Source of the DNA: Bacillus sp. X1(2014)
GTDB taxonomy: Bacteria > Bacillota > Bacilli > Bacillales_B > DSM-18226
Assembly (NCBI RefSeq): GCF_007678255.1
Contig: NZ_VEED01000016.1
Location: 1-64,000 of the forward strand
Direction of reading: 5' to 3'
Length of the DNA stretch: 64,000 bases
Every line of letters begins with the position of its first letter. Within the stretch, counting starts at the first letter, position 1. The translations under genes were made by a program, and so were the position numbers. Under the pieces are notes generated by a model that saw only the letters and a program-made list of their open reading frames with translations, had not been told where the DNA came from and did not search any database. Positions 1 through 64,000 of this stretch are shown in pieces.

Positions 1-103
1 TACACAAAAAATAAATCAGCTGCTTAACATTGTTTTTCATCAGGAATGAATTTACACATAATAATGGGCTTGACTAAGAATAGCTTAAATAGAAGGAGAA
101 ATT

Positions 104-232
104 CCGCCTATTTAATCGAAAAACATGAAAATGGTGGATTTTGCTTTGCATAACCGGAAAAACTTCCCTTATTTTACCCTGAAACGAGCTCTATTCTGCA
201 ATTAACCGGAAAATCTCCGCTTATTCTAATTC
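104..232. repeat. Degenerate hairpin repeat tract at left edge
   Basis: The first 372 bases hold no convincing gene. Between about 104 and 232 there are related units containing aaccgga and a short tccgctta or ttccctta segment. The two aaccgga copies start at 152 and 204, exactly 52 bases apart. A related hairpin, taggcggaa-aaa-ttccgccta, occurs at 28650-28670, so this looks like a dispersed intergenic repeat type rather than gene debris. Its function is unknown. Confidence 0.45.
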
Positions 233-324
233 CGTTGATTGCTTAATTAAGGACAAGAGGCTTCTTATTTAAATGGAAGTGAGATGAAAACCATCGCGGG
301 ACGGGTTTTTAATATTTAACTAAC

Positions 325-367
325 AGTGCCTGACACTCCCCGCATTATTCGGGGAGTGTCAGGCACT
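325..367. terminator. Perfect 18-bp inverted repeat, likely terminator of licH
   Basis: The left arm at 325-342 begins agtgcctgacac. The right arm at 350-367 is its exact reverse complement, and the loop is cattatt. It lies just 3' of the minus-strand GH4 gene and so is well placed to end its transcript. The same gtgcctg(a/t)cac arm reappears at 2664-2723 after the rpiR gene, so this stem belongs to a reused intergenic element. Confidence 0.7.
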
Positions 368-372
368 ATTCT

Positions 373-1701
373 TTAAGCCTCTACTGCTGTAAAAAATTGT
401 GGTAAGTATTCTTTATGTGCTTCTAACATATCATCTAAGATTTGTTTTGCAATTGTATCAGAAGGTACGAGCGGATTGATGGTCATTGCAAGTAGAGCTG
501 TATTATAATCTCCGGTTACGGCAGCTTCTGCAGCAACACGCTCAAATGATTTAATTTGCTGGACAAGTCCTTGTACTGCGACAGGAAGCTCACCTACTGA
601 AATTGGTTTAGGTCCTTCTTTTGTAATGATACAGTTTACTTCAACGGCAGAGTCATCTGCTATATTTGCAATCGCACCATTATTTCTTGTGTTTACTGGC
701 TGGATGTCACGTCTATCGTTATAAATCGAATTAATTAGGTTGCAAGCGGCATCACTATAATAGGCACCACCGCGTTTTTCTAGTTGAGGAGGTTTAATCG
801 CTAAATTTTGATCCTTATAAAGTTCAAATAGTTCATTTTCGACTTGCTTTACAACTTCCGCTCGAGTGCCTTCTTCTTTTGCTGCTCGGATTTCTTCTTC
901 TAACATCTCACTAGTTTTATAATAATAACGGTGATATGGGCAAGGAATCGCGTTTAACCCACGAAGGAAATCAGGCTCCCAATCGATGGCTTTAATATTT
1001 TTCATGCTCATTGAGTTTTCGGGGTCCGCCATTTTTTCAATCACGTCACCAAGTACACTTACTCCATCTACATAAACATTTAAACCAAATACCATATGAT
1101 TAAGCCCAGCGAAGTCGATGTCGACTCTTTCAGGAGCCACTTCTAGCATTTCGGCTGTTTGCATTTTTATGCCAACAGGAACATTACAGAGTCCCACTAC
1201 CTTTTTAATATTACTATAACGGAGTACAGCTTCCGTTACCATGCCCGCAGGGTTTGTGAAGTTTACTAGCCAAGCATCAGGGCATAGTTCTTCGATATCC
1301 TTACAAATTTCCAAAATGACTGGAATGGTTCGTAAACCTTTAAATAATCCACCTGGTCCGTTTGTTTCTTGGCCAATGACATTATATTTTAATGGTATTC
1401 TCTCATCCTTTGCACGAGCATCAAGTAATCCAACACGGAATTGAGTGGTTACAAAGTCTGCGTCTTTAAGTGCTTCACGGCGATCAAGAGTTAAATGTAC
1501 CTCAATTGGGAGACCGGCCTTTTCTATCATACGTTTAGCAAGAGAACCGACAATATTTAATTTTTCTTGTCCTGCTGGAATATCCACCAACCATAACTCC
1601 CTAATTGGCAGTTCATCGTATCTTTTAATAAAACCCTCTACAAGTTCAGGAGTATAACTTGAACCTCCGCCTATTGTAACAATTTTAATCCCTTTTTTCA
1701 T
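373..1701 (-). CDS. licH: 6-phospho-beta-glucosidase, GH4 family (LicH-like)
   Basis: Family GH4 enzymes hydrolyse phosphorylated beta-glucosides such as cellobiose-6-phosphate in the cytoplasm, using NAD and a divalent metal. The 442-residue protein opens with a Rossmann segment (IKIVTIGGGSSYTPEL). It also has the GH4 metal-site motif GLCNVP (Cys172) and GLNHMVFG (His202). As I recall, B. subtilis LicH has the same length. I chose the ATG at 1701 because it matches LicH and follows a GGAGGTG ribosome binding site. An in-frame ATG at 1761, also behind GGAGGT, would add 20 residues. The gene is divergent from an RpiR regulator, its likely controller. No PTS gene that would make the substrate is in the window, so one may lie to the left. 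Confidence 0.9.
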   Translation of the reverse strand: MKKGIKIVTIGGGSSYTPELVEGFIKRYDELPIRELWLVDIPAGQEKLNIVGSLAKRMIEKAGLPIEVHLTLDRREALKDADFVTTQFRVGLLDARAKDERIPLKYNVIGQETNGPGGLFKGLRTIPVILEICKDIEELCPDAWLVNFTNPAGMVTEAVLRYSNIKKVVGLCNVPVGIKMQTAEMLEVAPERVDIDFAGLNHMVFGLNVYVDGVSVLGDVIEKMADPENSMSMKNIKAIDWEPDFLRGLNAIPCPYHRYYYKTSEMLEEEIRAAKEEGTRAEVVKQVENELFELYKDQNLAIKPPQLEKRGGAYYSDAACNLINSIYNDRRDIQPVNTRNNGAIANIADDSAVEVNCIITKEGPKPISVGELPVAVQGLVQQIKSFERVAAEAAVTGDYNTALLAMTINPLVPSDTIAKQILDDMLEAHKEYLPQFFTAVEA

Positions 1702-1943
1702 GATTGTGCACCTCCGGATATTTTTAAATACTGTGTATATCAATGAAGTTTTTCTGTTCATCGAAAGTGTACCTCCAAATAATGCCGGTGGAAATAGAAG
1801 GGAAGGTTTTTGTAACAGTTGTCGTTAATAGTGATTTGTTACTTTGTGAAAACACTATGTTTTTTTAAACATGTGGTATGATAATTCCAATCACAATAGT
1901 TTTTGTTCATTAATGAATAGGGTCGACTAGAGGGGGGATTTAT

Positions 1944-2663
1944 TTGTTTTCAAATGAAGTGATCAGCACTTTTAATGATCTGGAGATGTCTTTATATAAT
2001 TATGTTATTAAAAACAGTGATAAAGTGATTTATATGCGGATAAGGGAATTGGCAAATGAGACGCACGTTTCGACTTCAACGATCCTACGATTTTGCCGAA
2101 AAGTGGATTGTGAAGGATTTTCGGAATTCAAAGTGAAGTTGAAGTTATTATTAGATAAAGACCAAACTCCTCATTTGAGAAGTTCGCAAGAGTCCTTATC
2201 TGAATTTCTAGAGCGGACGTTAAAAGGAAATCTTGATTCGTATATCATGGATGCAGCGGAAATGATCGCAGATTCTGATAGTGTTATATTTATTGGGATT
2301 GGGAGTTCTGGAATATTAGCAGAATATGGGGCAAGGTATTTCTCAAGCTTGGGTAAATTTTCCCTTTACATAAAAGACCCGCTCTTTCCAATTAGTGCGA
2401 AATATTTACAAAACAGTACGACGATAGCCTTGTCTGTATCAGGAGAAAATCGGTTTACGGTTACGCATATTAATCAACTTAAACAAGAAGGAAGTAAGAT
2501 TGTCAGCATTACAAACAGTCAACATTGCACGGTTGCAAAACTTTCAGATGTAAATGTACCTTACTATGTAACAGAGGAAAAGTATAATAATTCAAATATA
2601 ACAACCCAAATTCCAGTTATGTATATTTTGGAATCAATCGCACGTGAAGTAAACAAACAATAA
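1944..2663 (+). CDS. RpiR/MurR-family sugar-phosphate-responsive regulator
   Basis: RpiR-family proteins bind DNA through an N-terminal helix-turn-helix and sense phosphosugars through a C-terminal SIS domain. Residues 1-75 of this 239-residue protein form the HTH_6-type domain, with the typical run ELANETHVSTSTILRFCRKV. Residues 100-230 form a SIS domain with the IFIGIGSSG and ALSVSGEN phosphosugar-loop signatures. The TTG start at 1944 is preceded by AGGGGGGAT at good spacing. It is divergent from the GH4 gene and probably controls it in response to a phospho-beta-glucoside or its product. That role is inferred from position only. Confidence 0.85.
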   Translation: MFSNEVISTFNDLEMSLYNYVIKNSDKVIYMRIRELANETHVSTSTILRFCRKVDCEGFSEFKVKLKLLLDKDQTPHLRSSQESLSEFLERTLKGNLDSYIMDAAEMIADSDSVIFIGIGSSGILAEYGARYFSSLGKFSLYIKDPLFPISAKYLQNSTTIALSVSGENRFTVTHINQLKQEGSKIVSITNSQHCTVAKLSDVNVPYYVTEEKYNNSNITTQIPVMYILESIAREVNKQ

Positions 2664-2729
2664 GTGCCTGTCACCACCAGCATTTTGTCGAATTTATCGA
2701 CATGATTCGGTGGTGTCAGGCACCACTTT
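2664..2729. terminator. Nested hairpin terminator after rpiR
   Basis: The arms gtgcctgtcaccacc (2664-2678) and ggtggtgtcaggcac (2709-2723) pair with one mismatch. The loop carries its own small palindrome, tgtcga...tcgaca. A T-rich stretch follows. The outer arms resemble those of the stem at 325-367. Confidence 0.6.
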
Positions 2730-2929
2730 TATGATAGAGTTTGTTCCTTCTCTAATAAAAAGGAATAGGACTCAGTGTCAATCGGTTGATTGGAAAGGAT
2801 GCTGAAAACGCATCGGCCGTCGCCGATTATTATGTGAACAAAACTTACAACCGCAAGCCCCTGCAATCATGTATGGGGTTAGGTTGTTTTTTTATGGCTC
2901 TTTTCGTAAATTTTGTTGCTGTGTTCGAT

Positions 2930-3100
2930 TCGGGTCCATTCGGACACAGCTTTCGAGGTTTCAAAGGCAATCGTGTCCGAACATTGGCCGTCTTCGGACA
3001 GCTTTCGTAACTTCAAAGGCAATCGTGTCCGAACATTGGCCGTCTTCGGACAGCTTTCATAGTTTCAAAGGCAATCGTGTCCGACATCGGTCGAGAAACC
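2930..3100. repeat. Three tandem 52-bp units with 8-bp hairpins
   Basis: The segment ggcaatcgtgtccg starts at 2966, 3018 and 3070, so the period is exactly 52 bases. Two of the units contain the stem tgtccgaa...ttcggaca with an 11-base loop; the third is cut short. Fifty-two is not a multiple of three, so reading frames across the tract shift with each unit, which argues against coding. The tract lies in the 706-base gene-free stretch between rpiR and the exuT-like gene. Confidence 0.8.
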
Positions 3101-3103
3101 ATG

Positions 3104-3166
3104 GGGGCGGTTCCCTTGGTCACTTTAACCGCAAAAAAAGCCAGGAGAACCGTCCCTCTGGCACCT
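3104..3166. repeat. Dispersed GGGACGGTTC hairpin element, copy 1
   Basis: The element has arms ggggcggttc and gaaccgtccc around an interior holding actttaacc and aaaaaaagccag. Related copies occur at 10787-11055 (arms split), 19000-19058, 41321-41356 (half), 44267-44345 and 60722-60746. It directly follows the 52-bp tract here. Confidence 0.7.
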
Positions 3167-3199
3167 GTAAAAAAAAGGCAAATAAAAAATATTCAGAAG

Positions 3200-3217
3200 A
3201 TACTAGTATACTAGTAT
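3200..3217. promoter_or_regulatory. Double tactagta palindrome, candidate GntR operator
   Basis: The sequence atactagtatactagtat is a perfect 18-base palindrome about 150 bases upstream of the exuT-like gene. Three related palindromes sit before the zinc dehydrogenase operon (4652-4671, 4720-4729, 4755-4764). The shared motif suggests co-regulation of both promoters, most simply by the FadR-type GntR protein encoded at 11135. Confidence 0.65.
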
Positions 3218-3322
3218 ATGAGTGTGGTAATATCTCTATGTAGACTTTTTGTATAGGCTTACATTTAAGCTAAAAGGAGTGAAAGCTAAAATATCCGAAA
3301 TTAATATTTTTTTATTATTTAA

Positions 3323-3336
3323 AGTAAACGTTTGCA
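3323..3336 (+). promoter_or_regulatory. cre-like or LacI-family operator upstream of exuT1
   Basis: agtaaacgtttgca matches the CcpA cre consensus TGWAANCGNTNWCA at about 11-12 of 14 positions and is centred on the typical AACGTT core. It lies 34 bases before the exuT-like start, so it could mediate catabolite repression or bind another LacI-family regulator. Confidence 0.45.
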
Positions 3337-3369
3337 TTGGAGTCAAAACATTACAAGGAGGTTTAATAT

Positions 3370-4632
3370 ATGTTTTCAAAAGGTAAAACAATTGTATTAG
3401 TAATGCTTTTCTTAGCAGGTGTGGTGAACTACTTAGACAGATCTGCTCTCTCTATAGCGGCACCTTTTATTACCGAAGATTTACATTTATCACCGACACA
3501 ATTGGGGATCGTCTTTAGTAGCTTCTCTGTTGGATACGCCATTTTCAACTTTATTGGCGGAGTAGCGTCTGATAAATACGGGGCAAAACTTACTTTGTTT
3601 GTAGCTATGGTTGTTTGGTCTCTATTCAGCGGTGCGATTGCGCTAGCATTCAGCCTTGCCAGCTTGATTGTTATTCGGGTACTTTTTGGAATGGGCGAAG
3701 GGCCATTGTCAGCAACCATTAATAAAATGGTCAATAACTGGTTCCCTTCAGATAAACGGGCAACAGCAATTGGGCTTGCTAATAGTGGTACACCACTAGG
3801 AGGAGCAATTGCCGGTCCTATCGTTGGGATCATTGCCTTGAATTATGGCTGGAAAGTCTCTTTCGTGCTCATTATGATCATTGGATTAGTTTGGGCAGTA
3901 TGCTGGTGGATGTTTATTAAGGATAAACCTGCTGAGGAAAGCAAGCAAAATAATGGCGCTGCAATGCCAGGTCAAAATCAGTCAGGTGCAAAAATACCAT
4001 TAACATTTTATTTAAAACAAAAAACGGTCCTATTTACAGCTTTTGCGTTCTTCGCGTATAACTATATTCTATTTTTCTTCTTAACTTGGTTCCCAAGTTA
4101 TTTAACTGATGCACGCGGCCTAAGTATTAAAGAGATGAGTGTCGTAACCGTTATTCCTTGGGTATTGGGTTTCATTGGTCTAGCTTCAGGCGGTATGGTT
4201 TCTGATTTTGTGTATAAAAAAGTAGGAAAAGCATTATTTGCTCGTAAAGTAGTATTAGTATCTTGTTTGTTTACATCAGCCGTTTGTATTGGGATTGCCG
4301 GTCTTGTTACTACCACAGTGGCTGCTGTAAGTTTAGTAGCATTATCCGTTTTCTTCTTATATTTAACAGGTGCGATTTACTGGGCGATCGTCCAAGACGT
4401 TGTCGATCAAAAGAACGTAGGATCTGTTGGAGGATTCATGCACTTCTTGGCTAATACCGCTGGAATCATTGGTCCTACATTAACTGGTTTCCTTGTGGAG
4501 AAATCTGGCACTTACACCGCGGCATTTTTATTGGCCGGAGGGTTAGCAGTTTTTGCTTCATTAGCAGTCATTAAATTTGTTAAACCTATTACTAAAAAGT
4601 ATAAGGGCGAGTTGACAGGGAAAGCGGTTTAA
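3370..4632 (+). CDS. exuT: Hexuronate MFS transporter (ExuT-like), copy 1
   Basis: This 420-residue major facilitator of the anion:cation symporter (ACS) subfamily probably imports glucuronate and/or galacturonate with protons. It shows about 12 hydrophobic segments. The N-terminal signature GVVNYLDRSALSIAAPFI is shared with hexuronate and glucarate transporters, and the loop motif SDKYGAKLTLF matches the MFS A-type loop. The ATG at 3370 follows ACAAGGAGG. A second, closely similar transporter lies at 11893-13167 on the minus strand; the two are clear paralogues. The gene has its own promoter region with a palindromic operator and a cre-like box, and it heads the glucuronate-side gene set. 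Substrate choice between the two copies cannot be read from sequence. Confidence 0.85.
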   Translation: MFSKGKTIVLVMLFLAGVVNYLDRSALSIAAPFITEDLHLSPTQLGIVFSSFSVGYAIFNFIGGVASDKYGAKLTLFVAMVVWSLFSGAIALAFSLASLIVIRVLFGMGEGPLSATINKMVNNWFPSDKRATAIGLANSGTPLGGAIAGPIVGIIALNYGWKVSFVLIMIIGLVWAVCWWMFIKDKPAEESKQNNGAAMPGQNQSGAKIPLTFYLKQKTVLFTAFAFFAYNYILFFFLTWFPSYLTDARGLSIKEMSVVTVIPWVLGFIGLASGGMVSDFVYKKVGKALFARKVVLVSCLFTSAVCIGIAGLVTTTVAAVSLVALSVFFLYLTGAIYWAIVQDVVDQKNVGSVGGFMHFLANTAGIIGPTLTGFLVEKSGTYTAAFLLAGGLAVFASLAVIKFVKPITKKYKGELTGKAV

Positions 4633-4651
4633 TAGCGTAACGAATAACTTG

Positions 4652-4671
4652 TACACTAGTATACCAGTGTA
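4652..4671. promoter_or_regulatory. tactagta-type palindrome, operator candidate
   Basis: This 20-base near-palindrome, tacactagtataccagtgta, is symmetric apart from one base pair per arm. It belongs to the same motif family as 3200-3217 and lies between the exuT-like gene and the zinc dehydrogenase gene. Confidence 0.6.
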
Positions 4672-4719
4672 ATATAATGAAACTATATCAAATGAATTTA
4701 ATTTTACGCCCTATCTTGT

Positions 4720-4729
4720 ATACTAGTAT
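4720..4729. promoter_or_regulatory. atactagtat operator candidate
   Basis: A perfect 10-base palindrome within cttgtatactagtatc. Its centre is 63 bases from the 4652-4671 palindrome and 35 bases from the next copy. Confidence 0.55.
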
Positions 4730-4754
4730 CCCGTCTTTTTATCCCTATCCTTGT

Positions 4755-4764
4755 ATACTAGTAT
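4755..4764. promoter_or_regulatory. atactagtat operator candidate proximal to the dehydrogenase gene
   Basis: A perfect palindrome within cttgtatactagtattt, 35 bases upstream of the zinc dehydrogenase start. It shares the left flank cttgt with the copy at 4720, so the two may be a duplicated site. Confidence 0.55.
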
Positions 4765-4798
4765 TTAAGAGAAAAAGGGTATTGAGGAGTATGAAGTA

Positions 4799-5821
4799 AT
4801 GAAAGCGATACAAGTGGTTAAACCAGGGCAGCTTGAAATCATTGAGAAAGAAATGCCACAGATCCAACATGAAAATGAGGTTCTGATTCAGGTGAAGATG
4901 GCTGGGATCTGTGGTTCAGATATGCATATCTATCATGGAACCTCACCAGTCGCTACCTATCCGCGGGTAATCGGACATGAAGTCACTGGCCAAGTAGTAA
5001 AGATTGGTGGGGACGTTACCTCCCTTAAGGTGGATGATCATGTTGTCATCGAACCGATTCTCACTTGTGGAGAATGCTATGCGTGCCGATCTGGACGGCA
5101 AAATGTCTGTCAGAATTTAAAGGTATTTGGGGTTCACATTGATGGTGGTTATCAGGAGTATGTAGTTGTCCCTGAAAAAATGGCTCACAAAGTTGACCCA
5201 ACATTGGCTTGGAAAGAAGCAGTTTTAGTAGAACCCTTTACAATTGGGGCACAAGCAAATTGGCGTGGGGATGTCAGGCAGGGAGATGTTGTGTTTATCA
5301 TGGGCGCCGGCCCGATTGGGATTTGTGCCTTGCAGGTTGCCAAGTATAGAGGGGCAACAGTTATCATTTCAGATTTAAGTGAAGAAAAGCTGAGCTATGC
5401 CGAAAGCCTTGGTGCTGATTTTACGGTCAATCCGTTGAACGAAGATATTTTTCAAAAAATTAATGAATTAACTGAGGGAATGGGCGCGAATGTTGTCATC
5501 GATGCCGTATGTACAACAAAAACATTCGAACAAGCTGTCCAACTTGCATCAGTTGCTGGAAGAATTGTTGTTTTAGGATTTAGTGAAGAAAAGTCAGGGA
5601 TTCCGCAGCTGGAAATTACGAAAAAAGAACTGACCGTCAGTGGATCCAGATTGCAAACGAACCAGTTTCCAGAAGTCATTGACCTTTTCAATCATAGAAA
5701 AATAGATACAGATAGCTTTGTTACACATACGTTTCCTTTCGAGCAAGTGAAAGAAGCGATTCAATTAATCGAAACAAATCCAGATGCAGTTAGAAAAGTT
5801 CATTTAGATTTTTCACGATAA
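4799..5821 (+). CDS. Zinc-type medium-chain alcohol dehydrogenase (YjmD-like)
   Basis: This is a 340-residue zinc-dependent medium-chain dehydrogenase. The catalytic zinc ligands are visible in GICGSD (Cys38) and GHE (His60/Glu61). The four structural cysteines lie at 90, 93, 96 and 104, and the NAD-binding loop is GAGPIG. In the B. subtilis hexuronate operon the equivalent gene yjmD also sits immediately before uxuA. The family includes L-galactonate, sorbitol and threonine dehydrogenases, so the likely substrate is a sugar acid or polyol feeding the hexuronate pathway, but the exact one is unknown. It is the first gene of the operon running through uxuA and uxuB, under three tactagta palindromes. 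A second, diverged zinc dehydrogenase lies at 13299-14312. Confidence 0.8.
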   Translation: MKAIQVVKPGQLEIIEKEMPQIQHENEVLIQVKMAGICGSDMHIYHGTSPVATYPRVIGHEVTGQVVKIGGDVTSLKVDDHVVIEPILTCGECYACRSGRQNVCQNLKVFGVHIDGGYQEYVVVPEKMAHKVDPTLAWKEAVLVEPFTIGAQANWRGDVRQGDVVFIMGAGPIGICALQVAKYRGATVIISDLSEEKLSYAESLGADFTVNPLNEDIFQKINELTEGMGANVVIDAVCTTKTFEQAVQLASVAGRIVVLGFSEEKSGIPQLEITKKELTVSGSRLQTNQFPEVIDLFNHRKIDTDSFVTHTFPFEQVKEAIQLIETNPDAVRKVHLDFSR

Positions 5822-5842
5822 AAAGAGAAGGAGTGGATATCG

Positions 5843-6952
5843 ATGCAAATGACATGGAGATGGTATGGTGAAGGGAACGACTCGATTACACTTGATCATA
5901 TTCGGCAAATTCCAGGTGTAATGGGTGCGGTTTGGTCTCTGCATGATAAAGTTGCAGGGGAAGAATGGGAAATGGAAAGAATCCAGGAGGTTGCGGACCA
6001 AATTCGCAGCAAAGGATTCAGCCCGGCTGTAGTAGAAAGCGTAAACATTCATGATGATATCAAAATCGGATTGCCTACCAGGGATAAGTATATCGATATT
6101 TATATCGATACCATTAAGAAGCTTTCTAAAGTCGGAGTAAAAGTGATTTGCTATAATTTTATGCCGGTTTTTGACTGGACAAGAACAGACTTATATAAGG
6201 AATTGCCAGACGGTTCCAATGCTCTGTTTTATGAAAAAGCGGCGATTACCGATGATCCAAAAGATATGGTTGAAAAAATCCTCGGCGGAGCCGGTGAATT
6301 TACGATGCCGGGCTGGGAGCCAGAACGTATGGCGAAGTTGGATGAATTGTTTAAAGCGTATGAGGGTGTGACCGAGGACATTCTTTTCGACAACTTGAAA
6401 TACTTCCTTGAACGAGTGATCCCTGTATGTGAGGAATATGATGTGAAAATGGCGATCCATCCGGATGATCCGGCTTGGCCGATTTTCGGCTTGCCGCGTA
6501 TTATTCGAAATCGGGAGTATATCAGAAGATTCCTAAATCTAGTGGACAGCCCCTACAATGGCTTAACATTCTGCACAGGGTCATTAGGAACCAATCCAGA
6601 AAACGATCTACCGGCAATGATTCGCGAATTTCATGATCGAATCCACTTTGCGCATATCCGTAATGTAAAGGTTTTTGAAAATGGCGATTTTATTGAGGTC
6701 TCTCACCGCGGCCAGGATGGAAGTGTCGATGTAGCCGAAGTCATCAAAGCGTACCATGAAAATGGATTTACAGGTTATGTCCGCCCGGATCACGGCCGTC
6801 ACCTTTGGGGCGAAGAGAAACACTGCAGACCTGGTTATGGGCTGTATGACAGAGCGCTTGGAATTATGTACATGCTGGGTGTTTGGGACAGCCTGGAAAA
6901 AGAGAAAGGAAGAGAGCTAAGTGCTACAGTTAAAGAGAAACAGCATAGTTAA
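5843..6952 (+). CDS. uxuA: D-mannonate dehydratase
   Basis: UxuA removes water from D-mannonate to give 2-keto-3-deoxygluconate, the step that joins the glucuronate branch to the KDG pathway. The 369-residue protein begins MTWRWYGEGND and contains family segments such as KVICYNFMPVFDWTRTDL, MAIHPDDPAWPIFG, FAHIRNV and RPDHGRHLWGE, which supply the metal-binding cysteine, histidines and aspartates. Its length is normal for the family. The ATG at 5843 follows GAAGGAGTGG, 21 bases after the dehydrogenase stop. The 3' end overlaps the uxuB start by 32 bases, so the two are probably translationally coupled. Confidence 0.95.
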   Translation: MQMTWRWYGEGNDSITLDHIRQIPGVMGAVWSLHDKVAGEEWEMERIQEVADQIRSKGFSPAVVESVNIHDDIKIGLPTRDKYIDIYIDTIKKLSKVGVKVICYNFMPVFDWTRTDLYKELPDGSNALFYEKAAITDDPKDMVEKILGGAGEFTMPGWEPERMAKLDELFKAYEGVTEDILFDNLKYFLERVIPVCEEYDVKMAIHPDDPAWPIFGLPRIIRNREYIRRFLNLVDSPYNGLTFCTGSLGTNPENDLPAMIREFHDRIHFAHIRNVKVFENGDFIEVSHRGQDGSVDVAEVIKAYHENGFTGYVRPDHGRHLWGEEKHCRPGYGLYDRALGIMYMLGVWDSLEKEKGRELSATVKEKQHS

Positions 6953-8558
6953 TGAAGCTGAAGCATGGAAAGAAATCGGTGTCGAACTTCCGCAATTTGA
7001 TTTTGAACAGGTTGCCAAAAACACGCTAGAAAAGCCGCAGTGGGTACACTTTGGTGCTGGAAATATTTTTAGGGCCTTTGTGGCCAATGCGCATCAAAAA
7101 CTGTTAAACCAAGGACTAGCCGAGACCGGAATTATTGCGGTGAAAACGTATGATTTTGACATGATCGAACGGTTAAATAAGCCGTATGATAACCTGACCC
7201 TGCTTGTCACCATGAAAGCAAACGGCTCTTTTGAGAAGACCGTCATTAACAGCATTGTCGACACGATTGCCGCTGATTTTAACCGGAACGATGAATTCAA
7301 CCGACTGATTGAGATTTTTGAAAATCCAAGTCTACAGATGGCCAGTTTTACAATTACGGAAAAAGGCTATACCTTGACCAATCCATCTGGAGAGTTCATA
7401 GGCATGGTTGAGAAGGATTTTGAAACTGGTTTGGATCAACCGGTCCATGCCATGAGCATTGTCACATCGCTTGTCTACCGCAGATATTTGAAAGGCCAAT
7501 ATCCGATGACTTTCGTCAGCATGGATAACTGTTCCCATAATGGCGACAAGCTCAAAGCTGCCGTCTTAACGATTGCAAAGGAATGGCTCAAAAGGGGACA
7601 GGTGGAGGAAGGCTTTATTGCTTATCTTGAGGATGAAGGCAAGATCACCTTCCCTTTCACCATGATTGATAAAATTACGCCAAGGCCATCTGAAAAGGTG
7701 AAAGAAGCTCTTGTTGATCAAGGGATTACCGGCATGGATATCATAGTCACACCTAAAAATACGTATACGGCGCCTTTCGTCAATGCAGAAGTAAGTGAAT
7801 ATCTTGTCATAGAAGACAAATTCACGAATGGCCGTCCAGCTCTAGAGCAGGCGGGAATTATTTTTACGGACAGGGAAACGGTGAACAACATTGAAACGAT
7901 GAAGGTAACCACTTGCCTGAATCCGCTTCATACAGCATTGGCTGTTTCCGGCTGCCTGCTTGGCTATACGTTGATTGCAGATGAAATGAAAGACGAAACA
8001 CTGAGAAAGTTTGTAGAAATGATCGGTTATCAAGAAGGATTGAAGGTAGTGGTCGACCCTGAGATTATTAGCCCGAAAGCCTTCCTGGATGAAGTTTTGA
8101 ACGAACGCTTTTCTAACCCTTATATCCCGGATACGCCGCAGCGCATCGCGTGTGACACCTCCCTAAAAGTTGGAATCCGCTTCGGTGAAACGTTGAAGTC
8201 CTATGTACAAAGGGAGGACCTGAATCCGGCTGATTTGAACGGTATCCCGCTTGCGATTGCAGCGTGGTGCCGCTATCTCCTCGGCATTGATGATGAAGGC
8301 AAGGCATTTACGCTAAGTCCTGACCCGCAGCTTGAGACCCTGAAGGCGGCACTTGATGGTGTTGCTTTGGGTGACCGAACATCTAATATAAATATAATCC
8401 TATCCAATGAAGCGATTTTTGGAGTCAATTTGTATGAGATAGGGTTGGGCGAAAAGATTGAGTCCATGTTCTATGACATGCTTGCCGGCACCGGTGCCGT
8501 GCGCCGTACTTTAGAGAAGTATGTTATATCAGATAAGGAAAAAATTGCGGTTAGATAG
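6921..8558 (+). CDS. uxuB: Fructuronate reductase (mannitol dehydrogenase family)
   Basis: This 545-residue long-chain dehydrogenase of the mannitol dehydrogenase/UxuB family most likely reduces D-fructuronate to D-mannonate with NADH. The N-terminal nucleotide-binding segment is WVHFGAGNIFRAF. The catalytic lysine, asparagine and histidine are seen in KVTTCLNPLHTALA. The GTG start at 6921 lies inside the end of uxuA behind GGAAGAG. B. subtilis uses a short-chain dehydrogenase (YjmF) at this place in its operon, so the enzyme type differs here. A related but distinct family member, uxaB, is at 17104. Coupling to uxuA strongly supports the fructuronate role. Confidence 0.85.
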   Translation: MLQLKRNSIVNEAEAWKEIGVELPQFDFEQVAKNTLEKPQWVHFGAGNIFRAFVANAHQKLLNQGLAETGIIAVKTYDFDMIERLNKPYDNLTLLVTMKANGSFEKTVINSIVDTIAADFNRNDEFNRLIEIFENPSLQMASFTITEKGYTLTNPSGEFIGMVEKDFETGLDQPVHAMSIVTSLVYRRYLKGQYPMTFVSMDNCSHNGDKLKAAVLTIAKEWLKRGQVEEGFIAYLEDEGKITFPFTMIDKITPRPSEKVKEALVDQGITGMDIIVTPKNTYTAPFVNAEVSEYLVIEDKFTNGRPALEQAGIIFTDRETVNNIETMKVTTCLNPLHTALAVSGCLLGYTLIADEMKDETLRKFVEMIGYQEGLKVVVDPEIISPKAFLDEVLNERFSNPYIPDTPQRIACDTSLKVGIRFGETLKSYVQREDLNPADLNGIPLAIAAWCRYLLGIDDEGKAFTLSPDPQLETLKAALDGVALGDRTSNINIILSNEAIFGVNLYEIGLGEKIESMFYDMLAGTGAVRRTLEKYVISDKEKIAVR

Positions 8559-8565
8559 GTGTTGG

Positions 8566-8597
8566 TGGGTCATGCGAAGTTTGTCATGGCCCATTTC
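8566..8597 (+). terminator. Hairpin after uxuB
   Basis: tgggtcatg (8566-8574) pairs with catggccca (8585-8593) with one G-T wobble, followed by tttccta. The U-tract is weak, so it may attenuate rather than fully end transcription before kdgA. Confidence 0.4.
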
Positions 8598-8636
8598 CTA
8601 TTATTGACGACCCAACTTGCGGTACAAGTAAAAATT

Positions 8637-9062
8637 GGGCAGCCAATAAGCCGGATAGGCGACTGAAAAGGCAGCAAAAGTAAAAGTTGGGTAGCCAATA
8701 AGCCGGATAGGCGACCGAAAAGGCAGCAAAAGTGAGAATTGGGTAGCCAATAGCCGGATAGGCGACTGAAAAGGAAGCAAAAGTAAAAGATGGGTAGCCA
8801 ATAAGCCGGATAGGCGACTGAAAAGGCAGCAAAAGTGAGAATTGGGTAGCCAATAGCCCGGATAGGCAACTGAAAAGACGTCACAAGTAAAAAATGGGCA
8901 GCCAATTAGCCAGATAGACGACCGAAAGGCAGCAAAAGTAAAAGTTGGGTAGCCAATAAGCCGGATAGACGACCGAAAAGGCGTCACAAGTAAAAGTTGG
9001 GTAGCCAATAGCGCGGATAGGCGACTGAAAAGACGTCATAAGTAAAAATTGGGTAGCCAATC
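8637..9062. repeat. Tandem 52-bp repeat tract, about eight units
   Basis: The heptamer agccaat starts at 8641, 8693, 8745, 8796, 8848, 8900, 8951, 9003 and 9055, giving steps of 52 or 51 bases. Each unit contains ttgg-gtag-ccaa and gcc-ggata-ggc, both small hairpins. It fills the 553-base gap between uxuB and kdgA. The minus strand is free of stops over long runs in all three frames, but the unit length shifts the frame each time and no ribosome binding site is seen, so I read it as non-coding. Confidence 0.9.
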
Positions 9063-9111
9063 ACTTTATAGCTGCTAGTAGAAAAGAAATAAATGAAAGG
9101 TGGAGTAAATA

Positions 9112-9762
9112 ATGAAAAAACTAGACGTATTAACGAAAATATCCGATTGTGGGGTCGTCGCTGTTGTAAGAGCCGATTCCAAGGAAGAGGCTATTAAAAT
9201 ATCAGAAGCATGTGTAGAGGGAGGCATTCAAGGAATTGAGGTCACTTTCACTGTAAAAGGTGCAGATGAAGTCATCAAGGAATTAGCTTCTATTTACGGA
9301 GAGAATTCAAATGTCGTCATTGGAGCGGGGACGGTTCTTGATGCAACGACTGCAAGGATCGCGATTCTTGCCGGTGCACAGTTTGTTGTTAGTCCGGCAT
9401 TTGATGCAGATACAGCCAAACTATGTAATCTCTACCAAATCCCATATATGCCAGGATGCATGACGATCACCGAAATAAAGCAGGCGTTAGAGGCCGGAGT
9501 CGATATCGTGAAACTATTCCCTGGCAATGCATTCGGCCCTGACTTTGTCACAGCTATAAAAGCTCCTCTTCCACAAGTGAACATTATGCCAACGGGCGGA
9601 GTCAACCTGGATAATGTTGATAAGTGGATTAAAAATGGCTGCGTTGCGGTTGGTGTGGGTGGAAATTTAGTATCACCGGCCAAGCAAGGGAATTATGGCA
9701 AAATTACTGACTATGCCAAGCAATATGTCCAAAAAGTACAAGAAGCGAGAGGGAACGACTGA
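9112..9762 (+). CDS. kdgA: KDPG/KHG aldolase
   Basis: This class I aldolase splits 2-keto-3-deoxy-6-phosphogluconate into pyruvate and glyceraldehyde-3-phosphate, the last step of hexuronate breakdown. The 216-residue TIM barrel shows the catalytic Glu43 in GIEVTF and the Schiff-base Lys134 in DIVKLFPGNA, followed by the phosphate-binding segment MPTGGV. The ATG at 9112 follows AAAGGTGGAG. Its stop overlaps the kdgK start as TGATG, so the two are translationally coupled. The 52-bp tract separates it from uxuB, so this pair may have its own promoter or be read through from the uxuA operon. Confidence 0.93.
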   Translation: MKKLDVLTKISDCGVVAVVRADSKEEAIKISEACVEGGIQGIEVTFTVKGADEVIKELASIYGENSNVVIGAGTVLDATTARIAILAGAQFVVSPAFDADTAKLCNLYQIPYMPGCMTITEIKQALEAGVDIVKLFPGNAFGPDFVTAIKAPLPQVNIMPTGGVNLDNVDKWIKNGCVAVGVGGNLVSPAKQGNYGKITDYAKQYVQKVQEARGND

Positions 9763-10775
9763 TGAAAAAAATAGTTACACTTGGAGAAATTATGCTTCGC
9801 TTTTCCGTAGAGACTGGTGAACGGCTTGTTCAAGCTGATCAGCTTAGCATGCATTATGGCGGTGCAGAGGCAAATGTCGCCATTTCACTTTCCAACTTTG
9901 GACATGACGTCTATTTTGTTAGTAAAGTACCGGAAAATCCATTAGGCAAAGCTGTGGAGAGACATTTGAAATCCTACGATGTCCACACTGACTATTTGAT
10001 TAAAGGCGGGGAACGGTTAGGTTCCTACTATCTGGAAACAGGCGTAGGACAAAGAAATGCCCAAGTGACGTATGATAGGAAGTACTCAAGTTTTTCAATG
10101 CTTAGACCAGATGAAATCGATTTTGATGAAGTTTTTTCAGGGGTAGAACTCTTTCATGTTACCGGAATCACCCCGGCCCTATCCCCAGGCTTAAAGGAAC
10201 TTACGTTGCTTGCGCTTAAAAAAGCGAAGGAAAAAGGGATACTTACCAGTTTTGATTTTAATTACCGGGCAAAACTTTGGAGCCAGCAAGAAGCAGGAGA
10301 TACGTTTAAAACATTACTTCCCTTTGTGGATATCTGCTCCTTCGGTGAATTGGATGCCGTATATATTCTTGGCCTAGATCAAGCCGACCCTTCCTTGTCC
10401 AAAGAGGATAGATTGAGATATTACTATTCAAAAATGGTTGAATTGTATCCAAACATTCAGTATATCAGTTCAACGTTTCGAACGATTATCTCTGCTTCAA
10501 CCAATACGCTGCAAGGAAACTATTACACTGGCGGGGAGTTATACCAATCAGAGATTTTCCAGATTGATCACATCGTTGACCGCGTAGGCGGCGGTGATGC
10601 ATTTGCCGCAGGTATTTTACATGGAATCTTAGAAAATAAGCCTTCCCAGGAACTTATCACATTTGCGACAGCAGCATCTGTCTTAAAACATACCGTTCAT
10701 GGTGATTGTAATGTGTTTTCAATAGATGAGGTAGCTGCCTTTGCAAACAATGGTCCAGGGAAAATATCCCGCTAA
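9762..10775 (+). CDS. kdgK: 2-keto-3-deoxygluconate kinase (PfkB family)
   Basis: KdgK phosphorylates KDG to KDPG, the substrate of the adjacent aldolase. The 337-residue protein starts KKIVTLGEIMLRF, carries the PfkB N-terminal glycine motif YGGAEANVAI, and ends with the ATP-site and catalytic-base motif DRVGGGDAFAAGI. Its length is usual for the family. The start codon overlaps the kdgA stop by one base. It is the last metabolic gene of the glucuronate set, followed by a repeat-filled gap and then the gntR regulator. Confidence 0.92.
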   Translation: MKKIVTLGEIMLRFSVETGERLVQADQLSMHYGGAEANVAISLSNFGHDVYFVSKVPENPLGKAVERHLKSYDVHTDYLIKGGERLGSYYLETGVGQRNAQVTYDRKYSSFSMLRPDEIDFDEVFSGVELFHVTGITPALSPGLKELTLLALKKAKEKGILTSFDFNYRAKLWSQQEAGDTFKTLLPFVDICSFGELDAVYILGLDQADPSLSKEDRLRYYYSKMVELYPNIQYISSTFRTIISASTNTLQGNYYTGGELYQSEIFQIDHIVDRVGGGDAFAAGILHGILENKPSQELITFATAASVLKHTVHGDCNVFSIDEVAAFANNGPGKISR

Positions 10776-10786
10776 ATGTGGGAGAA

Positions 10787-11055
10787 CAGGGGGGCGGTTC
10801 TTGTGGTCTGAACTTATTTCATTTACCGTGAAGTGATTAATTTTACTCCTTCGGGCAATTGAGTCCCATTTCATTGACCGTAAAGAGGAAAATAGCCCTC
10901 CCGCGGTAAATGGAGACCCGTTTCATTGACCGAAAAGAGGAAAATTACCCTCCCACGGTAAATGGAGTCCCATTTCATTGACCGTAAAGAGGAAAATAGC
11001 CCTCCCGCGGTAAATGGAAGTTCATTTACACCAAGAGAACTGTCCCTAAGGCATT
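10787..11055. repeat. 52-bp tandem tract inside a split GGGACGGTTC element
   Basis: The left arm ggggggcggttcttgtggtc (about 10789) and the right arm aagagaactgtcccta (about 11034) look like the two halves of the dispersed hairpin element. Between them lie units with tcattgaccg or tcatttaccg starting at 10819, 10871, 10923 and 10975, exactly 52 bases apart. Each core unit contains the dyad aaatgg-agtc-ccattt. The simplest reading is that the tandem tract arose or inserted within the loop of the element. It lies in the gap between kdgK and gntR, which has no other visible gene. Confidence 0.8.
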
Positions 11056-11134
11056 TGCGACCGATTCGTGTTGACTTAAATAACACACAGAAGTAGAATT
11101 TAGTTTACAAGTATAGTGCAAAGAGGTGTCCACT

Positions 11135-11839
11135 TTGGGCCTTAATAGTATCTCTTCTCCCAACAGAAAAACATTGGGAAAAGCAGCCTATGATAAAATC
11201 CGTGAAGAAATTATTACATTAAATTTTAAGCCAGGACAAATGTTATCGGAAAGTGAACTGGCAGCTGTTTTAGGCGTAAGCCGTACACCGATTCGTGAAG
11301 CTTTTCTCATGCTCATGCGAGAAGAATTACTTGATATAATTCCACAGCGGGGGGCACGCGTTGCTTTAATATCAGTAAAGAAAGTGGAAGAAGCCAGGTT
11401 TGTAAGAGAAAGTTTGGAAATAAGTGCGTTCAAATCAGTGGCTAGAAACTGGAATCCTGATGATTTATGTCAAAAAGAAATGGAAGCAAAGGCGCTTGAA
11501 TTAATTGAAAAACAACAACAAGCCGCGATAAAGGGAGAAAATATAGAATTCTTACAGTTGGATGAGGCATTTCATCAACTTTTTTTGGACCTTGTTGAAA
11601 ACCAAACATTAAATTTTGTTGTGTTACAAATGAGAGGCCATTTGAATCGGATGCGTTACTTAGAGTTAAAGACACCAAACCATATGGAAAATGTGGTAAG
11701 TCAACATCGAAGTATCCTTCAAGCTGTTTTTTCCAATAACGAAGAGGAAACAGAGAAATTATTGCAGTACCATTTTAGCCACAAAAAAGACGAATTACCT
11801 GAAGTAATAGAAATGTATTCTGACTATTTTACTTCTTAA
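11135..11839 (+). CDS. FadR-type GntR regulator (ExuR/UxuR-like)
   Basis: This 234-residue protein has an N-terminal winged helix (about residues 15-80, with the GntR signature SESELAAVLGVSRTPIREAF) and an all-helical FCD ligand-binding domain to the C-terminus. Such regulators of hexuronate genes release DNA on binding a pathway sugar acid. I prefer the TTG at 11135 over the upstream GTG at 11126, because the ribosome binding site AAGAGGTG overlaps that GTG. It closes the glucuronate gene set and is the best candidate to bind the tactagta palindromes at 3200 and 4652-4764. A half-like site, caagtatagtg, lies just before the gene. The operator assignment is inference. Confidence 0.8.
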   Translation: MGLNSISSPNRKTLGKAAYDKIREEIITLNFKPGQMLSESELAAVLGVSRTPIREAFLMLMREELLDIIPQRGARVALISVKKVEEARFVRESLEISAFKSVARNWNPDDLCQKEMEAKALELIEKQQQAAIKGENIEFLQLDEAFHQLFLDLVENQTLNFVVLQMRGHLNRMRYLELKTPNHMENVVSQHRSILQAVFSNNEEETEKLLQYHFSHKKDELPEVIEMYSDYFTS

Positions 11840-11860
11840 CTAGACTTCATCATTAAACGT

Positions 11861-11892
11861 AAAAATCGACAGGCAGCACCTGTCGATTTTTT
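11861..11892. terminator. Bidirectional terminator between gntR and exuT2
   Basis: tcgacagg (11866-11873) and cctgtcga (11879-11886) pair around cagca, with an A-run on the left and a T-run on the right. It serves the converging gntR (+) and exuT2 (-) genes. Confidence 0.85.
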
Positions 11893-13167
11893 CTATACTG
11901 TCATTTTTACGGATTTCGTATTACTGGGATATTTAATGGGACGAACAAATCGGATGACTGATAAGGAAGCAAAGATTGCTAATCCGCCTGCAAGTAAAAA
12001 CGCAGAGGTGAATGAACCAGATTTATCAACCAAGAACCCAGTTAAAGCAGGCCCGATGATCCCAGCAGTATTCGCCAAGAAGTGCATGAAGCCCCCTACT
12101 GAACCAACACTGCTTTGTTCCACAACGTCTTGGACGATCGCCCAGTAAATTGCCCCTGTCAAGTATAGGAAAAATACCGAAAATGCAACCAATGTTACCG
12201 CGCTGACTGTTGTTGTGACAAGGCCAGCTCCTCCGATACAAACAGCTGAAATAAATAGACAAGTTACCAGTACAACTTTTCTTGAGAATAGGACACCTTT
12301 ATTGGTGAATTTTTTGAAAACAAAATCTGAAACAAATCCGCCAGAAGCTAGTCCAATAAATCCGACGATCCATGGGATCATGGTTATTACACTCATTTCT
12401 TTAACATCCATGTGACGAGCATCTACCAAATAACTTGGAAACCAAGTTAAGAAGAAGAATAAAATATAGTTATAGGAAAAGAATGCGAATGCTGTGAATA
12501 ATACTGTTTTTTGTTTCAAATAAAACGTTAATGGACGTTTTTGCTTTGGAACCTGGTTGATTTTTACGACAGTTGACTTTTCCACAGATGCTTCCGGTTT
12601 TTCTTTAACAAATTTCCACCAAAATATTGCCCAAACAAGACCTAAAGCCATAATAAATAGGAAGGATATTTTCCAGCTGAATGATATGGCAATAAAACCT
12701 ACAATTGGTCCTGAAATGGCTCCACCAAGAGGTGTTCCACTATTCGTTAAACCAACAGCAGACGCACGTTGGTCAGCAGGGAACCAGTTATTGACCATTT
12801 TACTGATTGTTGCAGAAAGCGGGCCCTCACCCATTCCAAATAAAACACGAATGACAATTAAACTTGTAAATCCAACGGCTAATGCAATTGCACCGCTAAA
12901 TAATGACCAAACGATCATCGCAACAAACAGTGTAAGTTTCGCACCGTATTTATCAGAAGCCATTCCGCCAATAAAGTTGAAAATGGCATATCCAACAGAA
13001 AAACTACTAAAAATGATTCCCATTTGTGTGGCTGATAGTGATAAGTCTTCTTTAATAAATGGAGCACCAATGGACAAGGCAGAACGGTCTAAATAATTGA
13101 TAACGCCAGCTATGAATAATAAGATCATTACAGGTAATTTATCTTTGGTGAACATCTTTGATAACAT
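11893..13167 (-). CDS. exuT: Hexuronate MFS transporter (ExuT-like), copy 2
   Basis: This 424-residue ACS-family permease is closely similar throughout to the copy at 3370. It shares GVINYLDRSALSIGAPFI, the SDKYGAKLTLF loop, VRVLFGMGEGPLSATI-type segments and the YNYILFFFLTWFPSYL helix. The ATG at 13167 follows AGGGGGT. It lies in a minus-strand group uxaA, zinc dehydrogenase, transporter, so it probably serves galacturonate or altronate uptake while copy 1 serves the glucuronate set. That division is inferred from neighbours. The two genes are similar enough that recombination between them (inverted, about 8 kb apart) could invert the segment in between. Confidence 0.85.
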   Translation of the reverse strand: MLSKMFTKDKLPVMILLFIAGVINYLDRSALSIGAPFIKEDLSLSATQMGIIFSSFSVGYAIFNFIGGMASDKYGAKLTLFVAMIVWSLFSGAIALAVGFTSLIVIRVLFGMGEGPLSATISKMVNNWFPADQRASAVGLTNSGTPLGGAISGPIVGFIAISFSWKISFLFIMALGLVWAIFWWKFVKEKPEASVEKSTVVKINQVPKQKRPLTFYLKQKTVLFTAFAFFSYNYILFFFLTWFPSYLVDARHMDVKEMSVITMIPWIVGFIGLASGGFVSDFVFKKFTNKGVLFSRKVVLVTCLFISAVCIGGAGLVTTTVSAVTLVAFSVFFLYLTGAIYWAIVQDVVEQSSVGSVGGFMHFLANTAGIIGPALTGFLVDKSGSFTSAFLLAGGLAIFASLSVIRFVRPIKYPSNTKSVKMTV

Positions 13168-13298
13168 TTATTTACCCCCTAAAATTTTGTCAGCGCTTTC
13201 TTGCAATATCTAAAGCATCCCAATGGTTCTTTTAAAAGATTACTTGATCATCTGCAAATGATTCCTTAAGGGAATCATTTGCAGCCCCAGATTAGCTA

Positions 13299-14312
13299 TT
13301 ACACTTCAACAATCGCCTTAATTACCTTTGCCTCTGGTGTTAACCACTCTTCAAATTGATTGATCATCTCATCAAAGCTTGCCCGATGTGTAATATACGA
13401 TTCGATATCCACTCCACCACTTTGAACGGCATTCACTACATATTCAAAATCTTTCCGAGTAGCATTGCGGCTGCCCATTAAGGTAAGTTCTTTTTTATGG
13501 AAATCAGGGTCATCGAATGAAATATTCCCCTTGGTTAAACCAACATAGATTAATTTTCCGCCATGTGCAGGAAAGTTAAACGCATCAGACATAGATTTAG
13601 CATTTCCTGTTGCATCAAATACAACTGTAGGCATTTCTCCATTTGTGATCTCGTTCAATTTCTCCACCGGATTATCCAATGCGTTTACAGTGTAATCGAC
13701 ACGGGCCCATTCACGGCAAAAAGCTAAACGTTCTTCGTTTACATCCATGGCAATCACTTTTGCCCCTTCATGCTTAGCAAAAGCCATGACCCCTAAACCA
13801 ATAGGACCTGCTCCAATGACTAGAACGTACTCACCTTGCTTCAGTTCAGAACGTCTAACCGCATGTGCCCCTATACTTAGAGGTTCGATCATCGCTGACT
13901 GATCTAGTGTCAGCCCTGCTGTTTTGACTAAATGATTGTAAGGGACGGTGATCCATTCACTCATTCCACCTTCAATGTGGACACCCAAGACTCTCATATC
14001 TGTACAGCAATTCGTTTTTCCATTTCGGCAGGCAATACATTCACCGCAATTCATGTACGGAATAATTGATACTTGATCGCCTGCCTTAAAGCCAGCAGGG
14101 TTCTCACCGATCGACTCAATTTCACCAGAAAGTTCATGACCGAGTGTACGAGGATAACTGAAGAAAGGCTGGTTTCCTCTGTACGCATGGTAATCAGTTC
14201 CGCAAATACCAATGCGGCGGATTCGGACTAAAGCGTCACCCGTTTTTAGCTCAGGTTTTTCTACTTCAACCATTTTAAATTGATTCGGTTGTTCACAAAC
14301 AATACTTTTCAT
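13299..14312 (-). CDS. Zinc-type alcohol dehydrogenase, L-galactonate/L-idonate dehydrogenase-like
   Basis: This is a 337-residue zinc-dependent medium-chain dehydrogenase. The catalytic zinc ligands are Cys37 (GICGTD) and His59/Glu60 (GHE). A structural zinc cluster is seen in MNCGECIACRNGKTNCC, and the coenzyme loop is GAGPIG. The GTG at 14324 sits directly on the AAAGGAG ribosome binding site, so I place the start at the ATG at 14312. It lies between uxaA and the second exuT-like gene. Enterobacterial L-galactonate oxidoreductase is of this type and yields tagaturonate, which would fit this pathway. That substrate is inference, and other sugar acids are possible. Confidence 0.75.
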   Translation of the reverse strand: MKSIVCEQPNQFKMVEVEKPELKTGDALVRIRRIGICGTDYHAYRGNQPFFSYPRTLGHELSGEIESIGENPAGFKAGDQVSIIPYMNCGECIACRNGKTNCCTDMRVLGVHIEGGMSEWITVPYNHLVKTAGLTLDQSAMIEPLSIGAHAVRRSELKQGEYVLVIGAGPIGLGVMAFAKHEGAKVIAMDVNEERLAFCREWARVDYTVNALDNPVEKLNEITNGEMPTVVFDATGNAKSMSDAFNFPAHGGKLIYVGLTKGNISFDDPDFHKKELTLMGSRNATRKDFEYVVNAVQSGGVDIESYITHRASFDEMINQFEEWLTPEAKVIKAIVEV

Positions 14313-14375
14313 TTGGAATGGCACTCCTTTATTTTACATGACAATTTTATTTATGAGACTTCTAGATTTTGGTAG

Positions 14376-15881
14376 TTAAAGAACGACTCCATCTTTGAAA
14401 ATACTAATTTCTCTAAAACCAAACTTTTCATTATTGGTTTTCTTTTCTCCTGATGCGAGGTCAAGAATATATTGGAATAGATCAACTTTCAGTTCATCCA
14501 TGGTTCTTCCTTCAAGCAGCTGTCCGGCATTATAGTCAATCCAATTCTTTTTGCGTTTGGCTAAATCGGAATTCGTCGCTAATTTTACGGTTGGTACCGG
14601 CCCTCCAAATGGGGTTCCTCTACCCGTTGTGAATAATACAATATGGGCACCCGCTGCAGTCAATGCAGTAACAGAGACAAGGTCATTACCGGGTGCGTTG
14701 ATTAAATTCAATCCAGGTTTTACTACTCGTTCACCGTATGAACTTACATCCACAACGACAGCATGTCCGCCTTTTTGAGTACAGCCAAGCGATTTTTCCT
14801 CAAGTGTACTAATCCCACCTGCTTTATTACCTGGTGAAGGGTTTTCATAGATTACCTGATCATGACGAATAAAATATTCTTTAAAATCATTCACTAAGTG
14901 AACAATTTTATTAAAGACTTCCTCATTTTCTGCTCGATTCATCAAGATCGTCTCCGCCCCAAACATCTCAGGAACTTCTGTTAAAATTGCGGTGCCGCCA
15001 TCAGCAACAATTAAATCAGATACCGCTCCAACTAAGGGATTTGCCGTTATACCAGAAAACCCATCAGAGCCGCCGCATTTCAATCCTATTTTCAGCTTTG
15101 AAACAGGTACCGGCTGCCGTTTAAATTGTTCTGCGTACTCTACTAATTCTTCAATTAAACGTAAACCAGTTTCTATTTCATCTTCTACTTCCTGGGACTT
15201 CATGAATTTTATGCGATTTGGAGGAAATTCACCAATCACCTCTTTAAAAGATTCAATTTGGTTATTTTCGCATCCTAGTCCTACAATCAAGACACTGGCT
15301 GCATTTGGATGTTGAGCCAAAGCAGCTAACAGCTTTTGTGTATTAGACAAATCATCCCCCAATTGGGAACATCCAAAAGGATGGGAGAAATGATAGATTC
15401 CATCGATTCCGCGATCCTTAAACTGTTCACTTGCCATTTTAGCAAGAGCTTCACATGTTTTATTAATGCAGCCTACCGTATTGATAATCCAGACTTCATT
15501 TCGGATTCCAGCTTCTCCATTTTCACGAAGATATCCCTGGAAGGTATGCTCCGATTCCTTTTTGACTTCCTGTTGGCTGATTGGTTGATAGGTATAATCC
15601 AAGATTCCCTTTAAACCGGTTTCAAGATTGTGGGTATGTACCCATTCTCCAGCAGAAATGTCCCTCTTTGCCTTACCAATTGAATAACCAAACTTGAGAA
15701 CATCCTCCCCTTTATGTACAGGGCGGACTAAAATTTTATGCCCTTTAGGAATATCCTCTTGGATAGAAATATTGATTATGCCGTTTTCTTCGGTTTGAAT
15801 TTGAAGATTTTCGCCCTGATGGACCTCATGCAAGGAAATGACCACATCGTCTTTGGAATGCAATTGCACTACTGTACTCAT
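14376..15881 (-). CDS. uxaA: Altronate dehydratase
   Basis: UxaA converts D-altronate to KDG in galacturonate catabolism. The 501-residue protein has an N-terminal SAF-like domain (about residues 1-95) and a long C-terminal galactarate dehydratase/altronate hydrolase domain. Family cysteine segments include GCSQLGDD, GLKCGGSDGFSG and LGCTQKGGHAVV, consistent with an iron-sulfur site. Its length matches the family. The ATG at 15881 is preceded by GGGAGGAAA. It heads the minus-strand operon uxaA, dehydrogenase, exuT2, and is divergent from an AraC regulator, the probable activator. Confidence 0.92.
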   Translation of the reverse strand: MSTVVQLHSKDDVVISLHEVHQGENLQIQTEENGIINISIQEDIPKGHKILVRPVHKGEDVLKFGYSIGKAKRDISAGEWVHTHNLETGLKGILDYTYQPISQQEVKKESEHTFQGYLRENGEAGIRNEVWIINTVGCINKTCEALAKMASEQFKDRGIDGIYHFSHPFGCSQLGDDLSNTQKLLAALAQHPNAASVLIVGLGCENNQIESFKEVIGEFPPNRIKFMKSQEVEDEIETGLRLIEELVEYAEQFKRQPVPVSKLKIGLKCGGSDGFSGITANPLVGAVSDLIVADGGTAILTEVPEMFGAETILMNRAENEEVFNKIVHLVNDFKEYFIRHDQVIYENPSPGNKAGGISTLEEKSLGCTQKGGHAVVVDVSSYGERVVKPGLNLINAPGNDLVSVTALTAAGAHIVLFTTGRGTPFGGPVPTVKLATNSDLAKRKKNWIDYNAGQLLEGRTMDELKVDLFQYILDLASGEKKTNNEKFGFREISIFKDGVVL

Positions 15882-16066
15882 TCATTTTCCTCCCAGCTTT
15901 TAAAAATTTTGTAAACGAAGAGAAGAAAACCCTTTCATTTTTAGGAATGATTATCTCTAACATTTGCTTTCTTTTATATTAATCAACAAGAATCGAAATA
16001 TAAATTACATGTTTTGCTTTATTTGTACCATTTTTTGATATAAGATATCTTTGGGTGATGAGCTAA

Positions 16067-16939
16067 ATGAGAACAGTTCAAAAAATTTCAAACAACAATT
16101 TATTGTTTCCTTTTTCTTTTGTTTATCAAGATACGAAAAGTCCGCAGAAGGAATTGTCTGATCATATTCACGACTACTATGAAATTGTCTATGTCTATAG
16201 CGGAAAAGGGACTTTTTTCATTGATGACAATTTCTATGACATGCGGCAAGGTGATGTATTTCTTATCCCAAATGATACGATTCATCGTGCCATGCCTGAT
16301 AAGGATGATCCGGTTACATCTACGATCATTTTTTTCAGCCCGACGTTAATTTATAATATTTTAATAGATGATGCTTTTTCTTTTTTACATTTGTTTGAGA
16401 GGGCAAAAAAAGTGAAGAATTATAAAATTGCTCTTTCACAGGATAATCAAAAGAAGATGGAAGGGAAGCTCTTAACCATTAATCAAGAAACGGTAAATAA
16501 CCAACTGGGTAATAAGCATGCTTCTTTACTGATGGTTCATCAGATTATTCTAGATTTATATCGTGCCCATACGGATCATGAACAGCACTTAATCGAAAGG
16601 AACACTTACGGACCTGAGTGGGTTAAAGAAATTTTAGTCTATATTAATAGCAATATAAGCCAGCCCTTGAACCTGACCGAATTGGCGAGCCAGGCCCTTG
16701 TCAGTACCTCTCATTTCAGCAGAGTATTTAAACAAACAACCGGGATGGGATTGACGGTGTATTTAAACACCAAAAGAGTCATTAAAGCCAAAGAACTTTT
16801 AATAGAAACCAATCATTCTGTTTCGTATATCGCAGAAATATGCGGCTTCGAAAGCATGACCCATTTTCATAGAATCTTTAAGAAATATATAAATATGACT
16901 CCAGCCAATTTTCGAAAAGAGCATAAAATAGCACTTTAG
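16067..16939 (+). CDS. AraC-family regulator with N-terminal cupin
   Basis: This 290-residue protein has an N-terminal cupin sugar-sensing domain (about residues 20-110, with HIHDYYEIVYVYSGKGTFFI and MRQGDVFLIP) and a C-terminal double helix-turn-helix (about 190-288, with LNLTELASQALVSTSHFSRV and VSYIAEICGFESMTHFHRIF). It lies between the divergent uxaA operon and uxaB and so most likely activates both in response to galacturonate or an intermediate. B. subtilis uses the LacI-type ExuR for this, so the regulator class is different here. A clear terminator follows. The ribosome binding site before the ATG at 16067 is weak. Confidence 0.85.
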   Translation: MRTVQKISNNNLLFPFSFVYQDTKSPQKELSDHIHDYYEIVYVYSGKGTFFIDDNFYDMRQGDVFLIPNDTIHRAMPDKDDPVTSTIIFFSPTLIYNILIDDAFSFLHLFERAKKVKNYKIALSQDNQKKMEGKLLTINQETVNNQLGNKHASLLMVHQIILDLYRAHTDHEQHLIERNTYGPEWVKEILVYINSNISQPLNLTELASQALVSTSHFSRVFKQTTGMGLTVYLNTKRVIKAKELLIETNHSVSYIAEICGFESMTHFHRIFKKYINMTPANFRKEHKIAL

Positions 16940-16944
16940 CGGGA

Positions 16945-16976
16945 AAAAACACAGGGCCATCACCTGTGTTTTTTTG
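16945..16976 (+). terminator. Terminator of the araC-type gene
   Basis: aaaaacacagg and cctgtgttttt form an 11-bp stem with loop gccatca, followed by a T-run. It is a strong intrinsic terminator. Confidence 0.85.
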
Positions 16977-17060
16977 TTCCTTCATATCAAAATCGGATAT
17001 AAACACAGCAAAACCTGTTAGTTTTCTTCCTTTTATTGATGATAAAATAAAGTCATATAT

Positions 17061-17074
17061 TGTTAACGCTTTCA
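17061..17074 (+). promoter_or_regulatory. cre site upstream of uxaB
   Basis: tgttaacgctttca matches TGWAANCGNTNWCA at 13 of 14 positions. It lies 30 bases before the uxaB start, so it would block the promoter or early transcription when CcpA is active. Confidence 0.6.
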
Positions 17075-17103
17075 GATTTTAATTAAAAGGGATGATTCAT
17101 TCA

Positions 17104-18585
17104 ATGCAAAGATTAACGAAGGAAACTTGGGCTGATTACAGGGAATATCCGGAAAAGGTCATACAGTTTGGTGAGGGAAATTTTTTAAGGGGCTTTGTTG
17201 ATTGGAAAATCGACAAAATGAATAAAGAAGCAAATTTTAATGGCAGTGTAGTTGTCGTTCAGCCAAGAGAACATGGAAAAATTATTCCTAAATTAAATGA
17301 ACAAGACGGGTTATACACACTTTACCTGCAAGGAATCAAGAATAAGCAAGCGGTTAGAGAGCATCACGTGATCAATTGTATCAGCAGGGGAATTAACACC
17401 TATACAGATTACTCGCAGTATATAGAGCTGGCAGAAAACCCTGAATTAAGATTTATCTTTTCTAACACAACCGAGGCGGGTATTTATTATGAGGAAAATG
17501 ATCAATTGGAGGACCAGCCGCAGAAAAGTTATCCGGCGAGGTTAACAGCTCTTTTATACCAACGATTTAAAGTATTCGCTGGTGATACTAATAAAGGATT
17601 TATCATTATTCCTTGTGAGTTAATTGATCGAAATGGTGAAAAACTGAAGGAAATCGTCCTTCAACATGCGCACACTTGGAAGCTGGGAGACGAATTTGTT
17701 CATTGGCTCCATGAGGCCAATACATTCTGCTGCAGCCTTGTCGATCGAATTGTTCCTGGTTATCCAAGTGACACGATTAATGAAATCACGGAAGAATTAG
17801 GCTATCAAGATGACCTTGTTGTCGTAGGAGAACAATACTATCAATGGGTCATTGAAGGTCCAGATTGGATTAAAGAGGAGTTCCCAACTGACAAAGCAGG
17901 TCTTGATGTTAAATTTGTCAGCAATATGACACCCTATCGGACAAGTAAAGTCAGAATTCTAAATGGTGCCCATTCTGCCATGACTCCTGTTGCTTATTTA
18001 TACGGATTAGACACGGTGGGGGAAGCTGTGACAAATGAAATCACCAAGAAGTTTGTGGAAGAGTTAATTTATGAAGAAATTATTCCTGTATTAGAGATGC
18101 CAGAACAAGAATTGAAGCTTTTTGCAGAGGCTGTGCTGGAAAGGTTTATGAATCCATTTGTTACTCACTATATGAGCAGCATTGCCTTAAACTCCATGTC
18201 TAAGTTTAAAACCAGGGATTTACCGTCTTTGCTAGAATATCTGGACAAGAAGAAGGAACTCCCTAAAAAATTAACCTTCTCGCTTAGTGCCTTAATCAGT
18301 TTCTACAAAGGAAAAAGAGGGGAAGAAGAGATTCAGCTACAGGATGATCAAGATATTTTAGTTCTGTATAAATCCTTATGGGAAAACTATGATGGAACAG
18401 ACAGCGGTATAAAACAAATCGTTACATCTGTACTTGCTTATGAAAAGGTTTGGGGTATGGACCTAAACAATGTGCCAAAGTTAACAGATGCTGTGACGAA
18501 TTATCTCATTAAAATTGAAAATGATGGGATGAGAGAAGCTATTAAAGAGGTTATTAAAATGAATGGCAGAATTGAAGTGGGTTGA
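17104..18585 (+). CDS. uxaB: Tagaturonate reductase (altronate oxidoreductase)
   Basis: UxaB reduces D-tagaturonate to D-altronate with NADH, feeding UxaA. The 493-residue protein belongs to the long-chain mannitol dehydrogenase family. The N-terminal signature is [19 protein letters not shown], and the catalytic lysine, asparagine and histidine lie in [15 protein letters not shown] prefer the ATG at 17104 over that at 17092, because the latter abuts the AAAAGGG ribosome binding site and the shorter form matches B. subtilis UxaB. A cre site lies upstream. It stands alone between the araC terminator and a repeat-filled gap. Confidence 0.9.
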
Positions 18586-18618
18586 TCCCGATCAATTTTA
18601 TACTATATGCAAAATGGC

Positions 18619-18800
18619 AGGGAATGAGGTGATATTAACACCTTGTTCTTTTTTCTGTTTAAAAGACCTATCTGGAATCTATTAATCTATCTGTTTTTAT
18701 GGTATCGCAAATAAAGGAGCTAGTTTCGCAAACAAATCTATTATTTCGTAAAAAACTCTCTCATACCTGTTCGGATATTAGGCTCATTTGCTGAAATGGG
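18619..18800. repeat. Dispersed intergenic repeat, copy A
   Basis: From agggaatgaggt (18619) to ggctcatttgctg (about 18793) this segment closely matches 41088-41255. Shared stretches include attaacaccttgttct, attaatctatctgttt, tcgcaaataaa and actctctc. Within it tcgcaaa/tcgtaaa elements start at 18705, 18726 and 18746 (steps 21 and 20). It is non-coding and lies after uxaB. Confidence 0.75.
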
Positions 18801-18854
18801 CCTCTTTTTAGTTACCATTTTGATGGTTGGGTACTTGGTTAATAGGGTTTGAAC

Positions 18855-18985
18855 ATTTTATCTGCCACTTTGGAGACTTTATCTGCCACTTTTGGAAAAT
18901 ATCAGCCGCTTTCCCGCTTTTATCGGCCACTTTTAGAATATATCTGCCGCTTTTCCATTTTTATCGGCCACCTCCCGTTTTCCTA
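18855..18985. repeat. Tandem 20-21-bp repeat, six units
   Basis: The motif t(c/a)tgcc or tcggcc within tat-c-gcc-cttt starts at 18861, 18882, 18902, 18923, 18943 and 18964, alternating 21 and 20 bases. It lies between repeat copy A and a GGGACGGTTC-type hairpin element. No coding potential was seen. Confidence 0.8.
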
Positions 18986-18999
18986 CTATAATCCCAGGG

Positions 19000-19058
19000 G
19001 ACCATTCAAGTGGTCACTTTAATCTCCTCAAAAAAAGCCAGAGGAAACGTCCCCTTCT
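19000..19058. repeat. Dispersed hairpin element, copy with ggggacc/cgtcccc arms
   Basis: Contains ggggaccattcaagtggtc, actttaatctc, aaaaaaagccagagg and aaacgtcccc, the same order of blocks as at 3104-3166. It directly follows the 21-bp tract. Confidence 0.65.
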
Positions 19059-19139
19059 CTTAAGACTAAATTAAGGTTGGCGTTTCATAATGCAGACATG
19101 GACTTAGTAAGCATTTAAAAATTGAAAGGAGTCCTTCAC

Positions 19140-19484
19140 ATGCAAAAAAAGAAATTTACCTCTTGGGGAGTGAGCTTTGCCAGTCTTGCTCTTGTCGCGG
19201 GAATGATGTCATATATGGGAATTACCAATAAAGATACAACAAGCACAACAACTACAGTAGCAACAACACAAAATTCAACTCAAGTCTATCAAAGTGAGAG
19301 CAACCAAGATTCATCAATCACCTATGAGGTCCCTAGCCGAACTACTGATACTAGTACATCAACTGATACTAGTGAATCTACGGATACTTTTGAAACTAGG
19401 CAGTCAGATGACCAATCTTTTTCACAAGACCATTCGTTTCCAAGTCAACATGGAGGCTTTGATACGACAACCGGAGGAACCTGA
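19140..19484 (+). CDS. Small exported Ser/Thr-rich protein with C-terminal flavinylation-like motif
   Basis: This 114-residue protein begins with a basic stretch and one hydrophobic segment (about residues 5-27, WGVSFASLALVAGMMSYMGI), a signal peptide or membrane anchor. The rest is low-complexity and rich in Ser, Thr, Asp and Gln. It ends FDTTTGGT. The last seven residues, DTTTGGT, fit the ApbE target pattern D-x-x-(S/T)-G-(A/G)-T known from NqrC-type proteins, where the final Thr receives FMN. An ApbE gene follows immediately, which supports this reading. I chose the ATG at 19140, since AAAGGAG lies just before it. The next 42 bases encode a near-copy of the C-terminal motif in another frame, suggesting a frameshift. 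No database family is recognised. Confidence 0.6.
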   Translation: MQKKKFTSWGVSFASLALVAGMMSYMGITNKDTTSTTTTVATTQNSTQVYQSESNQDSSITYEVPSRTTDTSTSTDTSESTDTFETRQSDDQSFSQDHSFPSQHGGFDTTTGGT

Positions 19485-19525
19485 TGAACGATGGTGCATT
19501 TGAGACTACTACAGGAGGAAATTGA
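19484..19525 (+). other. Short reading frame repeating the DTTTGGT-like motif
   Basis: An ATG overlapping the preceding stop (TGATG) opens a 13-residue frame ending GAFETTTGGN, behind the Shine-Dalgarno-like GGAGGA. It repeats GGFDTTTGGT of the upstream gene almost exactly. A single-base change would fuse it to the upstream protein as a second motif, although its final residue is Asn instead of Thr. It may be a frameshifted C-terminus, a coupled micropeptide or only a duplicated ribosome binding region. Confidence 0.4.
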
Positions 19526-19527
19526 AC

Positions 19528-20406
19528 ATGTATAAGTATAACTTTAATTCTATGAGTACAATGGTACAACTATCAATCAATCAAGAACTATTCGCCAATG
19601 ATCTCATGCCAGTATACAAATTATTTGCCTCTGTTGAAGACACCTGCAGCCGGTTTAAAGAAGATAGTGAGTTATCCAAGTTAAATCAGCAGCTAGGGCA
19701 GGAAGTCGAGGTATCGGATCAATTATTTAGTATTTTAAAAGAAGCACTTAGATTTTACGAAGAAACAGATGGAGTATTTCATCCTGGTATTTTGTCAGCA
19801 ATTGAAAACTGCGGGTATACAAAATCGATTGAGTATATTAAAGGGAGGGAGTTGCTGGCTCCATCCCCTATAGCCCCAGTGTTTACGAAAATGAGACCTT
19901 ATCAATTAGATGAGGAAAGACAAACAGTGGTTTTGCATACTCGTATTGATTTAGGTGGAATCGCTAAGGGCTGGGTGGTCGATCGTGCAGCTGATATATT
20001 ATCCGATATTGGATATGGATTTGTTAATGTTGGCGGAGATATACGGATCTTTGGAAGTCTGCCGCGGCACTTAAACATTGGTATTGAAGATCCCTTTGAC
20101 CCATCAAAAATGCTCTCTTCCGTCCAAGTAACTGATGGGGCTGTCGCCACATCTACTTCGATGAAAAGAAGATGGAAAGTGAATGGAAGTAGTAAGCATC
20201 ACCTGATTGATGCCACAACAGGCGAACCGTCTGCGAGCAAGATTATCTCTTCTACGGTAACGGCGCCTACGGCAGTTGAAGCAGATGTATTAGCGAAAGT
20301 AGTTCTATTATTGGGAGAAGAGCGCGGAAAGGCATTGCTTTCTATCAAAAAGAATCCAGCGGTTATCATAAATGAAGCAAAAGAAATTTGGAGAGGTGGC
20401 GAATAA
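19528..20406 (+). CDS. apbE: FAD:protein FMN transferase (ApbE family)
   Basis: ApbE proteins attach FMN from FAD to a threonine of exported redox proteins. This 292-residue protein has the family signatures DLGGIAKGWVVD, NVGGDIRIFG, DGAVATST and HLIDATTGEP, which bind FAD and magnesium. No signal peptide or lipobox is present, although Firmicute ApbE proteins are often lipoproteins, so either it acts inside or the export signal has been lost. I chose the ATG at 19528 behind AGGAGG, since the in-frame TTG at 19522 is too close to the site. It lies between the candidate target protein and a disrupted ferric-reductase-like membrane gene. Confidence 0.88.
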   Translation: MYKYNFNSMSTMVQLSINQELFANDLMPVYKLFASVEDTCSRFKEDSELSKLNQQLGQEVEVSDQLFSILKEALRFYEETDGVFHPGILSAIENCGYTKSIEYIKGRELLAPSPIAPVFTKMRPYQLDEERQTVVLHTRIDLGGIAKGWVVDRAADILSDIGYGFVNVGGDIRIFGSLPRHLNIGIEDPFDPSKMLSSVQVTDGAVATSTSMKRRWKVNGSSKHHLIDATTGEPSASKIISSTVTAPTAVEADVLAKVVLLLGEERGKALLSIKKNPAVIINEAKEIWRGGE

Positions 20407-20407
20407 A

Positions 20408-20834
20408 ATGGAATCTCTTGAATGGTATGCAATCCGAGCTACAGGGATTGTCGCATATCTATTATTATATTTAGCGGTCACTAGGAATTTTGCTGATTGA
20501 TACTTATATGAAATTTAGTTGGTCTGATATTCTAATTCCATTTAGCGGCAGCTATGAAACGGTTTCTATGGGATTAGGTTCGATTGCGACGTATATCTTA
20601 ATTTTAACGATTGTCACTTCGAAGTTCCGTAAGAAAATTGGTTACCAAAGATGGCAGAAGCTGCATGCTCTTAACCCCATTCTTTATATTCTAGTTACTG
20701 TACACGGGTTAATGAGTGGTACGGATTTCCAAGGGACGGTTTTAGCGGTGGTTAATATCGTACCAGTAGTTCTCATGTTAGGAATGTTTCCTTCTGATAA
20801 GAAGAAGTTAATGGAGGGGAATGGAGCAATTTAG
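20408..20834 (+). pseudogene. Ferric reductase-like transmembrane protein, disrupted
   Basis: The first frame (ATG 20408 to TGA 20500) encodes 30 residues, including one membrane helix (AIRATGIVAYLLLYLAV). The rest continues in another frame from about 20490, beginning LIDTYMKFSWSDILIPFSGSYE, with three further membrane helices to 20834. Joined together they give about 140 residues in the order expected of ferric-reductase-like (YedZ/MsrQ-type) proteins. The segment between helices 1 and 2 that normally carries a heme-ligating His region is missing, so a deletion with frameshift is likely. The retained part has a histidine in VTVHGLMSG. Its place after apbE suggests it once passed electrons to a flavinylated partner. 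Confidence 0.7.
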
Positions 20835-20836
20835 AA

Positions 20837-20868
20837 ATGGGTTGGAGGTTTCTCCAAGCCATTTTTTT
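20837..20868 (+). terminator. Terminator, first of two identical copies
   Basis: atgggttggag pairs with ctccaagccat around gttt, followed by seven Ts. The same sequence, with its flank aatttagaa, occurs at 27862-27900. The remaining bases to 21053 hold no visible gene. Confidence 0.85.
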
Positions 20869-21053
20869 ATTTCCCCAACCTGACCTTAATTTCCATATTT
20901 TTATAGAAGCATAGATAACGAGAGATTGTATCATAGAGTAAGAAGTAATATACACAAATATATTCTCTATATCGGTAAAATATAAGATGATCTGCACAAA
21001 TAAGAAGGTTTTATTTGATAACTATGGCATTTTTTGGGATATAATGCGCAAAA

Positions 21054-21067
21054 GATAAACGCTTACA
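21054..21067 (+). promoter_or_regulatory. cre-like site before the frl operon
   Basis: gataaacgcttaca matches 12 of 14 positions of the cre consensus and lies just upstream of the CodY-like box and promoter. Confidence 0.4.
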
Positions 21068-21082
21068 AGACTTTTAATTGAT

Positions 21083-21097
21083 AATTTTCAGAATAAT
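21083..21097 (+). promoter_or_regulatory. CodY-like box, frl promoter 1
   Basis: aattttcagaataat matches AATTTTCWGAAAATT at 13 of 15 positions. The B. subtilis frl operon is known to be CodY-controlled. The same box with the same spacing stands before the second frlB gene. Confidence 0.6.
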
Positions 21098-21099
21098 TG

Positions 21100-21128
21100 T
21101 TGACTTTTTTCGACTTAGTAATTAATAT
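21100..21128 (+). promoter_or_regulatory. SigA-type promoter of the frl operon
   Basis: TTGACT (21100-21105) and TAATAT (21123-21128) are separated by 17 bases. The FrlR-type palindrome begins at the -10 element. Confidence 0.65.
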
Positions 21129-21145
21129 AATGTTATATAACGTTA
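21128..21145. promoter_or_regulatory. FrlR-type operator 1
   Basis: taatgttatataacgtta is a near-perfect palindrome overlapping the -10 and start region. It closely resembles the perfect palindrome at 26487-26510 before the second frlB. Confidence 0.65.
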
Positions 21146-21221
21146 CTAATCTTTGCGAATTATATTACTATTCTATAATAGTGAAAAAATTGAAGAAAAA
21201 TAATAAGGAGGATGGAAAAAA

Positions 21222-22031
21222 ATGAAAAAGGGAATTTTAAAATCAGTAACAGGGATCGCATTAAGTGCGCTTCTCACTATTTCATTAGCAGGTTGTGGAA
21301 CATCAGAGAAGGCTGAAGCAAAGGAAGGAATAAAGGAAAAAGGGAAAATTGTTGTTGGTATGATGGCTGCTACACCTCCGTATGAGTTCCACGCCGTTGA
21401 CGGTGGAAAAGATAAAATTATTGGTTCTGATATTAAGTTAATCGATGAAGTAACAAAAGATTTAGGTGTTAAATATGAAATTAAAGATATGGATTTCGAT
21501 GGTTTGTTAGTTGCTCTTCAAGCTGGAAAAATTGACATGATTGTTTCGGCTATCAGTCCAACAGAGGAAAGAGAAAAAAATGCAGATTTCACAAATGTGT
21601 ACTATAAAGATAGACACGTAATGGTCGTTCGTAAAAAAGAAGTGGACAAGTTTACATCAAATGACGATTTGAAGAAAGCAAGAATTGCTGCGATTAAATC
21701 TTCTGTACAACAACAAATAGTAGAAAAAGAATTTCCAAATGCGGAGTTAAAATTATTAGGAAAGTCTACTGAATTAGCGATGGATTTAGCAGCTAACAAA
21801 GTCGATGCAGTCCTAGTAGATCGCCCGACTGCTACACTTCTTATTAAAAGCAACCCTAAATTAGCGTTAACTGAACTTCTATTTGATGACGATACAGCAG
21901 GGGCGGCAATTGCTCTGCCTAATGGTACAGATAAAGAAGTTATGGATCAGATTAATAAGACGATTGAAAGAACAAAACCTGAATATGAAAAGTGGTTAAC
22001 AGACGCAATGTCAAAAGTAAAACAAAATTAA
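21222..22031 (+). CDS. Amino-acid-type ABC transporter solute-binding lipoprotein (fructosamine uptake)
   Basis: This 269-residue binding protein of the polar amino acid family (SBP_bac_3) has a lipoprotein signal ending LAGC, with Cys25 as the likely lipidated residue. The N-lobe begins KIVVGMMAATPPYEF, and the typical GFDxxLxxAL-like segment appears as DFDGLLVALQAGKIDMI. It is the first gene of the operon with permease, ATPase, frlD and frlB, so its ligand is probably a fructosyl-amino acid (Amadori compound). In B. subtilis the frl transporter is of the sugar type (FrlOMN), so uptake here uses another transporter class. The ATG at 21222 follows AAGGAGGA. Confidence 0.8.
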   Translation: MKKGILKSVTGIALSALLTISLAGCGTSEKAEAKEGIKEKGKIVVGMMAATPPYEFHAVDGGKDKIIGSDIKLIDEVTKDLGVKYEIKDMDFDGLLVALQAGKIDMIVSAISPTEEREKNADFTNVYYKDRHVMVVRKKEVDKFTSNDDLKKARIAAIKSSVQQQIVEKEFPNAELKLLGKSTELAMDLAANKVDAVLVDRPTATLLIKSNPKLALTELLFDDDTAGAAIALPNGTDKEVMDQINKTIERTKPEYEKWLTDAMSKVKQN

Positions 22032-22134
22032 TGGTATTCAAATAGTTATCCCGATCTGATACAAAGCTTATTTCTAACCTTTTATCAGATCGGTTTCGAG
22101 AGTTGTAAAAACCACTTTAAAAGGGGGGAGTCAA

Positions 22135-22797
22135 TTGAATTTTTCATTTCTTGGAACATATTATCAATTTTTCTTAACAGGGATCTATATAACCATCATT
22201 TTAGCTGTAATTGCAGTGGTATTAGGAAGTATCCTTGGTGTTGCCCTAACCCTTTTAAGACGGTCCAGATATAAAGTCGTAAAGTTAATTGGGGACATTT
22301 ATGTTGAATTTGTAAGAGGTACACCGCTCCTTGCTCAAATTTATATTATTTACGTCGGAGTACCTGCTCTTTTTAATGGAAGTGATATTCCGGATTTGGC
22401 GGTAGGTGCAATCGCCTTGTCGCTTAATGCTGCAGCATATATTTCTGAAACAATTCGATCCGGTATTGAAGCGGTTAGTAAGGGTCAAATGGAAGCGGCA
22501 AGAAGCTTGGGGATGAATCAAAGACTCGCAATGTTCGACATTATTATGCCTCAAGCATTTAAAAACATTTTACCGGCCCTAGGTAATCAGTTTATAGGCA
22601 GTATAAAGGATTCTTCAATCGTCTCTGTTATCGGTGTGGCTGAGCTGATGTATAAAACAACCATTGTTAGAGGAAATACAGCATTAGGCTTGGAACCAAT
22701 CATCGTAGCCTCACTTGGCTATCTAGTACTGACATTTACATTGTCGAGATTACTGGGGATTGTTGAAAGGAGGTTGAAGACTAGTGATCACCGTTAA
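22135..22797 (+). CDS. Amino-acid-type ABC transporter permease
   Basis: This 220-residue His/Glu/Gln-family permease has about five membrane helices. The early signature [18 protein letters not shown] is characteristic of amino acid permeases. The EAA loop [22 protein letters not shown] contacts the ATPase. It starts with TTG at 22135 behind AAAGGGGGGAG. Its 3' end overlaps the ATPase start by 14 bases. It probably forms a homodimer in the membrane, since no second permease is present in the operon. Confidence 0.85.
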
Positions 22798-23506
22798 GGA
22801 TTTACATAAGAGTTTTGGAAAAAATGAAGTTTTAAGAGGGATCGATGTCACGATCAAAAAGGGGGAAGTAGTGGTTGTCATTGGTCCTTCAGGCTCAGGT
22901 AAAAGTACGTTCTTAAGATGTCTCAACCTATTGGAAGTTCCAACAGGCGGAAGCATTGTGGTGAATGGGCAAGATATTACAGCTAAGAGTGTCAATATTG
23001 ACAAAGTAAGAGAAAAGATGGGGATGGTTTTCCAACAATTTAATTTATTTCCCCACAAAACGGTTTGTCAAAATATCTGCCACGCTCCCATTAAAGTAAA
23101 GGGAATGAAGCAAGCAGAAGCAAAGGAATTAGCGGAAGAGCTATTAAAAAAAGTAGGTTTATTGGAAAAGATCAACGCTTATCCTTCTTCTTTGTCCGGC
23201 GGCCAGCAGCAGCGGATTGCCATCGCAAGGGCACTAGCGATGAAGCCTGATGTTATGTTATTCGATGAACCTACATCTGCTTTGGATCCTGAAATGGTTG
23301 GAGAGGTTTTGGCGGTTATGAAAGACCTTGCCAAAGAAGGCATGACCATGGTCGTTGTTACACATGAAATGGGATTTGCCAAAGAAGTGGGCGACCGAAT
23401 TCTGTTCATTGATCAAGGAATGATTATGGAAGAAAATAACCCAAATGAATTTTTCGAAAATCCAAAGCATCCAAGGACGATTGATTTCTTATCAAAGGTG
23501 CTATAA
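22784..23506 (+). CDS. Amino-acid-type ABC transporter ATPase
   Basis: This 240-residue ABC ATPase has the Walker [10 protein letters not shown], a Q-loop in [12 protein letters not shown], the signature [15 protein letters not shown] and the Walker [15 protein letters not shown], followed by the H-loop VVTHEM. It belongs to the polar amino acid branch (GlnQ-like). The GTG start at 22784 is preceded by AAAGGAGG inside the permease gene. It energises the fructosamine importer encoded by the two upstream genes. Confidence 0.88.
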
Positions 23507-23520
23507 GAGAGGTTCTAATA

Positions 23521-24366
23521 ATGAAAGTAATTGGAATAGGTGACAATGTAGTAGATAAATATGAACACATTCGTACCATGTATCCAGGTGGAAATGCCCT
23601 GAATTTCGCCGTCTATGCCAAAAGGCTTGGCGTGGAAGCAGCATTTCTGGGTGCATTTGGAACAGATTGTGAAGCAGCACACGTACAGGAAAGCATCCAG
23701 GAAATTGGACTAGATACTAGTCATTGTAAGGTTTATGAAGGAGAGAACGGCTGTGCCAGAGTGACCCTGAAAGACGGAGATCGGGTATTTATAGGAAGCA
23801 ACCGCTGCGGTGTATTAAGGGAGCAAGGATTAAATTTAACATCTGGGGATCTAAGCTATATCAAAGAATTTGATTTAGTCCACACAGGCCTTTATGGGTT
23901 TACGGAACCGGAATTGGCGAGGATTAAAGAGTTGGATGTTCCAATCGGCTTCGATTTTTCATCCGATTTTACTGAAAATCATGTAAATGAAATTGTTCCA
24001 TTTGTGGATTATGCCTATTTTTCCTGCAGTCATCTAAAGACAGATGAGATGCTTAATCTGATGTTAAAGGTGACAAAAATGGGCTGCAAATTGGTGCTAT
24101 GCACCATGGGGGAAAAAGGAGCTCTATTATTCGATGGCGATAAATTCTACGTGCAGGAACCAAAGCTTGTTAAAGCAATCGACACAATGGGAGCGGGCGA
24201 TTCTTTCATCACTTGCTTTATGGTGAACTACATAAGCCAAATCAAAGAAGGCATTTTAGAACAAGACCAAATCATTACCATGAGCCTGGAGAAAGCAGCT
24301 GTTTTCTCATCCCAGCAATGCCTGGATGATGGCTCCTTTGGTTACGGAAAGGTATATGATTGGTAG
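23521..24366 (+). CDS. frlD: Fructosamine 6-kinase (FrlD)
   Basis: FrlD phosphorylates fructosyl-amino acids at C6 of the sugar, making the substrate of FrlB. The 281-residue PfkB-family protein has the N-terminal GIGDNVVDKY and glycine-rich YPGGNALNFAVYAK, and ends with the catalytic motif DTMGAGDSFITCF. Length and sequence fit B. subtilis FrlD (284 residues). It starts 14 bases after the ATPase stop, and frlB follows 108 bases downstream, so the operon covers transport, activation and cleavage of Amadori products. Confidence 0.9.
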   Translation: MKVIGIGDNVVDKYEHIRTMYPGGNALNFAVYAKRLGVEAAFLGAFGTDCEAAHVQESIQEIGLDTSHCKVYEGENGCARVTLKDGDRVFIGSNRCGVLREQGLNLTSGDLSYIKEFDLVHTGLYGFTEPELARIKELDVPIGFDFSSDFTENHVNEIVPFVDYAYFSCSHLKTDEMLNLMLKVTKMGCKLVLCTMGEKGALLFDGDKFYVQEPKLVKAIDTMGAGDSFITCFMVNYISQIKEGILEQDQIITMSLEKAAVFSSQQCLDDGSFGYGKVYDW

Positions 24367-24474
24367 ATTCATGTCTATGAAAAGAAGAGAACAAATAGCG
24401 GGAATAAATGTTCATTAGATTATTTTTTAGATGCAAAGGCTCTATAAATATAAAGATTATTGGAGGAGAAATAA

Positions 24475-25443
24475 GTGGAACTAAATTACATCATTAGACA
24501 AATTCAGGAAAAGCAGCCAAATATCAAGAGTGTATTTTTTGTAGGATGTGGTGCATCTAAGGCAGAATTATATCCTGCAAATTATTTCTTAGAAGGAAAT
24601 GCAAAACAACTTCGTACAAGTCTACATACAGCAAACGAATTTAACTATGTAACTCCAATTTCTGTTGATGAAACTAGTATCGTCATCACATGTTCTTTAG
24701 GAGGAACAACTCCAGAAACGGTAACAGCTACTTCAAAAGCTAAAGAATTAGGCGCACACGTTATCTCGGTTACACACGTTGAAGATTCTGCCATCACTAA
24801 AGATGCTGACTATGTTGTTTACCATGGCTGGGAAGCAAACTACGCTGCAAAATTGGAAAAAATGACAAAAGTTCTAGGACTTGCTGTTGAAATTTTAAAC
24901 CAATTTGAAGGCTATGAGCACTACAACAAAATGCTGGACGGCTTCTCAAAAATTTATGATTTAATTGAATCTTCAGTGGCAACTGTTCTTCCGCAAGCAA
25001 AAGCATTTGCTGATTCTTACAAAGATGAGCCCGTCATTTATGTAATGAGCAGCGGGGCAACTCACGAAGTAGCTTACGCTTTCTCTATCTGTTTGCTAAT
25101 GGAAATGCAATGGATCAACTCTGGAAGCTTCCATGACGGTGAATTCTTCCACGGACCATTCGAAATCGTTGACAAAGGCATACCATTCCTATTATTGATG
25201 AATGACGGCCGCACAAGAGCAATGGATTCAAGAGCACTTGAGTTCCTGAATCGATTTGATGCAAAAACAACTGTTGTTGATGCGAAAGACTTCGGCTTAG
25301 GCTCTGTGATTGCAAAAGAAGTGGTTGATTACTTTAACCCAATGCTAATTACTGGTGTGATCCGTGTTTATGCAGAACAATTGGCAATTGCCCGTAACCA
25401 TCCGCTATCAAAAAGAAGATATATGTGGAAACTGGAATATTAA
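24475..25443 (+). CDS. frlB: Fructosamine-6-phosphate deglycase (FrlB), copy 1
   Basis: FrlB cleaves fructosamine-6-phosphate to glucose-6-phosphate and the free amino acid. The 322-residue protein has two SIS domains. The first carries VFFVGCGASKAEL and ITCSLGGTTPETV, the second VIYVMSSGATHEVAY and the conserved HDGEFFHGPFEIV. The GTG at 24475 follows TTGGAGGAG. It ends the operon; a strong terminator follows at 25457. A second copy at 26541 has the same length and is nearly identical along most of its sequence. Confidence 0.92.
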   Translation: MELNYIIRQIQEKQPNIKSVFFVGCGASKAELYPANYFLEGNAKQLRTSLHTANEFNYVTPISVDETSIVITCSLGGTTPETVTATSKAKELGAHVISVTHVEDSAITKDADYVVYHGWEANYAAKLEKMTKVLGLAVEILNQFEGYEHYNKMLDGFSKIYDLIESSVATVLPQAKAFADSYKDEPVIYVMSSGATHEVAYAFSICLLMEMQWINSGSFHDGEFFHGPFEIVDKGIPFLLLMNDGRTRAMDSRALEFLNRFDAKTTVVDAKDFGLGSVIAKEVVDYFNPMLITGVIRVYAEQLAIARNHPLSKRRYMWKLEY

Positions 25444-25456
25444 TCTATTAATTATA

Positions 25457-25495
25457 AACAAAACAGGTATCGTTATTAACGATACCTGTTTTGTT
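25457..25495 (+). terminator. Terminator of the frl operon
   Basis: A near-perfect long stem (about 19 bp) containing acaggtatcgtta and its complement around a single-base centre, with A/T flanks, follows frlB copy 1. Confidence 0.85.
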
Positions 25496-25579
25496 GAATG
25501 GAATAAGTGGACAGAAGCAAATTTTTTCTAAGGGAATAAGGAAACTTCTCCGCCATTGACAGAGAAGTTTACAGATCCT

Positions 25580-26308
25580 CTAAGTTGTGATGGTTAAAGC
25601 AATTAATTCAGTCCGTGTTTTAAAATTAGAAGTATGAATCGGGACTTTGTTTTCATCGTAAACGATTTTATCGTTATTAAATAATGTATCACCAATTTCA
25701 CAATCTAAATATTCGGCCTCATGACCTGTAGCCGGGACAACTGTAATGATTTTACGGGTAGAAGCGGAACTCATGTTAACGTTATATATATTTTTTAAAA
25801 CATCATAGGTTGAAATATTTTCAAGGAAGTGGCTGGCTAAATCTGGAAAGCGCTCTAAGGAGTAATGAGTTTCATCTAGGGTAAAAGGGTAATCATCCAT
25901 AAACATTAGCCGGACGAGCCTTAATACAGGTGTGTCAATTGCAATTTGAAGAGATTCCGCTATTTCAGGAGAAGCTTTTATTTCCTCACAAACAAGAATC
26001 CGCTTTGAAGGACTTTTTCTTAACTGTTTGTTAAAGTCAGTAAAACCATCAACGGAAACTAATTCCCTTGCGAGTTTCGTCCGCATGACAAAGGTACCTT
26101 TTCCTTGCTTGCGCTCTAGAAGACCTTCCTCGGTCAATTCCTGAATGGCTCTTCTAACTGTTATTCGGCTTACACCATAGATCTCACATAATTGTACTTC
26201 ATTAGGAAGCCTCTCACCCTGTTTATAAATTCCTTGCAAAATCGCATCCTTAATGATTTGTTTTAATTGGTCATATAAAGGTGTTGAAATAGAATTGTTT
26301 AATTTCAT
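25580..26308 (-). CDS. frlR: GntR/HutC-family regulator of fructosamine genes
   Basis: This 242-residue repressor has an N-terminal winged helix (about residues 10-75, with LPNEVQLCEIYGVSRITVRR and the wing GLLERKQGKGTFV) and a UTRA ligand-binding domain to the C-terminus. Its length matches B. subtilis FrlR (YurK). I chose the ATG at 26308 behind GAAAGGAA, because the TTG at 26326 overlaps that site. It lies between the two frlB genes. Palindromes of the same AT-rich type precede the frl operon, this gene and the second frlB, which fits repression plus autoregulation relieved by a fructosamine phosphate. Confidence 0.85.
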   Translation of the reverse strand: MKLNNSISTPLYDQLKQIIKDAILQGIYKQGERLPNEVQLCEIYGVSRITVRRAIQELTEEGLLERKQGKGTFVMRTKLARELVSVDGFTDFNKQLRKSPSKRILVCEEIKASPEIAESLQIAIDTPVLRLVRLMFMDDYPFTLDETHYSLERFPDLASHFLENISTYDVLKNIYNVNMSSASTRKIITVVPATGHEAEYLDCEIGDTLFNNDKIVYDENKVPIHTSNFKTRTELIALTITT

Positions 26309-26337
26309 TGTATATGTTCCTTTCAAACAATTAAGTC

Positions 26338-26357
26338 GTTATATAATATTATATAAC
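26338..26357. promoter_or_regulatory. Palindrome in front of frlR
   Basis: gttatataatattatataac is a perfect 20-base palindrome 30 bases upstream of the frlR start, a likely autoregulatory FrlR site. Confidence 0.55.
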
Positions 26358-26445
26358 AAAAATGATTTTAATGTAATATTGATTTTTCATTTCTTACTAT
26401 TCTTAAATATATTAACCTTTATGACTGCAAAAATTTTAAGTTAGT

Positions 26446-26460
26446 AATTTTCAGAATATA
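26446..26460 (+). promoter_or_regulatory. CodY-like box, frlB2 promoter
   Basis: aattttcagaatata matches the CodY consensus at 13 of 15 positions and sits immediately upstream of the -35 element, as at 21083. Confidence 0.6.
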
Positions 26461-26461
26461 G

Positions 26462-26490
26462 TTGACATTTTTACATTTGAGGACTATTAT
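26462..26490 (+). promoter_or_regulatory. SigA-type promoter of frlB copy 2
   Basis: TTGACA (26462-26467) and TATTAT (26485-26490) are 17 bases apart. Confidence 0.65.
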
Positions 26491-26510
26491 AATGTTATAT
26501 AACATTATAA
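26487..26510. promoter_or_regulatory. FrlR-type operator 2, perfect 24-bp palindrome
   Basis: The palindrome ttataatgttat followed by its exact complement overlaps the -10 region of the frlB2 promoter. Its core, aatgttatataac, is shared with 21128-21145. Confidence 0.7.
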
Positions 26511-26540
26511 TATATAATATAACTTATGGAGGAGAAAAAA

Positions 26541-27509
26541 ATGGAACTAAATCATATCATTTCACAAATTAAGGAAAAACAACCGGAAATAAAGAGTGTT
26601 CATTTTGTAGGCTGCGGTGCTTCAAAAGCAGAATTATATCCTGCAAAATACTTCCTGGAGGCTAATTCCAAACAGCTTCGTGTCAGTTTATTCACAGCAA
26701 ATGAATTCAATTATGCTACTCCAGTATCTGTGGATGACACCAGCATTGTTATTACATGTTCTCTAGGTGGATCTACACCAGAAACTGTTGCTGCTACGAC
26801 AAAAGCAAAAGAATTAGGCGCTCATGTAATTGCTGTTACATATGAAGAAGGTTCTGCCATTACAAAAGATGCGGATTATGTAGTTTACCATGGCTGGGCA
26901 GCTAATTATGCAGCGAAAATGGAGAAGATGACCAAGGTATTAGGTCTAGCAGTTGAAATCCTAAATCAATTTGAAGGCTATGAGTACTACGGCAAAATGC
27001 AAGATGGATTTTCTAAAATCTATGATTTAATCGAAAATGCTGTATCATCTGTGCTTCCACAAGCAAAGGCATTTGCAGATGCTTACAAAGATGATCAAAC
27101 CATTTACGTAATGAGCAGCGGTGCAACTCATGAAGTAGCGTACTCTTTCTCCATCTGCTTACTAATGGAAATGCAATGGATCAACTCAGGAACTTTCCAC
27201 GATGGAGAATTCTTCCACGGTCCATTCGAAATAGTAGACAAAGATGTACCATTTTTATTATTGATGAATGATGGCAGAACAAGGGACATGGATTCACGCG
27301 CACTTGAGTTCCTAAATAGATTTGATGCTAAAACAACTGTCGTTGATGCAAAAGACTTTGGCTTAGGTTCTGCCATTTCAAAAGAAGTGGTTGATTACTT
27401 TAACCCAATGTTAATTTCAGGTGTATTACGTGTGTATGCAGAACAATTAGCTTTAGTTAGAAATCATCCACTTACAAAAAGAAGATACATGTGGAAGTTA
27501 GAATACTAA
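26541..27509 (+). CDS. frlB: Fructosamine-6-phosphate deglycase (FrlB), copy 2
   Basis: This is a 322-residue paralogue of the deglycase at 24475, with the same tandem SIS architecture and motifs (VHFVGCGASKAEL, ITCSLGGSTPETV, HDGEFFHGPFEIV, KRRYMWKLEY). Differences are scattered and mostly conservative, so both copies appear functional. I place the start at the ATG at 26541, since the in-frame ATG at 26526 overlaps the GGAGGAG ribosome binding site. It is monocistronic, with its own CodY box, promoter and operator, and is followed by a terminator. It may be tuned for a different amino acid moiety or act as a dosage copy; the sequence does not say which. Confidence 0.9.
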   Translation: MELNHIISQIKEKQPEIKSVHFVGCGASKAELYPAKYFLEANSKQLRVSLFTANEFNYATPVSVDDTSIVITCSLGGSTPETVAATTKAKELGAHVIAVTYEEGSAITKDADYVVYHGWAANYAAKMEKMTKVLGLAVEILNQFEGYEYYGKMQDGFSKIYDLIENAVSSVLPQAKAFADAYKDDQTIYVMSSGATHEVAYSFSICLLMEMQWINSGTFHDGEFFHGPFEIVDKDVPFLLLMNDGRTRDMDSRALEFLNRFDAKTTVVDAKDFGLGSAISKEVVDYFNPMLISGVLRVYAEQLALVRNHPLTKRRYMWKLEY

Positions 27510-27549
27510 TCTATATATTTGGTATAATCTTCCCAACCGATTAAATGCT

Positions 27550-27581
27550 AAAAAGCCTATAGACTTGTCTACAGGCTTTTT
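27550..27581 (+). terminator. Terminator after frlB copy 2
   Basis: aaaagcctatagac and gtctacaggctttt form a 14-bp stem with one A-C mismatch, followed by tgg and T-rich sequence. Confidence 0.8.
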
Positions 27582-27584
27582 GGT

Positions 27585-27740
27585 TCAATTATTTAATAAT
27601 TTTTGAATCACCAGGTGTGTTAGATTTGGTACTATTTCAAATGAATAAGTCATTTCCAGTCTTTCAAGTTTCTTGTGAGCATCTAAACCATAAGGGCCGA
27701 TATTGATTAGTGGTACATTGATATCGCGAATGTCTTGAAG
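27585..27740 (-). pseudogene. C-terminal remnant of a RocB-like M20 peptidase
   Basis: Reading the minus strand back from the stop at 27585 gives about 50 residues, including DIRDINVPLINIGPYGLDAH and LERLEMTYSFEIVP, which closely resemble the C-terminus of RocB-type arginine-utilization/M20 metallopeptidases. Nothing upstream continues the gene. A perfect 10-bp hairpin (aaggcaaggg/cccttgcctt, 27738-27763) sits at the break. It is a dead fragment. The rest of the 27.5-28.0 kb gap holds only this, two terminator-like hairpins and no gene. Confidence 0.55.
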
Positions 27741-27870
27741 GCAAGGGTGGTAGCCCTTGCCTTTACAATAAGTACATATATATTAGGATAGTTGATACCA
27801 CGGAAACAAGAGAACCGTACTCATACTTACCCCACTTTTAGCATAATCAACATACAAACTGAATTTAGAA

Positions 27871-27906
27871 ATGGGTTGGAGGTTTCTCCAAGCCATTTTT
27901 TTTTGT
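27871..27906 (+). terminator. Second copy of the 20837 terminator, no gene in front
   Basis: The block aatttagaaatgggttgg, ggtttctccaagcc and T-run is identical to 20829-20868 over about 40 bases. Here no open gene precedes it, so it is either a displaced copy or the relic end of a lost gene. Confidence 0.7.
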
Positions 27907-28042
27907 GCAACTTGTATTTTTAAAAAGGCTATGTTCAGAATCGTATTATTAAAAATAACGATTCTATTTCTAATCGTTTAAACGCCCCCGATATGAATAA
28001 TACTATTAGATAGTGAAAAACGTTTAGAAGAAGGGAGACGCC

Positions 28043-28582
28043 ATGTTACATACAGTTGTATCGTACTTAAGATTGGGGCTTCCCCTTATCTATATGATTG
28101 GTACCTGGCGGTTTGCTGATTGGAGAAATTGGAGGAAATACTATCCCACCATCCTTTTTATCATAAGTGTGAACTTTTTTATCTCTGTTCTGATGTATGA
28201 ATACCCATTATGGACCTTTCGTGGTTCGTTCATCATACCTAACCATACCATTGCGGATTTTACTTTAACTTTTATCACCTTCCCATGTCTGACCTTACTC
28301 TACTTATCCTTATACCCATATCACTCACGTTGGTCTAAGCAAGTTTTCTATATTGGCGTCTGGTTTATTGTTGAGGTGATCACGGAGTATCTGTTCAGGT
28401 GTGCCAAACTGATCTCCTATTCTCATGGTTGGAATTTTGGCTGGTCATGCGTGGTTTGGATATTTTTGTTTATTGGACTACGTCTCCACCAGACACGGCC
28501 GCTTTGGGCATGGGGCCTTTGCTTTGTGTGTTCTGTTTTTCTAATCCTATACTTTCACATTCCGGTTACGAAGTTTAGATGA
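28043..28582 (+). CDS. Integral membrane protein, CBO0543-like
   Basis: This 179-residue protein has about five hydrophobic segments and many tryptophans. It resembles the CBO0543-type membrane proteins common in spore-forming Firmicutes, whose function is unknown. Recognisable features are RFADWRNWRKYYPTILF near the N-terminus and the C-terminal hydrophobic end with a short basic tail. The ATG at 28043 follows GAAGGGAGA. It has no operon partners; the neighbours on both sides are repeats and remnants. Confidence 0.6.
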   Translation: MLHTVVSYLRLGLPLIYMIGTWRFADWRNWRKYYPTILFIISVNFFISVLMYEYPLWTFRGSFIIPNHTIADFTLTFITFPCLTLLYLSLYPYHSRWSKQVFYIGVWFIVEVITEYLFRCAKLISYSHGWNFGWSCVVWIFLFIGLRLHQTRPLWAWGLCFVCSVFLILYFHIPVTKFR

Positions 28583-28649
28583 TTTAAGTGACTCAATACT
28601 ACAACGCACTTAACGTTGGGGGATCAGGTTAAGCACCAGAGTTGATTAA

Positions 28650-28670
28650 TAGGCGGAAAAATTCCGCCTA
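28650..28670. repeat. ggcggaa hairpin repeat
   Basis: taggcggaa-aaa-ttccgccta is a perfect 9-bp hairpin of the same type as the units near 104-232. The 730-base gap around it (28583-29313) also has, on the minus strand near 28725-28808, a short unidentified frame ending TEEQQWDKVRHVISIANDVW, possibly another gene remnant. Confidence 0.6.
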
Positions 28671-28944
28671 ATTGGTAATCAAGTGGGTTTGTTTTGGGAA
28701 CGATACATATTCATTTTAATTCCACACATCATTCGCAATCGAAATCACATGTCTAACTTTATCCCATTGCTGTTCTTCTGTTAATAGATTTCCTTCTTCG
28801 GTAGAATGTGTTCAACCAAAAATTATCTGCTCAAGCGTTAAAAATATAATGGAAAAGCTAAAATTGCTTTACAGTGAATGGGGAACAGCTAATGAATATA
28901 TATATTTAGAAAATTTTTAAAATTTTAATTTTTGGAAAAAAGTA

Positions 28945-28973
28945 TTGAAAATGTTTCTGACGAAATATATAAT
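28945..28973 (+). promoter_or_regulatory. SigA-type promoter of the Dpp-like operon
   Basis: TTGAAA (28945-28950) and TATAAT (28968-28973) are 17 bases apart in an AT-rich region, leaving a leader of about 330 bases before the first gene. Confidence 0.7.
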
Positions 28974-29057
28974 AATTTCAAACTAGCAGTGAGACTTTAA
29001 AATACCTATTTAGTAATAACGTTACATAAAAGGAAATCTAATAGGTTTAAAATTTTT

Positions 29058-29096
29058 TATACAATTAATTTCACCACTGGAGAAATTAATTGTATA
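29058..29096. promoter_or_regulatory. Perfect 15-bp inverted repeat in the operon leader
   Basis: tatacaattaatttc (29058-29072) and its exact complement (29082-29096) flank accactgga. No U-tract follows on the plus strand, so it looks more like an operator or leader RNA hairpin than a terminator. Confidence 0.6.
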
Positions 29097-29313
29097 AATA
29101 TGAAAAAAACGTAAGATTAGCAGTGGATTTTATGTTAATTACAAACATCGTGTAAAAAACTAATCACTCGGATTTAAGATTAATTCTATCCATTGTTCTG
29201 TAATACCAACATGAAGATAGAAGGAATCAGAATCATATTCTATCAAGGGTATAGCTGAGAATATCACAACAAGACCGAAATACCTGGAAAAAATAATAAA
29301 AGGGGGAAATCAA

Positions 29314-30882
29314 TTGAGAAAGGCACATTTTTGGAAAATGCTGCTGGTAGTTGTAATCTCGGCGGTGTTGGTTGTTGGATGTTCTAGTAAAGAAAGTAGC
29401 GGGGAAAAGAAAGAAGGCAGCAAAAAAGAAGACAAAGAAATGGTGATCGCTGTAAATGAAAATTTCATTTCAATGGATCCGCATAATACAGGAGATACCA
29501 ATTCTAACTCCGTACAATCAGCTATGCTTGAAGGACTTTTAGGATTTGATGCAGAAGGGAAAATTACCCCAAAATTAGCTGAAGCGTATAGTGTCAGTGA
29601 CAATGCGTTGGAATACACGTTTAAATTGCGAAAAGGTGTAAAGTTCCACGATGGGGAACAGTTTGATGCAGAGGCAGTAAAAGCCAACTTTGAACGAATT
29701 ATGAAGGACGATAGTCTGCGTTTAAATAGCCGTGGGTTTAACCTTATCACAAACATCCAGACTATCAATGATTATGAAATGAAAATTACTCTAAAAGAAC
29801 CTTATGCAGGGATGTTAACACGATTTGTTTCCGCAAAGATTCTTAGCCCTAAGCTGCTGGCTGAGGGAAAAGATAAAATCGGTAAAAATCCAGTCGGTAC
29901 AGGACCTTTTAAGTTTGTGGAATGGGTTCAGGGAGACCATTTAACAGTAGAACGATTTGATGGTTATTGGGAAAAAGCCGACCGTGTCAAGAAAATCACT
30001 TATAAACCGGTTCCGGAAAACGGTTCAAGGGTAGCCATGTTAAAAACAGGGGAGGCTCAAGTAATCTATCCGTTACCAAGTCAAAACTTAAAAGAATTAG
30101 AGAGCAATGATGCTATTAAAGTTGAAAAAATCCCTTCTACCATTGCTCGTTATGTATCGATTAATACCATGAAAAAACCGTTTAATGATCCTCGTGTCCG
30201 CCAAGCCTTAAACTATGCGGTAGATAAGGATGCTTTTATCAATGTAGTGAACGCAGGATTGGGATTGCCGTTAGACTCGATTATTCCTAGTAAAACACTT
30301 TATTACACAAAACAGGAAGAATATAAACAAAATATTGAAAAAGCAAAACAGTTGCTAAAAGATGCAGGGTATAGAAAGGGCTTTAAAGCAGAAATTTGGG
30401 GGAATACCAATTCCGATACGATGAAAGGGATGCAGTTTATTCAGCAGCAACTAAAAGCGATTGGTGTAGATTTAAAAATTAAATCAATGGAAGAAGGTAC
30501 CCTATCAGACGAAATTTTCAGAGCACAAAAACCTGAGGATGCAAAGCTGCAGATGTGGTACGTAAGTTGGTCAGCATACCCATCCGATACCACCAATGCA
30601 ACAAAACCGCTATTTTATGGCGGCTCCTTCCCTCCGGATGGTGCTAACACTGCTTATTATAAAAATGACCAAGTAGACAAATGGATTGAAGAAGTGAATA
30701 AAACGGGAGATACCACGAAACTGGCAGAAATCTATAGTAATATTCAATCAACCATCTATAAAGATGCTCCATGGATTTTCCTAGGTGTGGATGAAATTCT
30801 AGATGGTAAGAGAGCAAATGTTGAAGGTGTGAACATTACGCCGGATGGTGGAATTGACGTTACTAATGCAAATATTAAGTAG
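29314..30882 (+). CDS. Dpp/Opp-type ABC transporter solute-binding lipoprotein
   Basis: This 522-residue family 5 binding protein (SBP_bac_5) has a lipoprotein signal ending VVGC, with Cys23 as the likely lipid site, then a Lys/Glu-rich linker. Family segments include SMDPHNTGD, YTFKLRKGVKFHDGEQF and NPVGTGPFKFVEW. The TTG start at 29314 is preceded by GGGGGAAA. Family members bind peptides, nickel, glutathione or oligosaccharides, so the ligand cannot be read from the family alone. The downstream isomerases, dehydrogenase and asparaginase suggest a sugar-containing or glycosylated amino acid or peptide ligand. Confidence 0.85.
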   Translation: MRKAHFWKMLLVVVISAVLVVGCSSKESSGEKKEGSKKEDKEMVIAVNENFISMDPHNTGDTNSNSVQSAMLEGLLGFDAEGKITPKLAEAYSVSDNALEYTFKLRKGVKFHDGEQFDAEAVKANFERIMKDDSLRLNSRGFNLITNIQTINDYEMKITLKEPYAGMLTRFVSAKILSPKLLAEGKDKIGKNPVGTGPFKFVEWVQGDHLTVERFDGYWEKADRVKKITYKPVPENGSRVAMLKTGEAQVIYPLPSQNLKELESNDAIKVEKIPSTIARYVSINTMKKPFNDPRVRQALNYAVDKDAFINVVNAGLGLPLDSIIPSKTLYYTKQEEYKQNIEKAKQLLKDAGYRKGFKAEIWGNTNSDTMKGMQFIQQQLKAIGVDLKIKSMEEGTLSDEIFRAQKPEDAKLQMWYVSWSAYPSDTTNATKPLFYGGSFPPDGANTAYYKNDQVDKWIEEVNKTGDTTKLAEIYSNIQSTIYKDAPWIFLGVDEILDGKRANVEGVNITPDGGIDVTNANIK

Positions 30883-31034
30883 AAATTTCTCGTAATTAAA
30901 GAGGCGGAGGGATGTTTCCCGAAGCTTCTTTCCTTCTTTGTTAGGGCCATCAAGAACAAATAACCTTCGGAAGAAAAGCCTTTTCCGGCAAAGAGATTTG
31001 ACTATTGGATTTTGTTAGAAAGGGGTAATCAATA

Positions 31035-31958
31035 ATGCTCCAATATATTGTTAAAAGAATACTTGAAATGATTCCTATCCTATTTATCGTTTCGATATTA
31101 ATCTTCCTTTTTACCCACTTAATTCCGGGAGACCCTGCACGTTTAGTTGCAGGTAAAGATGCCTCGTTAGAAGAGGTAACCAAGATTCAAGTAGAACTTG
31201 GACTCAATCAACCCATATGGGAGCAATATGTTACCTATATGAGTCATTTATTTCAAGGTAATTTAGGAACATCACTAAATACAAAACTACCCGTATCGGA
31301 TATGTTTGTCGACCGTTTTATGCCGTCTATTTTTTTAACATTAGCGAGCATGGTATGGGCTTTAGTAATCGGTTTATTGATTGGAACGTTATCAGCTGTT
31401 TTTAAAAATAAATGGCCGGATTATCTAGGGATGGTTGCGGCGGTTTCTGGAATCTCGTTACCAGGTTTTTGGTTAGGATTAATCCTCATTCAAATTTTCT
31501 CTGTACAGCTGGGATGGTTTCCAACAGGCGGTGCAGAAGGATGGAAAAGCTATATTTTACCTTCATTAACGCTAGGCGCAGGGATTATGTCGATGCTTGC
31601 TCGTTTTACGAGGTCCTCATTGCTCGAAACGCTCAAAGCTGATTTTATCCGAACGGGACGTGCGAAGGGGCTAAAGGAGTCTGTTGTGATTCCTAAACAT
31701 GCGTTAAGAAACTCGTTAATTCCGGTTGTTACCATTGCAGGGCTGCAGTTTGGATTTTTATTAGGTGGATCTGTAGTGGTAGAAACGGTTTTTAGTTTTC
31801 CAGGAATGGGTCGTTTATTAATTGATTCTATTGCCTTTAGGGATTATCCCGTCATTCAGGCAGAATTATTATTATTCTCTGTTGAATTTATTCTCGTCAA
31901 TTTAATTGTTGATATTTTATACAGTTATCTCAATCCTAAGATTCGATACGCAGCTTAA
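31035..31958 (+). CDS. Dpp/Opp-type ABC permease (DppB-like)
   Basis: This 307-residue permease has six predicted membrane helices, the DppB N-terminal pattern MLQYIVKRILEMIPILFIVS, the segment HLIPGDPARLVAG, and the EAA loop near FIRTGRAKGLKESVVIPKHALRNS that docks the ATPases. The ATG at 31035 follows AAAGGGG. It pairs with the permease at 31971 to form the translocation pore of the importer that starts with the lipoprotein at 29314. Confidence 0.88.
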   Translation: MLQYIVKRILEMIPILFIVSILIFLFTHLIPGDPARLVAGKDASLEEVTKIQVELGLNQPIWEQYVTYMSHLFQGNLGTSLNTKLPVSDMFVDRFMPSIFLTLASMVWALVIGLLIGTLSAVFKNKWPDYLGMVAAVSGISLPGFWLGLILIQIFSVQLGWFPTGGAEGWKSYILPSLTLGAGIMSMLARFTRSSLLETLKADFIRTGRAKGLKESVVIPKHALRNSLIPVVTIAGLQFGFLLGGSVVVETVFSFPGMGRLLIDSIAFRDYPVIQAELLLFSVEFILVNLIVDILYSYLNPKIRYAA

Positions 31959-31970
31959 AGGAGGGCAGTC

Positions 31971-32867
31971 ATGGAAATATCGAAAGCAGTCAATCAGACT
32001 AATACTAGAATCATAGAAAAAAAGTATTCACCTCTTAAAGATTTTTGGAAGAATTGGAAAAGGCAAAAGACCGCGTTCTGGGCAAGCCTATTTATTCTCT
32101 TGTTAATTATCATAGCTGCTATTGGACCTTACATGGCACCCTATGATCCTTATAAACCTGACTATAATGTCATGCTGCAAGGCCCCAGCAAGGTACACAT
32201 AGCTGGAACGGATGAATATGGCCGGGACATTTTTAGCCGTTTGCTGGCAGGTGCAAGAATTTCCCTGACGGTTAGTTTTCTTTCTGTATTTTTGGGAGCC
32301 ATCGGAGGAACTCTTTTAGGACTTATCAGTGGATATTTTGGCGGCTGGTTAGATCGCCTTATCATGAGATCAAGTGATGTCATGTTTGCTTTTCCAGATA
32401 TCTTATTAGCTATTGCCATTGTTGCCATCCTAGGGCCTGGCTTAAACAATGTGGTGATAGCGGTAGCCGTTTTTAGTGTCCCATCCTTTGCAAGACTTGT
32501 AAGAGGAGCAACGCTTGAGGCAAAAGAAACAGTCTTTGTAGAGGCAGCCAAATCAATGGGAGCCTCCCATTTTAGGATAATGTTTCAGCATATTCTTCCT
32601 GAAACCCTTGGTAGTTTAATCGTATTTATTTCGATGAGAATCGGAACAGCGATTTTGGCTGCATCTAGTTTAAGCTTCCTTGGCTTAGGTGCAAGCCCAG
32701 AGACACCGGATTGGGGAGCGATGCTGAGTCTTGGACGTGATTATTTAGGTACCTCCACACATGTAGTCATGATGCCTGGTATTGCCATCTTTTTAACTGT
32801 TTTGGCTTTCAACTTAGTTGGAGATGGTTTGCGTGATGTGCTAGATCCTAAAACAAAGAATGAATAA
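31971..32867 (+). CDS. Dpp/Opp-type ABC permease (DppC-like)
   Basis: This 298-residue permease has an N-terminal cytoplasmic extension and six helices. It shows the DppC signatures GTDEYGRDIFSRLLAGARIS, MRSSDVMFAFPDILLAI and the docking loop EAAKSMGASHFRIMFQHILP. The ATG at 31971 follows AAAGGAGGG, 12 bases after the DppB-like stop. It is the second membrane subunit of the importer. Confidence 0.9.
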   Translation: MEISKAVNQTNTRIIEKKYSPLKDFWKNWKRQKTAFWASLFILLLIIIAAIGPYMAPYDPYKPDYNVMLQGPSKVHIAGTDEYGRDIFSRLLAGARISLTVSFLSVFLGAIGGTLLGLISGYFGGWLDRLIMRSSDVMFAFPDILLAIAIVAILGPGLNNVVIAVAVFSVPSFARLVRGATLEAKETVFVEAAKSMGASHFRIMFQHILPETLGSLIVFISMRIGTAILAASSLSFLGLGASPETPDWGAMLSLGRDYLGTSTHVVMMPGIAIFLTVLAFNLVGDGLRDVLDPKTKNE

Positions 32868-32881
32868 GGAGTTTGAAGAGG

Positions 32882-33871
32882 ATGGAGAAGCTTCTGCAAG
32901 TGGAAAATCTTGAAACCGAATTCACCAAGGATAAGCAAAAAATCAAAATCTTACACGGTGTTAACTTCGACATTCATAAGGGGGAGGTTCTCGGTCTTGT
33001 CGGTGAATCTGGGAGTGGAAAAAGCTTAACATCACTATCAGTTATGAAACTATTTAAAGGGACGAGTGGAGAAATCACGAGCGGCAGAATTCAATTTAAT
33101 GAACAGGATTTAACGAATAAATCAGAAAGTGAAATGAGGAAGATTCGCGGAAAACAAATCGCGATGATTTTTCAAGAACCAATGACTTCATTAAATCCTG
33201 TAATGAAAATTGGGGAACAGCTGCTGGAGCCCATTCGCCTTCATTTAGGATTAGGAGAGAAAAAGGCGAGGGAACATGCGGTCTCTATTTTAAAAAAGGT
33301 AGGCATCCCGAGAGCGGAAGACATCATGAATGAGTTTCCACATCAATTATCTGGCGGTATGCGGCAAAGAATTATGATTGCGATGGCGATTTCTTGTCAT
33401 CCTCAGCTGTTAATCGCTGATGAGCCGACAACCGCACTTGACGTTACAATCCAAGCTCAAATCCTTGATTTAATGAAACAGCTGCAAGAGAAAGAAAAAA
33501 TGTCTGTTTTATTGATTACCCATGATTTAGGTGTTGTAGCAGAGATGTGCGACCGCGTTGTGGTTATGTATGCAGGAAGAGTGGTTGAAGAGGCTGATGT
33601 ATTCGAATTATTTGAAAGTCCAAAACATCCTTACACGAAAGGACTCATAGGCTCGATACCTAAGCTGGGGCAGAAAAAGGAAAAACTGGATTCTATTAAA
33701 GGAAATGTCCCGGATCCAAGTAATTTGCCAAAGGGATGTAAATTCGCCCCAAGATGCGATGATGTGATGCCTCTCTGTTATAGCGAAGAGCCGCCAGAAA
33801 TGAAATTGGAAAATGGCAGGTCCTGCAGCTGTTGGTTATACAAAGAGGGGAGGAGGGAAATCGGTGTCTAA
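32882..33871 (+). CDS. Dpp/Opp-type ABC ATPase (DppD-like)
   Basis: This 329-residue ATPase has the Walker A GESGSGKS, Q-loop FQEPMTSLNP, signature LSGGMRQRIMIAMAIS and Walker B LLIADEPTTALD. The C-terminal oligopeptide-transporter extension has a cysteine cluster (CKFAPRC...C) typical of DppD/DppF. I place the start at the ATG at 32882, since the TTG at 32873 abuts the AAGGAG ribosome binding site. It overlaps the next ATPase gene by 8 bases and works with it as a heterodimer. Confidence 0.88.
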   Translation: MEKLLQVENLETEFTKDKQKIKILHGVNFDIHKGEVLGLVGESGSGKSLTSLSVMKLFKGTSGEITSGRIQFNEQDLTNKSESEMRKIRGKQIAMIFQEPMTSLNPVMKIGEQLLEPIRLHLGLGEKKAREHAVSILKKVGIPRAEDIMNEFPHQLSGGMRQRIMIAMAISCHPQLLIADEPTTALDVTIQAQILDLMKQLQEKEKMSVLLITHDLGVVAEMCDRVVVMYAGRVVEEADVFELFESPKHPYTKGLIGSIPKLGQKKEKLDSIKGNVPDPSNLPKGCKFAPRCDDVMPLCYSEEPPEMKLENGRSCSCWLYKEGRREIGV

Positions 33872-34832
33872 TACCCTATTAAAAGTAACCGGGCTTAAAA
33901 AGTCATTTTCTATTCCTGCCGGTATGTTTGGAAAAAAGAATACGTTAAAAGCTGTCCACGATGTGTCGTTTATGGTTCCGGAGGGGAAGACGTTCAGTCT
34001 AGTTGGTGAAAGTGGCTGTGGGAAATCCACGACAGGGAGACTGATTTCCCGGCTAATTGAACCTAGTGAGGGAAAAATCTGGATTGATGGGGAAGAAATT
34101 TCTCAAAGAAAAGAATCTCAACTAAAGGCAATGAGAAAAAAAGTGCAAATGATTTTCCAGGATCCATATGCGTCGCTCAATCCTAGAATGAAAGTTAGGG
34201 ATATTGTAGCAGAACCGCTTGCGATTCATACCAATCTATCTAAGGCAGAACGGTATAAACGGGTTTCTGAAATTTTAGAAATCGTAGGTTTAAGTGAGTA
34301 CCATTCCCATCGATATGCACATGAGTTCAGTGGAGGGCAGCGGCAGCGGATTGGAATCGCAAGGGCACTCATTATGAAACCCAAGTTGATTATTGCGGAT
34401 GAACCCGTATCGGCCTTAGATGTGTCGATCCAATCCCAAATCCTTAACCTATTGAAGGATTTACAAGCTGAATTCCATTTAACCTATTTATTTATTTCAC
34501 ATGATTTAAGTGTTGTGGAGCACATAAGTGATCATATTGGGGTCATGTACTTAGGAACCATTGTGGAGTCAGGACCGAAAGAAGTTATTTTCTCTAATCC
34601 GCAGCACCCTTACACAAAAGCATTATTGTCGTCTATCCCGATTCCTGACCCGCGATTGCGGAGAGAGAGAATTATCCTGCAGGGTGATTTGCCGAGCCCA
34701 GTTGATCCGCCAACAGGTTGCAGATTTCATACACGATGTCCTGCTGCTATGGATATTTGTAAGGTAAGGGAACCTTCCGTTAGAAAAGGGGAAACCCCTG
34801 ATCATTTCGTGGCATGCCATTTAGTAGAATAA
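33864..34832 (+). CDS. Dpp/Opp-type ABC ATPase (DppF-like)
   Basis: This 322-residue ATPase has the Walker A GESGCGKST, Q-loop FQDPYASLNPR, signature FSGGQRQRIGIARAL and Walker B LIIADEPVSALDVS, plus the C-terminal cysteine cluster CRFHTRCPAAMDIC. The GTG start at 33864 lies behind GGAGGG, inside the end of the preceding gene. A much earlier in-frame start (33813) would add an implausible N-terminus. It completes the five-gene importer. The metabolic genes follow after only 30 bases, which argues that they share one transcript. Confidence 0.88.
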   Translation: MSNTLLKVTGLKKSFSIPAGMFGKKNTLKAVHDVSFMVPEGKTFSLVGESGCGKSTTGRLISRLIEPSEGKIWIDGEEISQRKESQLKAMRKKVQMIFQDPYASLNPRMKVRDIVAEPLAIHTNLSKAERYKRVSEILEIVGLSEYHSHRYAHEFSGGQRQRIGIARALIMKPKLIIADEPVSALDVSIQSQILNLLKDLQAEFHLTYLFISHDLSVVEHISDHIGVMYLGTIVESGPKEVIFSNPQHPYTKALLSSIPIPDPRLRRERIILQGDLPSPVDPPTGCRFHTRCPAAMDICKVREPSVRKGETPDHFVACHLVE

Positions 34833-34862
34833 TAGATTTTAAAAAAATAGGAGTGAATATAA

Positions 34863-35738
34863 ATGAAGGTAGGTTTAAGTACGTATAGTTTAGTTCGGGA
34901 GCTAAGGGAAGAAACGATGACGGTATTAGATGTTATTCAATGGATTGCTGATCATGGCGGCGAACATATGGAAATTGTCCCTTATGGTTTCTCGGTTGTT
35001 GACAATCCTGAATTGGCCGATCAAATTAAGGAAAAAGCGGCATCCTTAGGGATTGAACTGTCGGCCTATTCATTGCCTGCAAACTTTGTCCAAGAGACAG
35101 AAGAAGCTTTTCATGAAGAAGTGGAACGTCTAAAAACACATGTGGACATTGTCAATCGTTTAGGGATAAAGATTATGCGTCATGATGTAACGGCCTTTAC
35201 TTTACAGCCCGAAGAAATGACGATTCATTACTTTGAAAAGCATTTTTCGAAATTCGTAAAAGGCAGTCAACTGGTGGCTGATTATGCAGCCCAGTTCGGC
35301 ATTACCACCACTATTGAAAATCATGGGTTTAATGTCCAAACGAGCGATCGTGTCCAACGAGTCATTCATGCCGTGAACCGTGAGAATTTTAAAACAACAC
35401 TTGATGTAGGTAATTTCCTTTGTATTGATGAAGATCCGCTTGTAGGGGTGAAGAAAAATATTAACTATGCTGCCACTGTTCATTTTAAAGATTTCTATAT
35501 TCGTCCTTATTATGAAAACCCTGGCGATGGAGTTTGGTTTAGAACGGTCAATGAAAACTATTTGCGGGGAGCCATTGTCGGTCATGGAGATTTAAACATT
35601 CGTGAAATTATGAAACTTGTTAAAAACTCAGGATATGATGGCTATTTAACGGTAGAGTTTGAGGGAATGGAAGATTGTAAAATCGGTTCGAAAATTGGGA
35701 TGGATAATGTAAGAAGATTATGGAATGAAGTTCAGTAA
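34863..35738 (+). CDS. Xylose-isomerase-like TIM-barrel sugar isomerase/epimerase, first copy
   Basis: This 291-residue protein belongs to the AP-endonuclase-2/xylose isomerase-like superfamily. Metal-binding residues appear in the expected order: TTIENHG, LDVGNF, VHFKDFY and LTVEFEG. The family includes hydroxypyruvate isomerase, tagatose epimerase, IolE/IolI and the keto-glycoside beta-eliminases that act with Gfo/Idh dehydrogenases. It lies directly downstream of the importer and upstream of a Gfo/Idh/MocA gene. The exact reaction is unknown. The ATG at 34863 follows AGGAGTG. Confidence 0.75.
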   Translation: MKVGLSTYSLVRELREETMTVLDVIQWIADHGGEHMEIVPYGFSVVDNPELADQIKEKAASLGIELSAYSLPANFVQETEEAFHEEVERLKTHVDIVNRLGIKIMRHDVTAFTLQPEEMTIHYFEKHFSKFVKGSQLVADYAAQFGITTTIENHGFNVQTSDRVQRVIHAVNRENFKTTLDVGNFLCIDEDPLVGVKKNINYAATVHFKDFYIRPYYENPGDGVWFRTVNENYLRGAIVGHGDLNIREIMKLVKNSGYDGYLTVEFEGMEDCKIGSKIGMDNVRRLWNEVQ

Positions 35739-35760
35739 TCGATAGAAGGGATGGATACAT

Positions 35761-36819
35761 TTGGAACTTTTACGGGTTTGTGTGATCGGGACTGGTTCGA
35801 TTTCTGATATGCATTTAGCCTCTTATGCGAACAATCAAAATGCCGTTTTATACGGCGTATATGACTATTCAAAGGAGAGAGCGGAAGAAAAGGCAAAGAA
35901 GTATGGAATTGGAATTGTATATGACTCCTTAGAGGAAGTATATCATGATCCTCATATAGATGCTGTCAGTATTTGCACCTGGAATAATAGTCATGCCGAA
36001 ATTTCCATTAATGCCTTAAAAAGCGGGAAACACGTTTTAGTAGAAAAGCCCCTCTCCATGACGGTAGAAGAAGCATTAAAGGTGGAGGAAGCGGCTCGTA
36101 AATATAATAAAACCTTACAGGTTGGTTTTGTGAGGAGATTTGCAACGAATACAAGAGTATTGAAATCCTTTATTGACCAGGGTAAATTAGGAGAAATTTA
36201 TTATGCCAAAGCCTCGTGTTTACGCCGTTTAGGAAATCCCGGAGGATGGTTTGCTGATAAAGATCGTTCTGGAGGCGGACCTTTAATAGATCTTGGTGTA
36301 CATATCATTGATATTTGTTGGTATTTAATGGGGCGCCCCAAAGTGAAATCCATCTCTGGGAACACCTATAGTCAACTTGGAAATCGTGGAAATGTAGAGA
36401 ATTTACGTTTTTATAAAGCAGCGGACTATGATAAAGGAAAGAATACAGTGGAAGATTTGGCAAACGCCCTCATTACATTTGAGAACGGTGCTTCCTTGTT
36501 TGTAGATGTTTCTTATACTTTACACGCACAGAAAGATGAAATACAGGTAAAATTATTTGGGACAAAAGGTGGAGCTGAATTAGAACCAGATTTAGTTTTA
36601 ATTAGTGAGGAAAATGACACCATTGTAAATGTTCATCCCCAGATTGATCATCTCACTTTTGATTTCTCAAATGCGTTTCAAAATGAAATTAATTCATTTG
36701 TGACATGCTGCTTATTCGATACAAAACAAGTTGCACCTGTTGAAGATGGTGTTGAAATCATGAAAATTTTAGCTGGTATCTATGAAGCCTCAGAAAAGAA
36801 ATGCGAGGTGACATTTTAA
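35761..36819 (+). CDS. Gfo/Idh/MocA-family oxidoreductase
   Basis: This 352-residue NAD(P)-dependent dehydrogenase has an N-terminal Rossmann fold (VCVIGTGSISDMHLASY), the conserved EKPLSM, and the active-site region GGPLIDLGVHIIDICWYLMG with its catalytic histidine. Members oxidise or reduce sugars, inositols and glycosides. It starts with TTG at 35761 behind GAAGGGATGG and lies between two TIM-barrel isomerases with gaps of 22 and 4 bases. This trio resembles sets that oxidise a glycoside at C3 and then eliminate the aglycone, but this is inference. Confidence 0.8.
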   Translation: MELLRVCVIGTGSISDMHLASYANNQNAVLYGVYDYSKERAEEKAKKYGIGIVYDSLEEVYHDPHIDAVSICTWNNSHAEISINALKSGKHVLVEKPLSMTVEEALKVEEAARKYNKTLQVGFVRRFATNTRVLKSFIDQGKLGEIYYAKASCLRRLGNPGGWFADKDRSGGGPLIDLGVHIIDICWYLMGRPKVKSISGNTYSQLGNRGNVENLRFYKAADYDKGKNTVEDLANALITFENGASLFVDVSYTLHAQKDEIQVKLFGTKGGAELEPDLVLISEENDTIVNVHPQIDHLTFDFSNAFQNEINSFVTCCLFDTKQVAPVEDGVEIMKILAGIYEASEKKCEVTF

Positions 36820-36823
36820 TCCC

Positions 36824-37711
36824 ATGAATCATGTAAAAGTAACCAACAAAATTGGTGTGATTGTTGATAGTCTTCGCTTACCGCTTCGAGAAGGATTAAA
36901 GGCAGCCAAAGATATGGGAGCAGATGGTGTTCAAATTTATGCAGTTGAAGGTGAAATGGCGCCGGAAAATTTAAGCTCCGCTTCACGTAACGAGTTAAAA
37001 AGGTATATCGAGTCATTAGGATTAAAAATCTCGGCACTTTGTGGTGATTTAGGTGGTCATGGGTTCCAAGACCGCCAGCAAAATCGAGCGAAAATCGAAA
37101 AATCAAAACGGATTTTGGACCTTGCGGTAGAACTAGGTGCCAGTGTCGTAACGACACATGTAGGTATAATCCCTGAAGAAAAGGACAGTCCTATTTATGA
37201 AGCCATGCAAATGTCTTGTGAGGAACTGGGGGCTTATGCCAAAAGTATGAATTCCTACTTTGCGATTGAAACAGGTCCGGAAACTGCTTCCAGATTAAAA
37301 TCCTTTTTGGATAGCTTAACGACCAATGGAGTTTCCGTGAATTTTGACCCGGCCAATATGGTGATGGTAACGGGTGATGATCCCGTGGAAGGTGTGAAGC
37401 TTCTTAGAGATTATATCGTCCACACCCATGTGAAGGATGGGATCCGGTTAAAACCAGTAGACCCTCGTGATGTCTATGGTTCCTTTGGCTATGGAAGTGG
37501 TACGGATCATGAAAAAATTTCTAAAATGGTTGCCTCCGGGGAGTACTTTAGAGAATTACCGCTAGGCAAGGGATCGGTTGATTTTCCCCGATACTTTGCG
37601 GCATTACAAGAAATCCGTTATAGTGGTTATTTAACGATTGAGCGGGAAGTTAACACGAACCCAGTCAAAGATATCTCTGAGGCAATTGAATATATTAATA
37701 CATTCAAATAG
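36824..37711 (+). CDS. Xylose-isomerase-like TIM-barrel sugar isomerase/epimerase, second copy
   Basis: This 295-residue protein is of the same superfamily as the one at 34863 but clearly diverged from it. Metal-site segments are FAIETGP, NFDPANMV, VHTHVKDGI and LTIEREV. It begins 4 bases after the dehydrogenase stop, so the two are translationally coupled. A hairpin, gagagaatc-t-gattctctc, follows at 37741. Together with the first isomerase and the dehydrogenase it forms a three-enzyme sugar conversion module whose substrate is unknown. Confidence 0.78.
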   Translation: MNHVKVTNKIGVIVDSLRLPLREGLKAAKDMGADGVQIYAVEGEMAPENLSSASRNELKRYIESLGLKISALCGDLGGHGFQDRQQNRAKIEKSKRILDLAVELGASVVTTHVGIIPEEKDSPIYEAMQMSCEELGAYAKSMNSYFAIETGPETASRLKSFLDSLTTNGVSVNFDPANMVMVTGDDPVEGVKLLRDYIVHTHVKDGIRLKPVDPRDVYGSFGYGSGTDHEKISKMVASGEYFRELPLGKGSVDFPRYFAALQEIRYSGYLTIEREVNTNPVKDISEAIEYINTFK

Positions 37712-37740
37712 GAAGAACTGCACCTACTAGCAAATCTTAT

Positions 37741-37759
37741 GAGAGAATCTGATTCTCTC
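37741..37759. terminator. Hairpin between the sugar module and the ROK gene
   Basis: gagagaatc and gattctctc form a 9-bp hairpin with a minimal loop; a gttgttttt stretch follows shortly. It could be a weak terminator or an operator for the ROK regulator. Confidence 0.45.
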
Positions 37760-37853
37760 AAGGATGTTGTTTTTGAAAAATGATGTTAGTTCTTTCTAAA
37801 TAGTGAATTCCCATGACTTTTTAAAGGAATTTTTCAGAAATGAGATGTAAAAA

Positions 37854-39008
37854 ATGGAAAAACAAGATCAGCTCTTAATGAAAAAGCAAAACAAAAATTT
37901 AGTCCTCGACATTGTCAAAAACCACTCTCCTATTTCAAGAATGGAAATTGCGAAAGTGACTGGAATGAGCCCAACTTCCATTACAAGGATTGTTAATGAA
38001 TTACAATTACAAGGATTTGTGAGAGAAACGGAATTAGTCACTTCAGGAGTAGGAAGAAAGGCAGCATTACTTGATGTATGTGGTGATGTTCTATATACAA
38101 TCGGAGTTGAAATAGATACATTAATGATCAAAATAGGTATCGTCAATTATGTCGGAGAAATTGTAGCATGGCAGAGTATACCCAGAGAAGTAACTGAAAG
38201 CTACTATGAAACGCTGGAAAAAGTAAATAGGAATGTGAAGGACTTAATTGATAAAAATCAGATCCCTTATGAAAGGGTTCTTGCTATTGGAGTAGGATTA
38301 CCTGGATCCATAGATTATCAAAATGGAGTCGTTACTGTTTCGGATCAATTAAAATGGAAGAACGCAAACCTGGCGGAAGACCTCCATCGACTTTCCCATA
38401 TAGCTGTCATTATTGATAATGAATTAAAGATGAAAATAGAGGCAGAGAATTTTAAGGGAATGGCAAAGGATTACCAAAATGCCGTTCTAGTTGGTATTGG
38501 ATCAGGTATCGGTGCCGCAATCATTCTTAATGGAGAAATCTATCGAGGAGAATCCAATAATGCAGGGGAAATTGGTCATACGGTTATTAATCCGACTGGA
38601 AATGTTTGCAATTGCGGAAAAATCGGCTGCCTTGCAACCTATATATCCGAAGGGGCACTTATCGCTGATAGCAGGAAAGTAAAGGAGATTGATTCAATCG
38701 ATGAAGTTTTCGATTCCTACCGCAATGGAGAATCGTGGGCCATCAATATTATGGATCGAACAACGACTTATATAGCTCTTGCGATTAGCAATATATTATG
38801 TCTGTACAATCCGGAGGTCATTATTCTAAGCGGAAATACCATCGAAAATCTTCCTGAAATAAAGGGGCCCATTGAACAAAAATCTGAGTTATATATTTGG
38901 GAACCATTAAAAAAGAGAGTGAAAATTGTATATTCGCAGTTAGGTGATCAAGGGGTTGTGCTTGGTGCAGCGATTCAGGCTCAAAATACTCTTTTGGATT
39001 TGGAGTAG
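37854..39008 (+). CDS. ROK-family transcriptional regulator (NagC/XylR type)
   Basis: This 384-residue protein has an N-terminal MarR-like helix-turn-helix (about residues 15-70, SRMEIAKVTGMSPTSITRIV) and a ROK sugar-kinase-like domain. The latter has the glycine loop GIGSGIGAAIILNGEIYRG, the EIGHTVI motif and the zinc cluster CNCGKIGC. It lacks nothing obvious for sugar binding. It stands between the sugar module and the asparaginase/CutC pair and probably controls one or both in response to an imported sugar. The ribosome binding site before the ATG at 37854 is weak. Confidence 0.85.
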   Translation: MEKQDQLLMKKQNKNLVLDIVKNHSPISRMEIAKVTGMSPTSITRIVNELQLQGFVRETELVTSGVGRKAALLDVCGDVLYTIGVEIDTLMIKIGIVNYVGEIVAWQSIPREVTESYYETLEKVNRNVKDLIDKNQIPYERVLAIGVGLPGSIDYQNGVVTVSDQLKWKNANLAEDLHRLSHIAVIIDNELKMKIEAENFKGMAKDYQNAVLVGIGSGIGAAIILNGEIYRGESNNAGEIGHTVINPTGNVCNCGKIGCLATYISEGALIADSRKVKEIDSIDEVFDSYRNGESWAINIMDRTTTYIALAISNILCLYNPEVIILSGNTIENLPEIKGPIEQKSELYIWEPLKKRVKIVYSQLGDQGVVLGAAIQAQNTLLDLE

Positions 39009-39036
39009 CTATTTTTGCTAATGAGAGGAGTATAAT

Positions 39037-40074
39037 ATGAATACGGATACTTTAGTAGAAGAAACGAGGGCTGGATTGCTTGAAAATGTTCATATCGGGA
39101 TGATTAGTGGTGTAAATGATAAGCTGGAAATCACTTACCATGTTGGGAATCAAGAACATTACACGTTCTATCGGTCTGCAGCAAAGCCAATACAAGCTAT
39201 TCCTGTATTTTTATCAAATGTTGTATCCAAATACGGTTTAACGAGGGAAGAAGCTTCTCTGTTTACAGCTTCTCATAGGGGGGAAACCTATCATATTGCC
39301 GCTCTTGAATCAATGTTAAAAAAGTTACCTGTCAATGAAGACGAATTATTTTGTCCTTGTTCCTATCCTCTCAATGTAAAGCCTAGAGAGGAAATGGTAA
39401 GAAAAAACAAGGAAAAAAGAAAGCTTTATCATAACTGCTCTGGGAAACATATGGGTTTTATCACGGTTTGCCGTGAACTTGGATATCCAGTCGAAGGATA
39501 CTGGGAAGTAGATCATCCACTCCAACAACAACTATTAAATATTCTAGCGACATTATCTGAAGTACCCATTTCCGAGATAAAAATTGGAAAAGACGGTTGC
39601 GGAGTCCCTGTTTTTGCGATTCCATTAAAGAATATGGCCATGACTTATCTAAAATTAGCCTGTCCCGATTTAATTAAGGACCCATTATTGCAAAAAGCAG
39701 TTACACAAATGACCAGCATTATGAATGAGCATCCCATTATGATTGCTTCAGAGCAATTTATTTGTTCCGTATTGCTTCAGGATCAAAATATTGTGGCAAA
39801 AGGCGGAGCACAGGGGGTTTATTGCTTTGGCTTGAAAAATGAGAGACTTGGATTTGCATTAAAAGTGTTAAATGGTTCAGAAGATGTTTGGCCTACAATT
39901 GTAGCCGCTATTCTTGAACAAATTGGTTACAAAAATAAAGAAACGATTACTAGTCTAAGAGATTTAAAACCCTCCATTATTAAGAACGATGCAGGGGCTG
40001 AAGTTGGGAAGATTAATGAGCGGTTTTTGCTTATAGGAACTCATGAGGAACCTGTAAAAAAACAGGAGATTTGA
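39037..40074 (+). CDS. Asparaginase, PF06089-type
   Basis: This 345-residue protein resembles the Asparaginase_II family (PF06089), which is unrelated to the classical AnsA/AnsB fold. Recognisable segments are RSAAKPIQAIPV near the N-terminus, SHRGE, HNCSGKHMGF and KIGKDGCGVPVFAIPL. No signal peptide is present, so it should act in the cytoplasm. It sits between a ROK sugar regulator and a CutC-like gene, an unusual place for an asparaginase. It may hydrolyse the amide of an asparagine that arrives as a sugar conjugate; that is inference. The ATG at 39037 follows GAGAGGAG. Confidence 0.75.
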   Translation: MNTDTLVEETRAGLLENVHIGMISGVNDKLEITYHVGNQEHYTFYRSAAKPIQAIPVFLSNVVSKYGLTREEASLFTASHRGETYHIAALESMLKKLPVNEDELFCPCSYPLNVKPREEMVRKNKEKRKLYHNCSGKHMGFITVCRELGYPVEGYWEVDHPLQQQLLNILATLSEVPISEIKIGKDGCGVPVFAIPLKNMAMTYLKLACPDLIKDPLLQKAVTQMTSIMNEHPIMIASEQFICSVLLQDQNIVAKGGAQGVYCFGLKNERLGFALKVLNGSEDVWPTIVAAILEQIGYKNKETITSLRDLKPSIIKNDAGAEVGKINERFLLIGTHEEPVKKQEI

Positions 40075-40123
40075 TACGAGTTGGTAGTTTCCCAACTTAG
40101 TTAAGTATGCTAGGTGGGTGTTT

Positions 40124-40816
40124 ATGCTAAAGGAAGTTTGCGTGGAAAATTTTACAGTGATTCCTGAGGCTATAGCTAGTGGTGCTAGTCGAATTGAGCT
40201 TTGTGATAACTCAGTTGGAGGCACCACAGTTAGTCACTGGGTAGCCGCCAAAACCATTCAATATTGTAATAACAAAAATATTAAGGTAATGACCATTGTT
40301 AGGCCCAGGGGTGGGAACTTTACTTATAATAAAGAAGAAATATCGATAATGCAAAATGATATTGCCCATTTTAAACAGTTGAGGACCGATGGAGTTGTGA
40401 TTGGCTGTTTAACTGACTCGGGTTGGATTGATGAGGGAGCCATTCTTACTTTACTAGAATGTGCAAAAGGACTGGAAATCACATTTCATATGGCTTTTGA
40501 CCAGATAAAGCACGACTATCAGTTTGAAGCAATTGATTGGCTAGTGAAACACCGTGTGAATCGGATCTTAACTCACGGTGGACCTAGTTCTTCACCAATC
40601 GAAAAAAATCTTATCAGGTTGAAGGAATATGTGGATTTTGCGAAAGGCAGAATTATAATTCTGCCTGGTGGGGGAATAACTAACAAGAACCTAAATTATA
40701 TCGCAAGTGAATTAAATATCGATGAAGCTCATGGGTCAGAAATAGTAGGAAAGCTAAATTCCGGTGCCTGTGGTCAAGCCCCTATAATGGACTCCACTAG
40801 AAAACAACAAATTTAA
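40124..40816 (+). CDS. cutC: CutC family protein
   Basis: This TIM-barrel protein of about 230 residues carries the CutC signatures EVCVENFTVIPEAIASGASR, IELCDN, MTIVRPRGGNF and IILPGGGIT. CutC was first named for copper homeostasis, but its enzymatic role is unsettled and it often lies among sugar genes. The ATG at 40124 follows TAGGTGGG. It follows the asparaginase by 49 bases and probably shares its transcript, so here it more likely belongs to the sugar-conjugate pathway than to copper handling. Confidence 0.8.
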   Translation: MLKEVCVENFTVIPEAIASGASRIELCDNSVGGTTVSHWVAAKTIQYCNNKNIKVMTIVRPRGGNFTYNKEEISIMQNDIAHFKQLRTDGVVIGCLTDSGWIDEGAILTLLECAKGLEITFHMAFDQIKHDYQFEAIDWLVKHRVNRILTHGGPSSSPIEKNLIRLKEYVDFAKGRIIILPGGGITNKNLNYIASELNIDEAHGSEIVGKLNSGACGQAPIMDSTRKQQI

Positions 40817-40861
40817 GTGCTTTTTGGGAATTTGTATAGTAATTTTTAGGAGAAAGACTAG

Positions 40862-41089
40862 CCTTGAGGGCTGTCCCTTGCAGCTCATTTGAAGGAACTG
40901 GACGACTAAATAAATACCCTGGGTACTCATGACATCCTTTTTCGTTCAGGATAGTAATTGGTCATCCGGCTCGACACCTTCTATGATTACATTTAAGTTT
41001 AGACTGTTTGCCATATTAATAATTGTTTTTACGATGGCCTCGTCTTTTTCCTCATGATTAATCATTTTAATAGTTGATCGATCAATAAG
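40862..41089 (-). pseudogene. C-terminal EAL-domain remnant with frameshift
   Basis: The minus strand encodes LIDRSTIKMINHEEKDEAIV and then VIIEGVEPDDQLLS. After a one-base frame change it continues LNEKGCHEYPGYLFSRPVPS. These are the last roughly 75 residues of a cyclic-di-GMP phosphodiesterase (EAL) domain. The 5' part is gone; the break at about 41089 coincides with the edge of dispersed repeat copy B. Confidence 0.7.
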
Positions 41090-41255
41090 GGAATGAGGTA
41101 AGATTAACACCTTGTTCTCTTTTTTCTGTCTAGAGTCCTAGCAAAAACTTATTAATCTATCTGTTTTCATGGTTTCGCAAATAAATGTGGCAGTTTTACA
41201 AACAAACTCTCTCGTATTTCAAATATAGTTTGAATCTTACGCTCATTTGCTGCAC
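41088..41255. repeat. Dispersed intergenic repeat, copy B
   Basis: This segment closely matches 18619-18800, sharing gaatgaggt, attaacaccttgttct, attaatctatctgttt, tcgcaaataaa, actctctc and gctcatttgctg in the same order. Its left edge abuts the truncated EAL fragment. Confidence 0.75.
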
Positions 41256-41267
41256 TAGACCCACTGG

Positions 41268-41301
41268 CCCGATTAGCTCCTATCAGCTAGTCGGGCTTTT
41301 T
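41268..41301 (+). terminator. Orphan intrinsic terminator
   Basis: cccgattagct and agctagtcggg pair with one wobble around cctatc, followed by cttttta. No gene precedes it on the plus strand other than CutC 450 bases away, so it may end long cutC transcripts or belong to the repeat. Confidence 0.6.
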
Positions 41302-41320
41302 ACGTGCCAAACTTCCGATT

Positions 41321-41356
41321 GTCTCCTTAAAAAAGCCAGAAGGAACGATCCCCATG
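41321..41356. repeat. Half copy of the GGGACGGTTC-type element
   Basis: gtctccttaaaaaagccag and aaggaacgatcccc match the right half of the dispersed element; the left arm is missing. The remaining bases to the next gene contain a cre site but no reading frame of note. Confidence 0.55.
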
Positions 41357-41496
41357 GACTGGAAAAACCTTAGAGATTATGGAAAAACTAAATCACATTT
41401 TGTGCATTCGTTGACGGAGCAATCTGCGCGGAATAAGATGGGAAAAAATGAGTCAAATGGGAATGACTGACGGGAAAACATCATCGAAGGCAATTT

Positions 41497-41510
41497 TGAC
41501 AGCGCTATCA
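41497..41510 (+). promoter_or_regulatory. cre site upstream of the first GH85 gene
   Basis: tgacagcgctatca matches TGWAANCGNTNWCA at 13 of 14 positions and overlaps a TTGACA hexamer at 41496. It predicts CcpA repression of the N-glycan locus. A short inverted repeat, aagctta-ca-taagctt, follows at 41542-41557 and may be a second operator. Confidence 0.6.
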
Positions 41511-41592
41511 TTCTATAGTCCCATTCAGGGAAAAGGGAAGCAAGCTTACATAAGCTTCAATATAAAAAATAGATAGAGGGCGAGGAGAAACA

Positions 41593-44262
41593 GTGAAAAA
41601 CGTGAAAAAGGGCCTTTTGTGGCTGGTTTTCTTTTTGTGCATCTTTTTGGCGGGGTTATCACCCAACACAAGCTATGCCAAACAGCCAGAATCATCTTAT
41701 TGGTATCCCGAGCAATTATTGAATTGGACGCCGGAGAACGATCCGGATGCTGTGTTTAACCGCAGCCAAATTCCATTGGGCAAACGGGACGTGTTATACA
41801 AAGTCAATGACCATGCTCAGTCAGATGCAAAGGTAGTAGCTTTGTCTGCACTCAACCCCACTACGAGTGGAGTACCGTCCCAAGGCGGGAAGGAATTTTT
41901 GGCGAATACCTTCAGTTATTGGCAATACGTCGACATCATGGTGTATTGGGCAGGGTCTTCCGGTGAAGGGATTATCGTACCGCCAAGTGCGGACGTCATT
42001 GACGCTGCCCATAAAAACGGCGTACCGATTTTAGGAAACGTTTTCTTTCCACCGACCGTCTATGGCGGAAAGGTCGAGTGGCTGAACCAAATGTTGACCC
42101 AACGGGAGGACGGCTCCTTCCCAGCGGCGGACAAGCTGCTTGAAGCGGCACGCTATTACGGATTTGACGGCTGGTTTATTAACCAGGAAACCGAAGGCGG
42201 AGATGCCAAGACAGCTCAAAAAATGAAGGATTTCCTTGTCTATCTTCAGCAGCATAAGAGTGATGGCATGCATATCATGTGGTACGATTCGATGACAAAG
42301 GACGGGAGGGTTAGCTGGCAAAATGCGTTGACCAATCAAAACAGCAGCTTCCTGCAGGATGGGGAGACACGTGTTTCTGACAGTATGTTTTTAAACTTCT
42401 GGTGGCGCAATCAGCAATCATCTGTTAACAAGGCTCAGGAAATTGGCAGAAGTCCGTATGATTTATTTACCGGGATTGATGTGGAAGCAAATGGGACAAG
42501 CACCAACGTTGCTTGGGATGGGATTTTCCCTGAGGGGAAAGCACCATTAACTTCATTAGGCATTTATCGCCCGGACTGGGCCTTTAAAACGGCTGAGACC
42601 ATGGAGGAGTTTTATCAGAAGGAAAATGAATTTTGGGTTGGAAAATCCAAAAATCCTGCTGCAACCAGCAATAACGGGGCATGGAAAGGGATGGCCCACT
42701 ACTTTACGGCTAAAACCGCAATCGAGGAGCTTCCTTTTGTGACGCACTTTAATACAGGAAGCGGCAAGTTTTTCGCTACAGATGGAAAGACGGTAAGCAA
42801 TCAGTCCTGGAATAACCGCAGTCTCCAGGATATCCTTCCGACCTGGCGCTGGCTGAAAGAGGGCGGGCAGGCTGTTGATGTCGATTTCGATTGGGATACA
42901 GCTTATTACGGCGGCAGCTCATTAAAGCTTTCAGGAACAATCGAGGCCGACAACTCAACACATATCAAGCTTTATAAAACCAATTTGCCGATCCAAAAGG
43001 ATACGGAAATCTCGCTGACATACAAAACAGATTTGAAAAAGCCAAACATGAAACTGGGAGTCAGCTTTACTGACAAACCCGACCAATTTGTGTTCTTTGA
43101 TGTGAAAAAACTAACGGATCAACTGTGGACTACTGACACATTCAAACTAAAAAAATACAGCGGTAAAAACATCGCGGCCATCTCACTTTTGGTTGAAAGT
43201 GATAAAGATGAGAAAGATTTTACGACCAATATCGGAGAAATCAAGGTTTATAACAAACAGGAAAAACACAATTCTATCCATGCTCCGAACGATGCAAAGG
43301 TAAATAAAATTGAGTTTAATAAAGGAATCTATGCGGACGTTGCACTTGCTTGGATACCGTCTGATTCCGATGTGAGCCACTATGACATTTACCGGAAGCT
43401 GCCGAACAATGAAAAAGAGTTTGTTGGTGCTACCCCTAATAAGGTGTATTACCTATCCAATCTGAAGAGAAGCGGCAAAGAAAGCAGCACCACGTTGGAA
43501 ATTGTTGCGGTGAACAAAGAATTCAAACGCAGCGAACCGACATCGGTTACATTCGATTGGCCGCCATATCCAAAGCCGGAAGCCGATTTCGGTGCCGATC
43601 AAACGGTAGCGGCTCCAGGGCAGGAAATTCATTTTCTTAATCGTTCATCAGAAGTAACAGAAGAGATGGAATGGCATTTTGAAGGTGGAACTCCAGCAGT
43701 GAGTAATGAGGAAAATCCGGTCGTCACCTATGAAAAAGAAGGCGTCTACTCGGTTACCCTGATCGCGAAAAACAGCGAGGGTGAAAGTGTCCTGACAAAA
43801 GAAGCGATGATTACCATTTCTGAAGCAGCCAAGGACATTAAAAATGTGGCATTGAATAAGACCGCGATCGCCAGTGGACAATGTGCTCCGACTGAAGCAG
43901 CGAAATATGCGTTCGATGGCAAAGTAAACAGTAAATGGTGTGCATTGGGGAATGCTCCTCATTGGCTGCAGGTTGATCTTGGAGATCAATTTGCCCTTTC
44001 CAAGTTTGTCATTCACCATGCTCAAGCGGGCGGGGAACCGCAAGCCTTTAATACCCAGGCAAATAGAATTGAAGTAAGTACCGATGGAGTAAATTGGACG
44101 GAGGCTGTGAAGGTTACCGATAATACAGCAGCTGTTTCGGAACACAGCATCGCGTTAACAAAATCACGTTACGTTCGTTTGTGGATTGATAAACCAACAC
44201 AAGGCGGCGATTCGGCTGCAAGGATATTTGAATTTGAAGTCCATGGATTTCTCAATCCGTAA
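41593..44262 (+). CDS. Secreted endo-beta-N-acetylglucosaminidase, GH85, with PKD and CBM32-like domains
   Basis: GH85 enzymes cut the chitobiose core of N-glycans and release the glycan from protein. The 889-residue protein has a signal peptide (about 1-29), then the GH85 domain from YWYPEQLLNWTPENDPD. The catalytic Asn197/Glu199 pair is in DGWFINQET. A PKD-like domain is at about residues 660-745 (GQEIHFLNRSSE...VTYEKEGVYSVTLIAKN). A C-terminal discoidin/CBM32-like domain starts at about 755, with WCALGNAPHWLQVDLG. It starts with GTG at 41593 behind GAGGAG. There is no LPXTG anchor, so it should be secreted. It heads the N-glycan locus and is followed by a second GH85. Confidence 0.9.
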   Translation: MKNVKKGLLWLVFFLCIFLAGLSPNTSYAKQPESSYWYPEQLLNWTPENDPDAVFNRSQIPLGKRDVLYKVNDHAQSDAKVVALSALNPTTSGVPSQGGKEFLANTFSYWQYVDIMVYWAGSSGEGIIVPPSADVIDAAHKNGVPILGNVFFPPTVYGGKVEWLNQMLTQREDGSFPAADKLLEAARYYGFDGWFINQETEGGDAKTAQKMKDFLVYLQQHKSDGMHIMWYDSMTKDGRVSWQNALTNQNSSFLQDGETRVSDSMFLNFWWRNQQSSVNKAQEIGRSPYDLFTGIDVEANGTSTNVAWDGIFPEGKAPLTSLGIYRPDWAFKTAETMEEFYQKENEFWVGKSKNPAATSNNGAWKGMAHYFTAKTAIEELPFVTHFNTGSGKFFATDGKTVSNQSWNNRSLQDILPTWRWLKEGGQAVDVDFDWDTAYYGGSSLKLSGTIEADNSTHIKLYKTNLPIQKDTEISLTYKTDLKKPNMKLGVSFTDKPDQFVFFDVKKLTDQLWTTDTFKLKKYSGKNIAAISLLVESDKDEKDFTTNIGEIKVYNKQEKHNSIHAPNDAKVNKIEFNKGIYADVALAWIPSDSDVSHYDIYRKLPNNEKEFVGATPNKVYYLSNLKRSGKESSTTLEIVAVNKEFKRSEPTSVTFDWPPYPKPEADFGADQTVAAPGQEIHFLNRSSEVTEEMEWHFEGGTPAVSNEENPVVTYEKEGVYSVTLIAKNSEGESVLTKEAMITISEAAKDIKNVALNKTAIASGQCAPTEAAKYAFDGKVNSKWCALGNAPHWLQVDLGDQFALSKFVIHHAQAGGEPQAFNTQANRIEVSTDGVNWTEAVKVTDNTAAVSEHSIALTKSRYVRLWIDKPTQGGDSAARIFEFEVHGFLNP

Positions 44263-44266
44263 CCAT

Positions 44267-44345
44267 GTGGCCATGGGGACGGTTCCGCTGGCTTTTTCCA
44301 GGTGAACCTTGGGAGAAAGCCATGAGAACCGTCCCGCAGGCTTTA
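44267..44345. repeat. Dispersed GGGACGGTTC hairpin element between the GH85 genes
   Basis: Arms ggggacggttccgctggctt and aagccatgagaaccgtcccg enclose ttccaggtgaacc. It is the most complete copy in the window and could fold as a stem in the polycistronic transcript between the two GH85 genes. Confidence 0.75.
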
Positions 44346-44362
44346 ATTAGAGGAGGAGCAAG

Positions 44363-47300
44363 ATGAGGAGAAATAGAAGCAAGTTGTTCGGCCGCATTTT
44401 ATCTGTGTCGGCTGCTTTCATGTTACTCGGTTCACTGGATGTCCCCGGGGCAAAAGCCGCCGTTAATGGGGACGGGACGGACATCGTCAATGAAAATTAT
44501 GCGGACAGGCTCAGTCTAAAGCCGCTGGCTCCGGCCTTTAGGGTGGAAACCCTTCTGAACTGGTCGCCTGAAAACGACCCAGATGCCGAAATAAACCGGG
44601 CCAGCGTGCCGTTAAACAAAAATCGCTTTAAAGGGTCCCAGGTGAATCCACTGGCCAATCCAAAGGCTGGCATCACCTCTGCGGCGATTACGAACTGGAA
44701 TCATGATGAGGCCAGCTCCGTCGGGGGCAATGATTTTAATGTATATGCTTTCGACAATTGGCAATTACTAGATTCCTATATTTACTGGTCAGGAACCAAT
44801 GAAGGGATTTTTGCCATCCCTACACCGGATATCGTCGATGCCGCCCACCGGAATGGGGTGCCTGTTTATGCCACGCTTGGTTTCCCATGGGGCAGTTCCG
44901 CTGAGGGAGTCGCCGAAATCGAAAAGTTCACACAGCAGAAACCGGATGGCAGTTTCCCCGTTGCCGACAAGATGATGAAAGTGGCGGAGTACTATGGTTT
45001 TGATGGCTATTTTTTCAATCAGGAAACGTCTGGTGTCAGTAAGGCTACAGCTGAACGCATGAATGAAATGATGCGCTATATTAAACGGAATTCCAACCTA
45101 AATGTCAGCTGGTATGACGCGCAGGACAATACAGGAGCCATCAACTATCAAGATTCCATCAACAGCAAAAATGACATGTATGTGAAACCAGCAGAAGATG
45201 GGGAATATGCCGTTGATGAGTTCTTTTTAAACTATAACTGGACTACCAGTAAGATTAACACCACCGTAGAGACGATGAAAGGCCATAACCGCAGCCCGTT
45301 TGATGCCTATGCCGGTTTTGAAATTCAACAGAATTCCTATAATACCAAAATTAATACCGATGCACTGCTCGATGAAAAGAAACAGCCGAAAGTGTCGATT
45401 GCTCTTTATGCGCCAAACTCGACCATGGGGTTAGCGGCTGATCCGGCTGACTTCCATGAAAAAGAAAAGAATTTATGGACAGGACCACAGGGCGATCCTA
45501 CCCTTGCCGATGATTCGGCTGCTTGGAAAGGGATGGCGCGTTTTGTCACGGATGCATCTGTAATCCAATCCAAGCCATTTACAACAAACTTTAACAGCGG
45601 CCACGGAACACAATACTTTGTGAACGGAAAAATCGCCAGCGGAATTGAGTGGAATAACCGCTCCATCCAGGATATCATGCCGACGTGGCGCTGGTGGATC
45701 CGAGGGGAAGGCAGCAAAATCAAGGTTTCCTATGACTTTGATAAAGCCTATAACGGAGGCAATTCGCTGGAATTTAGCGGTGCGCTCGAAGCGGGTTCTG
45801 TCAATGACACGATGCTGTACAGCTCCAAACTTCCGGTTACGGACACAACCAAGGTCCGTGTCGTTTATCAAAACCAATCGGGAGCGGATGTGTCGCTGGG
45901 TGTGGCCTATAGTGAAGACTATGCACAAAGCAACATGAAATATTATCCGCTGCCTAAGTCGGGAGATGGCTGGCAGACAGCGGTTGTCGACCTAGGAAAG
46001 GATGCCGGGAAAACAGCCTATGCGCTAAGTCTGAAAGTCAACAACACTCAAAAAATAGAAAACTACTCGATTCATTTAGGCGAGCTGTCCGTCTATGATG
46101 CTGCGGCTGCCGTGCTGACGAAACCTGCTGATGTGAAAATTCTAGAAGAAATGCCGGAAACAGCGTTTGAGGCGGAAGCCCGCCTAAGCTGGTCCGAGCA
46201 GAAGAATGTCTTGCATTATGAGGTTTACCAGGAGAATGCCGATGGCGTAGAAACCCTATTGGGCGTAACACCGAATAACTATTTCTATACGCCAAATATT
46301 ACGAGAACAATAGAAAATGCTTCGGCTGATAACATCACGAAACTGAAAGTGGTGCCGGTCAATCAAGATAATGTACGCGGTCAAGCCGCCACAGTTTCTT
46401 TTGACTGGGGCATGGGAACGGATGCAACCGAGATTGAGAAAAACCCTACTTCTCCGAATGTGGCGTTAAAGGCTAAGGTAACATCTGTCTCCGCGGAAAA
46501 TGCGGCAGAACCTGCCTCTAAAGCACTGGATGGGACAGCCCTCGCAAACAGTAAATGGTGCGCTACCAATATGAAAACTGGTTATATGACGATTGATATT
46601 GGTGAAGAGAAAACGATCCGCCGCTGGCGTGTGGAGCATGCGGAATATGGCGGGGAAGCCAATAACATGAACACCGTCGATTTTGAGCTGCTTTATAAAA
46701 ATCAAACCGGCGAATGGGTCAGCGCCAAACGGATTACCGATAATACGAAAGCTGTGACAGATATAGTGCTAGATCAGCCGGTTACGGCAAGGGAATTCAA
46801 GCTGCAGATTTATAACAGTGGTACTTCCCCTTGGGGAGCGATCCGTATCTATGATTGGCAAATGTTTGAAAGTGCTGCTTTGCCGAGAACAGAAAACGTG
46901 ATGATGCATTTTGTAAAGGCGGAAAACAACGCTGGAGCCCAGGATAAGGTAACGATTGAAAGAGTGAAAAAAGGTCAAACCGTTCGATTATATAAGTCCT
47001 TGGATGCAGAGAATATTCTGGCAGAAAAGACGGCCGACCAAGACGGAACCATCGCCTTTGAACAGTTGGATTTCGGTACTGAGGCCGGAAGAATCTATTA
47101 TACTGTCCAGCAGGAGGATGAAAGAGAAAGCCTAAGGTATAGTGCGGCTTACTTGAACGAAAAGGTAACCGAAGTCATTCATCTAATCAACGCTCTTCCT
47201 GATGTAGATCAATTGACGTTAGCTGATAAGCATCGTGTCAACGACTGCAAAGTGGCCTACAACAAGCTTCATCCAACCTTAAGAAGCCAGGTTACAAACT

Positions 47301-47368
47301 ATGACCGTCTAGTTCAATTAATGGATCGGATGGAGGAATTAAAAAAGGACTTTAATAATGGAAATTAA
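44363..47368 (+). CDS. Secreted endo-beta-N-acetylglucosaminidase, GH85, second enzyme
   Basis: This 1001-residue protein has a signal peptide (about 1-32, ending GAKAA) and a GH85 domain (from LLNWSPENDPDAEINRA). The catalytic Asn219/Glu221 pair is in GYFFNQETSG. A fibronectin-like segment lies near residues 590-685. A discoidin/CBM32-like domain at about 695-845 has KWCATNMKTGYMTIDIGEEK. A further C-terminal region of about 150 residues ends in a charged helix and is absent from the first enzyme. There is no PKD domain and no wall anchor. Divergence from the upstream enzyme suggests a different N-glycan preference. The ATG at 44363 follows AGAGGAGG. Confidence 0.9.
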   Translation: MRRNRSKLFGRILSVSAAFMLLGSLDVPGAKAAVNGDGTDIVNENYADRLSLKPLAPAFRVETLLNWSPENDPDAEINRASVPLNKNRFKGSQVNPLANPKAGITSAAITNWNHDEASSVGGNDFNVYAFDNWQLLDSYIYWSGTNEGIFAIPTPDIVDAAHRNGVPVYATLGFPWGSSAEGVAEIEKFTQQKPDGSFPVADKMMKVAEYYGFDGYFFNQETSGVSKATAERMNEMMRYIKRNSNLNVSWYDAQDNTGAINYQDSINSKNDMYVKPAEDGEYAVDEFFLNYNWTTSKINTTVETMKGHNRSPFDAYAGFEIQQNSYNTKINTDALLDEKKQPKVSIALYAPNSTMGLAADPADFHEKEKNLWTGPQGDPTLADDSAAWKGMARFVTDASVIQSKPFTTNFNSGHGTQYFVNGKIASGIEWNNRSIQDIMPTWRWWIRGEGSKIKVSYDFDKAYNGGNSLEFSGALEAGSVNDTMLYSSKLPVTDTTKVRVVYQNQSGADVSLGVAYSEDYAQSNMKYYPLPKSGDGWQTAVVDLGKDAGKTAYALSLKVNNTQKIENYSIHLGELSVYDAAAAVLTKPADVKILEEMPETAFEAEARLSWSEQKNVLHYEVYQENADGVETLLGVTPNNYFYTPNITRTIENASADNITKLKVVPVNQDNVRGQAATVSFDWGMGTDATEIEKNPTSPNVALKAKVTSVSAENAAEPASKALDGTALANSKWCATNMKTGYMTIDIGEEKTIRRWRVEHAEYGGEANNMNTVDFELLYKNQTGEWVSAKRITDNTKAVTDIVLDQPVTAREFKLQIYNSGTSPWGAIRIYDWQMFESAALPRTENVMMHFVKAENNAGAQDKVTIERVKKGQTVRLYKSLDAENILAEKTADQDGTIAFEQLDFGTEAGRIYYTVQQEDERESLRYSAAYLNEKVTEVIHLINALPDVDQLTLADKHRVNDCKVAYNKLHPTLRSQVTNYDRLVQLMDRMEELKKDFNNGN

Positions 47369-47375
47369 ATAAAAG

Positions 47376-47426
47376 AAGGGGGCAGCCCTCATTGCAGGAA
47401 AGCAATGAACGGCTGCCCCCATTTTT
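47376..47426 (+). terminator. Terminator after the GH85 pair
   Basis: gggggcagcc and ggctgccccc form the base of a long hairpin, with an inner stem cattgc/gcaatg, followed by atttttc. It splits the GH85 pair from the intracellular enzymes. Confidence 0.85.
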
Positions 47427-47522
47427 CATGAACTATTTTTAGATACACTGTAAAATCCATAGGACTTACTAGTAATCTATTGCTCGAAAATCCTGGCTTG
47501 TTAAAATGAAGTCAAAGCAAAA

Positions 47523-47536
47523 TGATAGCGTTTTCG
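47523..47536 (+). promoter_or_regulatory. cre-like site upstream of the GH38-GH125 genes
   Basis: tgatagcgttttcg matches 12 of 14 cre positions, 35 bases before the GH38 start. With the site at 41497 it suggests that both transcripts of the locus are CcpA-controlled. Confidence 0.45.
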
Positions 47537-47570
47537 CAAAACTGAAATATAGGAAAGCGGGTAAGATTCA

Positions 47571-50276
47571 ATGAATAAAACTGCACATATTATCTCCCAT
47601 TCCCACTGGGACAGGGAATGGTACTTGCCTTTTGAAAAGCACCGTTACTACTTCATAAAGCTAATGAATGAGTTGATCGACCAGTTCAAAAAAGAAGGAA
47701 ATAAGTTTCAAGCGTTCCATCTGGATGGCCAGACTGTTCTTTTGGAGGATTATTTTGCCGTTCATCCGGAAAACCGGGAGATTGTCAAACAATTAATTGA
47801 TCAGAAAAAGCTGCATATCGGACCGTGGTATGTGCTGCAGGATGCTTTTTTAACAAGCTCTGAAGCCAATGTTCGGAACCTGCAAATCGGTTTACACGAG
47901 ACACAAGCCTATGGGCACATCTCAAAAATTGGCTACTTTCCTGACACTTTTGGCATTTATGGGCAGGCGCCCCAGCTTTTAAAGCAAGCTGGAATTGATA
48001 CGGCGGCCTTCGGAAGGGGCGTCAAACCGACCGGCTTTAATAACACCGTGTCGGATTCTCCTGATTATGAATCTCCCTATTCCGAGATGATTTGGAAATC
48101 ACCGGACGGCTCGAACGTATTGGGCATTCTTTTTGCCAATTGGTACTCGAACGGAAATGAAATCCCGGTGGACGAAGCGGAAGCGAAGAAATTCTGGGAT
48201 GTAAAACTCCGCGATGCCGAAAAGTATGCGTCCACCAATCAGTTATTGTTTATGAATGGATGTGACCACCAGCCGCTGCAAAAAACGATTCCGCAGGCGA
48301 TTGAAACGGCAGCTAGTTTATATCCTGATTACACCTTTAAGCATTCTAGTTTTGATGAATATACAGAAGCGTTAAAAGAAGCACTTCCAGAAAAGCTGCA
48401 GGTCATTGAAGGCGAATTGCGCAATCAGCGGACTGATGGCTGGTCGACGCTTGTCAATACCGCATCCAGCCGGATTTATTTAAAGCAATGGAACAACCAC
48501 TGTCAAACCCTTTTGGAAAAAATCGCCGAGCCGCTCGCGAGCATGGCCTTTTTAGCAGGCGGGACTTACCCAAGGGAATATCTCCGCTTCATGTGGAAAT
48601 CCTTGATGAAAAATCACCCGCATGACAGCATTTGCGGCTGCAGCGTGGATGAGGTGCACCGCGAAATGGAGACCCGCTTTGAAACGGTTTCGCAAATGGG
48701 AGAGGTGTTTGTATCGGAGCAGGCGGCAGAGCTTGCTGGTAAAATTGATACCTCGGGCGCACCGAAGGCCGGAATTCCCCTTGTTGTCTTGAATACAACG
48801 GGCTGGGAAAAAGACGAAGTCGTCACGCAAACAGTTGATCTGGAAAAGGTGTATTTTTCGCAAATGCATTTTGAAGAAATTCCAATCTATTTACAGGATA
48901 AAGAATTGCCTGCCTACAAGCTGGTCGATCAATCCGGCAAGACCATCGAAAGTCAGCTGCAAAGCCCTGTGGTGGAGTTTGGCTATGATTTACCGGATGA
49001 CAAGTTCCGCCAGCCGTTTTTTGCCAAACGAGCCAAGCTTTCCTTCTTTGCAGAAAATATCCCGGCATTCGGCTACAAGACCTTCTATCTTATTCCGGAG
49101 GAGCGGCCGGCCGGGGAATGTCCAGAACACGCGGCGGATGGCGGCATGGAAATGGAAAATGAATATGTTCACCTTCTGTTTCATGAGGATGGCACCTATG
49201 ATTTGACGAATAAAGCAACCGGCAGGACCTTCCATCGTCTCGGTATTTACGAGAACACAGGGGATGTCGGCAATGAATATATGTTCAAGGAAGCAAAAGG
49301 ACAGAATCCGATTACGACCAAGGGTGTGCCAGCCGGATTCCGTTTCCTTGAAAAATCACCGCTTCGAACAGAGCTTGAATTTACACATACCTTAACCATT
49401 CCGGTTTCAGCGGACGACCGATTGGCCATCGAACGGAACCGCTTGATTTGGCATAAGGAGAGAGAAGCCGGCAGATCGAACGAAATGACGACCATTACAC
49501 TACGTACCGTTGTGATTCTTGAAAAAGGAATGAAGGGGCCGGCTTTCAAGCTGACCATTGACAATCAAGCAGCCGACCACCGCCTGCGTATCCTTTTCCC
49601 GACAGGATTGCAAACGGAAACACACCAGGCCGACAGTATTTTTGAGGTTGTGACCCGCCCGAATACACCGGAAAAGGAATGGGAAAATCCAAGCTTTTGT
49701 CATCACCAGCAGCGCTTCGCCAGCATTAACGGTGCCGAGATGGGCTTAACCGTGGCCACGGACGGCCTTCAGGAATATGAAATCCTGCCAGCGGACGGAA
49801 CGATTGCCCTCACCGTACTTCGTTCGGTTGCCGAGCTTGGTGACTGGGGTTACTTCCCAACACCGGAAGCCCAGTGCATCGGGATTCAAACAGCCGAGTG
49901 GCAAGTGCTCATGCATGAAAAAGATGTGATTGCATCAGAAGCATTTGTGGATGCTTATCAATATAAAGTTCCCCTTCAGGTTATTCAGACAAGCGCCCAT
50001 GAAGGGACATTGCCAGCTGACCATCAGTTTGTGAACTGGGAGTCCGAGGGCCTTGCGTGGTCATCGATGAAAGTGGCGGAAGAATGTGATGACGTGATGA
50101 TTCGCTGGTTCAATCCAGCGCCAGAGAGTAAAATTCTCACGGCATCCATCCCCGCCCAGCCGGGTTTTACATCTTACAAGAGTACGATACTTGAAGAACA
50201 AACCAATGATTCTAACGAGCAGTATGAAGTCACTGGCTATGAAATTATTACACTAGGTTTTCAACATAAGCGATAG
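47571..50276 (+). CDS. Cytoplasmic alpha-mannosidase, GH38 (MngB/SpGH38-like)
   Basis: This 901-residue GH38 enzyme lacks a signal peptide and should act on imported mannosides. The zinc-binding N-terminus reads ISHSHWDREW (His10, His12, Asp14), and the nucleophile is Asp125 in GYFPDTFGIYGQ. The family C-terminal beta-rich domains follow. It belongs to the bacterial branch that includes MngB and the streptococcal N-glycan mannosidase. The GH125 gene follows after 11 bases, a pairing also seen in streptococcal N-glycan loci, where the two together remove alpha-1,3/1,2 and alpha-1,6 mannose. The ATG at 47571 follows GAAAGCGGG, a weak site. Confidence 0.88.
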   Translation: MNKTAHIISHSHWDREWYLPFEKHRYYFIKLMNELIDQFKKEGNKFQAFHLDGQTVLLEDYFAVHPENREIVKQLIDQKKLHIGPWYVLQDAFLTSSEANVRNLQIGLHETQAYGHISKIGYFPDTFGIYGQAPQLLKQAGIDTAAFGRGVKPTGFNNTVSDSPDYESPYSEMIWKSPDGSNVLGILFANWYSNGNEIPVDEAEAKKFWDVKLRDAEKYASTNQLLFMNGCDHQPLQKTIPQAIETAASLYPDYTFKHSSFDEYTEALKEALPEKLQVIEGELRNQRTDGWSTLVNTASSRIYLKQWNNHCQTLLEKIAEPLASMAFLAGGTYPREYLRFMWKSLMKNHPHDSICGCSVDEVHREMETRFETVSQMGEVFVSEQAAELAGKIDTSGAPKAGIPLVVLNTTGWEKDEVVTQTVDLEKVYFSQMHFEEIPIYLQDKELPAYKLVDQSGKTIESQLQSPVVEFGYDLPDDKFRQPFFAKRAKLSFFAENIPAFGYKTFYLIPEERPAGECPEHAADGGMEMENEYVHLLFHEDGTYDLTNKATGRTFHRLGIYENTGDVGNEYMFKEAKGQNPITTKGVPAGFRFLEKSPLRTELEFTHTLTIPVSADDRLAIERNRLIWHKEREAGRSNEMTTITLRTVVILEKGMKGPAFKLTIDNQAADHRLRILFPTGLQTETHQADSIFEVVTRPNTPEKEWENPSFCHHQQRFASINGAEMGLTVATDGLQEYEILPADGTIALTVLRSVAELGDWGYFPTPEAQCIGIQTAEWQVLMHEKDVIASEAFVDAYQYKVPLQVIQTSAHEGTLPADHQFVNWESEGLAWSSMKVAEECDDVMIRWFNPAPESKILTASIPAQPGFTSYKSTILEEQTNDSNEQYEVTGYEIITLGFQHKR

Positions 50277-50287
50277 GAGAGGGAAAG

Positions 50288-51619
50288 ATGACAGCAGTAA
50301 TTCCAGAATCAATGCAAAAATTGATCCAACATGTGAAGGAATGTTTTCCTGGGGATCAAAAATTACACGATATGTTTGAGCAATGCTTTGTCAATACGTA
50401 TACAACGACGCTGAAAAAGCTGGAAGACGGAAAAACCTTTGTCGTTACCGGCGACATTCCGGCGATGTGGTTAAGAGACTCTGCGGCACAAGTGCGCCCC
50501 TATTTGCTTGCTGCAGAGGAGGATGAGGAGCTGGCCGAATTACTCGAAGGGGTGATTCGCCAGCAATTCGCCTTTATCCTGCATGACCCTTATGCCAATG
50601 CGTTTAATGAAACAGAAAATGGCAGGGGCCATCAAACCGATCTTACCGACTTGACCCCCTATATTTGGGAACGGAAATATGAAATTGACTCGTTATGCTA
50701 TCCAATCCAGCTTGCTTATCTGTTTTGGAAGTCAACCGGCCGTACGGCTTATATAAAAGAAACGCTCCAAGAAGTGATGGAGACGATCATTCATGTTTGG
50801 AGAACGGAGCAGGATCATGAAAACAAGTCTCCTTACCGGTTTGAACGGGCCGATGTGCGCCAGTCCGATACCTTGACCCGAGAAGGAAAAGGGGGGCGTG
50901 TGGTTCCGACGGGAATGACCTGGAGCGCCTTCCGCCCAAGTGATGATGCCTGCACATACGGATACCTGGTCCCGGCAAATATGTTTGCTGTTGTTGTGTT
51001 AGGGTATGCGGCTGAAATGTGTGATGAGGTGTTAAAGGATTCTTCCTTAAAAGAAGAATGCTTAAAGCTTCGTGAGGAAATCAGGCAGGGGATTGAACAA
51101 AATGCGAAATTGGACCACCCGATCTACGGAGATATGTATGTCTATGAAACCGATGGCGAAGGCCGCATAAATCTAATGGACGACGCCAATGTGCCAAGTT
51201 TGCTTGCTGCCCCGTATTTAGGGTACCAGCCATTTGATGATGCGACGTATCTCAATACACGCAAATTCCTTTTGAGCAGGGATAATCCTTATTATTACGA
51301 GGGTAAATATGCCAATGGCATCGGCAGCCCGCATACGCCAGATCACTATATTTGGCATATTGCCTTGGCCATCCAGGGGATGACATCGGTAAGCGAAGCG
51401 GAAAAACAGCAAATTTTGGCTTATTTTAAAAACACCGATGGCGGTACGAATTTTATGCACGAAGGCTTTAACGCCGACTGCCCGGAGGAATTTACAAGAG
51501 ATTGGTTCGCGTGGGCCAACACGATGTTCAGTGAATTCGTGCTGAGTTTAACCGGTAAAGCTGTAAAAGGAAGTCCGCTTTATCATCATTTAATGAAAAA
51601 TAACAGCAAGTTGGTTTAA
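50288..51619 (+). CDS. Exo-alpha-1,6-mannosidase, GH125
   Basis: GH125 enzymes are metal-independent inverting exo-alpha-1,6-mannosidases active on N-glycans. The 443-residue protein has the family hallmark VTGDIPAMWLRDSAAQ. The likely acid Asp219 or Asp220 is in FRPSDDACTYGYL, and the likely base, near Glu392, is in NFMHEGFNADCP. No signal peptide is present, so it is cytoplasmic. It lies directly after the first GH38 gene behind AGGAGAGGG, and is followed by a DUF624 membrane protein after 24 bases. Length and motifs match the family well. Confidence 0.92.
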   Translation: MTAVIPESMQKLIQHVKECFPGDQKLHDMFEQCFVNTYTTTLKKLEDGKTFVVTGDIPAMWLRDSAAQVRPYLLAAEEDEELAELLEGVIRQQFAFILHDPYANAFNETENGRGHQTDLTDLTPYIWERKYEIDSLCYPIQLAYLFWKSTGRTAYIKETLQEVMETIIHVWRTEQDHENKSPYRFERADVRQSDTLTREGKGGRVVPTGMTWSAFRPSDDACTYGYLVPANMFAVVVLGYAAEMCDEVLKDSSLKEECLKLREEIRQGIEQNAKLDHPIYGDMYVYETDGEGRINLMDDANVPSLLAAPYLGYQPFDDATYLNTRKFLLSRDNPYYYEGKYANGIGSPHTPDHYIWHIALAIQGMTSVSEAEKQQILAYFKNTDGGTNFMHEGFNADCPEEFTRDWFAWANTMFSEFVLSLTGKAVKGSPLYHHLMKNNSKLV

Positions 51620-51643
51620 GTTCATTGGAAAGAGTGGTGCCGT

Positions 51644-52255
51644 ATGAACAAAGGTTCATGGATGATCGTTGTTTGTGAATGGATATGGAGGGCGATCTCA
51701 GCAAATATATGCTGGATTGCCTTTACCGCCTTGGGACTGGGGCTATTTGGCTTTTTCCCGGCAACTGTTGCCCTGTTTACGCTTGTCCGTAAATGGCTGA
51801 GAAAAGATACCGATGTACCAGTTTGGAAGACGTTTAAACAAGTTTATTTCAAAGAATGGAAGAGAAGCAATGGAATAGGCCTTGTTTTTTACAGCATCGG
51901 CCTTTTTCTTTTTATCGATATCAGGATTACAGAGACCTTTATGGCGGGTGTTTTTGCCAGCTTTCTTTCGATCATCCTTTACATCCTGTTGATCATCCTA
52001 CTATTGGCAGTCGGCCATTTCTTTGCCATCTATGTCCATTATGAGCTTTCAAGTAGGGAATACATCAAACAGGCCTTTCTCATCACCTTAACGGGGCTGC
52101 CTTCCGCCATCTGGATTGGCGCCGGTTTTTCTGTAATTGGCTACCTGATCAATCAGGTTCCCGGCCTCATCCCGTTCATTTCTGCGGTGGCTCCTGCTTA
52201 TTGGATGATGAAAGTTTGTCTTAACCGGTTTGCTCGTTTAGAAAGGGTCTGTTAA
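51644..52255 (+). CDS. DUF624 (YesL-type) membrane protein
   Basis: This 203-residue protein has four to five membrane helices. The early pattern ICWIAFTALGLGLFGFFPAT is typical of the YesL/DUF624 family, which regularly accompanies LplABC-type oligosaccharide ABC transporters in Bacilli. The LplB-like permease at the right end of the window fits this association. The molecular role of the family is unknown. The start at 51644 follows AAAGAGTGG. It is the last gene before a 21-bp repeat tract. Confidence 0.8.
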   Translation: MNKGSWMIVVCEWIWRAISANICWIAFTALGLGLFGFFPATVALFTLVRKWLRKDTDVPVWKTFKQVYFKEWKRSNGIGLVFYSIGLFLFIDIRITETFMAGVFASFLSIILYILLIILLLAVGHFFAIYVHYELSSREYIKQAFLITLTGLPSAIWIGAGFSVIGYLINQVPGLIPFISAVAPAYWMMKVCLNRFARLERVC

Positions 52256-52264
52256 AGGTAAAAT

Positions 52265-52385
52265 TGCAGCGATTTCCGATTCGCTGATTAAAGTGTGAAA
52301 TTCGCTGATAAAGGCTCCGAATTCGCTGATAAAATCAAAAAATTCGCCGATTAAACATAAAAATTCGCCGATAAATCTATCAAAC
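52265..52385. repeat. Tandem 21-bp repeat, five units
   Basis: tcgctgat or tcgccgat elements start at 52281, 52302, 52323, 52344 and 52365, exactly 21 bases apart, each followed by an A-rich stretch. The tract separates the DUF624 gene from the GH20 gene. No hairpin with a U-tract is seen. Confidence 0.85.
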
Positions 52386-52501
52386 TAGTTTTTCTGGTGT
52401 AAAAATACATTTTTGTTTCGCGGTTTTGTAGTTAAAAACAACAAAGCTGACGAAAAAAGCATGAACCAGATTGGAATTCGGTGAAAAAAGGGGAAATACA
52501 A

Positions 52502-54382
52502 GTGGAACTGTACTTAAAGGGGGACATATCTGCTGTCGCAGATGGTCTCGAGCTTGTGTCAAAACGATTAAAAGTTCAACTTTCTACTGATGGCTATCCA
52601 ATTCACGTGATAAATCAGCCAGGGCCGTTAAAGGTCGTGAATAAAAACGGCCTGGGGGAAATTTCATTCGAAAAGCCGGTTCATTTTTTCCGGGCCATCG
52701 GATTGTGGCTGGAGAATTTTCAAAAAAGCGGCGAATTCGATATCACCGAGAATCCACAGTTTAACATGAGTGGCGTGATGCTGGATGCGTCGAGAAATGC
52801 AGTTCCCACCGTTGCTGACGTAGAAAAGCTTCTGCAGCACATGGCCGTCATGGGATTAGACACCCTGATGCTTTATACGGAGGATACGTACGAGGTCAAG
52901 GAATATCCTTATTTTGGATATATGCGCGGAAGATATACATTTGAGGAGCTCAAAGCTTGTGATGAATATGCCGCGAAACTCGGAATTGACATGATCCCTT
53001 GCATTCAAACCTTGGGCCACTTACGGGAAGCCCTTAAATGGAATTATGCCTCAGGCTTCAAAGACACCGATGATATCCTGCTCGTAGATGAGCCCCAAAC
53101 GTATGAGTTTTTAGAGAGCTGTCTAAAAGCGGCCTCTGAGCCATTTCGGACCAAACGGATTCATATCGGCATGGACGAGACGTTCCAGCTTGGCCTAGGA
53201 AAATATTTGGAGAAGCATGGCTATGAGAACCATATTGATCTCATGAACCGACATCTCCAAAAGGTGGTCTCCATTACCGATAAGCTGGGTCTGAAACCGA
53301 TGATTTGGAGCGATATGTACTTCCCGCTGTTTGCCGAAAGCAGTCCTTATAAGGATGAAAGCGGCGGCATCCGGAAGGATATTCTTGAAGGGATTCCGGA
53401 TGTCGAGCTTGTTTATTGGAACTATTACCGGAAAGAACAAGAAGTGTATGAACGAGATTTTCAAAACCATAAGCTGCTCGGCTCCACGCCGATTTTTGCC
53501 GGCGGAGCTTGGACATGGAATGGGCTGGCGCCGAACTATGGCAAGGCGATTGCGACAATAGAAGCGGCACTTGCTGCCTGTAAACAGGAAGGTATCGGCG
53601 AAATCTTTGTCACATTGTGGGGGGATAACGGAGCAGAAACGCCGTTTGCAACAGCTTACCCAATTTTGCAATTATTTGCCGAGCATACCTATCAAAAGGA
53701 AGTGTCCATTGAAAAGGTGTCAGAGCGCTTTGAGTTTTGTGCTGACGGGCATTTTGCCGATTTTATGAATTTGAAATTATTGGATGAAACACCGGGTGTC
53801 ATGGAGGATAACATGAATACCTCGATGACGTCGAAAGTGCTGCTTTACCAAGATAGTTTAATAGGCTTATATGATGAGAATGTCCGCGGTCTTTCTTTAG
53901 GGGAGCACTATCAGCAGCTGGTACCCGTGCTTGAAAAAGCCAAACAGGAGAATCCAGCCTGGGAAGCCCTGTTTGATTTTTATGAACAGCTGGCAAGGGT
54001 GCTGGCTGACAAAGCGGAAATCGGCCTCAAGATCCTAACGGCATATCAGAACAACGATTTTGACCAAATGAAATCCATTCTACTTACTTTGGATCGAATC
54101 AAGAAGAATGTGGACCTTTTAAGGCAAAAGCACCGAAACGTCTGGTTTTCAGCGTATAAGCCATTTGGCTGGGAAGTGATCGATATTCGTTATGGCGGCG
54201 TCATGACCCGGATGGATTCCGTCAAGTACCGGATTCAGGAGTGGCTCGAGGGAAGGATTCCCCGGATCGAGGAATTGGAAGAAAAACGGCTGCACCATGA
54301 TGGGCCATGGGAAATCGTGGATGGGCTAGTAGGCGGTAATGTCTATCATCGGATCGTCACTGCAGGCAACTTTTCATTATAA
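52502..54382 (+). CDS. Cytoplasmic beta-N-acetylhexosaminidase, GH20
   Basis: GH20 enzymes remove terminal beta-linked GlcNAc or GalNAc by substrate-assisted catalysis. The 626-residue protein has an N-terminal alpha/beta domain, then a TIM barrel. The barrel shows NMSGVMLDASRNAVP and DTLMLYTEDTYEV early, and the catalytic Asp225-Glu226 pair in RIHIGMDETFQLG. It lacks a signal peptide and resembles the streptococcal GH20C type. I prefer the GTG at 52502 behind AAAAGGGG; a GTG at 52481 is possible. It would remove GlcNAc from imported complex-type or trimmed N-glycans. The second GH38 follows after 25 bases. Confidence 0.9.
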   Translation: MELYLKGDISAVADGLELVSKRLKVQLSTDGYPIHVINQPGPLKVVNKNGLGEISFEKPVHFFRAIGLWLENFQKSGEFDITENPQFNMSGVMLDASRNAVPTVADVEKLLQHMAVMGLDTLMLYTEDTYEVKEYPYFGYMRGRYTFEELKACDEYAAKLGIDMIPCIQTLGHLREALKWNYASGFKDTDDILLVDEPQTYEFLESCLKAASEPFRTKRIHIGMDETFQLGLGKYLEKHGYENHIDLMNRHLQKVVSITDKLGLKPMIWSDMYFPLFAESSPYKDESGGIRKDILEGIPDVELVYWNYYRKEQEVYERDFQNHKLLGSTPIFAGGAWTWNGLAPNYGKAIATIEAALAACKQEGIGEIFVTLWGDNGAETPFATAYPILQLFAEHTYQKEVSIEKVSERFEFCADGHFADFMNLKLLDETPGVMEDNMNTSMTSKVLLYQDSLIGLYDENVRGLSLGEHYQQLVPVLEKAKQENPAWEALFDFYEQLARVLADKAEIGLKILTAYQNNDFDQMKSILLTLDRIKKNVDLLRQKHRNVWFSAYKPFGWEVIDIRYGGVMTRMDSVKYRIQEWLEGRIPRIEELEEKRLHHDGPWEIVDGLVGGNVYHRIVTAGNFSL

Positions 54383-54407
54383 AAACTAGTTATAACGAGG
54401 TGAAAGC

Positions 54408-57400
54408 ATGTTCTTAACAGAAAGAAAATTTGAAGAGCGCATCAAGGAATTAGAAGGTTACCGGAACCGGGATCTTAAGGGAATTCATCAATTTTTCGCC
54501 CAGGAGGATGATGGTGAGATTGGTGCCTATCCACCGGCCGCGTATGATGAACAAAAGGTGATGAATATCGGCGACTACTGGAAAGGCCGTGACCGCTATA
54601 TTTGGCTTCATGCCGAGATCGATACTCATTTGCCATATGCCGATCAGCAGATTGTTGGTCTATTCTCGTTTGGAAAAACGGGCGGGGGCAATAATTCAGG
54701 CTTTGAGTCCTTATTATTTGTTAATGGCGAACCCTATCAGGGTGTTGATTCCAACCATGAAGAAGTCCTCTTCGATAACCAAACGGCCAAGGGGCCGATG
54801 CGTTTGGATTTCAGGCTCTGGTCAGGACTTGAGGGTGGAGGAGTTCCGACAGAAAATGAATTTAAGCTGCAAATGGCCGCGATCGGCTGGCTGGATCGCA
54901 GGGTAGATAATCTCTATTACACCCTATTAGCTGCTTATGAAGTGATAAAAGAAACAAGTGAGTCGGATTCCGCCTATACCATTTTGAAAAAGTTGATTTC
55001 GGATACCCTTCATTTGATTAATTGGACCGAGCCCGGCAGCCCTGAATTTTATCAGTCCTGTTATGCGGCGGAGGAAAGCCTTACAGAGGCGATTCAGTCC
55101 TTCACCAAATCATCAGACATCACCATCCATACTGTCGGCCATACCCATATTGATGTGGCTTGGCTTTGGCGGTTAAAAAATACACGGGAGAAGTCTGCTC
55201 GTTCTTTTTCAACGGTCTTGCATTTAATGAAGCAATTTCCAGAATATTTATTCTTGCAAACACAGCCGCAGCTCTATGACTATATCAAAACGGATTATCC
55301 CGAGATTTACGCTCAAATAAAGGATAGAGTGGCTGAAGGCAAATGGGAAGCCGGCGGCGCAATGTGGCTTGAGTCGGACTGTAATATTCCGAGCGGCGAA
55401 TCGCTTGTCCGCCAAATCCTGCACGGGAAGAACTTTTTTAAAGAAGAGTTTGGCGTCGATTGCGAGTACCTATGGCTTCCGGATGTGTTCGGCTACAGCT
55501 GGGCGCTGCCGCAGATCTTAACAAAATCAGGCATTAAAACAATGATGACGACCAAAATCAGCTGGAATCAGTATAACCGGATGCCGCATGATACCTTTTA
55601 CTGGAAAGGAATCGATGGTACCGAGATTTTAACGCACTTTATTACGACGCCGGAGCCATGGAATTCTCCGGACTCTTGGTTCTATACGTATAATGGCTTT
55701 ATTACTGCGAAAACGGTGAATGGTGCTTGGAAAGGCTATCGTGATAAGGATTTATCGAAAGATTTGCTTCTTTCCTATGGATATGGTGATGGCGGCGGCG
55801 GCGTCAACCGGCATATGCTTGAAATGCGCCGCAGATTTGATGCGTTGCCAGGGATGCCGAATGTGAAAACGTCGACAGCCGGGGAATTTTTTAACAAGCT
55901 TCACGAGAATGTTGCCGAATCGGACGGCTATATCCATAAATGGGATGGCGAGCTGTACCTCGAGTACCACCGGGGCACTTATACCAGCCAGGCGTTTATG
56001 AAGCAGATGAATCGAAAATTGGAGCTCTTATACCGACGGGCTGAATTCCTTACTTCATGGCTTTCTGAAAATGGCCAATGGATGGGAACGGACGAGCTGA
56101 AGAATGGCTGGAAGATCATTTTGCGCAATCAATTCCATGATATTATTCCTGGTTCCTCTATCCATGAGGTGTATGAGGATGCCAAAGAAGAATACAAGGA
56201 AGCGCTTGAGCTAGTTCGAAACGTGGAATCCCGTATCATTGAGCACGGAATCAAAAAGGATGACCGCTCTGTCGTGCTCTTTAATGCCACTCACCACCAG
56301 GGGAAGAAAAATGTGGCGGTCCAGCAATTTGCTGATTTTGCCGGAGGCGTTTGGAAAAACAGCAAGGGAGAAATTTTAACCCATCAAAAACGGGATAACG
56401 GCTGGCTGATTGAGGTAGACACCCTTCCATCCTTTGGGGCGAAGACGTTATATTTTGAGCCGGCGGCAGCCGTTCAGGAAACGAATTCGAATTTCAGCTA
56501 TCAGGACCGGAAATTGGAAACGCCTTATTACCTGGTTGAATGGAATGAATTTGGCCAAATGACGTCCCTCTTTGATAAGGAAGCAGGTCGTGGGGTTCTC
56601 GCTGAGAATCAAAAGGGAAATATCCTGCAAATTTTCGAAGATAAGCCGCTTGCCCATGATGCTTGGGATATCGATCTCTTTTATCAAGAAAAAATGGAAG
56701 AAATCCGTGATTTAATCAGATTTGAAGTCGTGGAAAATGGGGAATTGACATTTACAATTCTTGCTAAGTGGACGTATCATCATTCTGAAATCTCCCAGCG
56801 GATTGTCTTTTATCAAAATGACCGCCGCATTGATTTTGAAACAAAGGTGGAATGGCATGAAAAGAGAAAACTGCTGAAGGCTGCTTTCCCAGTGGATATC
56901 CGCGCCACCGAGGCCACGTATGATATTCAATATGGAAATGTGAAGCGCCCGACTCATTGGAATACAAGCTGGGATATGGCTAAATTTGAAACGGTCGGCC
57001 ATCAGTGGGCCGATCTGTCAGAGCCGGACTATGGGGTAAGCCTACTGAACGATTCCAAGTATGGCTACGATATTAAAGAAAATATCATGCGGATCACCTT
57101 ATTAAAATCAGCGATTCATCCTGATCCACAAGCAGATCAGGGAAGCCATTCCTTCGTTTATTCGCTTTACCCGCATATCGGGGAATGGCGCAAAGCGAAA
57201 ACGGTGGAGACAGCGTGGGATTTGAACGATCCTGTTGTAGCTTCTGAAGGGAAATGGGCAAAGGAAGAGTCTTTCCTCGAAATGGATTCGGACCATGTTT
57301 GGATTGATTCTATTAAGCCGGCCTATGATGGCAATGGCATCATTATCCGCTTGCACGAATATGAAGGACGAAGAGGTAAGGTTTCTCTGGATGTTGCCAG

Positions 57401-57518
57401 AGGCATCACCTCATGGGTGGAGACCAATTTGATGGAAGAACCAATCGGAGAAGAATCGGCATCACTGATTGAGGTTGAAATCAAACCGTATGAGATTAAG
57501 ACTTTTCGAGTTTTATAG
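54408..57518 (+). CDS. Cytoplasmic alpha-mannosidase, GH38 (second, long type)
   Basis: This 1036-residue GH38 enzyme has an N-terminal domain of about 240 residues, then the catalytic domain. The zinc motif GHTHIDVAW is at 244-252 (His245, His247, Asp249), and the nucleophile is Asp359 in WLPDVFGYSWALPQIL. It is the class II alpha-mannosidase type (yeast Ams1/lysosomal-like architecture) and not closely similar to the GH38 at 47571. There is no signal peptide. It probably handles alpha-1,2/1,3/1,6 mannose on imported glycans. A 42-base remnant of its 3' end recurs at 63370. The ATG at 54408 follows ACGAGGTG. Confidence 0.9.
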   Translation: MFLTERKFEERIKELEGYRNRDLKGIHQFFAQEDDGEIGAYPPAAYDEQKVMNIGDYWKGRDRYIWLHAEIDTHLPYADQQIVGLFSFGKTGGGNNSGFESLLFVNGEPYQGVDSNHEEVLFDNQTAKGPMRLDFRLWSGLEGGGVPTENEFKLQMAAIGWLDRRVDNLYYTLLAAYEVIKETSESDSAYTILKKLISDTLHLINWTEPGSPEFYQSCYAAEESLTEAIQSFTKSSDITIHTVGHTHIDVAWLWRLKNTREKSARSFSTVLHLMKQFPEYLFLQTQPQLYDYIKTDYPEIYAQIKDRVAEGKWEAGGAMWLESDCNIPSGESLVRQILHGKNFFKEEFGVDCEYLWLPDVFGYSWALPQILTKSGIKTMMTTKISWNQYNRMPHDTFYWKGIDGTEILTHFITTPEPWNSPDSWFYTYNGFITAKTVNGAWKGYRDKDLSKDLLLSYGYGDGGGGVNRHMLEMRRRFDALPGMPNVKTSTAGEFFNKLHENVAESDGYIHKWDGELYLEYHRGTYTSQAFMKQMNRKLELLYRRAEFLTSWLSENGQWMGTDELKNGWKIILRNQFHDIIPGSSIHEVYEDAKEEYKEALELVRNVESRIIEHGIKKDDRSVVLFNATHHQGKKNVAVQQFADFAGGVWKNSKGEILTHQKRDNGWLIEVDTLPSFGAKTLYFEPAAAVQETNSNFSYQDRKLETPYYLVEWNEFGQMTSLFDKEAGRGVLAENQKGNILQIFEDKPLAHDAWDIDLFYQEKMEEIRDLIRFEVVENGELTFTILAKWTYHHSEISQRIVFYQNDRRIDFETKVEWHEKRKLLKAAFPVDIRATEATYDIQYGNVKRPTHWNTSWDMAKFETVGHQWADLSEPDYGVSLLNDSKYGYDIKENIMRITLLKSAIHPDPQADQGSHSFVYSLYPHIGEWRKAKTVETAWDLNDPVVASEGKWAKEESFLEMDSDHVWIDSIKPAYDGNGIIIRLHEYEGRRGKVSLDVARGITSWVETNLMEEPIGEESASLIEVEIKPYEIKTFRVL

Positions 57519-57618
57519 GTTTGGAAATCTAAAGAGCAAGTGACGGTCACACAATGTTTTAACTGTTCCTGCTATGTAACGAGCTCTTATGGTCAATGAC
57601 TGTTAAAGGAGGTGGCTA

Positions 57619-58116
57619 ATGAGGTTAAAGAAAGTTCTGAATAACAATGCTGTATTGGTAACCGATGGCGATGAAGAGAAGGTCGCGTTTGGGACTGGAA
57701 TTGCGTATGGAAAGAGGAGAAATGATCTGATTCATTTTCAGGAGGTTGAAAAGCTGTTTGTCATGAAGGAAAATGAAAAGTTGCAACAACTCTTGAGTCG
57801 TATTCCAGAAGAACACTTTATTCTTTCAGAAGAGATTATCTCCTATGCAGAACAATACCTTGGCAGCAAGCTGAGTGAGCACATTCATCTCGCCTTAACG
57901 GATCATGTGTCATATACAATCGATCGCATAAAGCAGGGCATTCATTTAAAAAACGAATTATTAAATGAAATAAAAATCTTATATAGCAAAGAATATGAAA
58001 TTGGTCTTTGGGCAATAAACCGAATGAAGGAAAAGTGTAATATTGATGTGACAGTGGATGAAGCAGCTTTTATAGCTCTTCATATCTATACAATGAGGCT
58101 TCAAGGAGCCGAGTGA
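57619..58116 (+). CDS. Short BglG/LicT-type antiterminator (CAT plus PRD1 only)
   Basis: This 165-residue protein has an N-terminal CAT RNA-binding domain (1-58, MRLKKVLNNNAVLVTDGDEE) and one PRD domain (about 65-165). The two PRD1 regulatory histidines are kept at His96 (LTDHVSYTI) and His155 (FIALHIY). LicT/BglG proteins usually have about 280 residues with two PRDs, so the second PRD is absent here. The frame closes cleanly with no visible remnant of PRD2, so it may be a natural short form rather than a truncation. A RAT-like site and terminator lie just downstream before the GH84 genes, its likely target. It starts at the ATG at 57619 behind AAAGGAGGTGG. Confidence 0.85.
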   Translation: MRLKKVLNNNAVLVTDGDEEKVAFGTGIAYGKRRNDLIHFQEVEKLFVMKENEKLQQLLSRIPEEHFILSEEIISYAEQYLGSKLSEHIHLALTDHVSYTIDRIKQGIHLKNELLNEIKILYSKEYEIGLWAINRMKEKCNIDVTVDEAAFIALHIYTMRLQGAE

Positions 58117-58186
58117 TATTAATTCTACTTTTCCTTATTTTTGAAAAATAGGATTTTTGACCCTATGAACCTTATACACTATTGTC

Positions 58187-58192
58187 TATAAT
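58187..58192 (+). promoter_or_regulatory. -10 element before the RAT leader
   Basis: A perfect TATAAT lies 28 bases upstream of the RAT-like site; no good -35 hexamer is at 17 bases, so the promoter may depend on an activator or be weak. Confidence 0.4.
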
Positions 58193-58219
58193 GCCCCATA
58201 TAGGAACGATTAACGATTT

Positions 58220-58249
58220 CGCATGTTACTGACACGATCAGGCAGGGCG
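58220..58249 (+). promoter_or_regulatory. Ribonucleic antiterminator (RAT) site
   Basis: cgcatgttactgacacgatc followed by aggcagggcg matches the layout of LicT/BglG RAT RNAs: a TGTTACTG...CAGGCA core with a stem ctga/tcag and asymmetric internal loops. Its right part overlaps the left arm of the terminator beginning at 58242, which is the hallmark of RAT-controlled leaders. Confidence 0.7.
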
Positions 58250-58300
58250 ACGCTTTGTAAGGAGGACTTCCTCCTTGCTTGGTGTTGTCCTGCTTTTTTT
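58242..58300 (+). terminator. Leader terminator overlapping the RAT
   Basis: gcaggcgacgc-like left arm (58242-58253) pairs with gtgttgtcctgc (58282-58293) through several G-U pairs, with an inner hairpin aaggagga/tcctcctt and seven Ts. Antiterminator binding to the RAT would block it and let GH84 transcription proceed. Confidence 0.75.
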
Positions 58301-58397
58301 GTCGAAGCGATGGAAGCGGTTACTTGTAAACTGGAACATCTTGAAATACGAGATTCGTCCCTAAGAATTCAAAATGATAGAAGAAGAGGTGGCAAAG

Positions 58398-60710
58398 GTG
58401 GCAAAAAGTAAAGCATTAAAGGCGGTTGTTTCAGCCTGTTTGGTATCAGGGTTATTGGTTCCGCTGAATATTCCAGCAGCAGGACAAGCAAAGGCAAGTG
58501 AAACCTACGAAATGACTGTATCCCCCATCCCGAAATCGTTAGAACAAACAGACAAAGGTTTCCCGCTGAATCCAAAAGTAGGATTGGTTACGGAAAAAGG
58601 AACCGACCCTGCGGCGATTGCTGAATTGAAGCAAGCCCTGAAGGAGGCAGGTGTTACCACCATTGTGGAGAGTGATATCAAAACCCCTAATCTCCAGGCC
58701 CCCGTCATCATTTGGCTGGGGGAATTCTCCGACCCGGACGAGCTAAAAACCATTCAGCAGCACACTGACCTGGAGGATTTGGTAATGACAAAAAAAGAGG
58801 GGTATATTGTCTCCTCCAAGCACGGCACCAAGGATAAAAAACATATTGTTATTTCCGGACATGATGAGGCAGGGACGTATTACGGGACCCAAACCTTCGA
58901 ACAAATCATTGTCGAACGGAAAGGAACTGATTGGATTCCTGAGGTGGAAATTAAGGACTGGCCAACGATGCCGATCAGGGGCTCAATTGAAGGCTTTTAT
59001 GGTGCGCCATGGTCACATGAGGATCGCTTGCGTCAGATCGGATTTTACGGTGAGCATAAAATGAACAGCTATATTTATGCTCCGAAGGATGACCCTTACC
59101 ACCGGGAAAAATGGAAGGAGCCGTATCCTGCGGATAAGATAGCGGAGCTTACCGAACTAGTTCAGGCCGCACAAGAAAACCATGTCGCCTTTACATTCGC
59201 CATTTCGCCGGGGAATACAATCACTTATTCCAGTGAGTCGGACCTGAAGGCATTGATTCAAAAGGCCCAAGCCATGTGGGATATCGGCGTGAGATCGTTT
59301 GCCTTATACCTTGATGATATTGACCCGAACCTCCATTCCCCTGAAGACAGGGCGATGTTTGGCGGAGATCCGAACCCGCCGGCAGCGGCACAGGCGTATC
59401 TATTAAATCGATTTAACGAAGAATTTATTAAAAAACACAACGGTGCGGAGCGCTTAATCACGGTGCCGACAGACTATTATCAGGCGGGAACCACTCCTTA
59501 CCGGAAACGTTTTGCAGAGCTAGTTCAGTCTGACATTATTGTTCAATGGACAGGAATTGGTGTCGTTGCTCCTACGATTACGTCACAGGATGCCGATAAA
59601 ATTCATGGGATTTTTAAACACGATTTGCTGATTTGGGATAACTATCCGGTGAATGATTTTGATCGCAACCGCTTGTTCCTAGCGCCGCTGACGGGCCGGG
59701 ATTCGGATTTAACGCCTGAACATGGTGTGATTGGCTTAACAGCCAATCCAATGAATGAGGCAGAAGCTTCAAAAATTTCACTGTTTACCGTTGCCGATTA
59801 TACGTGGAACCCTGAAGCCTATGACCCGGCTGATTCGCTGAAGCGGAGTCTGAAGGAATTTGCCGGAGCAGCCTATGAACCTTTAAATCTCTTTGTGGAA
59901 GCCTCGTATGCTACGAGTCTTAATAACAACCGGGAGCCAATTTCGGAAAGAGTAAAGCCGCTAATCGAGCAATTTTGGCTGGCAGAGGAAGCAAAGGACA
60001 GTCAGGCAGTTTCCGAGGCTGGCAAGGCCTTGTTACAGGAATTCAGCAAGATGGAGCAGGCCGCTAAGCAGCTGCGGGAGCAGGTGGATAATCCGAACTT
60101 CTTGAAGGAGGTCACCGGGTATTTAAATAAACTGGAGCTATATGGACAAGCAGGTGAGTCGGCCGTTAACATGGTGCTGGCAGGACAGAGTGGGGATACG
60201 GCTACGGCTGCTGCGGAGCGCATGGTGCTCCAGCAATCGATGACAGCGATAAACGAAATCCCGCAGAAGCTGAGTATTGGCGTGGTTCCGACCTTCCTGG
60301 AGCGGGCGCTTAACGGGAAAAATATAGCAGAAGGGAAAAAAGCTGACGCTTCTTCGAGTGAAGTCAACTGGCTGACGCCAAACCTGGCCGTAGACGGGAA
60401 CAACAATACTAGATGGGCTTCCTTGTACACTGATAATCAATGGCTCAGCGTCGACCTTGGGCAAGTGTATTCCATTGATAAAGTGAAATTATACTGGGAA
60501 TCTGCCTATGGAAAACAATATAAAATTCAAGTGTCAAACGACGGAAGTCAGTGGACAGATGTTTACACAGAGCTAAACAGCAGCGGGGGAACCGATGAAA
60601 TTCAGTTCCCTGCCGTCGAAGCTCGATACGTTAAAATGCAAGGCATCAAACGTTCAAGCAGCTGGGGCTACTCTCTGTACGAATTCAGTGTCTTTGCATC
60701 ACAAAACTAA
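58398..60710 (+). CDS. Secreted beta-N-acetylglucosaminidase, GH84, with CBM32-like domain
   Basis: GH84 enzymes (bacterial hyaluronidase/O-GlcNAcase family) remove beta-GlcNAc by substrate assistance. The 770-residue protein has a signal peptide (about 1-33, ending QAKA) and an N-terminal GH20b-like domain. The catalytic domain starts at GSIEGFYGAPWSHEDRL and carries the catalytic pair Asp306-Asp307 in ALYLDDIDPN. A helical domain precedes a C-terminal discoidin/CBM32-like domain with LAVDGNNNTRWASL and QWLSVDLGQ. I prefer the GTG at 58398 behind AAGAGGTGG over the ATG at 58374. It is the first gene after the RAT leader. There is no cell-wall anchor. Confidence 0.88.
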   Translation: MAKSKALKAVVSACLVSGLLVPLNIPAAGQAKASETYEMTVSPIPKSLEQTDKGFPLNPKVGLVTEKGTDPAAIAELKQALKEAGVTTIVESDIKTPNLQAPVIIWLGEFSDPDELKTIQQHTDLEDLVMTKKEGYIVSSKHGTKDKKHIVISGHDEAGTYYGTQTFEQIIVERKGTDWIPEVEIKDWPTMPIRGSIEGFYGAPWSHEDRLRQIGFYGEHKMNSYIYAPKDDPYHREKWKEPYPADKIAELTELVQAAQENHVAFTFAISPGNTITYSSESDLKALIQKAQAMWDIGVRSFALYLDDIDPNLHSPEDRAMFGGDPNPPAAAQAYLLNRFNEEFIKKHNGAERLITVPTDYYQAGTTPYRKRFAELVQSDIIVQWTGIGVVAPTITSQDADKIHGIFKHDLLIWDNYPVNDFDRNRLFLAPLTGRDSDLTPEHGVIGLTANPMNEAEASKISLFTVADYTWNPEAYDPADSLKRSLKEFAGAAYEPLNLFVEASYATSLNNNREPISERVKPLIEQFWLAEEAKDSQAVSEAGKALLQEFSKMEQAAKQLREQVDNPNFLKEVTGYLNKLELYGQAGESAVNMVLAGQSGDTATAAAERMVLQQSMTAINEIPQKLSIGVVPTFLERALNGKNIAEGKKADASSSEVNWLTPNLAVDGNNNTRWASLYTDNQWLSVDLGQVYSIDKVKLYWESAYGKQYKIQVSNDGSQWTDVYTELNSSGGTDEIQFPAVEARYVKMQGIKRSSSWGYSLYEFSVFASQN

Positions 60711-60721
60711 GAAATGGTAAC

Positions 60722-60746
60722 GGGGGGACGGTTCAAGAACCGTCCT
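60722..60746. repeat. Compact GGGACGGTTC hairpin between the GH84 genes
   Basis: ggacggttc-aa-gaaccgtcc is a perfect 9-bp hairpin made of the arms of the dispersed element with the interior removed. It lies between the two GH84 genes and could stabilise or separate their messages. Confidence 0.75.
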
Positions 60747-60777
60747 TACTGGAAGCGATTTGAGGAGGATAAACAGA

Positions 60778-63351
60778 ATGTCTTTTTTTAAACATGGAAA
60801 ACAGGTGTTAGCGGTCTGCGTTACGTTCGGGCTGTGTACTCTGTCAGCGTTTCCAAGTGGAACTGGACAGGCTTCGGCGGCAGGCAGAGGAGACCTTGCC
60901 CTGAATCCAACACCGCAGGAGCTAAAACTATCAGATAAAGGGTTTCCACTGACGCCAAATGTCGGAATTGTGGTAGACAAGAAAACGGATGAACAAGCGA
61001 TCAACGAAGTTGTTGAGGCATTAGAAGCTGCGGACGTAAAACAGATTGTCCGTATTCATGCCGGGGAAAAGGTAACAACCCCCGTTACCATCTGGGTCGG
61101 CGGGCCTTCGGAAAATAAGGATTCAGCCGCTGTCTTAGATCAGATGGGAGTAGTAGGACCTGAATCTTTAAAGGATGAGGGATATGTCCTGGTATCCAAG
61201 CAAAAAGGAAAGAATCAGATTGTTCTTGCCGGGAAGGACAAGGCGGGAACGTATTATGCGGCAAAAACGTTCAAGCACTTGATTCAAGAGCGGGAAGGAA
61301 GAGATTGGATTCCGGAGGCAGAAATTCATGACTGGCCGGAAATGCCGATTCGTGGTTCCATCGAAGGGTTCTATGGCCCGCCGTGGACACACGAGGACAG
61401 AATCTCCCAGCTGGAATTCTACGGAGAAAATAAACTGAATACGTATATTTACGCTCCGAAGGATGATCCTTATCATCGCGAGAACTGGCGTGATCCTTAC
61501 CCAGAGGCAGAATTAGCAGAAATTACCGAGCTGATTGAAAAGGCCAAAGAGAATCATGTGAAATTCACCTTCTCGCTGTCCCCTGGTCAATCCATCTGCT
61601 ATTCCGGGGATCAAGATTTCGCCTTGCTAGAAAAGAAAATGGACACGATGTGGGACTTGGGTGTCCGCTCCTATGCGATTTTTCTAGATGATATTGATAT
61701 GAACTTAAGCTGCCAGCAAGATCGGGAAAAATTTGCAGGAGATACAAATCCGGTTGCTGCTGCACATGCTTATCTGTTAAATCGGTTTACAGAAGAATTT
61801 ATCAATACCCATGAGGGGGCCGAGCGGTTGATAACCGTTCCGACGGATTATTCCGGGAACGGGCCATCTCCTTACCGTGATCGATTTGCGGAATTACTTG
61901 ACAAGGACACGGTTGTTATGTGGACAGGTCAAAAGGTTGTGTCAGAGCAGGTCGCTGCCGAAGAAGCGGATGAGGTTCACGGAGTATTTCAACACGATAT
62001 GTTATTATGGGACAATTACCCAGTAAACGACTATGACCGGAATAGCTTGTTCCTCGGTCCCATTGTAGGACGTGATGCTGATTTATCCAAGCATGGAGTT
62101 GCCGGGTTAACAGCAAATCCAATGAACGAAGCCGAAGCTTCCAAAATTCCTTTGTACACGATTGCGGATTATACTTGGAACCCGGCGGCCTATGACCCAA
62201 TCGATTCATGGAAGCGCAGTATTCAATCCTTTGGTGGAGAGGCCGCAGAAACGCTAAAAACCGTAGCGGAGAATATGTATTCCTCACCGATTAATACCAC
62301 AGAGTCCCTTACCTTAACGCCATTGATCGATGCGTTCTGGAAGGCCTATGTGGCAGGTGATGCCGATCAAGCAGCAGAACAGTTAATCGCTGAATTTAAA
62401 AAGATTCAACATGCTCCAGCTAAACTTCAGCAGGAAATGGACAATAAAAAGTTCCTTCAGGAAATAGAACCTTATTTAGAAAAAGTAAATATCTATGGTA
62501 AGGCGGGGGAAACGGCTGTTCAATATGTGATGGCTCAGAAAAATGGCCATACCGACCAGGCTGCTGCCTATAGGAAACAGCTGATTACCTTGTTCAATCA
62601 ATCCGAGCAGATCCCTCAAAAGGTGGGGCAGGGTGTCATCAAACCATTCTTAGTAAAAAGTGCTTTAGTGGTACCGCCATTAGAACTTACACTGCAGCCG
62701 GTCATTGATCAGTTCTGGAAAGCGTATGATGGCGAGGGTGGCAGCCAAGAAGCCGAGCAGTTAATTACTGAATTTAAAGAGCTGCACCAAATTCCAGAAA
62801 CTATTCGCAAAGACATTGATAATGAAGCCTTTTTAACTGCCATTGATCCTTACCTTCAGAATCTTACCGTCTATGGTGAAGCTGGAGAAGTTGCTGTTCA
62901 CTATTTAATGGCTGACAAAAACGGACAGACCGATGAAGCTAATTCGTATAAAGATACCTTAAAAACCTTAATGATGCAGGCGTATCAGCAGCCGCAGGAA
63001 ATGGGAAAAGAGGTTATTAAGCCGTTCTTAATCGATAGCATGTGGAGAGACCTTGATGTGGTCGATTATCGAATGTTAGATGGGGTAAATAAATCCCGTG
63101 GAGCTGGCCAGCTGATTCAGTATACGCCTGTCTATGGAGAGACGACTCGAACAAACCCATGGGGATATGAAATCACTGTAGAAGATGGGAAAGTGGTTAA
63201 AAGAGGGGGGAATAATTCTGCCATCCCGAAAAACGGATATGTCCTAAGCATTCACGCAAATGACTGGCTGCGAGACAATACCACGATCGGAACATCCATT
63301 CAAATCGAAAACGGCGTCGTTTTGGTTATATCCCCAGAAGAGACAAACTAG
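60778..63351 (+). CDS. Secreted GH84 enzyme with duplicated helical domain
   Basis: This 857-residue GH84 protein has a signal peptide (about 1-35), a GH20b-like domain and a catalytic domain with RGSIEGFYGPPWTHEDR and Asp304-Asp305 in FLDDIDMN. In place of the CBM of the first enzyme it carries two copies of the helical domain. One begins LTPLIDAFWKAYVAGDADQA, the other LQPVIDQFWKAYDGEGG, and each ends near (G/E)VIKPFL. A C-terminal beta-type domain follows (VDYRMLDGVNKSRGAGQL...NSAIPKNGYVLS). That last domain resembles modules seen in other secreted Bacillus glycosidases. I prefer the ATG at 60778, because the upstream TTG overlaps the GAGGAGG site. Confidence 0.87.
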   Translation: MSFFKHGKQVLAVCVTFGLCTLSAFPSGTGQASAAGRGDLALNPTPQELKLSDKGFPLTPNVGIVVDKKTDEQAINEVVEALEAADVKQIVRIHAGEKVTTPVTIWVGGPSENKDSAAVLDQMGVVGPESLKDEGYVLVSKQKGKNQIVLAGKDKAGTYYAAKTFKHLIQEREGRDWIPEAEIHDWPEMPIRGSIEGFYGPPWTHEDRISQLEFYGENKLNTYIYAPKDDPYHRENWRDPYPEAELAEITELIEKAKENHVKFTFSLSPGQSICYSGDQDFALLEKKMDTMWDLGVRSYAIFLDDIDMNLSCQQDREKFAGDTNPVAAAHAYLLNRFTEEFINTHEGAERLITVPTDYSGNGPSPYRDRFAELLDKDTVVMWTGQKVVSEQVAAEEADEVHGVFQHDMLLWDNYPVNDYDRNSLFLGPIVGRDADLSKHGVAGLTANPMNEAEASKIPLYTIADYTWNPAAYDPIDSWKRSIQSFGGEAAETLKTVAENMYSSPINTTESLTLTPLIDAFWKAYVAGDADQAAEQLIAEFKKIQHAPAKLQQEMDNKKFLQEIEPYLEKVNIYGKAGETAVQYVMAQKNGHTDQAAAYRKQLITLFNQSEQIPQKVGQGVIKPFLVKSALVVPPLELTLQPVIDQFWKAYDGEGGSQEAEQLITEFKELHQIPETIRKDIDNEAFLTAIDPYLQNLTVYGEAGEVAVHYLMADKNGQTDEANSYKDTLKTLMMQAYQQPQEMGKEVIKPFLIDSMWRDLDVVDYRMLDGVNKSRGAGQLIQYTPVYGETTRTNPWGYEITVEDGKVVKRGGNNSAIPKNGYVLSIHANDWLRDNTTIGTSIQIENGVVLVISPEETN

Positions 63352-63369
63352 CAGCAGAAGCTGTTTAGT

Positions 63370-63411
63370 GGCAAGGTTTCTCTGGAGATGAAGACTTTTC
63401 GAGTTTTATAG
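63370..63411 (+). pseudogene. 3' remnant of a GH38 gene
   Basis: The frame GKVSLEMKTFRVL ending TAG matches the end of the GH38 at 54408-57518 (GKVSL... and EIKTFRVL) with a 102-base in-frame gap. The DNA is nearly identical on both sides of the gap (aaggtttctctgga and aagacttttcgagttttat). It is too short to be functional and marks a former gene copy or a recombination scar. Confidence 0.7.
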
Positions 63412-63421
63412 GACAAAAATG

Positions 63422-63455
63422 AACCGACTGGGGCTGCCCCAGTCGGTTATTGAAT
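63422..63455 (+). terminator. Terminator after the GH84 pair
   Basis: aaccgactgggg and ccccagtcggtt form a perfect 12-bp stem around ctg, followed by attgaattttttt. It is a strong intrinsic terminator. Confidence 0.9.
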
Positions 63456-63588
63456 TTTTTTGCCTAAATGTTGTATGATTCTAAGATTTTTGCACTTAAT
63501 CCCAAATTAGTCAACTATGATTAGGTCTCTTTTCCCTATAAAATAAAGCTATGGAAGTGCTTACATAACATTCGGAGGGAGGAGAAAC

Positions 63589-64000
63589 ATGAAAAGGATA
63601 TTAAGCGATCTCTATAAAAATCGAGTTTGGCTGCTTATGGTGTTACCAGGAACAATTTGGCTGCTCCTATTTTCATATTTGCCGATGTTTGGACAGGTAT
63701 TGGCCTTTAAAAAGTTCCGAATTGATCCCGATGGATTTTTTGCCAGCGTCATGAATAGTGAATGGGTTGGCTTTGACAACTTCAAATATTTATTCAGTAC
63801 AAATGATGCCTGGATCATTACCAGAAATACCATCCTCTACAATCTTGTCTTTATCGTATTAGGGCTGGTAACGGCGGTTGCAACAGCTGTCTTGCTCAGT
63901 GAGTTAATCAATAAGAGGCTGTCGAAGGTTTACCAAACTTCTATCTTGTTCCCGCATTTTATTTCATGGGTTATCGGCAGTTATTTTGTCTTCACCTTCT
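63589..64000 (+). CDS. LplB-type sugar ABC transporter permease (partial)
   Basis: The first 137 residues are present; the gene runs off the window. The start MKRILSDLYKNRVWLLMVLP, the segment YLPMFGQVLAFKKFR and the helix beginning NTILYNLVFIVLG are typical of the LplB/YtcP-like permeases for complex oligosaccharides in Bacilli. The ATG at 63589 follows GGAGGGAGGAG. A possible regulator site, tggaagtgcttaca, lies at about 63552. It is the expected importer for N-glycans released by the GH85 enzymes; the binding protein and second permease should follow. Confidence 0.88.
   Translation, partial: MKRILSDLYKNRVWLLMVLPGTIWLLLFSYLPMFGQVLAFKKFRIDPDGFFASVMNSEWVGFDNFKYLFSTNDAWIITRNTILYNLVFIVLGLVTAVATAVLLSELINKRLSKVYQTSILFPHFISWVIGSYFVFTF

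Follow-up and report, generated by a model that had tools for sequence, protein, structure and literature searches.

What does the run of glycosidase genes in the right part of this stretch of Bacillus sp. X1(2014) DNA degrade, and by which enzymes would the last sugar bond be split? The window, by which we mean the whole analysed stretch of 64,000 nucleotides, holds all ten genes named in the initial annotation, as an ORF and Pfam survey confirmed, while an antiterminator gene at 57619-58116 and a RAT-like sequence had been overlooked. The cluster genes are the following:

41593..44262, + strand: GH85a (Pfam GH85 1.8e-90; GH85_C, PKD and F5/8C domains)
44363..47368, + strand: GH85b (Pfam GH85 3.7e-77)
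47571..50276, + strand: GH38a (Pfam GH38)
50288..51619, + strand: GH125 (Pfam 1.6e-156)
51644..52255, + strand: DUF624 membrane protein (Pfam)
52481..54382, + strand: GH20C (Pfam GH20 with GH20C C-domain)
54408..57518, + strand: GH38b (Pfam GH38 1.7e-91)
57619..58116, + strand: half-length LicT/SacY-type antiterminator (Pfam CAT RNA-binding domain and one PRD)
58374..60710, + strand: GH84a with F5/8C (Pfam GH84)
60760..63351, + strand: GH84b with duplicated NagJ_C (Pfam GH84)
63589..64000, + strand: 5' part of an LplB-type, NgtP-like permease gene (ORF cut by the window edge; similarity to the permease of relatives)

The best explanation of the window, the pathway proposed below included, although its kinase step is far less certain, is an N-glycan foraging locus, with a probability of roughly 0.8; this reading draws on the transporter, GH1, ROK and isomerase genes found downstream in two near relatives. 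Relatives of the window genes occur clustered again in dozens of genomes, which rules out chance as an explanation. These genomes are mostly of Bacillaceae, and the make-up, for which the initial annotation knew of no described Bacillus system, extends beyond this strain. The window itself resembles the Neobacillus drentensis group. In the tally of 32 loci, where each gene is named after its top BLAST match and some of these names rest on 25-40% identity (3 of the 7 GH84 labels at 25%), the DUF624 gene is kept in 31; in L059, GH125 and the tail genes were missed by ORF picking.

A simple hydropathy scan found hydrophobic, signal-peptide-like N-termini in GH85a, GH85b, GH84a and GH84b, and none in GH38a, GH125, GH20C and GH38b. 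The solved structures nearest to GH85a are 2vtf/3fha (E 4e-210, 704 bits, versus 348 bits for 2w91), and those nearest to GH85b are 3gdb and 2w91 of EndoD (3e-160 and 4e-136). GH85a has the motif FINQET at residue 195, to which we ascribe the catalytic role, and GH85b has FFNQET. Thus GH85a is a predicted Endo-A-like and GH85b a predicted EndoD-like secreted endo-beta-N-acetylglucosaminidase. The correspondence to the pneumococcal families GH85, GH38, GH125 and GH20C proposed earlier stands, but the GH85 pair is not a duplicated one: an identity of 30% and the different nearest relatives (Endo-A versus EndoD) rule out recent duplication. The two kinds represent a natural endoglycosidase pair, whose specificities are probably complementary.

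Among the putative intracellular enzymes, GH38a is closest to 3lvt (2.5e-261) and 2wyh (9e-245), and by this likeness is a predicted SpGH38-type cytoplasmic alpha-mannosidase; GH125 (nearest structures 2nvp/5m7i/3qpf) is a predicted cytoplasmic exo-alpha-1,6-mannosidase. The predicted model of GH38b (pLDDT 83.6) has Ams1 (6lz1, TM 0.85) as its top fold match, which qualifies it as a putative cytoplasmic alpha-mannosidase of the Ams1/Bl_Man38 type. As noted initially, GH92 is not among the window's cluster genes by Pfam; a search of 23 relatives' genomes found it in 2 and not in the other 21, and we rejected it as a system component. Its place is probably taken by the Ams1-type GH38. The best solved relatives of GH20C are 2epk (1.6e-109) and 5a69, itself a GH20C (1.3e-102); it is a predicted cytoplasmic exo-beta-hexosaminidase. 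GH84a and GH84b, both predicted secreted beta-N-acetylglucosaminidases, share 51% identity. GH29 fucosidase is likewise absent from the cluster genes of the window (Pfam).

The permease fragment of 137 residues matched no Pfam family; it aligns with the permease of relatives (at best 97%, in L003), which is present as a full-length gene in L083 and L081 and in L083 is complete as BPD_transp_1. What lies beyond the window edge was read from these two relatives, which over the genes of the window are 91-98% identical in protein sequence. Both carry there a second permease and a binding protein of NgtS-like kind, and besides these a two-component system, GH1, a pair of ROK kinases and a mannose-6-phosphate isomerase (the L081 binding protein and permeases being assigned by similarity). 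The transporter parts that the initial annotation proposed to look for past the right edge, a binding protein and another permease, are thereby found downstream in both. The structures nearest to the binding protein are 5swa/5mlt/5suo (2e-87 to 3e-86; next match 3e-7), which we take to be NgtS. We recognised no gene for an importer ATPase within the locus, and the importer therefore likely relies on a shared one.

From the observed genes, their order, conservation and motifs we infer activities on real substrates that would form the following pathway. Outside the cell, the Endo-A-like and EndoD-like GH85 would free glycans of the high-mannose and trimmed-core kinds, all ending in a single reducing GlcNAc, and the secreted GH84s would remove accessible beta-GlcNAc. 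The NgtS-type binding protein with two permeases would import the glycans. Inside, alpha-mannose would be removed by GH38b, GH38a and GH125, and terminal beta-GlcNAc by GH20C, leaving Man-beta-1,4-GlcNAc, the remnant that GH85 cleavage followed by alpha-mannosidases yields in established chemistry. A BglK-like ROK may then phosphorylate its mannose O6, and the GmuD-type GH1, acting as a 6-phospho-beta-mannosidase, may split the resulting Man6P-beta-1,4-GlcNAc into Man6P and GlcNAc. Free mannose would be phosphorylated by a ScrK-like ROK, and the isomerase would pass the product to glycolysis. The glycan sensor is probably the YesM/YesN-like two-component system. The earlier outline, in which glycans are released extracellularly, taken up by an ABC transporter and trimmed within the cell, is supported as far as sequence can tell.

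A diet of alpha-mannan from fungi or yeasts, or of mannoproteins in general, in which N-glycans are one substrate among others, would suit a soil bacillus, and alpha-mannosidases do predominate, with no sialidase or beta-galactosidase family among the window's cluster genes (Pfam); moreover, two GH125 stretches with GH38 and GH3 (L036, L039) show no GH85. We nevertheless regard this broader diet as quite unlikely, since at least one GH85, of the family cutting the N-glycan core, is present in 31 of the 32 loci tallied, the binding protein is NgtS-like, and no endo-alpha-mannanase family occurs among the same cluster genes (Pfam). Two other candidates were set aside. An upstream asparaginase-II/ROK/MocA module (35761-40816), considered for the GlcNAc-Asn stump, has orthologs of at least 69% in five of the 25 genomes searched (the window's, G026=L023, G024, G007 and G018) and is linked in only two; L023 is the other locus in which it is linked. 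GH130 as a general beta-mannoside phosphorylase scored above cut-off in 8 of 23 genomes, and none was seen in the loci.

The new element of this analysis is the GH1 with its kinase as the candidate last-bond step. The GH1 of the relatives is nearest to 4b3k/5foo (1e-150), the former presumably SPy1599, and shares with them WSW-x-N-x-YKNRYG, present in 30/30 locus GH1s read (the L059 GH1, with too short an ORF, was left out). In the glycone pocket of the same 30/30, Ser stands where in-genome beta-glucosidases (controls L108, L109, L117 and L124) have Glu, and Tyr where they have Phe; to these positions we assign a 6-phospho-recognition role. By its sequence, this enzyme is of the GmuD/SPy1599 type and appears to retain part of the 6-phosphate pocket. 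Lys does not directly precede Arg-Tyr-Gly; it lies one position earlier than in the KRYG of other 6-phospho GH1s, likewise in SPy1599 (4b3k), and is replaced by Arg in a few GH1s (L160/L197, L203, L205). The scores stay under the NCBIfam 6-phospho-glycosidase cut-offs (PRK13511, 356 versus 610 bits; PRK09852, 242 versus 623 bits).

GH1 is linked to the core in 20 of 21 extended loci and, with nearness judged from coordinates, in 11 of 15 further core loci. The latter come from 24 genomes, of which L018, L044 and L054 entered other counts and L036, L039, L041, L053, L055 and L056 were left out because a core of GH38a and GH38b is missing. Of these coreless genomes, L036, L039, L041 and L053 gave no GH1 match, L055 gave one of 41%, and L056 gave matches of 65% and 44%, both on other contigs. 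Loci outside the counts are L009, L011 and L014 (short contigs), L025, L038, L016, and L057-L080 except L059-L061. No linked GH1 was seen in L018, L023, L030, L031 and L049; in L018, a GH1/BglK-like pair adjoins a second GH38-GH125. Eleven in-stretch loci were chosen because GH1 was visible and therefore provide no test of linkage. At 50% identity or more, a GmuD-type GH1 occurs in 18/18 small GH125-positive genomes (all those of up to 2.9 Mb among 51 positives) versus 1/12 sampled from 248 negatives, counts that are confounded by kinship; 7 of the 18 matches have one TAG in the aligned stretch. Neighbourhoods were read for 10 of these 30 genomes, and the best GH1s of G288, G049 and the control G061 adjoin PTS genes. 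Where a large-genome locus has an LplB relative at 45% or above, GH3 takes the place of GH1 (5/5).

A ROK gene directly follows GH1 in 27 of 31 cases, in 19 of them of the BglK-like type, and 28 of the 32 loci include a BglK-like ROK in their cluster, with assignments at only 37-40% identity in L047, L050, L095 and L096; L040, L060 and L051 have no linked one. For three ROK types BglK is the top NCBIfam match, below its equivalog cut-off of 550 bits (ROKa 197, ROKd 193, c11 141 bits), hence the name BglK-like. The motif GE(F/L)G(Y/F) was found in 24 of 28 BglK-like rows and not found in 4, and ExGH in 7/7 c15 ROKs; since ROKb and ROKc are also devoid of the zinc motif, its absence is no special mark. 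Among the GH125 neighbourhoods read (40 places, from 38 of the 51 genomes with GH125), 12/12 stretches of an inferred strepto-like kind have the order GH125-GH38-ROK[GEFGY]-GH20C-transporter, and in 5 of 6 other small genomes (L142, L143, L144, L157, L159) no ROK was seen in the stretch. In Paraliobacillus the order is permeases-GH38-GH125-GH1-BglK-like.

With an ABC importer instead of a PTS, the phosphate would need to come from a cytoplasmic kinase, and we lean towards the step in which the kinase would make Man6P-beta-1,4-GlcNAc and GH1 would split it; this may account for 6-phospho-type GH1s in loci devoid of a PTS. It is possible, though doubtful, that GH1 acts on unphosphorylated substrates like an ordinary beta-mannosidase or beta-glucosidase and that the adjoining ROK phosphorylates only free mannose or GlcNAc: beta-mannosidases are known within GH1 according to the excerpt of PMC6160142, the top NCBIfam model is TIGR03356 beta-glucosidase (under its cut-off), and L040 and L060 have GH1 with no linked BglK-like ROK. 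Yet Ser stands in place of the Glu marking ordinary GH1 in the same genome set, many loci carry a second ROK besides the BglK-like one, and the nearest solved relative, 4b3k, is presumably SPy1599, which is cited as a 6-phospho-beta-glucosidase in the excerpt of PMC10360150. The same citation, with the dual 6P-gal/6P-glc enzymes within GH1 in that excerpt, would also suit GH1 and the BglK-like ROK being passengers for another disaccharide (antennal LacNAc, cellobiose or a chitin fragment). This we find unlikely, since locus GH1s derive several times from the clade of the gmu-type-operon GH1, i.e. were repeatedly recruited to N-glycan loci, since in L140 GH1 directly adjoins GH125, and since Man-beta-1,4-GlcNAc is the beta-linked remnant expected after GH85 and alpha-mannosidases.

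Regulation of the locus may involve the following elements of the window:

47378..47420, + strand: terminator-like hairpin after the GH85 pair (folding of 47370-47430: -35.3 kcal/mol, z -7.2)
58225..58246, + strand: RAT-like sequence overlapping the terminator left arm (sole pattern match in the window)
58242..58300, + strand: strong terminator-like hairpin with T-run in the GH84a leader (-41.7 kcal/mol, z -6.95)
63422..63448, + strand: terminator-like hairpin in the GH84b/transporter gap (folding of 63415-63460: -22.7 kcal/mol, z -5.9)

The single RAT-like match, versus 0.03 expected by chance, and the terminator precede the first GH84 gene, and the GH84 pair may be under its own antitermination switch. 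The antiterminator (165 aa) has CAT and a single PRD rather than the two PRDs of LicT/SacY, scores 172 bits versus a LicT family cut-off of 300, has a longer relative in L040, and shows dN/dS of 0.15-0.21. A CRE-like site (58310-58324) was set aside, with five pattern matches in the window versus 1.5 expected, and an Rfam scan of the window gave zero matches.

Several known systems share parts with this locus. The S. pyogenes cluster, which we take to comprise SpGH38, GH125, GH84 and the GH1 SPy1599 (structures 2wyh, 4b3k), has the same enzyme families, GH84 and this GH1 type included; to our knowledge it contains no GH85, unlike the Bacillus-type locus. The system of S. pneumoniae (CPL SP_2141-2146, EndoD, NgtS-P1-P2, TCS07 regulon), as far as the excerpts of PMC5215778 and PMC7075642 describe it, has in common GH38, GH125, GH20C and GH85, two permeases together with a binding protein of the NgtS type, ROK and a two-component system, and the regulon also GH1 (BglA3), ScrK fructokinase and ManA. 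Its genes are scattered, whereas the Bacillus-type locus is one cluster, with an extra Endo-A-like GH85, the Ams1-type GH38b and the GH84 pair and no GH92. The excerpt of PMC5215778 names the GH38-GH125 pair as the CPL marker and already credits "other Firmicutes" with very similar loci. This pair, the associated GH85 and GH20C are present in the window, and the NgtS-type binding protein with two permeases and ROK in the relatives; given the absence of GH92, the locus is a variant of the known streptococcal N-glycan system, working like CPL rather than CPL itself, and is not unique to the strain.

In the B. subtilis gmu glucomannan operon, as excerpted in PMC11669640, the GmuD-, GmuE- and GmuF-like GH1, ROK and PMI have counterparts in the locus, but gmu imports via a PTS and the N-glycan locus via an ABC importer. 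In a near relative, the paralogs in a gmu-type operon (PTS, GH1, GntR, ROK, PMI, GH26) share 66% (GH1), 77% (ROK) and 77% (PMI) identity with their locus counterparts. Cytoplasmic GH38 is shared with the Cutibacterium acnes loci, and GH125, GH20 and ROK with its locus 2; in the excerpt of PMC6160142, the beta-mannosidase of locus 1 is a confirmed GH5_18, and for locus 2 a GH4 (predicted 6-phospho-glucosidase) is given and no beta-mannosidase named. The same excerpt states that the pneumococcal model "lacks a candidate" for cleavage of the Man-beta-1,4-GlcNAc core, and that of PMC7075642 gives the GH1 and ROK of the TCS07 regulon no step. If true, the kinase with GH1 would close this acknowledged gap, and the near-complete set of parts in one cluster of soil bacillus relatives offers enzymes for a bench test. 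One can suggest, with slightly better than even confidence, that many Gram-positives finish N-glycan breakdown with a BglK-like ROK and a GmuD/BglA3/SPy1599-type GH1 instead of a beta-mannosidase, the pneumococcal last step being the CPL ROK with BglA3 and the corresponding pair in C. acnes locus 2 being ROK with GH4.

The initial annotation had recognised an N-glycan foraging locus, and this observation holds: the ten genes that it named and an antiterminator gene that it missed, 11 in all on the plus strand, lie between 41593 and the window's right edge, with intergenic gaps of 11–257 nt.

41593 to the right edge, plus strand: GH85a, GH85b, GH38a, GH125, DUF624, GH20C, GH38b, CAT-PRD antiterminator, GH84a, GH84b, start of an LplB-type permease
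47378–47420: terminator-type hairpin 3' of GH85b (−35.3 kcal/mol, z −7.2)
58242–58300: terminator-type hairpin 5' of GH84a (−41.7 kcal/mol, z −6.95)
63422–63448: terminator-type hairpin 3' of GH84b (−22.7 kcal/mol, z −5.9)

Because of these hairpins, there are probably several transcription units: GH85a–GH85b, GH38a to GH38b, the antiterminator, GH84a–GH84b and the transporter. The DUF624/GH20C gap (52256–52480) holds degenerate short repeats of the AATTCGCTGATAAA kind (by eye). Directly upstream of the locus (35761–40816) are genes for a MocA oxidoreductase, a TIM-barrel isomerase, a ROK regulator, asparaginase II (PF06089) and CutC; in Fredinandcohnia quinoae (L023), too, the MocA–ROK–asparaginase group adjoins the N-glycan locus. 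A minus-strand remnant at 40980–41120 resembles an EAL-domain protein (frames judged by eye), and hexuronate-type catabolism genes (UxuA, mannitol-dehydrogenase-type enzymes, an altronate-dehydratase-type protein, a PfkB kinase) occupy 3370–18585.

The GH125-relative scan gave 105 loci, of which 80 were kept; the closest GH125 proteins are those of Neobacillus drentensis NBRC 102427 (97%) and Neobacillus sp. SuZ13 (95%), both of which share the ten genes and their order, with protein identities of 91–98%. Past the edge, two near relatives (L083, by Pfam; L081, by similarity) continue with the LplB permease, a second permease and a binding protein (SBP_bac_1 plus DUF3502), then a histidine kinase, an AraC-type response regulator, GH1, two ROKs, two ABC exporter-type genes and a mannose-6-phosphate isomerase of type I. 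The binding protein looked for downstream is present in both, and the solved structures closest to it are 5swa, 5mlt and 5suo (E 2e-87 to 3e-86, against 3e-7 for the next one), which we take to be NgtS, the pneumococcal binding protein.

We tallied 32 loci by best BLAST match, 21 of them extended; for the other 11, picked because GH1 was visible in them, the stretch already retrieved was long enough. GH38a, GH125, GH38b, DUF624 and any GH85 are each found in 31 (the sole GH125 miss, L059, is an ORF-picking artefact), the histidine kinase and regulator in all 32, the two permeases in 31 and the binding protein in 30, followed by GH20C (17), GH85b (12), GH84 (7, three at 25% identity) and the antiterminator (3). 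Judged by the last two counts, the antiterminator–GH84 part is a local addition and the remainder a shared system, mostly of Bacillaceae (from record titles). A GH125 match occurs in 51 of 299 genomes drawn from the class. The DUF624 membrane protein present in 31/32 loci is encoded in the window at 51644–52255. Some loci (L086:4844–13409; also L084, L089 and L093) bear an added GH85c–GH38c–GH3 module after the core, and the GH85c of L086 carries a FIMAH domain.

The earlier interpretation stands in the main, except for the uniqueness of the locus, given the two Neobacillus and the system shared across the tally, and for the GH85 pair, which had been read as a duplication. GH85a and GH85b share 30% identity and have different nearest solved relatives: 2vtf for GH85a (704 bits, against 348 to 2w91), and 3gdb for GH85b (539 bits, then 459 to 2w91 and 351 to 2vtf). 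Here 2w91 is EndoD, and 2vtf/3fha is presumably Arthrobacter Endo-A. The GH38b model (pLDDT 83.6) best matches the folds of fission-yeast Ams1 (6lz1, TM 0.85) and Bl_Man38A, and GH38b is expected to remove alpha-1,2-mannose inside the cell, the task of GH92. EndoD is described as inactive on glycans above Man5GlcNAc2, which pneumococcus first trims with GH92 (PMC5215778, in part). GH92 was absent from 21 of the 23 relatives' genomes searched. With an enzyme that shares the specificity of Endo-A, such extracellular pre-trimming would be unnecessary.

Once GH85, the alpha-mannosidases and GH20C have acted, Man-beta-1,4-GlcNAc should remain, and the pneumococcal model is described as having no candidate enzyme for its bond (PMC6160142, in part). 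We propose, with a probability of roughly 0.55, that a ROK kinase would make Man6P-beta-1,4-GlcNAc and that a GmuD-type GH1 would split it. Linkage of GH1 to the core is seen in 20 of the 21 extended loci and, by genome search with nearness judged from coordinates, in 11 of another 15 core loci; no linked GH1 was found in L018, L023, L030, L031 (one 25 kb off) and L049. Among solved structures the GH1 is closest (1e-150) to 5foo, named 6-phospho-beta-D-glycosidase, and to 4b3k, which we take to be SPy1599. Among the matches listed, two database relatives at 65–68% identity are named GmuD, 6-phospho-beta-glucosidase. SPy1599 itself is cited as a 6-phospho-beta-glucosidase (PMC10360150, in part). 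The motif W-S-W-x-N-x-Y-K-N-R-Y-G occurs in all 30 locus GH1s read and in 4b3k and 5foo, Arg replacing its Lys in the genome of L160. By motif class, 6-phospho-type paralogs in the same genome have S ... K-R-Y-G and the ordinary beta-glucosidase F-E-W ... K-R-F-G; therefore, the Glu-to-Ser and Phe-to-Tyr changes of the locus GH1s are consistent with a 6-phosphate pocket; the Lys is shifted by one position. The locus GH1s fall below the NCBIfam cut-offs of named 6-phospho enzymes.

As to the source of phosphate, the Bacillaceae loci contain no recognisable PTS gene, and a ROK gene directly follows GH1 in 27/31 loci, sometimes with a 2 nt gap or an overlap (starts picked mechanically). In 19 it is of a BglK-like type (ROKa 9, c11 8, ROKd 2), the others being ROKc (6) and ROKb (2). 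All three BglK-like types match beta-glucoside kinase best in NCBIfam, though below cut-off, and the solved structures closest to ROKa are 2gup and 4htl (beta-glucoside kinase). G-E-F/L-G-Y/F was found in 24 of 28 BglK-like rows and no motif in the other four; the glucokinase-like c15 ROKs have E-x-G-H in 7/7 and the zinc motif in 6/7, a motif missing not only from the BglK-like types but also from ROKb and ROKc. Of the 32 loci, 28 contain a BglK-like ROK (missing from L018, L040, L060 and L051), the label resting on 37–40% identity in L047, L050, L095 and L096. All 12 strepto-like stretches (L145–L156, name inferred) have the order GH125-GH38-ROK[GEFGY]-GH20C-permeases-binding protein, and the first 30 residues of the L145 ROK are nearly identical (by eye) to 2gup, which is therefore of the same type as the ROK of the streptococcal GH38–GH125 locus (CPL). 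Among the other six small GH125-positive genomes, L160 alone has a BglK-like ROK, adjoining a GH1; no ROK lies within the stretch in L142, L143, L144, L157 and L159, and the genome of L142 has a GH1 beside ROK[GEFGL] at another place (L213).

A GH1 at least 50% identical to that of the locus is found in 18/18 GH125-positive genomes of 1.8–2.9 Mb versus 1/12 GH125-negative genomes of 2.0–3.1 Mb, two more matching at 40% (Fisher 2e-7, confounded by kinship, 12 of the 18 positives being strepto-like); seven of the 18 matches carry a flag for a single TAG within the alignment (open frame of 467). Some GmuD-type GH1s are not N-glycan enzymes, since among the neighbourhoods read PTS genes adjoin the best matches of genomes G288 and G049 and of the control G061. 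BglA3 belongs to the TCS07 regulon and lies directly downstream of tcs07 in three streptococci, although it is not specifically co-inherited with it (PMC7075642, in part). Large genomes may have another way of completing the last step, because five of five stretches with an LplB relative of at least 45% (L168, L173, L175, L177, L180) have GH38c and GH3 (type c16) and no GH1.

For the kinase and GH1 reading, the gmu system offers a parallel. A gmu-like operon occurs in Neobacillus drentensis JC05 (PTS IIB-IIA-IIC, GH1, GntR, ROK, PMI; GH26 further on), and its GH1, ROK and PMI share 66, 77 and 77% identity with their counterparts in the N-glycan locus (GH1, ROKb, PMI). Since mannan oligosaccharides enter by the PTS in gmu (PMC11669640, in part), GmuD probably has a phosphorylated manno-disaccharide as its natural substrate. 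A tree of 55 GH1s places the locus enzymes inside a 45-row GmuD-type clade (SH-aLRT 100; quick method, with a long-branch warning that includes a branch at the clade's base), and locus membership needs six label changes, at least five forced by well-supported branches; thus, GmuD-type GH1s were probably recruited repeatedly into N-glycan loci. Paraliobacillus sp. PM-2, whose first locus is without GH1, has a second cluster (L140:8895–17078) of ABC permeases, GH38, GH125, GH1 and a BglK-like ROK. In the literature searched, subscription papers excepted, we found no mention of a "6-phospho-beta-mannosidase" and no beta-glucoside kinase tied to N-glycans, nor does a kinase or 6-phospho proposal for N-glycans appear in the available parts of PMC9603416, PMC12791066, PMC4380338 and PMC7075642. 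This reading is the part that merits a bench test.

The GH84 pair is probably switched by antitermination, as the GH84a leader has a RAT-like region, GTTACTG(9 nt)GGCAGG, overlapping the terminator's left arm and nearly unchanged in three genomes, and an antiterminator gene precedes it (together 57619–58300). The protein, a half-length relative of LicT/SacY-type antiterminators (165 residues with CAT and one PRD), has this short form in the window, L001 and L002, and is under constraint (dN/dS 0.15–0.21 versus 0.10–0.18 for two neighbour genes). Most of its best 120 database relatives have about 270 aa, the short ones being its own cluster, P0122, P0190 and P0213; the Mesobacillus foraminis relative (L040) has 273 aa, its second half being taken for a putative PRD2. 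Because this half is gone, HPr control may be lost.

The locus itself represents a variation on an already known type of system. Its putative antiterminator control of glycan-degrading enzyme genes is like that of Enterococcus NagY, an antiterminator that also controls hylA, a glycan-degrading enzyme gene (PMC12502629, in part).
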